Below are positions 1 through 38,559 of a stretch of DNA of 38,559 nucleotides, piece after piece. Source of the DNA: Bacteroidales bacterium (GTDB lineage Bacteria; Bacteroidota; Bacteroidia; Bacteroidales; VadinHA17); the NCBI GenBank assembly GCA_012513795.1, contig JAAZBN010000107.1, forward strand, positions 1 through 38,559. Reading direction: 5' to 3'. The position numbers and the translations under genes were made by a program. The notes beneath the pieces were generated by a model. The model was not told the DNA's origin and did not search any database. It was given only the letters and a program-made list of their open reading frames with translations. Position 1 is the first letter of the stretch. Each line of letters starts with the position of its first letter.

Positions 1-2
1 CC

Positions 3-431
3 ATAGGTCAGAAGGCGCCTGACTTCACCCTGAATGACGTTGATGGCAATCCTGTATCACTCTATTCAAAACTTGGGGGTGACACCAAACTGTTGCTGCT
101 CGATTTCTGGGCCGGATGGTGCGGACCATGCCGACAGGAGAATCCCAACGTGGTAAAGGTTTGGAAGGAGTATAACAAAAAGGGTTTTGACGTATTCGGA
201 GTGTCACTTGACCGCACCAGGGAAGACTGGCTGAAGGCCATCGAGGATGACAACCTGACATGGACACACGTCTCTGACCTCAAGTTCTGGGACTGCGCAC
301 CTGCACGGCAGTACGCCGTCAGCGCCATCCCGGCCAACTTCCTCCTTGACGGCAACGGCATCATAGTGGGTCATAACCTTCGTGGTGATGCACTGGGAGA
401 GAAGGTAAAAGAACTTCTTGGCACTAACTAA
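3..431 (+). CDS. TlpA-like thioredoxin/thiol-disulfide oxidoreductase, C-terminal part (5' truncated by window edge)
   Basis: Frame is open from base 3 (IGQKAPDFTLNDVDGNPVSLYSKLGG...LLLLDFWAGWCGPCRQENPNVVKVW); WCGPC active-site motif and AhpC/TSA-like QKAPDFTL start. Confidence 0.9.
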   Translation: MGQKAPDFTLNDVDGNPVSLYSKLGGDTKLLLLDFWAGWCGPCRQENPNVVKVWKEYNKKGFDVFGVSLDRTREDWLKAIEDDNLTWTHVSDLKFWDCAPARQYAVSAIPANFLLDGNGIIVGHNLRGDALGEKVKELLGTN

Positions 432-504
432 TAGAAAATTTTATTAATTTAGGTAGCCGTTGGGGCGTGTGTCTCAACGGCTATCATACTTTAAATATAA
501 GATA

Positions 505-2025
505 ATGAGCAAGAAAGAGCAGTTTTTTGATCACATTAAGGGCGGGTATGCCTGCAAGGGCGACTATATTGTTCTTGGTGGAGCCATGCTTGACGGAGCA
601 GCAATCGCGGATGCACACATACAAATCCCGCTTAAGACCCTCAACAGGCACGGCCTGATAGCAGGGGCTACCGGAACAGGAAAGACAAAGACTCTGCAAG
701 TGATCACTGAACAGCTCTCACTCAAGGGCATACCGTCATTGGTGATGGACGTTAAGGGTGATCTCAGCGGTGTTGCCAAACCGGGCAGTGAGAATGACTT
801 CATCAGGAACAGGCACTCCGCCATGAACCTGCCGTATTCAACCATGGGTTTTCCGGTAGAGCTGCTTACAATATCAGAACAGAATGGTGTCAGGTTACGT
901 GCCACGGTCTCTGAGTTCGGGCCGGTGCTCTTCTCCCGCATCCTTGACCTGAATGATGTCCAGTCAGGCATAATGTCAATAATTTTTAAATATTGTGATG
1001 ATCACAAACTCGGGCTGATTGACCTGAAAGACATACGGAAGGTGATCCAGTACCTGACGGGCGAAGGGAAGGCTGAGCTGGAGAAGGAATACGGGGCAAT
1101 GTCAACAGCCTCCACGGGAGTGATACTGCGCAAGATCATTGAACTGGAACAGCAGGGGGCGGAACGGTTTTTTGGTGAGGAATCATTTGACATCAGGGAT
1201 CTGATGCGCAGGGACAGCAACGGCAACGGTTATATTAACATAATAAGACTCACTGACATACAGGACAAGCCCAAGCTCTTTTCCACCTTTATGCTCCAGC
1301 TTCTGGCGGAGGTATACAACACGATGCCCGAGAAAGGCGACCAGCCCAAGCCTGAACTGATGATATTCATTGATGAGGCACATCTTATCTTTAACCAGGC
1401 AAGCAAAGTGCTGCTGGAGCAGATTGAAACAATTGTCAAACTCATTCGTTCCAAGGGTGTGGGAGTTTATTTCATTACCCAGAATCCTATGGATGTGCCT
1501 GCTTCAGTACTGGCGCAGCTAGGTCTTAAGGTGCAGCATGCCCTTCGTGCCTTCACGGCCAATGACCGGAAGGACATCAAACTGACGGCTGAAAACTTCC
1601 CTATCTCGGAATACTATGACACTGAAGAGACGCTAACCTCACTCGGTACCGGGGAAGCATTGGTGACGGCACTCAACGAAAAGGGGATTCCGACACCACT
1701 GGCTGTTTTAATGGTGCGTGCACCGATGAGCCGGATGGATATTCTTACACAGGAGGAGATTGACATGATCAACAGTTCGTCACACCTGGTGACGAGATAT
1801 TCACGTGTGATTGACCCCGAAAGCGCCGCAGAAATGCTTGAAAAAAAGATACAGGCAGCAGAACAGAAAAGAAGTGATGCGGCGGCAAGGAAAGCAGATC
1901 AGAAAGCAGGAAGGGCCGGAACGACAACAAGGAGAAGGACAGCAACCCATCCGGTGGTGAAGGTGCTGACTTCTGCCACATTCATCCGTGGTGTGATGGG
2001 AATACTTACCAGGGCAATGAAGTAG
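505..2025 (+). CDS. HerA-like helicase/ATPase of the DUF853 type (YjgR-like)
   Basis: Walker A GATGTGKT, Walker B-like LMIFIDEAHLIF, SLVMDVKGDLSG; start chosen at ATG 505 (MSKKEQFFDHIKGGY), downstream of the ORF-track start at 460. Confidence 0.85.
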   Translation: MSKKEQFFDHIKGGYACKGDYIVLGGAMLDGAAIADAHIQIPLKTLNRHGLIAGATGTGKTKTLQVITEQLSLKGIPSLVMDVKGDLSGVAKPGSENDFIRNRHSAMNLPYSTMGFPVELLTISEQNGVRLRATVSEFGPVLFSRILDLNDVQSGIMSIIFKYCDDHKLGLIDLKDIRKVIQYLTGEGKAELEKEYGAMSTASTGVILRKIIELEQQGAERFFGEESFDIRDLMRRDSNGNGYINIIRLTDIQDKPKLFSTFMLQLLAEVYNTMPEKGDQPKPELMIFIDEAHLIFNQASKVLLEQIETIVKLIRSKGVGVYFITQNPMDVPASVLAQLGLKVQHALRAFTANDRKDIKLTAENFPISEYYDTEETLTSLGTGEALVTALNEKGIPTPLAVLMVRAPMSRMDILTQEEIDMINSSSHLVTRYSRVIDPESAAEMLEKKIQAAEQKRSDAAARKADQKAGRAGTTTRRRTATHPVVKVLTSATFIRGVMGILTRAMK

Positions 2026-2064
2026 AAGTACAATATTCCAAATAATACACTTTTTAATCAAAAA

Positions 2065-2745
2065 ATGAGAAACATGAAAAAGATCAACATTGGATTGACA
2101 CTTGTTCTTGTTGTGGCACTCCTGACAGCAGGATGCGCATCAATGAACAAAACAACAAAAGGTGCTGCTGTAGGAACTGCTGCAGGCGGAGCCATGGGTG
2201 CAGTAATAGGCAAGGCTGCCGGCAACCCGGCCCTGGGCGCCATAATAGGGGCCACTGTTGGCGGTGCAACAGGCGCCATCATCGGCCGCGAGATGGACAA
2301 ACAGGCTGCCGAAATTGAACAGAGTGTTCCCGATGCAAAGGTGGAACGCGTGGGTGAAGGCATAGTTGTGGAATTCAGCAGTGCCGTTCTCTTCGGTTTT
2401 GATCAGTCAGATCTGTCTGCAGAAGCTATGGCTAACCTTGATAAGCTGGTAACGGTACTGAATACCTATCCTGACACAAATATTGAGATTCAGGGTCATA
2501 CTGACAGCAAGGGCTCTGAGAAATACAATCAAACCCTCTCCGAAAAGAGGGCGGGTACCGTTTCAACATACCTTGCTGGTAAAGAGATTACGGCTGAACG
2601 TATCACTACCAAAGGTTTTGGAGAAACAATGCCTGAATATGACAACGAGACCGAGGAGGGAAGGGCACAGAACCGCAGGGTGGAGTTCCTGATCACGGCA
2701 AATGAAAAGATGATTGCTGAAGCAGCTGCCGAAGCAGAAAAGTAA
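2065..2745 (+). CDS. OmpA-family lipoprotein with glycine-zipper segment
   Basis: Lipobox-like LLTAGC; glycine-rich AAVGTAAGGAMGAVIGKAAGNPALGAIIGATVGGATGAIIGREMD; OmpA C-terminal motifs IEIQGHTDSKGSEKYNQTLSEKRAGTV and GRAQNRRVEFLI. Confidence 0.9.
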   Translation: MRNMKKINIGLTLVLVVALLTAGCASMNKTTKGAAVGTAAGGAMGAVIGKAAGNPALGAIIGATVGGATGAIIGREMDKQAAEIEQSVPDAKVERVGEGIVVEFSSAVLFGFDQSDLSAEAMANLDKLVTVLNTYPDTNIEIQGHTDSKGSEKYNQTLSEKRAGTVSTYLAGKEITAERITTKGFGETMPEYDNETEEGRAQNRRVEFLITANEKMIAEAAAEAEK

Positions 2746-2784
2746 TAGATTAAAAGGAAGTTAAATTAACTAAATAGTCAAATT

Positions 2785-3474
2785 ATGAAAAAAAGGATTC
2801 TATCTGTCGTTGCTATTTTAGCTTTGTCAGCCTATGCTCTTCAGGCACAGGTTGATTTCGGGATTGTTGCGGGGCCGAATTTCCAGAACATGGTTGGGAA
2901 GGATGCCGGCGGAGATAAGATGACCAACGGACTTATTGTGGGTTTTCATGCCGGAGTAAAGGCCAACATACCGGTGGCGCCTGATTTCTACTTTCAGACC
3001 GGGCTTCTGTTCTCGCAGAAGGGGTCGAAAAATAATGAGGGCCTCCTTCCTATGAAGAGCAGTGGTGATTACACTACAACAACCAGGATATCATATCTGG
3101 AACTGCCGCTGCATTTGCTCTTCCGTCCCACCCTGGGCTCCGGGCATATGCTTGTGGGTTTCGGTCCGTATGTGGCAGCAGGTATTACCGGCAAGCAGGT
3201 AGTTGATTATGGCAGCCTGCCGTCAATGGAGCAGAATATCAAGTTTAAGGGTGAGATAACCAACAGTGAGCGTTGGGATGTGGAGAATGCCTACTATAAG
3301 CGTTTTGATGCCGGTGCAGACATCTTTGCCGGCTACGAGTTCAGTTTGGGTCTCTACTTCCAGCTCAATGCCCAGCTCGGACTGTTGAACATGATCCCGG
3401 CCCTGGAGGATGGCGGCGACCAGCCGAACCTTAAAAACACCGGGTTCAGCCTGTCACTGGGATATAACTTCTAG
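2785..3474 (+). CDS. Porin-family outer membrane beta-barrel protein (PorT-like)
   Basis: Signal peptide MKKRILSVVAILALSAYALQAQ; VDFGIVAGPNFQNMVG start and aromatic C-terminus GFSLSLGYNF typical of outer-membrane barrels. Confidence 0.8.
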   Translation: MKKRILSVVAILALSAYALQAQVDFGIVAGPNFQNMVGKDAGGDKMTNGLIVGFHAGVKANIPVAPDFYFQTGLLFSQKGSKNNEGLLPMKSSGDYTTTTRISYLELPLHLLFRPTLGSGHMLVGFGPYVAAGITGKQVVDYGSLPSMEQNIKFKGEITNSERWDVENAYYKRFDAGADIFAGYEFSLGLYFQLNAQLGLLNMIPALEDGGDQPNLKNTGFSLSLGYNF

Positions 3475-3520
3475 TTATACCTGTAACGCAGGGGGAAATT
3501 AAAACATACAGATTGACTGA

Positions 3521-3550
3521 GGCCGTCTGCACTTGCAGGCGGCTTCTTTT
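3521..3550 (+). terminator. Probable intrinsic terminator after the porin-like gene
   Basis: gccgtctgc-actt-gcaggcggc (9-bp stem with one G-U pair) followed by ttcttttt. Confidence 0.6.
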
Positions 3551-3581
3551 TGGCTGTTGTTGTCATTTGAGGCGGAAGTGG

Positions 3582-5177
3582 TCAGAATCCCCTGAGGTCC
3601 ATGAATACAGTTGGTATCAGCAGCAGGAAACCGAGGAGGAAGAGGATCACAATGAAAGGCAGTACCCATTTGAACCACTTGTCATAGGGAATCTTCGCCA
3701 CGCTCAGTACACCCAGGAGTACCCCTGAGGTGGGGGTAATCATGTTGGTAAACCCGTCGCCTAGCTGGAATGCCACCACTGTTGCCTGACGTGATACACC
3801 TATCAGATCAGAGAACTGTGACATCATTGGCATTGTCAGGGCAGCCTTGGCAGACCCGGATGGCATGAAAAGATTGATGACTGTCTGGGTAATGTACATC
3901 ATGGTGACGGAAGCCATCCTTCCGGCCCCTGATATTGACTCGGAAAGTCTGTACAGAAGTGTGTCAATTATGTTCCCGTTCTCGAGGATAATAATAATGC
4001 CTCCCGCCAGTCCTACAATCAAAGCAGCCGACTGTATATCCTTCACCCCGTCAAGAAAAAGCTTGGTGATCCTGTTGGCATCATAACCCATTGCTATCCC
4101 GCATGCCAGTCCCATTGCAAAGAACAGGGTTGCTATCTCCATTATGTACCATCCGTATCCCATCACTCCTGTGATCAGGAACAGGATTGTAAAGGCCAGA
4201 AGATCTATTATGAAAAAGTGAACTGATTTCCTGAGCGTTAACCATCCGGTTAAAATGAAGAGGCCTGTTATGACGGGAACAGCCGGCACCTTCAGCTGAC
4301 TCTCGCCAAATGAAAGTGAAGAAACGGGAAAGAAGAAAGAGAAGATTGTCATTATGACAATCAGGATTATGAAAATGACCCAGGCAGAGACAGGAGAATG
4401 GTATTCAGCCTTCATTTGCGTTTCGGAATGCAGTTTCCTCCAGTAGTTATCATCGTCATGTACCCGAGACCGCATCGGATTCTTCTTTATCTTTTTGGCA
4501 TATAGCAGTATATAGGCAAATCCGGCCACGCTGATAACTATCCACATGATCAGCCTGTATTCAAGTCCTGAAAAGAGCGGGAGATCGGAAAGTCCCTGAG
4601 CAATGCCGATAGTAAAGGGATTAAGAAAGGCTCCGGCAAAACCAAGGGCGGCAGCCACAAAGCAGAGAGAGACGCCCATAATAGAATCATAACCCATTGA
4701 GACAGCCAGGGGGACGAATATGATTGTAAAGGCTATTGTCTCCTCGCTCATGCCGAATACAGCCCCGAAAAAGCTGAACATGGTCATGATAACGATGAAG
4801 ATCAGGTTATCAACCCCAATGGCTTTGATCACTCCGCGGTTGCCTATCCTTTTTGTGAAGCGCAGCACTGACCCGATGGCAACGTCAATAGCCTTGCTCT
4901 CGTTCATGATCCAGAAGGCGCCGCCGATTATCAGGATGAAGACAATAATGTCTGCCTTGTCAACAAAACCGTCGAACAGTGCAGAAAATACCTGCCAGGT
5001 CTGGGGATTCTTTTCGATATAGTGAAATGAGCCGGGGATAACCACGCTTCGGTCGATGCCGTTTACACTGACTGTCTCTCTCTCAAATGCTCCGCCGGGC
5101 ACGATCCAGGTGAGAATGGCGCACAGGACCACAATGCCGAAGACAATCACGTAGGTATGGGGGATCTTTTTGAACAC
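3582..5177 (-). CDS. YfcC-family integral membrane transporter (C4-dicarboxylate/basic amino acid antiporter-like)
   Basis: FKKIPHTYVIVFGIVVLCAILTWIVPGGAFER N-terminus, FILIIGGAFWIMNESKAIDVAIG, many TM segments, NMITPTSGVLLGVLSVAKIPYDKWFKWVLPF. The ORF extends to 5291, but family N-terminal similarity suggests the GTG at 5177. Confidence 0.8.
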   Translation of the reverse strand: MFKKIPHTYVIVFGIVVLCAILTWIVPGGAFERETVSVNGIDRSVVIPGSFHYIEKNPQTWQVFSALFDGFVDKADIIVFILIIGGAFWIMNESKAIDVAIGSVLRFTKRIGNRGVIKAIGVDNLIFIVIMTMFSFFGAVFGMSEETIAFTIIFVPLAVSMGYDSIMGVSLCFVAAALGFAGAFLNPFTIGIAQGLSDLPLFSGLEYRLIMWIVISVAGFAYILLYAKKIKKNPMRSRVHDDDNYWRKLHSETQMKAEYHSPVSAWVIFIILIVIMTIFSFFFPVSSLSFGESQLKVPAVPVITGLFILTGWLTLRKSVHFFIIDLLAFTILFLITGVMGYGWYIMEIATLFFAMGLACGIAMGYDANRITKLFLDGVKDIQSAALIVGLAGGIIIILENGNIIDTLLYRLSESISGAGRMASVTMMYITQTVINLFMPSGSAKAALTMPMMSQFSDLIGVSRQATVVAFQLGDGFTNMITPTSGVLLGVLSVAKIPYDKWFKWVLPFIVILFLLGFLLLIPTVFMDLRGF

Positions 5178-5498
5178 CGGGTCAGATTTGCCCTGCAAAT
5201 TAATAATTACTGCCGGAAATGCAAGGAGGGAGGAAGGTGGGAAGGGAGGAAGGCCCCGACACTTCGTGTGTGGGGTTCCGGCTTTCTTCATGAAGCCTCA
5301 ATCTGAAGGTCGTGCGGTCCACGACGCACCCCGTGGCCGGGATGTCGTTGTTGCACTCCTCAACCTGCGGTCCTGTCGGAACCTCAAACTGCCGGTTGCC
5401 TGCTGCGACTGCCGACTTCACTTATGCCTATTGTCCCGATCCGCCATCCGGCTGATCGAGGATCCTCGGCTCCGATTTTCGGGGCCGGGACCTAATGC

Positions 5499-6422
5499 CT
5501 AATGCCTGATTATGACCTGCCTGACGCGTTCCCTGGTCTCGGCCGGGGTGGGATTCAGTTCTTCCGCAGTGAAGGTGCCCTGTTCAGGATCAATGCGTTC
5601 AAAGACCATCATGTAAAGTTCGAAGATGATCTCCAGGCTGAGCCTGTACCTTGGCTCCATCATGGGGCATATTTCATCCATTATCCTGACTGTCATCAGC
5701 CGGTAGTGGTCGGCCAGCGTGAGATACCTGCGCATCATTGCCCTGAAACCGTCGGTGAGAGCTGCTCCGCGTGCCATTTCACCCATCGCGGTGCGACTCA
5801 GCCCGTTTCGTTCCATGACATCATCAGCAAAATAGCTCAGGTTATTCAGCTGGTCTTTCCGGAAATCACGCATAATATGGACCAGGTAGCTGAACATGGC
5901 ACATGGCTCAGCTGTTTTGCGCACATCAAAAGGAGGATCAAGGAAGATACCGTCTCTCTCCTGGAGTCCTGCAAGATGAACAAATATCGATGCCGGGGCC
6001 ACCGAAGCCCCCACCGAGTATGCAATAAAATCATCAAGTGTCGCAAATCCGTCATGGGTCACATCATAGAGCATTGATTCGGCAAATGCTTCCAGTGACC
6101 ATCGCGGGATACGGAATTTCTCAACTGTGTATCCCAGCTCGTTGTTAAAGGGTGCACTGTTCAATCCTTTCTCCAGCATACCCATCCACTGTCTTATGTC
6201 TGCCCTGAAGCACTCCCGCTCTGTCTCGCTGATACCTTTGTGGGCTGCTTTGTGGTCATCTATCAGGTCATCCAGTGAACGCATGAACCTGTAGCATGTG
6301 CGTGCCGCGCAGTATCTCTCATTATCCCAGAAGTTTGCAGCAATCAGAATATTCGGGTGGTCAATGATTTTTTCGAAGTTAATCGATTCAAAGATGGCCA
6401 TGAACTGATCTCTCATCTTCAT
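5499..6422 (-). CDS. crtB: Squalene/phytoene synthase family protein (CrtB-like)
   Basis: Two Asp-rich motifs DDLIDD and RDFRKDQLNNLSYFADD; ARTCYRFMRSLDDLIDDHK typical of the trans-isoprenyl synthase fold; overlaps the upstream desaturase gene by 4 nt. Confidence 0.85.
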   Translation of the reverse strand: MKMRDQFMAIFESINFEKIIDHPNILIAANFWDNERYCAARTCYRFMRSLDDLIDDHKAAHKGISETERECFRADIRQWMGMLEKGLNSAPFNNELGYTVEKFRIPRWSLEAFAESMLYDVTHDGFATLDDFIAYSVGASVAPASIFVHLAGLQERDGIFLDPPFDVRKTAEPCAMFSYLVHIMRDFRKDQLNNLSYFADDVMERNGLSRTAMGEMARGAALTDGFRAMMRRYLTLADHYRLMTVRIMDEICPMMEPRYRLSLEIIFELYMMVFERIDPEQGTFTAEELNPTPAETRERVRQVIIRH

Positions 6423-7924
6423 CTCTCACCTCCCGTCCTGTTTGATTGTTCAGCGAGTATTCTTTCCGACACCAGTCTGGCTGACATAAGTACCATTGGA
6501 ATACCGTTGCCCGGGTGTGTGCTGCCGCCTGTGAAGTAAAGGTTTTTGTACCTGCTGTCCCTGTTATGGGGTCTGAAGTAGCCCATTTGCAGGATATTGT
6601 GGCCCAGACTTCCAAAGACTGATCCCTTTGTCACGTTCAGTGCCTCTTCCCATGTCTCCGGGGTGGTGACTATCTCAAACCTGATATGTGACTCAATGTC
6701 ATCGATTCCTATTTTCTTCAGTTTTCTGAATATGGCTTCGCGGGCTCTGTCAGTTATGCGTTTCCACTCCCGGGGGTGACTCTTGTCGAGATGACCGACA
6801 CCCACTGCAACGGAGAGGGTATCACAACCCTCCGGGGCGGCAGAGGCATCAGTGCGCACCGGAGCATGAATGTAGAAGCACGGATCATCACCCATCGACT
6901 TGTCCCTGAAGATACGGTCAAGGCCTTCGCGGAAGCGGTCAGAGAGAAATGTGTTATGATGGCTCAGCTGAGGGTATTGTTTGTCGACTCCCCAGTGAAG
7001 CACCAGGGCCGAGCATGAGTAATTCATCCGGCTGAGACGTTTTGACTTGTTTCCCGGAGGCAGCAGTTCACGGTAGACATAGGGGAGATCGGCATTGGCG
7101 ATGATAATGTCAGCCCGCTCCACGGTGCCGTCGTTCAGTGCAACACCTGTGACCCTGTTCCCTTCAACCAGTATCTGCCTTACCGGCTTCGCAAAATGGA
7201 ACCTGACTCCTTTTTCCGAGGCTTTCTCCATCAGCTTCGCCGCGATGGCATACATGCCACCTACGGGAAACATTGAGCCCTCGGTCAGTTCAGCAGCAGG
7301 TATCATAGAAAAGAGTGCCGGTGCTGAAAAGGGGCTCTGCCCCACATAGATGTTCTGAAAGGTATAGGCCATTTTCAGGTGTTCCGATCTGAAGAACCGG
7401 CCTGTGTAACGGTAGTGATTGAGGTATGTCTTCAGTTTAATAAGCAGAAGCGCATTTCTGAGATTGAAGAAATCGAAGAACCTGGTGAAGTTTCGGCCCA
7501 GAAGTTTTTCAAAGGCGATTCTGTAAAGGCTGAACCCGGTGGTGACATACTTCTCTTCCCTGGTTGAACTGCCGGGCTCAAGCATTTCCAGTTGCTGCCT
7601 CATCCTCTCCCTGTCGGTTGTAAAGATGAGGCTTGTCCCGTCATCAAACCAGAGTTTATAGATGTCGTCCATGGGCCTGACATTCAGTTCTTCCATCTTC
7701 ACTCCCAGTGATCCGAGCACATCACGGTAGACTTCCGGCATGAGTATCATGGTTGCACCCACGTCAAAGCGATGTCCGTCACGGATTATCTGCCCGCATC
7801 TGCCTCCTGCAGAGATGTTTTTCTCAAACACATCAACACTGTATCCGTGTTCAGCCAGGGAAAGTGCTGTAGCAATGCCCCCTATGCCGGCGCCTATTAC
7901 CAGCGCCGTTCCATTACCAGCCAT
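6419..7924 (-). CDS. crtI: Phytoene desaturase family protein (CrtI-like)
   Basis: N-terminal FAD motif VIGAGIGGIATALSLAEHGYSVDVFEKN..GGRCG; C-terminal NLYFTGGSTHPGNGIPMVLMSARLVSERI motif of CrtI-type desaturases. Confidence 0.9.
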   Translation of the reverse strand: MAGNGTALVIGAGIGGIATALSLAEHGYSVDVFEKNISAGGRCGQIIRDGHRFDVGATMILMPEVYRDVLGSLGVKMEELNVRPMDDIYKLWFDDGTSLIFTTDRERMRQQLEMLEPGSSTREEKYVTTGFSLYRIAFEKLLGRNFTRFFDFFNLRNALLLIKLKTYLNHYRYTGRFFRSEHLKMAYTFQNIYVGQSPFSAPALFSMIPAAELTEGSMFPVGGMYAIAAKLMEKASEKGVRFHFAKPVRQILVEGNRVTGVALNDGTVERADIIIANADLPYVYRELLPPGNKSKRLSRMNYSCSALVLHWGVDKQYPQLSHHNTFLSDRFREGLDRIFRDKSMGDDPCFYIHAPVRTDASAAPEGCDTLSVAVGVGHLDKSHPREWKRITDRAREAIFRKLKKIGIDDIESHIRFEIVTTPETWEEALNVTKGSVFGSLGHNILQMGYFRPHNRDSRYKNLYFTGGSTHPGNGIPMVLMSARLVSERILAEQSNRTGGER

Positions 7925-7960
7925 CAGGTATATAATTAATTGGTGTTTATTCCCGTTTCA

Positions 7961-7980
7961 GGATACCATTTAAGGTATCC
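7961..7980. promoter_or_regulatory. Inverted repeat upstream of the crtI-crtB pair (candidate operator)
   Basis: GGATACC-atttaa-GGTATCC, perfect 7-bp arms with a 6-bp spacer, about 37 bp upstream of the crtI start codon. Confidence 0.4.
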
Positions 7981-8141
7981 ACACAACAAATATATGAACA
8001 AACTGCCTGATGAACCCCGGGGAAGGCAGGCCAGTTGCGGTATAAGACAGGTGAGTGGCGGAAAAACTACCGCCAGTTATTAATCGGAGGCCAAAGGGTG
8101 GCATAGCCTGACGGCAAATCCTTCCGTTAATGTCAGGCAGG

Positions 8142-9128
8142 CTACCAGAGATGGTGTACCAGGGGCTTTATCTCCTCATCATAGATAGCATTGACTGCCT
8201 CCATCTGTTCGGTGGTAAAGCCCGGGAAGGCTGCTGTATTGAGGTTTGATTTCACCTGATCGGCAGAGGAAGCGCCGGGGATGATACAGCTGACCTCTTC
8301 GCTCTGCAGTATCCACTGCAGTGCTGCCTGCACCAGCGGGGTGTTCTCAGGGAAAAGTGCCCTTAGTCTTGTCACGGCTTTGAGTCCCGTGTCGTAAGGC
8401 ACGCCCGCAAAAGTTTCGCCCTTATCAAAGAAGAGACCGGTACGGTTGAAGAAACGGTGGTCTCCCGGGGCAAAGCGGGTGTCAGGACCGAACTTGCCGG
8501 AGAGGAGGCCGCTGGCCAGCGGCACGCGGATAATCAGTCCGATGTTCTTCTCTGCAGCCATTCTGAAGAACCGCTCACGGGGGCGCTGGCGGAAGATGTT
8601 ATAGATTATCTGTACAGTTGTGACGTTGTCATATTCGATGGCTTTGATTGCCTCCTCCACCTTTTCCACGCTTACGCCAAGGTTGAGGATCTTGCCCTCC
8701 TGCTTCAGTTTTTCAAACTCGCCGAATATTTCCGGTCTGTAATAGACCTCCGTGGGAGGACAGTGTAGCTGGATCAGGTCAATACAATCCGTTCCGAGTC
8801 TTTTAAGCGAGTCTTCCACATAACCGCGCAGGACTTCGGGTGTATATCCCTTGTTTACATGGGGATTGATCTGTCTGCCGCACTTCGTTGCTATACGCAC
8901 CGCTGTACCGGATTGGCGTACGGCCCTGCCAACGGCCTTTTCGCTCTCGCCGTCAGAGTATACGTCGGCAGTATCAATGAAATTAACTCCGTTATCAATG
9001 GCTTCACGGATTATTGATTCAGCGAGGGAGTGATCAAACTTCGATCCCCACCTGCCGCCCACCTGCCATGTCCCGAGAGATATCTCCGAGACCTCAAATC
9101 CTGTTTTTCCAAGTTTTCTGTAATTCAT
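8142..9128 (-). CDS. Aldo/keto reductase
   Basis: MNYRKLGKTGFEVSEISLGTWQVGG; FIDTADVYSDGESEKAVGRAV; DLIQLHCP; C-terminal IIPGASSADQVKSN. Confidence 0.92.
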   Translation of the reverse strand: MNYRKLGKTGFEVSEISLGTWQVGGRWGSKFDHSLAESIIREAIDNGVNFIDTADVYSDGESEKAVGRAVRQSGTAVRIATKCGRQINPHVNKGYTPEVLRGYVEDSLKRLGTDCIDLIQLHCPPTEVYYRPEIFGEFEKLKQEGKILNLGVSVEKVEEAIKAIEYDNVTTVQIIYNIFRQRPRERFFRMAAEKNIGLIIRVPLASGLLSGKFGPDTRFAPGDHRFFNRTGLFFDKGETFAGVPYDTGLKAVTRLRALFPENTPLVQAALQWILQSEEVSCIIPGASSADQVKSNLNTAAFPGFTTEQMEAVNAIYDEEIKPLVHHLW

Positions 9129-9157
9129 ATTTTCCTGTCTTTGATTTACCGGTTTGG

Positions 9158-10138
9158 TTATTGTGCAATGTTATAGAAGGAGATGCTGAATCCTACTGTA
9201 AGAGGATCAAGCCCGATGGCCCTGTCAGTGGTTATCCGGTTGCCGTCAGACCAGATCCAGGGTTTATGATTAAGTCTCATGGCATAGCCGCCGTAAAGTC
9301 CAAGAGACCAGTAGTCTCCCAGACCCGCAACATTACTGTAAATCTTATACTCCAGGTTGAGACCTGCCACGGCAGCCGTCTGGTTAAACCGGAGATCAAT
9401 CTCTCTGTCAAGAAGGTATCTCTCCAGGGGTACCCTTCGTTCATCAGGGTAATTCCTCAACCGCCAGGTCAGCCATCTGAAAGAGAGCATGGGAGTCATC
9501 CTGATCCTGCGGGAGTTGATGATGTCATATCCAAAGGTCAGTTTGTAGAGAGTATTATTAAGGTCCACCACAAGCGAATCATGATCATCCTCATAGCCGT
9601 ATCCGAATTCAAATCCAAAACCAGTATAGAAGCGTGGAAAGGATATGCCCACCTCGGGTCCGGTTACCGTTATGAATTCCATTACCTCTGTGTTATATGT
9701 TCCCAGGAGCTCACTGAACTCCGAGAAGTCGCTGAAGATGAAGTCGAAGCCAAGAGAAGACCGTCCGATCAGACCGTCAGGGTTATCATGGTCTGTTTCA
9801 TTTACATAACCTCCCTCCGGATAATAAATGGGTATCATGCTGATTCTCAAGGGGAATGATGTCGTATTATCAATGACAATCACCACCGGGTTGAACCCCG
9901 GGCAGGTGACATTCAGGTTTTGATCCTTATCCGGTTCGAGCATCAAGTGGAATACGCCGTCCATGTCAGCAGCGGTGCAATTTGCGGTGCCGGCCTGGCA
10001 GGCCCTGGCTCCAACAATGGGAACATTCCGGTTATCCGTGATAACTCCGGTCACCAGTGTTCCCTGTGCACTGGCAGGTAGAATGAAGCTGCAAAGCAAC
10101 ACTAGTGTTGTCAGCCGGTAAGATAAACTGGTGATCAT
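9158..10138 (-). CDS. Secreted/outer-membrane protein with carboxypeptidase-regulatory-like domain and putative barrel C-terminus
   Basis: Signal peptide MITSLSYRLTTLVLLCSFILPASAQ; GTLVTGVITDNRNVPIVGARACQAGT..DMDGVFHL CarboxypepD_reg-like; the ORF track extends to 10285 but the signal peptide starts at 10138. Confidence 0.6.
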   Translation of the reverse strand: MITSLSYRLTTLVLLCSFILPASAQGTLVTGVITDNRNVPIVGARACQAGTANCTAADMDGVFHLMLEPDKDQNLNVTCPGFNPVVIVIDNTTSFPLRISMIPIYYPEGGYVNETDHDNPDGLIGRSSLGFDFIFSDFSEFSELLGTYNTEVMEFITVTGPEVGISFPRFYTGFGFEFGYGYEDDHDSLVVDLNNTLYKLTFGYDIINSRRIRMTPMLSFRWLTWRLRNYPDERRVPLERYLLDREIDLRFNQTAAVAGLNLEYKIYSNVAGLGDYWSLGLYGGYAMRLNHKPWIWSDGNRITTDRAIGLDPLTVGFSISFYNIAQ

Positions 10139-10561
10139 GATCCTTTTCGGTTTTCTGGTTTCTATCTGCAGTCCTGCTTCATTTGTCCGGGGATGTGTCC
10201 GGTGAATCATGTTTCCCGCAGGAAGTTCAATTTTCTCCATGAGGCTCAAAAATAGGTAAAAAGCACGAAAAAAGAGTGCCGGCATACCTGTCTGGGATTT
10301 AATGATCTAATTATTGCCGTCAGGCAATGTCAGAATATTACAATGGATTTCAGGGATCTGATCATGGTCTTCCCGGCGGCGGTGACTTTGTTTTCTTTGG
10401 GCCCGGTGCAGGTGAAGCCTGAGCCGGGAAGTCTGGGGCGGGGCCTGCCCTGGCGCTATTGCCCTTATTTGCAGGGTCTGTTGACACCCGGAGTCTGTAA
10501 AACATCTTTTCTCCCTTGAGGAAAATATTATTTTTAAGCGCTGAACCAATTCATGTTGACT

Positions 10562-13360
10562 ATGAAAAGAACAATAATCCTGATTGCGCTTCTGGTGGTG
10601 GCACTGCAGGTGTCTTCTCAGGAGAAGAAGGTCATGACAATTGATGACCTGGTAAACTGGAACAGGATTACAGAGAGGGTCATCTCTGAAGACGGCTCAC
10701 TGATTGCCTTCAAAACGGAGCCTTCGCAGGGTGATCCGGTCATTACCCTTTTTAATGGCAACGGAGATCTGCAGGCAACATTCAACTGTGCTACAGGAGC
10801 CACCATCTCATCCGATTCACGGTTTCTCTTTTTCACGATAAAGCCGCCCGAGGCGGAGATCAGGGAGTTGAAACTGAAGAAGACGAAGAAGGATGATATG
10901 CCACCTGACAAACTGGGTATATACAATGTAGCTGACGGCGTGACTGACACGGTTGAGAGGCTGAAGTCATACAGGGTACCTTCGAGGTGGTCAGGCTGGA
11001 TCGCGTGGCAGAGCGAACCGCTAAAGGAGAAACGTGGTGCACCTGCAAATTCTGCTTCCACAGGCAACGGGAACAGAAAGGAAGGGAAGCCGAAGAGTGA
11101 ATCGTCTGACAACGGCTATACCCTCTTTATCAGGAATCTTGCCAGCGGCCGGACAGATACGGTCAGGTTCGTGACAGAATATGTCTTCGCAGAGGAGGCG
11201 GAAAAGCTGATGTATGCAACCACCGGCGAGGACAGCATCATGGAGCCAGAAGTGGCAGTCCTGGGCCTTAAGAAAGGCGATAAGAGTGTGCTCTACACCG
11301 GGAAAGCAAAGTATAAGCAGCTCTCGATGGATAAGAAAGGGGAGAGGGCAGCATTTATCCTCTCATTTGATGAGACCGACAAGGTTGGCAACAATTATTC
11401 ACTCTGTTACTGGAATGGTAAGGGGCTTGCCTCAGTGGCTGCCACCATGGGCACTGAAGGCGTCCCTGACGGATGGATAGTCAATGAGAATGCCAGGCTG
11501 ACCTTCGCGGAGAACTCGCCGCGGCTGTTTTTCGGCACCTCACCGGCATACCAGGTAAAGGATACTACCCTCCTTGATGAGGAGCGTGCCAATGTTGATG
11601 TCTGGCACTGGTCAGAGGGAGTACTGCAGAGCGCACAGGTGGTGCGCAGGGCGCGTGAGATGAAAAAAACATACACGGCGGTCTATCATACAGACAGGGG
11701 GAAGGTTGTTCAACTGGCCACTGCCACTATGCCAGACCTGATGTTGCCTGACAAGGGTGACGGTCAGAAAGCTGTCGGTCTTTCTTCCCTGCCATATGAC
11801 CTGGAGTCGATGTGGGATGGCAGAGGGGCCAGTGATGTATGGATTGTTGATATCAACACCGGTCATTTGGAGAAGATAAAGGAGGAGCTCAGTGCAAGGA
11901 TGCGCTTCTCTCCTGCAGGAAAGTACCTCTACTGGTACCACCCCGCTGACAGCTCATGGTATGCATGGGATGTTGCCGGCGCCAGAGAGATGCGACTCAC
12001 CACCCCGTCAGCGCTGAAGCTATGGGATGAACTCAATGACGTGCCTGATCTGCCCGGCTCCTACCCCGCGGCAGGATGGCTCAAGGATGACAAAGCCTTT
12101 CTTGTCTCTGACAGGTACGATATCTGGTCACTTGACCCGGCAGCAGGGCGTGCACCGCAGAATATAACCCGGAACGGCAGGCAGGAAGGGATCAGGTACC
12201 GGCTGCTCGACTTTGATCCTGATAACAACTATATTGATCCGGTTGAAAGACAGTATCTTATAGGAGTCAGTGAGTCAACCAGGGACGAAGGCTTCTATTC
12301 TATGGATTTACGTAAGAAGGATGCGCCGGCCAGGCTTACGGGAGGCAGTTACAGTCTGGGGACACCTGTCAAGGCCAGGAAGGCTGACCGGCTGATCTAC
12401 ACAAAGGAAAACTTCGGACTGTTTCCTGACTATCTGCTGTCAGACCTTTCGTTCAGAGCGGAGAAGCGGCTGACAGATGCCAATCCGCAGCAGAAAGAGT
12501 ATCTCTGGGGCACCGCAGAGGTGGTGAGATGGACATCACTTGACGGGCAGCCGCTGGAGGGGTTACTATACAAGCCGGAGAACTTTGACCCGATGAAGAA
12601 GTACCCGATGATTGTTAATTTCTACGAGAAGAGTTCAACGGAGCTCTACCGGCATCGCATACCCGAGCCGGGCAGGTCAACAATTGACTATCATTATTAT
12701 ACCAGCAACGGATATCTGATCTTCAATCCCGATGTCTATTATATTGACGGCTACCCGGGACAGAGTGCGTACAACTGCGTGATGCCGGGGATTATGGCAC
12801 TAATTGAGAAGGGTTTTGTTGATGAGAAGCATATAGGAGCCCAGGGGCACAGCTGGGGAGGCTACCAGGTTGCATACCTGGCCACCCGCACCAGGCTTTT
12901 TGCTGCCATTGAGTCGGGGGCCCCGGTGGTCAACATGTACAGTGCATACGGAGGCATCAGATGGGAGACCGGCCTTAACCGCTCAATGCAGTATGAGCAT
13001 CAGCAGAGCCGCATAGGTGCCACCATCTGGGAGGCGCCGTATCTCTACTGGGAGAACTCGCCCCTCTTTGCCGTAGACAAGATTGAGACCCCGATACTGA
13101 TAATGGCCAATGATAAGGACGGTCACGTACCCTGGTGGCAGGGGATTGAATTCTTCATCGCCATGAGGCGCCTGGGCAAGCCCTCCTGGCTGCTGAACTA
13201 CAACGGTGAGCCTCACTGGCCGCTTAAGCTGCCTAACCGTGTAGATTTCCAGAAAAGGATGGCACAGTTCTTTCATCATTACCTCAAGGGAGAGCCGATG
13301 CCGGCCTGGATGAAGGAGGGTGTGCCTGCTACCGAAAAGGAATTTACGCTGGGGTACTGA
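10562..13360 (+). CDS. S9-family prolyl oligopeptidase-like serine peptidase
   Basis: Signal peptide MKRTIILIALLVVALQVSSQ; nucleophile elbow GAQGHSWGGYQVAYLATR, acid region ANDKDGHVPWWQG, His in GEPHWPLKLPNR. Confidence 0.9.
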   Translation: MKRTIILIALLVVALQVSSQEKKVMTIDDLVNWNRITERVISEDGSLIAFKTEPSQGDPVITLFNGNGDLQATFNCATGATISSDSRFLFFTIKPPEAEIRELKLKKTKKDDMPPDKLGIYNVADGVTDTVERLKSYRVPSRWSGWIAWQSEPLKEKRGAPANSASTGNGNRKEGKPKSESSDNGYTLFIRNLASGRTDTVRFVTEYVFAEEAEKLMYATTGEDSIMEPEVAVLGLKKGDKSVLYTGKAKYKQLSMDKKGERAAFILSFDETDKVGNNYSLCYWNGKGLASVAATMGTEGVPDGWIVNENARLTFAENSPRLFFGTSPAYQVKDTTLLDEERANVDVWHWSEGVLQSAQVVRRAREMKKTYTAVYHTDRGKVVQLATATMPDLMLPDKGDGQKAVGLSSLPYDLESMWDGRGASDVWIVDINTGHLEKIKEELSARMRFSPAGKYLYWYHPADSSWYAWDVAGAREMRLTTPSALKLWDELNDVPDLPGSYPAAGWLKDDKAFLVSDRYDIWSLDPAAGRAPQNITRNGRQEGIRYRLLDFDPDNNYIDPVERQYLIGVSESTRDEGFYSMDLRKKDAPARLTGGSYSLGTPVKARKADRLIYTKENFGLFPDYLLSDLSFRAEKRLTDANPQQKEYLWGTAEVVRWTSLDGQPLEGLLYKPENFDPMKKYPMIVNFYEKSSTELYRHRIPEPGRSTIDYHYYTSNGYLIFNPDVYYIDGYPGQSAYNCVMPGIMALIEKGFVDEKHIGAQGHSWGGYQVAYLATRTRLFAAIESGAPVVNMYSAYGGIRWETGLNRSMQYEHQQSRIGATIWEAPYLYWENSPLFAVDKIETPILIMANDKDGHVPWWQGIEFFIAMRRLGKPSWLLNYNGEPHWPLKLPNRVDFQKRMAQFFHHYLKGEPMPAWMKEGVPATEKEFTLGY

Positions 13361-13379
13361 CCTGTCAGGGTTTTTCATG

Positions 13380-13418
13380 ATGCTCCCGGGGACCCTGTTC
13401 CCGGGAGCATTTTTTTTA
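13380..13418 (+). terminator. Strong intrinsic terminator after the S9 peptidase gene
   Basis: atgctcccggg-gaccctgtt-cccgggagcat (11-bp perfect stem) followed by ttttttt. Confidence 0.9.
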
Positions 13419-13511
13419 TCCCTGCCCTTCCCATAATGGAATTTTTAAGTATCATATAAACAAATAATTGGCATTGATTGTTGAGGTAATGTATAGGTAC
13501 TGGGCTTTAAT

Positions 13512-13519
13512 TATTTTTG
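13512..13519 (+). promoter_or_regulatory. Candidate Bacteroidetes -7 element (TAnnTTTG) for the SusC operon
   Basis: tatttttg matches TAnnTTTG about 80 nt upstream of the chosen SusC start at 13599; no convincing -33 element seen at the usual spacing. Confidence 0.4.
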
Positions 13520-13598
13520 TGATGAGAAAATCAAACGACCATATTAGATGTGTGGCGGGTGGCTGGCACTTTATACCTTGGTTAAAAATCTGACCGCA

Positions 13599-16500
13599 AT
13601 GAAAGAATTCTTGACTATTCTGTTTTTGTTCCTTTTCGGCTCTGGTGTTCTCTCAGCCCAGGTTACGGTAAAGGGAACAATAGTGGATGATCAGAACATA
13701 CCCCTGCCGGGTGTATCTGTTCTGGTCAAACATACTTACAGGGGCACAATGTCTGATGCAGACGGATCTTACAGCATCACGGCCAATCCTGCTGACACCC
13801 TTGTGTTTTCGATGGTGGGAATGGTGACTCAGGAGATGGTAGTCGGAGCCCGGACTCAGATAGACGTTCTACTGGCTACTGAGACCACTGTAATGGATGA
13901 AGTGGTGGTGATAGGTTACGGTACTGTCCGGAAGAGTGACCTTACCGGGTCAGTTAGTTCTGTGAAGACCGATGACCTGCTCAAGGTCACCTCGCTGAAT
14001 GCCGAGCAGGGCTTGCAGGGGAAGGTTACCGGGGTGCAGGTAATAAGCACCAGCGGCGCTCCCGGGGCAGGGGCTGCAGTCAGGGTGCGGGGGGTAGGCA
14101 CATTCAATAACTCTTCGCCGATATTTGTGGTTGATGGTGTAATTCTTGATGACATCTCATTTCTAAACTCTGCCGACATTGCATCCATGGAGGTTCTGAA
14201 GGATGCCTCCGCGACGGCCATTTACGGATCCAGGGGAGCCAACGGAGTGATTATCATTACCACAAAGACAGGCTCAGTAGGGCAGGAGAAGGCAAGTTTC
14301 AATCTCAGCTCCGAGTTCGGCATACAGCATCTTGCCAGGAAGATTGACCTCCTGAGTGGGAGAGAGTTTGCCATTGTCTCAAATGAGATAATTCCGGGAT
14401 CATACAATAACGTTGACCTGGTGCCCAATACCGACTGGCAGGACCTGGTGTTCTCCACTGCCCCGATACATAATCACCAGATCTCCGTGACCGGTGCTAC
14501 TGATCTCACACAGTACTACGTAGGGATAGGGGCCTTCATCCAGGATGGTATAATTGACAAGTCTGACTACAGCCGTATCACTCTCAAGCTGAACAACACC
14601 TATAATCTCACGCCATTCCTGAAGCTGGGAAACAATCTGACCATAGCGCCCTACACGCAGCAGAACGCCCCGAACGTTACCTATGCCGTTTACCGTGCAC
14701 AACCGGTCCTTGTGCCTTTTTACGATAGCGGGGACTATGCTGTTGTATACAATGTTGGCAATCCTCTCGCCTCACTTGAATATTCAAATGATTTCCGGAA
14801 AGGTGTAAGGGGTGTTGGCAACATCTTTGCAGAAGCTTCAGTCCTGAAAGCTTTTACAATCAGGTCCAGCCTTGGTGTTGATGCATCATATAACAAATCA
14901 ACCAGCTTTACGCCTGCCTACACAGTCTATAATCCTGACGGCACGGCATCACAGCAGCAGAACGTGTTGAGTGACATTTATAAGGGCAGTTCTGACAATA
15001 TGAACTGGTTGTGGGAAAACACTGTCAGCTACAGGAATACATTTGCCGATATTCATTCAGTAGATCTTGTTGCGGGTTTTACCATGCAGGAATCTTCGTC
15101 GGAGTTTACCAGCATACCAGGTGAGAATGTTTTGCGTGATGGTCAGGACTTCTGGTACATCAGTCCCTCTTACATCTATGATCCGGCAAACAATGTTAAC
15201 ACAATCCAGTCGATTTCCAACGGAGTGGATGCAGGCCTTTACTACTCGATGATGTCATACCTGTTCAGGACCAATTACACTTTGAACAACAAGTACATAG
15301 TGACGGTAACCTTCCGTCGTGACGGCTCCTCGAAGTTTACAAAGGAGAACCGTTTTTCAAATTTCCCCTCGCTGGCAGTTGGATGGAACATCGGCAATGA
15401 AGATTTCATGAAACCGGTGGACTGGATTTCAAAGCTGAAGCTTCGTGCCAGTTGGGGGATCATCGGCAATGAGAAGATAAGTTATTTTGACCGTTATGCC
15501 CGGGTTCAGTCATCTATTATAGCAGTTCTTGGCAACCCCGATGCACCGGTTCCTGCAGCCACCTATGGCAAGAGCGGCAATCCTGACCTGAAATGGGAGA
15601 GCACAACTCAGACAGACATCGGGGCTGAGATAGGCCTTCTTGCCAACCGACTCACAGGTGAGTTTGATTTCTACAACAGGGTTACGAATGACATTCTTGT
15701 TGAGCTCTCCACTCCTGGTCATCTGGGCAACGGTCAGGGTCAGAGGATACGGTACAATGCAGCCTCAGTGCTGAACAGGGGATTTGAATTCAGCATCAAC
15801 TGGAGGGAGAAGGCCGGGGACATAACCTACTCTGCAGGTTTCCTGGGATCAACGATTCACAATGAGGTCCTTGAGATAGGCGGCAACAGCGGAGTTGATT
15901 CCACTCTAATCGGCGGGTATCTTGGTGACGGCAGGCCTGTTACGCTCAGCAGGGTAGGCTTGCCTATCGGTGCTTTCTACGGGTATAAGACTGACGGCAT
16001 ATTCCAGAGTGAAGAGGAGCTCACAGCCTACCCGCACTCATCTCAGGCCGGGGTTGGAGATCTGAGGTTTGTGGATGTGACTGGCGACGGTATCCTTGAC
16101 GGACGTGACCGCACCTTCATTGGATCACCTATTCCTAAATTCATCTTTGGGTTCAACGGTATGATAGAATACAAGGGGATCGACTTCGGCGTTGATTTCC
16201 AGGGACAGACAGGAAACAAGATCTTTAACGGGAAGGAGGTGGTTCGCCCTGACCCATACAACTTTGAGAAGCATGTCATTGACCGTTGGACAGGCCCTGG
16301 AACCAGCAACACAGAACCAAGGCCATCATTTGGAGGATACAACTACACACCGTCTGACAGGTTTATTCATGACGGCTCCTTCCTCAGGCTGAGAAGTGTT
16401 ACTCTTGGATACACTCTGCCGGCTTCTGTCTCACAGAAAGCACTCATACAGCAACTAAGGGTCTACCTTAAGGGAACAAACCTCTACACCCTGACGAAAT

Positions 16501-16613
16501 TTACCGGCTACACGCCTGAGATAGGAAGCTATGACGTACTCTCCAACGGGATAGACTACGGAGCATATCCGATCACCTCTAATTATTCAATTGGTGTAAA
16601 CCTGCAATTCTAA
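13599..16613 (+). CDS. SusC/RagA-family TonB-dependent outer membrane transporter
   Basis: MKEFLTILFLFLFGSGVLSAQVTVKGTIVDDQNIPLPGVSVLVK (signal peptide plus CarboxypepD_reg), DEVVVIGYGTVRKSDLTGSVSSV, plug motif IFVVDGVILDDISFLNSADIASMEVLKDASATAIYGSRGANGVIIITTK. Confidence 0.97.
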   Translation: MKEFLTILFLFLFGSGVLSAQVTVKGTIVDDQNIPLPGVSVLVKHTYRGTMSDADGSYSITANPADTLVFSMVGMVTQEMVVGARTQIDVLLATETTVMDEVVVIGYGTVRKSDLTGSVSSVKTDDLLKVTSLNAEQGLQGKVTGVQVISTSGAPGAGAAVRVRGVGTFNNSSPIFVVDGVILDDISFLNSADIASMEVLKDASATAIYGSRGANGVIIITTKTGSVGQEKASFNLSSEFGIQHLARKIDLLSGREFAIVSNEIIPGSYNNVDLVPNTDWQDLVFSTAPIHNHQISVTGATDLTQYYVGIGAFIQDGIIDKSDYSRITLKLNNTYNLTPFLKLGNNLTIAPYTQQNAPNVTYAVYRAQPVLVPFYDSGDYAVVYNVGNPLASLEYSNDFRKGVRGVGNIFAEASVLKAFTIRSSLGVDASYNKSTSFTPAYTVYNPDGTASQQQNVLSDIYKGSSDNMNWLWENTVSYRNTFADIHSVDLVAGFTMQESSSEFTSIPGENVLRDGQDFWYISPSYIYDPANNVNTIQSISNGVDAGLYYSMMSYLFRTNYTLNNKYIVTVTFRRDGSSKFTKENRFSNFPSLAVGWNIGNEDFMKPVDWISKLKLRASWGIIGNEKISYFDRYARVQSSIIAVLGNPDAPVPAATYGKSGNPDLKWESTTQTDIGAEIGLLANRLTGEFDFYNRVTNDILVELSTPGHLGNGQGQRIRYNAASVLNRGFEFSINWREKAGDITYSAGFLGSTIHNEVLEIGGNSGVDSTLIGGYLGDGRPVTLSRVGLPIGAFYGYKTDGIFQSEEELTAYPHSSQAGVGDLRFVDVTGDGILDGRDRTFIGSPIPKFIFGFNGMIEYKGIDFGVDFQGQTGNKIFNGKEVVRPDPYNFEKHVIDRWTGPGTSNTEPRPSFGGYNYTPSDRFIHDGSFLRLRSVTLGYTLPASVSQKALIQQLRVYLKGTNLYTLTKFTGYTPEIGSYDVLSNGIDYGAYPITSNYSIGVNLQF

Positions 16614-16618
16614 GAAAG

Positions 16619-18094
16619 ATGAAAACTAAGATAACAGTATCGCTTCTTCTTGCATCACTTTTATTTGCCACGGGGTGTGAAGATTTCCTGCAGAAGGATC
16701 CACAGGGTGAACTGACACAGGAAGCATTTCCGGAAACGGCAACGGATGCATTGCTTGCCACAAATGCAGTCTATGTCTCAGTGCGTAACTGGGCATATCA
16801 TTCAGGGGGTTATCCTATCATGGACATAATGTCGGATGATGCTCACAAGGGCAGTAATCCTAATGACCAGTTGCCCACAATAGGGCCGTACGAGACGTTT
16901 TCACACACCACCACACAGGACGGTCTTGACCGTTGGTGGAGCGCGCTTTATGAGGGTATCAAGCGAGCCAATGTAGTACTTGAAAAAGTCCCGGGAATAG
17001 ATATGGATGTTGATCTGCGTAACAGGTACCTGGCTGAGGCCAGTTTTCTCAGGGGGCTATATTACTTTGATCTCGTGAGGGCTTTCGGCGGGGTGCCGAA
17101 GATTACCACAACAACACCTGAGACAAAAGTTGCACGTTCAACTGATAATGAGATCTATGAACTGGTAATCTCTGACCTGGAATTTGCAGCACAGCATCTC
17201 CCGGAAAAGAGTTTCTATGGTCCGGAGGATGCCGGGCGCGCCACCAGGGGTGCTGCCAAGGCGCTTCTGGCAAGGGTTTATCTCTTCCTTGGTAATTTTG
17301 AGGAGGTTGAGAGCTATGCGCTTGAGGTTATCATCTCGGATGAGTATGATCTTGAGCCGGTCTTTGCCGATGCCAACGGTGTTTATGGTGAACACGGTGT
17401 GGAGTCGGTCTTCGAGATAGGCGCCATGGAGGTTGAAGGAGCAGGAGGCAACCAGTATGCCAATACCCAGGGGGTGAGAGGGTCACCAAACAGGGGCTGG
17501 GGATTCAACAGGCCCTCACTTGATCTCCGGAACTCATTTGAGCCGGGTGATCCGCGCCTGGATGCCACAATCATAGACCTTGGAGAGACGCTTGACGGCA
17601 TTCTTATCATTGGTGACGGTACCACTCCGGATGAGGTATTGGACAATGGTACCGTGGTTGAGGTTGAGTGCTATAACCAGAAAGTATGGTACCCAGGTGC
17701 CAGCACTATCACCCAGTGGGGGCACAACCGCAGGCTGATACGCTATGCCGATGTACTGCTGATGGCGGCAGAGGCACTGAACGAAAATGACAATCCTGAT
17801 GATGCACTCCTTTATCTCAACGAGGTCCGGGCACGTGCCAGGGAGGGGAACACTTCAATCCTTCCTGACATTACAGTAACTGATAAGAGTGAACTGAGGA
17901 ATATTATCCTTGAGGAGAGACGCCATGAGCTGGCTCTCGAAGGACACAGGTTCTGGGACCTTGTTCGAACCGGCAGGGCATCAACTGTGCTCGGCCCCAT
18001 GGGCTTTGAGACAGGCAAGCACGAGCTTTTCCCGATACCTCAGAACGAAATTGATATATCCCAGGGATCACTACAGCAGAATCCAAACTGGTAA
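16619..18094 (+). CDS. SusD/RagB-family nutrient-binding lipoprotein
   Basis: Lipobox LLFATGCEDFLQKDP; AEASFLRGLYYFDLVRAFGGVP; C-terminal EERRHELALEGHRFWDLVRTGRA...LFPIPQNEIDISQGSLQQNPNW. Confidence 0.97.
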   Translation: MKTKITVSLLLASLLFATGCEDFLQKDPQGELTQEAFPETATDALLATNAVYVSVRNWAYHSGGYPIMDIMSDDAHKGSNPNDQLPTIGPYETFSHTTTQDGLDRWWSALYEGIKRANVVLEKVPGIDMDVDLRNRYLAEASFLRGLYYFDLVRAFGGVPKITTTTPETKVARSTDNEIYELVISDLEFAAQHLPEKSFYGPEDAGRATRGAAKALLARVYLFLGNFEEVESYALEVIISDEYDLEPVFADANGVYGEHGVESVFEIGAMEVEGAGGNQYANTQGVRGSPNRGWGFNRPSLDLRNSFEPGDPRLDATIIDLGETLDGILIIGDGTTPDEVLDNGTVVEVECYNQKVWYPGASTITQWGHNRRLIRYADVLLMAAEALNENDNPDDALLYLNEVRARAREGNTSILPDITVTDKSELRNIILEERRHELALEGHRFWDLVRTGRASTVLGPMGFETGKHELFPIPQNEIDISQGSLQQNPNW

Positions 18095-18141
18095 ACAATG
18101 ATGATAATACTATTGAATGTCAAATTTTAAATCTTAAGTTT

Positions 18142-19365
18142 ATGAGAACAAAACATCTTTTTACAAATCTTTTTCTTCTTGCTGCAGCATTCTCGCTTAT
18201 GCTCACAAGCTGCAAGAAGGATCCGGATCCACTGGCCCTGGAGTCACTCATGGCCGGTACCATTGATCTGAACGGTGCCACTTCGCCTGCGAATGTACCT
18301 ATCAATCCGACCATCGTTGCAACCTTCAATGTTGATGTTGACCCTGCAACAGCCACAGCATCAACAATAACAATGGTCCAGGATTATGATGATGCTCCCA
18401 TTGCTTTGAACATCACGGCATCAGGCAACACCATCACAATTGCTCCGCAATCCAGCCTGGGCACGGGTGCCCTTTATCAGCTAAGCTTTGGTGCAGGCCT
18501 CAAGTCTGTTGATGCCCTTGCCATTACACCGCTTCAAAGGACATTCACCACCGAGGGTACTTTTGCCCCGGCGGGTGCCATTGCCCATTTTACGTTTGAA
18601 GACAATGCAAATGATATCATCGGACCCTGGGATCCGGCTGCTGGTGGCATAATTGACATTACTTACACTGCTTCAAGAAACACTGCTGCAGGCAAGGCTG
18701 CCACATTCAACGGATCTACCAGCCTTGTTGAAATCCCTAATGGTGATCTACTGATGAATACAAACAGTTTTACTGTATCCTTCTGGATGAAAACCAATTC
18801 AGAGGGCAAGACCAACAATCATTTCGTGATGGGTCTGGCCGGATGGAACGGATTCCAGTATGAGGTCTTCGGCGGTTATGACGGTTCTAAATTCGCAATA
18901 CAGTACGAGTATCCGGGTGGCACGGCATCAGAAGACATGTGGTTCCCTGCACTGGCTGATCTTGGCTGGAAAGGATGGACATATGCCAGGAGTCTGACTG
19001 CTGCTGAAATGATGGCATTGCTCAAGGATGCATGGATTAATATAGTATATACCTTCAATGGCCCGACCAAAGTTGGCACACTCTATTTCAACGGCCAGAA
19101 GATGAAATCATTCGACTTCAATCTTTGGGATGACACGGATAATAAGAGCAAAATTACGGGGCTTAAGTATGCCGGCCTGCCTGCAGGCAACCAGCTTGCA
19201 CTTGGATTCATCCAGAGTAGGACCAGGACAATAACTGATGATTGGGCTGATTATTCAAATCCTGAAAACCAGCACTTCAAGGGCCAGCTGGATGACATCC
19301 GTTTCTGGCATAAGGCAATCACCGAGAACGAGGTTCTCCTGATGTACAATTCGGAGAGGCCGTAA
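18142..19365 (+). CDS. Surface lipoprotein: Ig-like (Big_5-type) domain plus LamG/concanavalin-like domain; candidate surface glycan-binding protein
   Basis: Lipobox LMLTSCKKDPD; PINPTIVATFNVDVDPATA..IAPQSSLGTGALYQLSFGAGLKS; LamG-like AHFTFEDNANDIIG...GKAATFNGSTSLVEIPNGDLLMNTNSFTVSFWMKTNS; position right after SusCD. Confidence 0.7.
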   Translation: MRTKHLFTNLFLLAAAFSLMLTSCKKDPDPLALESLMAGTIDLNGATSPANVPINPTIVATFNVDVDPATATASTITMVQDYDDAPIALNITASGNTITIAPQSSLGTGALYQLSFGAGLKSVDALAITPLQRTFTTEGTFAPAGAIAHFTFEDNANDIIGPWDPAAGGIIDITYTASRNTAAGKAATFNGSTSLVEIPNGDLLMNTNSFTVSFWMKTNSEGKTNNHFVMGLAGWNGFQYEVFGGYDGSKFAIQYEYPGGTASEDMWFPALADLGWKGWTYARSLTAAEMMALLKDAWINIVYTFNGPTKVGTLYFNGQKMKSFDFNLWDDTDNKSKITGLKYAGLPAGNQLALGFIQSRTRTITDDWADYSNPENQHFKGQLDDIRFWHKAITENEVLLMYNSERP

Positions 19366-19389
19366 AATTTCAGTTTCAGTTGCTGAGAA

Positions 19390-19425
19390 AGAGGGTCCCG
19401 GCAAGAGCCCGGACCCTCTCTTTTT
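19390..19425 (+). terminator. Intrinsic terminator/hairpin inside the PUL, between the surface lipoprotein and the first GH144-type gene
   Basis: AGAGGGTCC-cggcaagagccc-GGACCCTCT (9-bp perfect stem) followed by cttttt. Confidence 0.8.
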
Positions 19426-19441
19426 ACAAGACAATTCTATT

Positions 19442-21406
19442 ATGCGAAACAGGATATCCGGAGCTTGGTTTGTCATCCTTTTGTTGCTTGCTGGTTCATG
19501 TGACAGGAATGATCAGGGGGGTGACCCGGGGTTGGTACAGCTTGTCAGGGCCAGGATAGGAACTGAATACCTTGATCTGAACAGGGTGGTGCCGGATATT
19601 GCTGTGGACAAGAATGCCGTGATTGAGTTCAGCAATGTCCTTGACACCGCTTCCGCCAGGAAAAGCATTCTTCTGAAAAAGGGAGGCATCACTGCAGTAT
19701 CTGCATCAGTATCATTCATGGATGACAACAGGACGGTTGTATTGCAGCCCTCCGGTAACCTGGATCATTTTGCGGAATATACTCTGGAGATTACCACATC
19801 ACTCAGGGGAGCCAACCGTGAGACATTCCCAGGGGTGAGCTATATTTTTAAAACCGTTAACGGGAAGATGGTGATTACCTCAGTAACCGTCAATGGTCAG
19901 AACTTCATGCCTCCGGCTACTCCCATGCAAATAAGCAGGACAGATGTTTATGTTATTGTAGATTTTTCAGAGCCGCTTGATCCGGCCGACTACCAGGGAT
20001 ACTTCTTCTTCCAGGCGCCGGTGCAGTATGTCCTTTCTGAAAGCAACCGAAGGGTGACTGTTACCACAACTGCTGTGCTGGACTATTATAAAAAGTATTC
20101 ATTTACCGTCACAACCGGGCTTAAGGGTGTGAACGGATATACATTTGACGGTTTCAGCAACAGCTTTTATACTGATCTTGATCCTGATCCAAAGTTCCCC
20201 ATCATCAGTGATGATGATCTTCTTGAGATGGTTCAGTGTCAGACGTTTAAGTACTTCTATGACTTTGCCCATCCTTCTGCCGGGCTGGCGCGTGAGCGCA
20301 ACACTTCAGGGGATGTGGTCACAACCGGAGGTTCAGGATTTGGTATCATGGCCCTGGTTGTTGCCATGGAGAGAGGATTTATTACAAGGGCGGAAGGTCT
20401 TGCACACATGGATAAGATGCTTGACTTTCTGGAGACCTGTGACCGTTATCACGGCGTCTGGCCTCACTGGCTCAACGGTTCAACGGGCCGCATCGTGCCA
20501 TTCAGTGAAAAAGATAACGGCGGAGATTTGGTTGAAAGCTCGTTCCTTATCCAGGGGCTGATCACCTTCAGGCAGTATCTTGACCCCGGAATCGCCGCGG
20601 AACAGCAGCTAGTTGAACGCATCAATGCACTCTGGCAGGCGGTTGAGTATGATTTCTTTACTCAGGGTCAGAATGCCCTTTACTGGCATTGGTCGCCCGA
20701 CTACGGATTTCAGATGAACATGGTTTTGCGAGGGTACAATGAGACCCTTATATGCTATGTGCTGGGTGCGGGATCACCCACCCATACAATCAGCCGTGAC
20801 ACCTACAGGTACGGCTACATGAATGACGGGGCCATACTTAACGGCAACAGTTATTACGGCATAACCCTGCCAATGGGATGGGCTTACGGCGGACCGCTCT
20901 TCTTCACCCATTATTCGTTCCTGGGTCTTGACCCGCGAAAACTGGAAGACAGCTACGTCAATTACCTGGAACAGAATATTGCACACTCGCTTATCAACTG
21001 GAAACACTGTGAGACCAACCCCTTCAGTTATGTCGGGTACAGCAATGAATGCTGGGGCCTCACTGCCAGTGACAACCATGAAGGATATAGTGCACACTCA
21101 CCAACCAATGACCTGGGGGTCATTACTCCGACAGCAGCAATATCGTCACTACCTTATACTCCTGAACAGTCACTTGATGCCATCAGGCACTTCTATTACA
21201 TCCTGGGTGACAGACTCTGGGGCGAGTACGGGTTTTATGATGCATTCAATGTTACGGAAGGGTGGTGGGCCACATCCTATCTCGCAATTGACCAGGGCCC
21301 CATTATTTGCATGATTGAGAATTACCGGACAGGATTACTCTGGGACCTCTTCATGTCTGCCCCGGAGGTCAGGGCCGGTCTGGATAAACTGGGATTTACA
21401 TACTGA
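19442..21406 (+). CDS. GH144-type (glycoamylase-like fold) lipoprotein with two N-terminal Ig-like (Big_5-type) domains; putative endo-beta-1,2-glucanase
   Basis: Lipobox LLLAGSCDRND; two Big_5-like repeats; catalytic region LLEMVQCQTFKYFYDFAHPSAGLARERN..GGSGFGIMALVVAMERGFITRAEGL..GVWPHWLNGSTG..DLVESSFLIQGL..WHWSPDYGF..GWGLTASDNHEGY..IDQGPIICMIENYRTGLLW. Confidence 0.8.
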   Translation: MRNRISGAWFVILLLLAGSCDRNDQGGDPGLVQLVRARIGTEYLDLNRVVPDIAVDKNAVIEFSNVLDTASARKSILLKKGGITAVSASVSFMDDNRTVVLQPSGNLDHFAEYTLEITTSLRGANRETFPGVSYIFKTVNGKMVITSVTVNGQNFMPPATPMQISRTDVYVIVDFSEPLDPADYQGYFFFQAPVQYVLSESNRRVTVTTTAVLDYYKKYSFTVTTGLKGVNGYTFDGFSNSFYTDLDPDPKFPIISDDDLLEMVQCQTFKYFYDFAHPSAGLARERNTSGDVVTTGGSGFGIMALVVAMERGFITRAEGLAHMDKMLDFLETCDRYHGVWPHWLNGSTGRIVPFSEKDNGGDLVESSFLIQGLITFRQYLDPGIAAEQQLVERINALWQAVEYDFFTQGQNALYWHWSPDYGFQMNMVLRGYNETLICYVLGAGSPTHTISRDTYRYGYMNDGAILNGNSYYGITLPMGWAYGGPLFFTHYSFLGLDPRKLEDSYVNYLEQNIAHSLINWKHCETNPFSYVGYSNECWGLTASDNHEGYSAHSPTNDLGVITPTAAISSLPYTPEQSLDAIRHFYYILGDRLWGEYGFYDAFNVTEGWWATSYLAIDQGPIICMIENYRTGLLWDLFMSAPEVRAGLDKLGFTY

Positions 21407-21412
21407 AAGCCT

Positions 21413-22792
21413 ATGAAAAAGATATACTCCATTATTGTTGCGGCAATTGTGCTTGCCTCATGTAACGTTCCTCAGCAGACAGGATTCGGCTGGCAGGGCA
21501 ATGTTAATTATCCGATGACAGCTGAAGATGAGGCAATGCTTGACTCCATTCAAAAAAAGACCTTTTTCTTTTTCATTGAAGAGCATCACCCGGAATGGGG
21601 TATAGTGAAGGACCGCTCCGCAGCCTGGGCGCCGGCAAGCATCGCCTCAACAGGATTCGGCATTCCTTCGTTTGCCGTGGGTGTGGAACGGGGCTGGATA
21701 ACCCGTGAGGAGGCAGCACAAATAACTCTGAATATGATGAATTTCTTCGTGAACTCTCTCCAGAGTGCCGATACGCTTGCTGCCGGGTACAAAGGATTTT
21801 TCTACCACTTTCTCAGGATGGACACCGGCCTCAGGGAATGGCGGTGCGAGCTCTCATCGGTGGATACCGGCCTTCTGATGATGGGAATACTGTTTGCGCG
21901 AAATTATTATGACCGTGATAATAAGACGGAAAAAGAGATCCGTTCGCAGGCATCACAGCTCCTTGGAAATATCGACTGGGATTTCATGCTGATGCCTGAC
22001 ACAGGTGACTACGCGCGGCAGATATCCATGGGATGGCACCCTGAGACAGGACTTCACCACATGGGATGGAGCGGCTACAACGAGGCGCTCTTCCTCTATA
22101 TCCTTGCTGCAGGCACCGGGCTGGAGAATGCAAAAGAGAGCTACAGGTCATGGCTGAGTTCATACAAGTGGCAGACACCCTATGATGGACTGTCGCATGT
22201 GGCTTTTCCTCCTCTTTTCGGACACCAGTTCTCACACTGTTTTATTGATTTCAGGGGACTGGCAGATGAGTACATGCGCGAAAAGGGGATAGACTATTTC
22301 GAAAACTCACGCAGGGCGACATATGTACAGCGGCAATATGCAATCGACAACCCACACGGCTGGACAGGGTATGATTCGCTCTGCTGGGGTATTACGGCAA
22401 GTGACGGGCCGGGAGAAAGTTACAATTTCGGTGACAGGGAGTTCCTGGGTTATGCCGGAAGAGGTACCAGCGGACCCGATTACAACTATTTCGATGACGG
22501 CACCATTGCTCCATACGGTCCACTCTCATCACTGCCCTTTGCGCCTGAGATAGTCATCCCGACAATCAGGTCAATCAATGAGAAGCTGGGAGACAGGATC
22601 TGGGGCAAGTACGGATATTATGATTCATTCAATCTGACAGCAGGATGGGTCAATGACGATTTCATTGGCATTGATCAGGGCCCCATGCTGATAATGATTG
22701 AGAACTTCAGGTCCGGGTTGGTATGGATGTACGTAATGAAAGATCCGGTGATACAGGAAGGCCTTGAAACCCTTGGATTCGGATACCTGTAG
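21413..22792 (+). CDS. GH144-type lipoprotein (second paralog, no Ig-like domains); putative endo-beta-1,2-glucanase
   Basis: Lipobox IVLASCN; DSIQKKTFFFFIEEHHPEWGIVKDRS..STGFGIPSFAVGVERGWITREEA..SSVDTGLLMMGILFARNYY..SLCWGITASDGPGESY..GIDQGPMLIMIENFRSGLVW. Confidence 0.8.
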   Translation: MKKIYSIIVAAIVLASCNVPQQTGFGWQGNVNYPMTAEDEAMLDSIQKKTFFFFIEEHHPEWGIVKDRSAAWAPASIASTGFGIPSFAVGVERGWITREEAAQITLNMMNFFVNSLQSADTLAAGYKGFFYHFLRMDTGLREWRCELSSVDTGLLMMGILFARNYYDRDNKTEKEIRSQASQLLGNIDWDFMLMPDTGDYARQISMGWHPETGLHHMGWSGYNEALFLYILAAGTGLENAKESYRSWLSSYKWQTPYDGLSHVAFPPLFGHQFSHCFIDFRGLADEYMREKGIDYFENSRRATYVQRQYAIDNPHGWTGYDSLCWGITASDGPGESYNFGDREFLGYAGRGTSGPDYNYFDDGTIAPYGPLSSLPFAPEIVIPTIRSINEKLGDRIWGKYGYYDSFNLTAGWVNDDFIGIDQGPMLIMIENFRSGLVWMYVMKDPVIQEGLETLGFGYL

Positions 22793-22840
22793 AATCTTCA
22801 GACCTGAATTGTTTTCAACAACTAACCGACAACCCGGGTC

Positions 22841-25800
22841 ATGAAAAACCGATTCAGAAAAACGGAAGCCTGTCTGTTGCTGCTTGCGGTAGCATCATTA
22901 TCTTCCACAGCACAGCAACAGACGCTTGAGACTTTTGAGCAGCCTTCAGGCTGGACATATAACACTTCAGACGGTGTCAGCCTGAATATGTCCACGGATA
23001 AGGGTGTTGCCGGTAACGCAGTCAGGATTGACTATGACTTTACGGAAGGAACCGGTTACGGCGGCATACAGAAGCTTTTTCCGGTTGACCTTCCGGAAAA
23101 TTATGAGTTCACCTTCTGGCTCAGGGCCGAGTCACCCGCAAACAATTTCGAGATAAAATTCATTGACAGCACAGGGAACAATGTCTGGTGGGTCAATAAC
23201 CGCAACTATGATTTTCCCCGTGAGTGGACAAAGATCCGAATAAAGAAAAGGCATATAAGTTTTGCGTGGGGACCGATGGAAGACCATGAGCTCAGGAGGA
23301 TTGACAGGATTGAGTTCACGGTGGCTTCCTTTGTGGGTGGGAAGGGAACGCTCTGGCTTGACGACCTCAGGTTTGAGCCTCTGCCGCCGGAGACAGACAT
23401 ATGGCCGGAGCCGGCCGTAACAGCCTCATCATCAGCCAGGGGCCACAGACCTTCAATGATTGCCGACGGGTACAGTGAAACCTGCTGGAGGAGCAGGAAG
23501 GGAGGAAAGCAGAGTATCACCTTTGATTTCAAAGGCAGGCGCGAGTTCGGAGGGCTGTATATTGAATGGCTTGAAGGAAGCCATGCTGAAGCTTATGACG
23601 TTCTCTTATCATCAGACGGCAGCAAATGGGAGAAGGCATATTCTGTCAGTCCCAACCGCGGGAACACCAGTATCATACGACTGCCGGAAGCGGAAGCGGG
23701 CTACATGAGAATTGATCTCCTGAAGCCTGCCAATGGCAGAACCTACGCCATCAGGGAGATAAAGATCCCGGATGTAAGGAGCACTATTACTCCCAATGAT
23801 TTTATCATGTATGCAGCAAAGAACTCGCCTGAAGGCAGTTACCCTGATTATTTCGGCGGCCGTGCCTCGTACTGGACGATTACAGGGGTGAGCGGTGACA
23901 CGAAGGAGGCACTGATCAGCGAGGACGGAATGGTGGAGGCGGAGAAGGCACGCTTTTCCCTGGAACCCATGCTCAAAACAGGTAAAACCATTTTGAATCA
24001 CAGCAATGTTCAGCCATTGCAGGGAATGGGTTTCCCGGGATACAACGGAGAATTTGTCTTTCTTCCCTCCGTGGAGTGGCAGCACAGTGGGATCAGGTTT
24101 GTGACCGGGGTCTCCTCCGGCGGTAATCCTAATGACGATTCGCATCTCTGCATCGGTTACCGGTTTGAAAATATAACTGCCGGGCCGTTGGATTTTGAGT
24201 TTTACCTGTTGCTGCGCCCGTTCCAGGTCAATCCTTATTATCAGTTCCTTAATACAGTAGGGGGTGTTGGCAGGATAATGACAATCAGAGAGGTTGACAA
24301 AGGCCTTATTTCTGTTGACGGCAAACCCGTCCGCCTGACTGGGGAGTATGAATCTTTTGGCGCATCGAAGTTTGATGAGGGTAATCCGGTTGAGATGATC
24401 CGGAGAGGGGAGATGCCCTCTTCTGTGAGCGCGACTGACCCGTCTGGATTGGCGGGCGGGATAATCAAGTACAGGATAAGGCTGGAGGCGGGTGAGTCAA
24501 AGGAGCTCTTTGCAGTGATCCCTTATCACGGGATATTGCCTGAATCGGTCACGGAAGCTGTAACCGGAGATTCGGACCGTGAGAAATTTTTCACCTCGGC
24601 TGATTACTGGAACAAAAGGAGCGGTCATATCCGGTTTGATCTTCCGCCATCAGCTGACAGGCTGATTAATACTTGGCGTTCTAACCTGGCATACATACTG
24701 ATCAACAAGGATAATGCAGGCATTCAGCCTGGTTCACGTTCATATGACAGGAGCTGGATCCGCGACGGTTCCCTGACATCTTCAGCCCTGCTCAAGTCGG
24801 GCATTGTCACAGAGGTGAAGGAGTTCATTGAATGGTATGCCGCACACCAGTATGAGAACGGCAAGGTGCCATGTGTGGTAGATTTCAGGGGGCCTGACCC
24901 GGTGCCGGAGAATGACAGCCACGGCCAACTCATATATCTTATCAGGGAGTATTTCAATTTCACCGGAGACACAGCATTCCTGAGAGCAATGAACCCTCAT
25001 GTGATCAAAGCGGTTGATTATGTAGGGTCACTTGTGGCGGAGAGATCAACTGACCACTTCAGGAACGGGAATGACAGCATCAGGGCCTATTACGGGCTTG
25101 TACCCGAATCTATCAGCCATGAGGGCTATTCGGCAAAGCCGATGCACTCATACTGGGATAACTTTTTCATTATGAAGGGTCTGAAGGATGCTGTTGAGAT
25201 ACAGGCTATACTGGGGGAGAATGAGCACCGACAACGGATCACGCAGCTGCGCGATGAGTTCCGAAAGAACCTTTACAACTCCATTGATCTGGCCATGAAG
25301 GTCAGGGGGATAGATTACATTCCCGGCTGCGTTGAGCTCGGAGATTTTGATCCTACATCAACAACCGTTGCTCTGACTCCATGCAATGAGCTGGGTAATC
25401 TCCCCGTGCCCCAGGTTTACAACACATTCGAGCAGTATTATGAATTCTTTTTAAAGAGGCGTGACGGACTCAGGGATTGGGTCAACTATACTCCCTATGA
25501 AAACAGGCTTATAGGGTCATTCATAATGCTTGACCAGCCTGAGAGGGCACATGAACTGATTGAATTTATGTTGAATGATCATCGTCCGCACGACTGGAAC
25601 CATTGGGCAGAGGTTGTATGGAAAGATCCGCGCTATCCGGGTTTCATTGGCGATATGCCGCACACCTGGTGTGGCAGCGACTTCATCAATGCCATCAGGT
25701 CAATGTTCGTGTATGAGAATGAGCATGACAATACCCTGGTTCTTGCCGCAGCCCTGTACCGCGATTGGATTGATTATCCCGGAGGCATGTCGGTCAGCAA

Positions 25801-26032
25801 TATGCCCACATATTACGGAGACATCTCCTATTCTGTCAGGAAGGAGGGGAACGCGTACCGCTTCAGCATCAGCGGGGATCTCCACCTGCCTGAGGGAGGC
25901 ATCAGGATACGTAACTTCAACAGCGGTGCACTGCCGGCAGGGGTGACCGTAAATGGCAGGGAAGTAACAGGGTTCAGTGGGAAAGATATAAGAGTAACAG
26001 AGGTCCCGGCAGAGGTGATAATACATTATTGA
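22841..26032 (+). CDS. Secreted (probably periplasmic) multidomain protein: galactose-binding-like N-domain, F5/8 type C (CBM32-like) domain and a C-terminal (alpha/alpha)6 six-hairpin glycosidase-like domain of unassigned family
   Basis: Signal peptide ending STAQQQ; CBM11-like TFWLRAESPANNFEIKFID..GTLWLDDLRFE; F5/8C ASSSARGHRPSMIADGYSETCWRSRKGGKQSITFDF; six-hairpin-like SYDRSWIRDGSLTSSALLKSG..EWYAAHQYENGKVPCVVD..SHGQLIYLIREYFNFTGDTAFLR. Confidence 0.65.
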   Translation: MKNRFRKTEACLLLLAVASLSSTAQQQTLETFEQPSGWTYNTSDGVSLNMSTDKGVAGNAVRIDYDFTEGTGYGGIQKLFPVDLPENYEFTFWLRAESPANNFEIKFIDSTGNNVWWVNNRNYDFPREWTKIRIKKRHISFAWGPMEDHELRRIDRIEFTVASFVGGKGTLWLDDLRFEPLPPETDIWPEPAVTASSSARGHRPSMIADGYSETCWRSRKGGKQSITFDFKGRREFGGLYIEWLEGSHAEAYDVLLSSDGSKWEKAYSVSPNRGNTSIIRLPEAEAGYMRIDLLKPANGRTYAIREIKIPDVRSTITPNDFIMYAAKNSPEGSYPDYFGGRASYWTITGVSGDTKEALISEDGMVEAEKARFSLEPMLKTGKTILNHSNVQPLQGMGFPGYNGEFVFLPSVEWQHSGIRFVTGVSSGGNPNDDSHLCIGYRFENITAGPLDFEFYLLLRPFQVNPYYQFLNTVGGVGRIMTIREVDKGLISVDGKPVRLTGEYESFGASKFDEGNPVEMIRRGEMPSSVSATDPSGLAGGIIKYRIRLEAGESKELFAVIPYHGILPESVTEAVTGDSDREKFFTSADYWNKRSGHIRFDLPPSADRLINTWRSNLAYILINKDNAGIQPGSRSYDRSWIRDGSLTSSALLKSGIVTEVKEFIEWYAAHQYENGKVPCVVDFRGPDPVPENDSHGQLIYLIREYFNFTGDTAFLRAMNPHVIKAVDYVGSLVAERSTDHFRNGNDSIRAYYGLVPESISHEGYSAKPMHSYWDNFFIMKGLKDAVEIQAILGENEHRQRITQLRDEFRKNLYNSIDLAMKVRGIDYIPGCVELGDFDPTSTTVALTPCNELGNLPVPQVYNTFEQYYEFFLKRRDGLRDWVNYTPYENRLIGSFIMLDQPERAHELIEFMLNDHRPHDWNHWAEVVWKDPRYPGFIGDMPHTWCGSDFINAIRSMFVYENEHDNTLVLAAALYRDWIDYPGGMSVSNMPTYYGDISYSVRKEGNAYRFSISGDLHLPEGGIRIRNFNSGALPAGVTVNGREVTGFSGKDIRVTEVPAEVIIHY

Positions 26033-26054
26033 GAGCTTAAAACAGGTTAATCTG

Positions 26055-28145
26055 ATGGAAGACAGCAAAACCAGTCATGTAAAGTCGATTAAGGGCAATG
26101 ACCGCATAACATTCGGTCAGCTGGCTGCCTATTCTGCAGGGGGTATCATCCCCGTTGCACTCTTCAACATCGCCGGGCAACTGGTTGGATTGATGGGTAA
26201 TATAAGCCTGGGTCTCAGTGCATTCTGGCTGGGTCTGATTTTGATCATCCCCAGGCTCTGGGATGCTTTCTCTGACCCCATAGTTGGCCATCTGTCTGAC
26301 AATACGCGTACCAGGTTTGGCAGGCGCAGACCGTTCCTCCTCATTGGAGGTATAGCCGTTGCAGTCTTCTTTGTTGTCATGTGGTGGATACCCAAGGGTG
26401 AGATTGTTCATGCATGGTTCCCCAGTGACTCCGGATTCAAAAGCTTCCAGCTTTTCTACATACTGTTTGCGCTGCTGTTATTCTTTACAGCCACAACGGT
26501 CTTCGAGATACCTCACGGTGCACTTGGCATGGAGATGACCTCAGATCCGCACGAGCGCACACGTCTCTTCAGCGGCAAGAGTTTTATCGGTAACCTGTTT
26601 GCAATGAGCACCCCGTGGCTTTTCGCTCTTGCCAATATGGAGGTGTTCCGCGGCCCTGGCGGCAATGAAGCAGACGGCATGAGGTACGTTTCACTGATGG
26701 TGGCAGCAATCATTATACCGCTCTCCTTCTGGTGGACGGCCAAACTGCGTGAGCCGGGATTCGTCAGGGTCTCAAAACAGGAGAAGACCCATTTCTGGCA
26801 GGATATGAAGATTGTAGGCACCAATAAGAACTTCATTTACCTTGTTCTGACAATCTTCACCCTGGCAATGGGATTCAATTTCGTCAACCTGCTCGGCTCT
26901 TACATTCCCATATTTTATGTATTTGGTGGTGACAAGATTGCCGGTGCCAGGCTGCTTGGAATAAACGGAACCATATGGGCTATCACGGGTGTCCTTGCTG
27001 TCTTCCCCCTCAACTGGATCAGTCCGAAGCTTGGTAAGAGGAACACACTGATCATCTCCATGATTCTGATGACTTTGGCTCAGCTTTCCAAAATCGTATG
27101 CTATAACCCTGAACATCCATACCTGGTAATTATTCCCACCATAATGCTTTCTGCCGGTATGCTCTTTTTCTTTACCCTTGGTTCTTCAATGGTGGGGGAC
27201 ATATGCGATGAGGATGAGCTTCGAACCGGCCACCGTACGGAAGGCAGCTACTATTCAATATACTGGTGGTTCATAAAGCTTGGAACAGCGCTGGCCAGTT
27301 TTGTGGCAGGGATACTGATCACCCTCACTCTCTTTGACGAGACACAGGTCACAAAGGTTGACAGCCTCCAGGGAAGTGTGCGTGACATGCAGGCAAAAGT
27401 TGCATACTGGAAGGATTATCCGGGTGATGGCACTGCAACCACCGGGTGGCTGAAGAACGCTCAGGACCGGACGGCAGAGGCGCTGAAAGAATCCAGGGAT
27501 TATCTTGTCTTCCTCGAGAATGAAACTGTCAAGAAACCAGGGAGGAAGAATACTATTCCTCCGGACATTGAATCACAGAGAAAGAATGTGCTGATGAATG
27601 CAGCGGTTGTTACCAGGCAGAATATCGAGGCACTTGAAAAGCACCATGCAGCTCTTGCCTCTGCTGTGCCCGCTGTGCCCGCAGTAGTCGGTGACAGCCT
27701 TGTCAGGGCTACTGTGCCACTCATAATGCAATCTAAGCTAACAAAGGCAAGGATAAGCTCATTTGACCTGTTTGTTCACCTTCGCACCAGGTCAAATGAA
27801 CAAAAGAAAAGCCGTGACCACACTGAAAACCTTATCAGCCGAATTGCAGACATGAACAGCATAATCTATGCCCTTGAGCCCGGATCACCGCTTGATGTTC
27901 TTGACTCCGGACTGGCGGTAATCGGGGGAGACATTGAGCCGCTTAAGAAACAGTCGCCTTACACCCTCCTGATGATGCGGGTGGTTGAGATAGGATTACC
28001 GGTGCTTCTGTGCCTGCTGGCACTCTTCTTTGCCTTCCGGTATGCACTGACAGAGAAGAGGACACTGGAGATAAAAGAGCTGCTGCAACAGAAAAGGGAT
28101 AACGCCAGGATGGAGGGTATGCCTGACGGGCTGCAGGAGAATTAG
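26055..28145 (+). CDS. MFS sugar transporter of the glycoside-pentoside-hexuronide (GPH/MelB-like) type with an extended insertion before the last TM segment
   Basis: LGLILIIPRLWDAFSDPIVGHLSDNTRTRFGRRRPFLLIGGIAVAVFF signature of GPH symporters; ~200-aa hydrophilic/helical insert between LASFVAGILITLTLFDE and LLMMRVVEIGLPVLLCLLALFFAFRYAL. Confidence 0.85.
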   Translation: MEDSKTSHVKSIKGNDRITFGQLAAYSAGGIIPVALFNIAGQLVGLMGNISLGLSAFWLGLILIIPRLWDAFSDPIVGHLSDNTRTRFGRRRPFLLIGGIAVAVFFVVMWWIPKGEIVHAWFPSDSGFKSFQLFYILFALLLFFTATTVFEIPHGALGMEMTSDPHERTRLFSGKSFIGNLFAMSTPWLFALANMEVFRGPGGNEADGMRYVSLMVAAIIIPLSFWWTAKLREPGFVRVSKQEKTHFWQDMKIVGTNKNFIYLVLTIFTLAMGFNFVNLLGSYIPIFYVFGGDKIAGARLLGINGTIWAITGVLAVFPLNWISPKLGKRNTLIISMILMTLAQLSKIVCYNPEHPYLVIIPTIMLSAGMLFFFTLGSSMVGDICDEDELRTGHRTEGSYYSIYWWFIKLGTALASFVAGILITLTLFDETQVTKVDSLQGSVRDMQAKVAYWKDYPGDGTATTGWLKNAQDRTAEALKESRDYLVFLENETVKKPGRKNTIPPDIESQRKNVLMNAAVVTRQNIEALEKHHAALASAVPAVPAVVGDSLVRATVPLIMQSKLTKARISSFDLFVHLRTRSNEQKKSRDHTENLISRIADMNSIIYALEPGSPLDVLDSGLAVIGGDIEPLKKQSPYTLLMMRVVEIGLPVLLCLLALFFAFRYALTEKRTLEIKELLQQKRDNARMEGMPDGLQEN

Positions 28146-28164
28146 ACGAAAAACAGTGGTGTAT

Positions 28165-30597
28165 ATGAAATTCAGTATAAAGGATAACAACTTTTCTCTG
28201 GACGACAAAAAGGTCTTTCTTAATTCCGGGGAGATACACTATTTCCGGATAAGGCGCGAATTGTGGGACAAACACCTGGATGAAGCAGTGAGTGCCGGGC
28301 TGCACGCCGTAAGCACCTATGTTCCGTGGGCATGGCACGAAGAGAAAGAGGGTGTTTTTGATTTCGACGGCACCTCCTGCCCCGAAAAGGATCTGAACGG
28401 CTGGCTACGCAAATGCAAAGAGCATGGCCTTCATGCAATCGTCAAACCCGGTCCCTTCATTCTGGCGGAGTTCAGGGGTGCGGGGCTGCCCGACTGGTTC
28501 CTTGAAAGGTACGGTTATGATGTACGTATGCGCACACGCCAGGGAGTAAGGGTGATTAGTGACGGCGTCAGCCTCTTCAACAAAGATTACCTCTATAAGG
28601 TCAGGCTGTGGTATGACCAGATCATGCCCATTATCAGAAGCAATGAACTGCACCTGGGAGGCCCGGTGATAATGATGCAGGTATGCAATGAGATAGGCGT
28701 CTTTTCATGGCTGGCCAGGCAGGCCGACTACGGCAATGAGGTCAGGAACAGGTTCATTTCATGGGCTTCAGAAAAGTATGGGACTGTCAATGAGTTGAAC
28801 AATCAATGGGGAACGTCGTATAATGCCTTTGATGAGATTGAACTCCCCCCTGACGGCCGTGAGCCTTATGTCTCACCGGCTGACCGTGGCCGTGACAATG
28901 CATGGCACAGCTTCTGGAGACGCTATTATGCTGATTATCTTCGGTTACTGAGCTCAATTATAAGAGAGCACGGTGTCACTGTGCCCCTGTATCATAACCT
29001 TCCGGGATGGATCTACGGTAACGGCTACGAGTTCCCGGTGAATATTACAATGTATGAAGACCTCTTTCAGGGAAAGAGCGAGATCATCTTCGGCGTTGAC
29101 CATATACCTGAGTTTGTCTCTTACAGGAACCTGCATGACGACAGGATAATTAATGACATCACCATGGCTATGCAGGGGAGCGGACCGCTCTTCGCGGCTG
29201 AGTTCCAGAGCGGCTCGCGCGAGTATCATGTGGTGACAAACCCCCGCGAGACAGAGCTGTTCTATAAGGCAAGCATAGCCAACGGGCTGAAGGGATGGAA
29301 CTTTTACATGTTCTCCCAGGGACGTAACGTGAGCCGTCGGGGCTACTCTGGAGACACCTTCTACTGGTTCACTCCGCTTGACGCCGAAGGCAGGCGCGGC
29401 AGCGCCCGGGATGCAGTGAGAAAAATGAGCAGCATGGTGGCAGTATCAGGTGATATAATTGTCAATGCCTGTCGCAGGGCTGACGTATGCGTTCTCTTTT
29501 ACTCCCACTGGTATGCAACGGAGATTGAGAGGCCGGCGGGAGAGGCCTCGGGACTGACTTATGTGCCCTCGGCTGTCAGACGACCGGCATATTTTGACGG
29601 CCTGCTAAAGGCACTGCAGGTACTCAATGTTGATTATGACATGGCTGACCTCAATAGCGCCTCGCCTGAGTCACTGGCACAATACAGGCAGGTTTGGGTC
29701 TTTGCAACCGACGAGATGGATGCCCCTGCCCAGATGACCGTTGCCGGTTATATCACTGGCGGAGGCAATGCAGTTATCTATCCTTATCTTCCTGATCGCG
29801 AGACATCACAGCAGCCCTGTACCATACTCCGTGACATCATCGGGGTGACTCCGTCAGGAACTGAAGTGGTTGAATCGCCGCTGATAGACCTGTTTGACCT
29901 GCGTGATATTAAGTGCAGTAACCCGCAGGTCGTATTCAGCCCGGAATCGCTCTCCGGCGCTCAGGTCATTGCCCGTACCATCATCGGCACGCCGTGCGGC
30001 TTTGAAAAGTGGGTTGGGAAAGGAAAGGTTACATTTATCGGCACCTGGACAGGGTTTGATACCGAAGCACACAGGCTTTTCTACGAGAGGCTGCTTAAGA
30101 GATCAGCTGCACGGCTGCGGAATGCCTTATCAGATAACGGGTTCATAATCGTACGGCAGCGGTTCACTGATGATGGCAGGGGATTGCTCTTTGCGGCAAA
30201 CTACTACAATGAGGAGATGAAGGGCAGCGTCATCTATAAACATCCTGTAACTGGTGAGTCAGTCAGCCTGCCTTATAACGGTGGAGTGATAATGTGGCCG
30301 CCGCTGCGTGCAATGCTTAGCCCTCTCTGCCTGCAACTGACAGTGGGATTGATACTGCTCCATTCAACTTCTGATCTGCTCGGGCTCAATAAGGAGGGCG
30401 GTGAGATTTTCCTGACCCTCAGCGGCGACCGTGACCTTGCCGGGGAAACCGTCATCGAGGGGCCGGAAGCAAGCAGGATAAGCAATGCGGAGATCAATGG
30501 GGTGCCGGCTGAGATTACTGTGATTCAGGAACGCAGGGTGATCACCTACTGCCACGGACACGGGGAGGAGATGATCCTTAAGATTGTCCTTGGATAA
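28165..30597 (+). CDS. GH35-like glycoside hydrolase, cytoplasmic; putative beta-1,2-glucosidase/glucosyltransferase-like
   Basis: GH35-like start GEIHYFRIRRELWDKHLDEAVSAGLHAVSTYVPWAWHEEKEGVFDFDG; KPGPFILAEFRGAGLPDWFL; acid/base region QVCNEIGVFSWL and nucleophile region FAAEFQSGSREY; no signal peptide. Confidence 0.8.
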   Translation: MKFSIKDNNFSLDDKKVFLNSGEIHYFRIRRELWDKHLDEAVSAGLHAVSTYVPWAWHEEKEGVFDFDGTSCPEKDLNGWLRKCKEHGLHAIVKPGPFILAEFRGAGLPDWFLERYGYDVRMRTRQGVRVISDGVSLFNKDYLYKVRLWYDQIMPIIRSNELHLGGPVIMMQVCNEIGVFSWLARQADYGNEVRNRFISWASEKYGTVNELNNQWGTSYNAFDEIELPPDGREPYVSPADRGRDNAWHSFWRRYYADYLRLLSSIIREHGVTVPLYHNLPGWIYGNGYEFPVNITMYEDLFQGKSEIIFGVDHIPEFVSYRNLHDDRIINDITMAMQGSGPLFAAEFQSGSREYHVVTNPRETELFYKASIANGLKGWNFYMFSQGRNVSRRGYSGDTFYWFTPLDAEGRRGSARDAVRKMSSMVAVSGDIIVNACRRADVCVLFYSHWYATEIERPAGEASGLTYVPSAVRRPAYFDGLLKALQVLNVDYDMADLNSASPESLAQYRQVWVFATDEMDAPAQMTVAGYITGGGNAVIYPYLPDRETSQQPCTILRDIIGVTPSGTEVVESPLIDLFDLRDIKCSNPQVVFSPESLSGAQVIARTIIGTPCGFEKWVGKGKVTFIGTWTGFDTEAHRLFYERLLKRSAARLRNALSDNGFIIVRQRFTDDGRGLLFAANYYNEEMKGSVIYKHPVTGESVSLPYNGGVIMWPPLRAMLSPLCLQLTVGLILLHSTSDLLGLNKEGGEIFLTLSGDRDLAGETVIEGPEASRISNAEINGVPAEITVIQERRVITYCHGHGEEMILKIVLG

Positions 30598-30629
30598 TAA
30601 TATTTTAATAGACAAAACAGATTCTCGTC

Positions 30630-33600
30630 ATGAAAATCATTAACAGGGCAGGCTTGGCGGTTGAGTTTCTTGAGAATGGCGCTGTGTCATGCATACAGAC
30701 TGAGACCATCATGATCAGTCTGCGGCGGGCAACAGTTTATTCCGGTGCATATGCCGGGGTATTTATGAGAAAGCATGACGCTGCAATTGAAAACCATCCT
30801 CTTGCAGGGCCGGGAAGTGACAGCCTTTTCAGGGTGGAGAATGACAGGTACACATCTGCCGGCACCTGGGATGGTGTAGGATATATATGTACCCTTCGAC
30901 TTTCAGAAACTAGCCTGAGCTGGGAGTGGAGGATTGATCTGCAGAACAGCAGCGGCAGTGAAGTTACCCTTGACCTTGTGTGTCTGCAGGATGCCGGTTT
31001 GAAGACGGTTTCTCAGGGGCTTGTGAATGAATACTATGTAAGTCAGTACACGGAGAGGCGGATACTTGATGATGCAAAGGCAGGGAAGGTGATCTGCTGC
31101 CGGCAGAACATGAAGGAGTCGGGCGGCCATCCGTGGCTTATGATGGCATCCCTGGGCAGTGCAGCCTCGGCATCTGCTGACGGGATGCAGTTCTACGGAA
31201 GAAGTTACAGGGCTACCGGCATTCCTGAAGGATTACTGATGGAGAGCCTGGGAGGGGAGTATGCAGGCGAGTCATCTGTTATTGCACTGCAGGAGGAACC
31301 TTTTATGCTTCCGCCAGGTGGAAAAAGGACGGTAAGGTTTGTGTTGACCTTTATGCATGATCACCCCTCTGCCACCACGGATGCAGACCTTGCGAGGCTG
31401 CAGAGCCTGGCAGGGGAATTCATTCATAATCATGCCGCTATTGACGCGGATACACACGACGAGGAGCTTTTGAAACTGTTGAGTGACCCTCATGCTTTTA
31501 CAGCCAGGCTGGAAGGATTCAGGGAGAGTGAACCTAACCTGTTCAGCAAACCGGTCATGCTGCAGGCAGAGGATTTTCCGGAAAAGGAGCTTCAGTCTCA
31601 CTTCCCGGGCCCATGGAGGTATCCGGAATATCTGCAGGGAAGGCTGCTCTCATTCTTTTACGGGAAGAACCGTCATGTAATGCTGAGGGAGAAAGAGCTG
31701 CTGGCTGATCGTCCCCACGGGCATATCATGCATACCGCAACAAACCTGGTGCCGGAAGAAACAGTTATGTCAACCACTGCATTTGCCTTTGGTGTTTTTA
31801 ACTCACACCTGACGCAGGGCAACACCAATTTCAACACCCTTCTGTCAGTATGCAACAGTCAGTTCAACCTCAATCCGGTCTCCGGCCAGAGGATTTTCGT
31901 GGTGACCGGTGGAAGGCAGATGCTTCTCGGTGTGCCGTCTGCCTTTGAGATGGGGCTCAATCACTGCAGGTGGCTCTACCGGCTTGGCAGCGCTCTTTAC
32001 CAGGTACGCACCTGGACTTCCGGCAGGGTGTCTCAGGTCAACATGGATTTCCGGGTCCTGGAGGGTGAACCTGTGGCTGTGGTGGTGACGCATGATTTTG
32101 ATGAACTGAACGACTGGAGCATTAGGCCAGGTAACAATGCAGGAGAGTATATCGCAGTGCCTGCCAGCGGAAGCATGATAAGCCGCAGATTCCCGGATGC
32201 CAGGTTCATGATAACGGTCCAGTACTCTGGCAACAGGTACCATGCCGTAGGCGGCGGACTTACCGGGAAGGAAAGGGAAGTGCCTGAAAGTTCTCTTCTT
32301 GTGATTGAGACAGAGCCGCTCAGACGTTTTTGCATGAGCTTCACGGGTTGTGTTCCCGTTCACTGCACTCCGGTCCGCTTTGACGATGCCGACACAGAGT
32401 ATGCCTCTGATGCAGGCAGTGCCCTTGAGGAGTGGAAGGAGATGAGCCGCTCCCTCTCACTGGAGAGCAATCATGATGACATACAAGCCATATCGGAGAT
32501 CCTTCCATGGTATGGAATGAATGCAGTCACCCACTTCCTAACTCCATACGGCCTGGAGCAGTTCAGCGGTGCGGCATGGGGTACCCGTGACGTCTCACAG
32601 GGACCTGTTGAACTGCTGATAGCAATGGGCAAATACTCAGAAGCCCGCAAGGTGCTGAGTATCATTTTTTCCAGCCAGGAGCCTGACGGCGGCTGGCCGC
32701 AGTGGTGGATGTTTGACAGTTACAATGACATAAGAGCCGACAGCGCACACGGAGACATTATCTACTGGTGCCTGATAGCACTGACCGGTTATTTAAGGGC
32801 GACCGGAGATTTCGGGTTCCTTGACGATAAACTACCATATTTTCAGAAGAGCAGAAACTCGCAAAAGATTATATATCCACTAAGAGAGCACATTGACAGG
32901 CTGGTTAAAAAGGTAATCGGATCATTTATTCCGGGAACGTCGCTTGTCCGCTGCGGGGGAGGCGACTGGAATGATTCACTTCAGCCTGTGAGCAGGGATC
33001 TGGCAGACAGGCTTGTGTCATCTTGGACCGTAGAGATGAATTACCAGGCCTTCAGGCAGTATGCAGAGGTCTGTGCCATGGCCGGTGACGAAAGCCGGGC
33101 TGAGGAGATGAACCATTACAGTGAGTTAATCAGGTCTGATTTCAACAGGCACCTCATCCGCGAAGGTGTTGTGGCGGGCTACGGGCTTGCCGGTGATGAC
33201 GGCAGCATCACGCTGCTGCTTCATCCTTCAGACACACTGACAGGCATCAGTTACAGTCTGTTGCCGATGGAACGCGGAATTGTCAGTGGCCTCTTCTCTC
33301 CGGAGCAGGCAGCATACCATCTGGGTCTGATAGAGAAGCACCTCACAGGACCTGACGGTGCGAGGCTGATGGACCGTCCGCTGCGCTATACAGGCGGCAT
33401 AGAGAAGATGTTCAGGCGAGCGGAGAGCAGCACTTTCTTTGGCAGGGAGATAGGGCTGATGTATATCCATGAGCAAATACGGTATGCCGAGTCACTGGCG
33501 CGCACCGGCAGGGCCTTGGAGTTCCTTAAGGCGTTGCGGCAGGCTATTCCTGTCGGATACGGAATGATAGTCCCCTGCGCTGATATCAGGCAGGCAAACT

Positions 33601-34037
33601 GCTATTACAGCAGCTCCGATGCAATTTTTGAGTCCCGTTACCAGGCTGACAAGAATTATCTTGAGATAATTGAGGGCAGAATCACCCTTAGAGGCGGCTG
33701 GCGTGTCTATTCAAGCGGGCCGGGTATTTTTGCCGGTATCATCATGAACTGTCTGCTGGGCATAAGAAGGGAATGGGGCAGGATTGTGATTGACCCGGTG
33801 ATGCCGGCTTCACTTGACGGTCTGGAAGCTGAAATGGAAATCATGAACCGGTGCGTCACATTCGTCTACCATGTCAGGGAAGAATGTTGCGGTCCGAAAA
33901 GGATTATTGTACACGGAACCGACATTACCCTTTCGCCCGTTAAAAACCAGTACCGGGCAGACGGTGTGGCGGTGGATGAGGCTATCTTCGCGGATATGCC
34001 GCAAGACGGCGAAAACAGGATTGAGGTATATCTTTGA
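30630..34037 (+). CDS. GH94 glycoside phosphorylase, 1,2-beta-oligoglucan phosphorylase (SOGP)-like
   Basis: GH94 motif RCGGGDWNDSLQPV; EPDGGWPQWWMFDSYNDIRADSAHGDIIYWCLIALTGYLRATGD; MFRRAESSTFFGREIGLMYIHEQIRYAESLA; GGWRVYSSGPGIFAGIIMNCLLGIRR; no signal peptide, ~1135 aa consistent with long SOGP-type GH94. Confidence 0.8.
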   Translation: MKIINRAGLAVEFLENGAVSCIQTETIMISLRRATVYSGAYAGVFMRKHDAAIENHPLAGPGSDSLFRVENDRYTSAGTWDGVGYICTLRLSETSLSWEWRIDLQNSSGSEVTLDLVCLQDAGLKTVSQGLVNEYYVSQYTERRILDDAKAGKVICCRQNMKESGGHPWLMMASLGSAASASADGMQFYGRSYRATGIPEGLLMESLGGEYAGESSVIALQEEPFMLPPGGKRTVRFVLTFMHDHPSATTDADLARLQSLAGEFIHNHAAIDADTHDEELLKLLSDPHAFTARLEGFRESEPNLFSKPVMLQAEDFPEKELQSHFPGPWRYPEYLQGRLLSFFYGKNRHVMLREKELLADRPHGHIMHTATNLVPEETVMSTTAFAFGVFNSHLTQGNTNFNTLLSVCNSQFNLNPVSGQRIFVVTGGRQMLLGVPSAFEMGLNHCRWLYRLGSALYQVRTWTSGRVSQVNMDFRVLEGEPVAVVVTHDFDELNDWSIRPGNNAGEYIAVPASGSMISRRFPDARFMITVQYSGNRYHAVGGGLTGKEREVPESSLLVIETEPLRRFCMSFTGCVPVHCTPVRFDDADTEYASDAGSALEEWKEMSRSLSLESNHDDIQAISEILPWYGMNAVTHFLTPYGLEQFSGAAWGTRDVSQGPVELLIAMGKYSEARKVLSIIFSSQEPDGGWPQWWMFDSYNDIRADSAHGDIIYWCLIALTGYLRATGDFGFLDDKLPYFQKSRNSQKIIYPLREHIDRLVKKVIGSFIPGTSLVRCGGGDWNDSLQPVSRDLADRLVSSWTVEMNYQAFRQYAEVCAMAGDESRAEEMNHYSELIRSDFNRHLIREGVVAGYGLAGDDGSITLLLHPSDTLTGISYSLLPMERGIVSGLFSPEQAAYHLGLIEKHLTGPDGARLMDRPLRYTGGIEKMFRRAESSTFFGREIGLMYIHEQIRYAESLARTGRALEFLKALRQAIPVGYGMIVPCADIRQANCYYSSSDAIFESRYQADKNYLEIIEGRITLRGGWRVYSSGPGIFAGIIMNCLLGIRREWGRIVIDPVMPASLDGLEAEMEIMNRCVTFVYHVREECCGPKRIIVHGTDITLSPVKNQYRADGVAVDEAIFADMPQDGENRIEVYL

Positions 34038-34098
34038 GCTCCCAACTTTTTTCTATATTTACGTCTGGTAACAGGAAGTTACGTAATAACCGGACTTT

Positions 34099-36915
34099 AT
34101 GTCAGTAATTTCACCAGGGGGAACCCTCAGGCTGCTGTTCCTGGTCATTTGTTTAATATTTGTTTCACCGGCGGTTTCCGGCCAGGCGGGTGGAAACAGG
34201 AGTGATATACGCCGTTTTATCCCCGGAACAATACCTGTCAAGAGCCAGAACTGGGAGATAAGCAGGGATCCGGTAACCAATTACGTGTATTTTGCCAACT
34301 CTGCGGGGCTGGTAGAATATAATGGCATCACTGCAAGGACTTATCCCGTTCCATTCGGCCAGGGGGTGAGGTCGGTTTACATCAACAGTGACGGAGTAAT
34401 TTTTACAGGTTCATTTGAGGATTTCGGCTTCTGGAGGAGGGATCGCCCGGGGGAGCTCACCTATACGTCACTGGCGGTGGGGTCCGATGTTGTCGGGAAT
34501 GACGAGATATGGAACATCAGCGAGATAAACCACACTCTTTATTTCCAGTCATTCACATCTGTCTATGTTTATGATTACAATGGTATTAAGAGGATTGCTG
34601 CGCCTTCATCAATGCTTTTCTTCTTCAGGGTGGGTGACCGGTTTATTGCGCAGTCAATAGATGAGGGCCTCTACTGGTTTGACGGGGAGGCATTCAGCTT
34701 CATCGAGGGAAGCGGGATCTTCGCAGCTCACAAGATACATGCACTGCTTGACCTCGGTCCGCGTGAAAAATGGATATGCACCGCCAACAATGGTATATTT
34801 CTGTTTGACGGCAGTAAGTTCAGACCCCTGGAGAGTGAGATCTCGGGATACCTGAAGGAAGCTACGTGCAATGCAGGACTGGCGGTCAATGATTCGCTTC
34901 TTGTTTTCGGGACTATTCTCCGGGGGCTGGTACTGTGTGACCGGGATGGCAGGATACTGGAGACATATGATTACTCCAACGGACTGAACAACAATACCGT
35001 ACTGTCACTATATCTGGATGCCGGCAAGGGACTATGGGCCGGTCTCGACGACGGCGCCAATTACCTGGAGACATTATCACCTGTGGCCTATTACGAGAAC
35101 TCCGGTGGTGACCTGGGAACGATCTATACTGTCATCCGTGACCGCAATCATCTTTTCCTGGGGACCAACCACGGTCTTTTTGCAACGGGTATAGACAACA
35201 GTGACGGTTCATATCGTTTCACCGGCCTCCGTATCATACCGGGGACTCAGGGGCAGGTATGGAAGCTGTCGAAATATGACGGGCAGATACTCTGTGGCCA
35301 TAATGACGGTACATTTCTCGTTGACGGTCTTAAGGCCGTCAGGATCTCAGATGTCACCGGGGGCTGGTCCGTCAGGCCGTTCGGGGAGTACCTGATCCAG
35401 GGTACCTATACCGGTATCGTCTCCTTCAGGAAGGGCCACACCGGTAAATGGGAATTCAGTTCCAGGATTGACGGCTATGCCGAGCCTACCAGGTTCGTGG
35501 AGATTGATTACCTCGGGTATGTCTGGGCCCTTCATCCCCAGAAAGGAGTTTACCGGCTGGAGCTGAATGAGGAGGCCGATTCGGTCATCAGCTCTCTCTA
35601 TCTCGGTTCGGAGGGAGAGAACGCCCGGATGGTCTCAATGTCAGTGCTCAACAACCAGATGATATTCATCGCCCCTGACCATATCTATGGTTTTGACTAT
35701 GAGCATAAGGATTTTTACCCGGTTACATCGCTTGAACCAGGGCTGGGTGAGTTTGTCAGGGCAACGCAGATAATCCCGTTTCAAAAGGGAAGCTATTGGT
35801 TTGTCCTTGACAACAGGATCGCACTGTTCAATATAACCCGTGACCTGCAGGCAGAGAAGGTTATGGAGTTTGTGCATGAGTATGCTGATCTGCCCTGGCG
35901 TGAGCAGCAGGTTATGTCGCTCGATTCGGGTAAGCTACTCATCCCTACACGTCAGGCCTTCAGTATCTATGATCTCAACAGGTTGGTCAGCAGGGCAGAG
36001 ACTTCAGCGCTGACTGTCAGTCGTCTCGTTTTCAGCGGAGGCAACAAGACCACCACGCTGTCTCCGGGATCACCCGATTTTCATGCTGTCCCCAGCAGGG
36101 AGAACAATCTCACTGTATATATAGCCAACCCGTCAGGTTTTGACAGGGAAGTTCGGGAGTACCTATACCGGATAACAGAACTGGGTGACGAGTGGTACCG
36201 TACGGCAACCGACAACTTTTCTCTTTTGAATCTGCGGCACGGCGATTATCATCTGCAGGTGCGGGAGGTTGCGGGAAGCGGCGAGGCGAAGGCTGCCTTC
36301 ACCATCCGCAGTCCGTTCCTGCTCAGCGGATGGGCTCTGTTGCTTTATATCCTGGCTGCTGCAGGACTCACTGCGGCAGGGATAATGTTTTTCCGTTCGA
36401 AGCTTGAGAGCCACCGCCGTATGATTGAATACGAGGTTGGCAAGAACAGGCTGGAGAGCGAACTTGATTACAAGAGCTATGAGCTGATGCTTACAATGCG
36501 TTACCTGATAAGGAAAACGGATACCCTCAGAGAGCTGCGTGACAGGCTTGAGACGGCCAAGGAGAGCTCTGTAAAAATGCCCGCGCGGTTTATCAGAGAG
36601 ATGGAACAGATTATTGATCACGGGCTTGACACTCAGACTGAAGAATGGCGGAATGTGATGAAGAACCTCAAATTGTCACAGGAGGGGTTTTTCAGCAGGC
36701 TCAAGAAAAAATACCCGTCACTGACCCCGAATGATCTGAGACTCTGTTCCTATCTGCGGATGAATTTTACCACTAAGGAGATAGCCAACCTCTCAAACAT
36801 ATCTACACGGAGTGTTGAAATAGCACGGTACAGGCTGAGGACAAAGCTCAACCTCAGTCATGATGTGAACCTTACAGAATTCCTTATTCAGGAGGCAGAG
36901 GACGATGAGTCCTGA
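34099..36915 (+). CDS. Membrane-anchored regulator: periplasmic beta-propeller (Reg_prop-like), Y_Y_Y domain, one TM, coiled coil, LuxR-type HTH
   Basis: Signal peptide LLFLVICLIFVSPAVSGQ; propeller-like repeats; Y_Y_Y-like REYLYRITELGDEWYRTATDNFSLLNLRHGDYHLQVRE; TM GWALLLYILAAAGLTAAGIMFF; HTH LTPNDLRLCSYLRMNFTTKEIANLSNISTRSVEIARYRLRTKLNL. Confidence 0.85.
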   Translation: MSVISPGGTLRLLFLVICLIFVSPAVSGQAGGNRSDIRRFIPGTIPVKSQNWEISRDPVTNYVYFANSAGLVEYNGITARTYPVPFGQGVRSVYINSDGVIFTGSFEDFGFWRRDRPGELTYTSLAVGSDVVGNDEIWNISEINHTLYFQSFTSVYVYDYNGIKRIAAPSSMLFFFRVGDRFIAQSIDEGLYWFDGEAFSFIEGSGIFAAHKIHALLDLGPREKWICTANNGIFLFDGSKFRPLESEISGYLKEATCNAGLAVNDSLLVFGTILRGLVLCDRDGRILETYDYSNGLNNNTVLSLYLDAGKGLWAGLDDGANYLETLSPVAYYENSGGDLGTIYTVIRDRNHLFLGTNHGLFATGIDNSDGSYRFTGLRIIPGTQGQVWKLSKYDGQILCGHNDGTFLVDGLKAVRISDVTGGWSVRPFGEYLIQGTYTGIVSFRKGHTGKWEFSSRIDGYAEPTRFVEIDYLGYVWALHPQKGVYRLELNEEADSVISSLYLGSEGENARMVSMSVLNNQMIFIAPDHIYGFDYEHKDFYPVTSLEPGLGEFVRATQIIPFQKGSYWFVLDNRIALFNITRDLQAEKVMEFVHEYADLPWREQQVMSLDSGKLLIPTRQAFSIYDLNRLVSRAETSALTVSRLVFSGGNKTTTLSPGSPDFHAVPSRENNLTVYIANPSGFDREVREYLYRITELGDEWYRTATDNFSLLNLRHGDYHLQVREVAGSGEAKAAFTIRSPFLLSGWALLLYILAAAGLTAAGIMFFRSKLESHRRMIEYEVGKNRLESELDYKSYELMLTMRYLIRKTDTLRELRDRLETAKESSVKMPARFIREMEQIIDHGLDTQTEEWRNVMKNLKLSQEGFFSRLKKKYPSLTPNDLRLCSYLRMNFTTKEIANLSNISTRSVEIARYRLRTKLNLSHDVNLTEFLIQEAEDDES

Positions 36916-36968
36916 TCATGGCAACACTGCAGGTACTCAGTGGCTGAACGGCTGAGGAGGGTGTATTA

Positions 36969-37640
36969 TTACTTATTTTCCTCCAGCACAAATCCCATTC
37001 CCCTCAGGGTACGCAGACTGATGCCCGGGTCTGATGCCAGGTACTTGCGCAGACGGCTGATGAAGACATCCATGCTGCGGCCCAGGAAATAGTCATCCTC
37101 ACCCCATATCTCGGTGAGTATCTGCTCGCGTGTGAGCGGCTTGTTCCTGTTCATCATCAGGTGCCTGAGCAACTGCGCCTCGCGGAGAGTTACCTTCTCC
37201 TTTCCTGCCGGGGTAAGAAGCTCCAGCGCATTGAACCGGAGAGTGGTTCCGGAGATGGTGTATTCGTCCTCGGCTATGGAATATACTCTCCTTAAAATAT
37301 TGTTTATTCGGAGCAGCAGCATTTCCGGATCAAACGGTTTGGTGATGTAGTCATCGGCTCCCAGCCTGAGCCCTCTGACCATATCCTCCCTCATACTCTT
37401 GGCAGTAAGGAAGATAAAGGGTATCCCCGGATCCTTTGCTCTCAGCTTCTCAGCCAGTGTGAAGCCATCCATTTCCGGCATCATAATGTCAAGCACGCAG
37501 ATGTCCGGACTGGCATTGTGATATTTATCCCATGCCTCGCGGCCATTGCGCGCCAGTGTCACCTCAAAGCCGCTCATGGAGAGGTACTGCGACAGTATGT
37601 TCCCGAAATCAATATCGTCTTCGGCAAGCAAAAGTTTCAT
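36969..37640 (-). CDS. OmpR/PhoB-family response regulator
   Basis: Receiver MKLLLAEDDIDFGNILSQYL..DICVLDIMMPEMDGF..LGADDYITKPF; winged helix LLRHLMMNRNKPLTREQILTEIWGEDDYFLGRSMDVFISRLRKYL. Confidence 0.95.
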   Translation of the reverse strand: MKLLLAEDDIDFGNILSQYLSMSGFEVTLARNGREAWDKYHNASPDICVLDIMMPEMDGFTLAEKLRAKDPGIPFIFLTAKSMREDMVRGLRLGADDYITKPFDPEMLLLRINNILRRVYSIAEDEYTISGTTLRFNALELLTPAGKEKVTLREAQLLRHLMMNRNKPLTREQILTEIWGEDDYFLGRSMDVFISRLRKYLASDPGISLRTLRGMGFVLEENK

Positions 37641-38559
37641 GATGTTTTCTGAATTGGTATCCTGATTCTGAATGTTGTTCCGCGTCCCTGTTTGCTGTTG
37701 ACAGTCACATCGCCCCCGTGTGCCGTCGCTATGCGCCTGACATAATATAGCCCCAGTCCCAGCCCTTTGGTTTTGTGAATGTTGCCATGGGGCACCCTGT
37801 AAAACTTCTCAAAGATGTGGCCGAGATGTTCTGCTGGTATGCCCACACCGTTGTCAGCTACTGTTATCTCTATGTCGTTGCCTGTCGCAGCAGCCTTCAC
37901 ACTGATCACCGGATCACCGTCACAGTATTTGACAGCATTGGATAGCAGGTTGCTGATCATTGTGGTGAAATAGACAATATCCACAGAGGCTTCCATTCCG
38001 TTAATGCTGTAGTCTTCCTTGATTTCCGCGCACCCGTCACATGACGTGAGGAACGAGGTAACCACCTGGTGGAGCAACTCGTCAATCACCACCTTATGCC
38101 TGTCAAGCTCGAACTCTTCTCTTTCCAGGAAGCTGACCTCCAGGATGGTATTGATGAGCTGGTTCAGATGGACGCTCTGTTTGCCTATCATTCTTGCTGT
38201 CTCCAGTACCCTGTCCCTGTCAGTAATGATCTGCTCCTTCTCCAGTGTCCTGCCGGCAACGGTTATTGTTGAAAGTGGCGTCTTGAGCTCGTGGGTCATA
38301 TTATTGATGAAGTCGCTCTTCAGCTCGGAGAGCCGGCGCTCTTCCATCAGGTTTCTCCACGTCAGGCCGAATACCAGGAAGACGATCAGGATGCTGCCCG
38401 TAATAAGCACGAAAGATAACAGTGCTTCCCTTAAGACCATCTCGTTTTTATGTGTCAGATCCAGGAGGTAATGAAACTCGAGGATGAAGTGGTTGCGTTC
38501 CTCCCTGAAGGTGTTAACTATTACCATATTTTTCCCGGGCTGGGAATAGACGGTATCAA
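37637..38559 (-). CDS. Sensor histidine kinase (N-terminus truncated by window edge)
   Basis: TM FVLITGSILIVFLVFGLTW; HisKA FINNMTHELKTPLSTITVAGRTLE; HATPase NLLSNAVKYC..DNGVGIPAEHLGHIFEKFYRV..KGLGLGLYYVRRIATAHGG; overlaps the response regulator start by 4 nt; the frame stays open to the window end. Confidence 0.93.
   Translation of the reverse strand, partial: DTVYSQPGKNMVIVNTFREERNHFILEFHYLLDLTHKNEMVLREALLSFVLITGSILIVFLVFGLTWRNLMEERRLSELKSDFINNMTHELKTPLSTITVAGRTLEKEQIITDRDRVLETARMIGKQSVHLNQLINTILEVSFLEREEFELDRHKVVIDELLHQVVTSFLTSCDGCAEIKEDYSINGMEASVDIVYFTTMISNLLSNAVKYCDGDPVISVKAAATGNDIEITVADNGVGIPAEHLGHIFEKFYRVPHGNIHKTKGLGLGLYYVRRIATAHGGDVTVNSKQGRGTTFRIRIPIQKTS

What the first reader, a model, noticed from the sequence alone, without database searches (positions are those of the whole stretch)
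13599..36915. Complete candidate beta-1,2-glucan utilization locus with a phosphorolytic cytoplasmic branch
SusC, SusD, a surface lipoprotein, two GH144-type lipoproteins, an unassigned glycosidase-like protein, a GPH transporter, a GH35-like enzyme, a GH94 SOGP-like phosphorylase and a propeller/LuxR regulator lie co-directionally with short gaps. GH144 (endo-beta-1,2-glucanase) and SOGP-type GH94 are established beta-1,2-glucan/sophorooligosaccharide families. Inferred route: surface cleavage by lipoprotein GH144, SusCD import, periplasmic trimming, MFS import, then cytoplasmic phosphorolysis to Glc-1-P plus GH35 acting on sophorose or short oligomers. No GH3 beta-glucosidase is seen in the window, so GH35/GH94 appear to take that role.
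Basis: partly seen in the sequence, partly recalled or inferred. Interest (0 to 1): 0.8.

Follow-up and report, generated by a model that had tools for sequence, protein, structure and literature searches.

The report
Bacterial locus eating beta-1,2-glucan
This is a complete ten-gene set that very probably lets an uncultured Bacteroidales-type bacterium capture, cut up and eat beta-1,2-glucan (a sugar polymer made by other bacteria); most of its enzymes are of known kinds, but it holds one large, widely conserved protein of an uncharacterised enzyme family that is almost never found away from beta-1,2-glucanase genes.

Summary
In detail: ten co-directional genes at 13.6-36.9 kb, gaps 5-76 bp, order conserved across the genus and in a second family. 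The beta-1,2-glucan reading is supported. Both PF10091 lipoproteins are GH144 (56% identical to CpSGL, 48% to XcSGL) with the mapped catalytic residues kept. The GH94 has the SOGP domain set and 8/8 mapped LpSOGP residues. The 'GH35-like enzyme' needs correction: it belongs with the beta-1,2-glucosyltransferase IaSGT (E=1e-151; 16/16 active-site residues), so it should transfer glucose, not hydrolyse sophorose. 'No GH3' holds only for the window; the genome has seven elsewhere. Lipobox signals suggest GH144a on the surface and GH144b in the periplasm. The newest item is the unassigned 1,063-aa protein: secreted, CBM11-like + CBM32 + (alpha/alpha)6 barrel (AlphaFold pLDDT 90.7), no curated family. 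77 of 80 homologous loci carry GH144, in 74 directly upstream, in Bacteroidales and Ignavibacteria. Its profile aligns with GH15 so that the R-D, acid-Glu and base-Glu positions fall on residues invariant in 84/84 homologues. I read it as a probable new inverting glycosidase family of beta-1,2-glucan catabolism, linkage unknown. Closest published layout: the Ignavibacterium album IaSGT cluster. All functions are inferred from sequence.

The parts
13599..16613 (+). SusC/RagA TonB-dependent transporter (longest frame from 13548)
   Evidence: TIGR04056 E=4.5e-254
16619..18094 (+). SusD-like surface glycan-binding lipoprotein
   Evidence: PF07980 1.3e-35, PF14322 4.5e-29; lipobox cysteine followed by EDFLQ
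18142..19365 (+). Surface glycan-binding-protein-like lipoprotein (Big_5 + concanavalin-like LamG)
   Evidence: Pfam; lipobox LTSC-KKDPDP with export-type acidic residues
19442..21406 (+). GH144a: two Big_5 domains + GH144 catalytic domain; predicted surface endo-beta-1,2-glucanase lipoprotein
   Evidence: 4gl3 E=1.8e-164, CpSGL 5gzh 2e-146, 56% identity to CpSGL; D135/D139/E142/E211 -> D358/D362/E365/E434; acidic export signal
21413..22792 (+). GH144b: GH144 lipoprotein, predicted periplasm-facing
   Evidence: XcSGL 8xul E=1.1e-105, 48% identity; E239/F286/Y367 -> E224/F269/Y347; acidic export signal usually absent in orthologues
22841..26032 (+). Uncharacterised periplasmic protein: CBM11-like + CBM32 (F5/8C) + super-sandwich + (alpha/alpha)6 barrel; predicted inverting glycosidase of a family without a curated model
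26055..28145 (+). GPH/MFS_2 inner-membrane sugar transporter
   Evidence: PF13347 2.4e-68; TIGR00792 2.8e-50, below its cut-off
28156..30597 (+). GH35 of the IaSGT type, predicted cytoplasmic beta-1,2-glucosyltransferase (ATG at 28165 also possible as start)
   Evidence: 7vkw E=1.1e-151; 16/16 mapped active-site residues; no signal peptide seen
30630..34037 (+). [quoted passage not shown]
   Evidence: PF21958/PF21250/PF21270; LpSOGP 5h3z E=7.8e-162; 8/8 mapped residues including acid D760 -> D782
34099..36915 (+). Membrane regulator with C-terminal LuxR-type HTH (periplasmic sensor part inferred)
   Evidence: GerE E=1.6e-4, NF053779 C-terminal part 1.7e-6, both below cut-off; conserved at the operon end in the genus

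Best explanation
The locus is a SusCD-type polysaccharide utilization operon for beta-1,2-glucan (linear, cyclic or osmoregulated periplasmic glucan of other bacteria). Inferred route: (1) SusD and the LamG/Big_5 lipoprotein hold the polymer and surface GH144a cuts it internally; (2) SusC imports the fragments; (3) in the periplasm lipoprotein GH144b shortens them, while the secreted 1,063-aa protein, a probable inverting glycosidase of an undescribed family, removes a residue or linkage that GH144 cannot; (4) the GPH carrier imports beta-1,2-gluco-oligosaccharides (Sop_n); (5) in the cytoplasm SOGP phosphorolyses Sop_n (n of 3 or more) to glucose-1-phosphate, ending at sophorose, and the GH35 transferase rearranges sophorose (2 Sop2 -> Sop3 + Glc), regenerating an SOGP substrate. 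Net: sophorose + phosphate -> glucose + glucose-1-phosphate without a beta-glucosidase. Family membership, catalytic residues and genetic linkage were tested here; locations, directions and the SGT/SOGP cycle are inferred.
For: GH144, SOGP and SGT memberships with mapped active sites. Published relatives act on beta-1,2-glucan or its oligosaccharides (PMC12102758; PMC5309861; PMC8861115). IaSGT disproportionates Sop2-5 and releases glucose from Sop2. SOGP acts on DP 3 or more. Operon conserved across the genus and in another family; of 80 named loci 77 carry GH144, 64 GH35, 67 GPH, 49 SOGP, with short contigs limiting the counts. GH144a orthologues carry acidic lipoprotein export signals (27/31), GH144b mostly not (14/41).
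Against: No growth, expression or enzyme data. IaSGT has a poor Km for Sop2 (120 mM) and prefers alkyl/aryl glucosides as acceptors, so the proposed SGT/SOGP cycle may not be its physiological role. The genome has seven GH3 genes that could hydrolyse sophorose. A GH144-containing SusCD locus in Bacteroides xylanisolvens includes a GH35 that acts on beta-1,2-galacto-oligosaccharides, so GH144 alone does not fix the substrate (PMC11739564).
Confidence: 0.87

Rival explanations
1. The GH35 simply hydrolyses sophorose (or another beta-glucoside or beta-galactoside) in the cytoplasm.
For: GH35 is mostly a hydrolase family; a terminal glucosidase would complete the pathway simply.
Against: All 16 mapped IaSGT residues are kept, including acceptor-site R349, L100 and Y397, which vary among homologues; IaSGT shows no hydrolysis of Sop3, lactose or pNP-Gal. 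Beta-galactosidase-type GH35 chains match far more weakly.
Confidence: 0.15
2. The substrate is not beta-1,2-glucan polymer but a related glycan, such as beta-1,2-galactan or plant sophorosides.
For: A GH144-containing PUL in B. xylanisolvens includes a GH35 beta-1,2-galactosidase; plant sophorosides exist.
Against: Two endo-glucanases plus SusCD imply a polymer; the SOGP and SGT residues that bind glucose are all kept; the GH35 falls with IaSGT.
Confidence: 0.08
3. The 1,063-aa protein is not an enzyme but a periplasmic binding or scaffolding protein with a degenerate barrel.
For: No curated family; two carbohydrate-binding-like modules; structural matches to barrel enzymes are only TM about 0.5.
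Against: A dense set of invariant acidic and aromatic residues in the barrel, including R641-D642, E761 and E924 in 84/84 homologues, at the GH15 substrate-binding and catalytic positions.
Confidence: 0.12
4. Sophorose is mainly split by a GH3 beta-glucosidase encoded elsewhere; the SGT/SOGP cycle is minor.
For: Seven GH3 genes in the genome; beta-1,2-active GH3 enzymes are known from Listeria and B. thetaiotaomicron.
Against: No GH3 lies in the locus; the GPH carrier and two cytoplasmic beta-1,2 enzymes imply that oligosaccharides reach the cytoplasm intact.
Confidence: 0.35

Closest known systems
Ignavibacterium album IaSGT gene cluster (IALB_1177-1187; PMC8861115)
   Same: Two GH144, a GH94, a GH35 beta-1,2-glucosyltransferase and a transporter; TonB-dependent import presumed there too. 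Ignavibacterial relatives found here also carry the unknown protein next to GH144.
   Different: Here SusC/SusD with a surface-binding lipoprotein and a GPH carrier instead of an ABC transporter; GH94 is SOGP-type with SOGP N-domains, whereas IALB_1177 is described as resembling the GH94 domain of cyclic glucan synthase; a LuxR-type regulator ends the operon.
GH144 beta-1,2-glucanases CpSGL (5gzh) and XcSGL (8xul)
   Same: 56% and 48% identity to GH144a and GH144b; mapped catalytic residues kept.
   Different: GH144a carries two N-terminal Big_5 domains.
LpSOGP (5h3z), GH94
   Same: Domain set and 8/8 mapped active-site residues.
   Different: Distant in sequence; specificity not measured.
GH15 glucoamylase-like enzymes and other six-hairpin glycosidases (GH94, GH116, GH133/GDE_C, GH78), as relatives of the 1,063-aa protein
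   Same: Fold (best Foldseek hits GH94, GH15, GH116); GH15 profile match, probability 93%, with R-D, acid Glu and base Glu aligned.
   Different: 10-14% identity, below every curated glycosidase cut-off in the window protein; not a member of any of them on this evidence.

Membership tests
GH144 | Whole catalytic-domain homology to CpSGL/XcSGL well above the <20% seen between SGL-clan families | tested here: met
   56% and 48% identity over about 398 and 377 aligned residues (clan identities from PMC12102758)
GH144 | General acid Glu (CpSGL E211 / XcSGL E239), acidic residue at CpSGL E142, clan F286 and Y367 | tested here: met
   GH144a E434, E365; GH144b E224, D151, F269, Y347
GH144 | Endo-hydrolysis of beta-1,2-glucan | not testable with these tools
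   Needs enzyme assay
GH94 SOGP (EC 2.4.1.333) | Ndom1/Ndom2 + (alpha/alpha)6 + C-terminal domain, closest to SOGP | tested here: met
   PF21958, PF21250, PF17167, PF21270; 5h3z 7.8e-162 versus 2e-9 for the next GH94 chain
GH94 SOGP (EC 2.4.1.333) | G1P/phosphate-site residues R630, D631, W758, D760, E917, Y922, H924 and +1-site R907 | tested here: met
   R653, D654, W780, D782, E940, Y945, H947, R930
[quoted passage not shown] acceptor site including R349 | tested here: met
   All conserved, 16/16
GH35 beta-1,2-glucosyltransferase (IaSGT type, EC 2.4.1.391) | Transfer without hydrolysis | not testable with these tools
   Needs assay on Sop2-Sop5
Polysaccharide utilization locus (SusCD type) | Adjacent susC/susD with co-directional CAZymes and a regulator | tested here: met
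GH15 (for the 22841-26032 protein) | Match above the curated PF00723 cut-off | tested here: not met
   No PF00723 hit for the window protein; homologues reach only 14-16 bits against a cut-off of 22
GH15 (for the 22841-26032 protein) | R-D substrate pair, acid Glu and base Glu | tested here: inconclusive
   Aligned positions are invariant in 84/84, but this rests on a profile alignment at 93% probability and the model's active site was not superposed

The most novel reading that the evidence does not exclude
The 22841-26032 protein founds a new glycoside hydrolase family of the six-hairpin group: a secreted, inverting, gluco-specific enzyme dedicated to beta-1,2-glucan-derived fragments, possibly cleaving the non-1,2 linkages (the alpha-1,6 closing bond of Xanthomonas/Ralstonia-type cyclic glucans, or beta-1,6 side chains) that GH144 and SOGP cannot handle.
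Probability: 0.5. Interest if true: 0.7.

Novelty: new variant of a known kind. Interest (0 to 1): 0.55.

Why it matters
Beta-1,2-glucans are virulence, symbiosis and osmoregulation factors of many Gram-negative bacteria, and few organisms are known to eat them. If active, that family would be a missing step of the pathway and a probe for the real structure of environmental beta-1,2-glucans.

Tried and rejected
GH144b as one of the newly created families GH192-194: rejected, because its best match XCC2207 (8xul) is the enzyme that PMC12102758 treats as GH144. GH35 as beta-galactosidase: rejected on clade and residues. Assigning the 1,063-aa protein to GH78, GH94, GH133/GDE_C, GH116 or GH15: Pfam hits below cut-off in the window protein; profile comparison gave GH94 20%, GH78 0.6%, GH15 93%, GH116/DUF608 95% over only 175 columns, and 99.4% to a mixed, uncharacterised set of six-hairpin proteins (A8, which includes one distant relative from G057), so the nearest kin is other unassigned six-hairpin proteins. 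A first AlphaFold model from 15 close sequences was poor (pLDDT 60.6) and was replaced by an 84-sequence one. Literature searches found no paper describing this SusCD + SGT + SOGP layout or this protein; only open-licence papers are held.

Full report
What is there. Ten co-directional genes fill 13599-36915 with gaps of 5-76 bp. They encode SusC, SusD, a Big_5/LamG lipoprotein, two PF10091 (GH144) lipoproteins, a 1,063-aa secreted protein, a GPH/MFS_2 carrier, a GH35, a GH94 with SOGP domains and a regulator with a weak C-terminal LuxR-type HTH. The window is one contig of a 3.13-Mb MAG in 317 contigs, 88% complete. Named relatives are mostly Bacteroidales MAGs.

GH144. GH144a (19442) is closest to 4gl3 (1.8e-164) and CpSGL (2e-146), with 56% identity to CpSGL. 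GH144b (21413) is closest to XCC2207/XcSGL (1.1e-105), with 48% identity. XcSGL was assayed as a beta-1,2-glucan-specific GH144, and families of the clan mostly share under 20% identity (PMC12102758), so both proteins are GH144. CpSGL D135, D139, E142 and E211 map to D358, D362, E365 and E434; XcSGL E239, F286 and Y367 map to E224, F269 and Y347. Orthologues of GH144a carry acidic residues just after the lipobox cysteine in 27 of 31 cases (mean 1.6), GH144b in 14 of 41 (mean 0.5). By the known Bacteroidota lipoprotein export rule (established knowledge) this puts GH144a on the surface and GH144b facing the periplasm; this is inference.

GH94. The domains SOGP_N, SOGP_2nd and SOGP_4th are all present. 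LpSOGP matches at 7.8e-162 against 2e-9 for the next GH94 chain. The residues that bind glucose-1-phosphate and phosphate in LpSOGP (PMC5309861) are conserved 8 of 8, including the catalytic acid D760 -> D782 (the printed chain runs one residue ahead of the paper's numbering).

GH35. The best match is IaSGT, a beta-1,2-glucosyltransferase from Ignavibacterium album (1.1e-151); archaeal glucosaminidase-type chains follow at 1e-60 and beta-galactosidases at 1e-24. All 16 active-site residues checked are identical, including R349, L100 and Y397, which PMC8861115 reports as variable among homologues. IaSGT disproportionates Sop2-5, releases glucose from Sop2 and does not hydrolyse.

How the cytoplasmic end could work. 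SOGP needs three or more glucose units, so it leaves sophorose. An SGT reaction 2 Sop2 -> Sop3 + Glc followed by SOGP (Sop3 + Pi -> Sop2 + Glc-1-P) gives net sophorose + Pi -> Glc + Glc-1-P. This is inference; IaSGT's Km for Sop2 is 120 mM, and seven GH3 genes lie elsewhere in the genome.

The unassigned protein (22841-26032). It has a signal peptide and no lipobox in 73 of 77 relatives, an F5/8C (CBM32) domain at 193-306 and an N-terminal part that matches CBM11 at profile level (1v0a, 6.8e-6). The catalytic-looking part has no Pfam or NCBIfam assignment above cut-off. AlphaFold with 84 relatives gives pLDDT 90.7 and pTM 0.87. Foldseek finds (alpha/alpha)6-barrel enzymes: GH94, GH15 (dextran dextrinase, glucodextranase), GH116, GH95 and others, target TM-scores of about 0.4-0.58, 10-14% identity. 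Profile comparison with GH15 (probability 93%) aligns GH15 R273-D274, E399 (in GIWE) and E561 with R641-D642, E761 and E924, all invariant in 84 of 84 sequences; that these GH15 residues are its sugar-binding pair, acid and base is established knowledge. Controls: GH94 20%, GH78 0.6%; a GH116/DUF608 set gave 95% over a short stretch, and a mixed uncharacterised six-hairpin set 99.4%. So it is a six-hairpin glycosidase-like family with no characterised close kin found here.

Its genetic association. In the genus the gene always lies between GH144b and GPH. In a phylum sample of 396 genomes, PF10091 occurs in 137 and the unknown in 19 besides G000; all 19 have PF10091 (about 6.6 expected if independent), and in each a GH144 gene lies on the fetched stretch of at most 20 kb around it. 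Of 80 named loci, 77 carry GH144 and in 74 a GH144 gene is directly upstream on the same strand, median gap 79 bp; the three without GH144 begin inside the gene at a contig end, so nothing upstream could be seen. Ignavibacterial loci replace GPH by an ABC binding protein and SOGP by other GH94 types, and often add GH2, yet keep the GH144 - unknown pair. This is good evidence for a role in beta-1,2-glucan use, though the genomes are not phylogenetically independent.

Modularity. In some relatives (L095, L096, L103, L118) the outer-membrane half (SusC, SusD, binding lipoprotein, GH144a) is replaced by a distant set (SusC/D 26-38% identical) while the inner half stays 52-86% identical. This suggests that capture modules are exchanged for differently decorated glucans; inference.

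Verdict. The finding is right in substance. The locus is a new variant of a known kind: the I. album-type beta-1,2-glucan pathway recast as a SusCD operon. Its real interest lies in the uncharacterised protein family tied to it.

Noticed in passing
L095, L096, L103, L104, L118 (upstream half of the locus): The SusC/SusD/surface lipoprotein/GH144a half is swapped for a distant set while the GH144b-unknown-GPH-GH35-SOGP half stays closely related, i.e. modular exchange of the capture half.
   Followed up: partly
G009 (L031 and L032): One genome carries two copies of the core locus on different contigs, with different GH144a parts.
   Followed up: no
26055-28145: The GPH carrier has a roughly 200-residue insertion near its C-terminal end (about residues 430-640), which makes it much longer than the 427-position MFS_2 model; its function is unknown.
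   Followed up: no
10553-13360: An S9 prolyl-oligopeptidase-like gene lies just upstream and is conserved there in the genus but was not seen in more distant loci; probably unrelated to glucan use.
   Followed up: partly
5499-7924 (- strand): A squalene/phytoene synthase-like gene overlaps an FAD amine-oxidoreductase (phytoene desaturase-like) gene: a small carotenoid-type gene pair.
   Followed up: no
G000:C12:3404-4687: A second GH94 (819-aa frame, E=1.5e-160), of ordinary cellobiose-phosphorylase size, is encoded elsewhere in the genome.
   Followed up: no
L049:7727-9853 (G057): A distant (23%) relative of the unknown protein without the binding modules lies in a stretch without GH144, so the wider family may have other roles.
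   Followed up: partly
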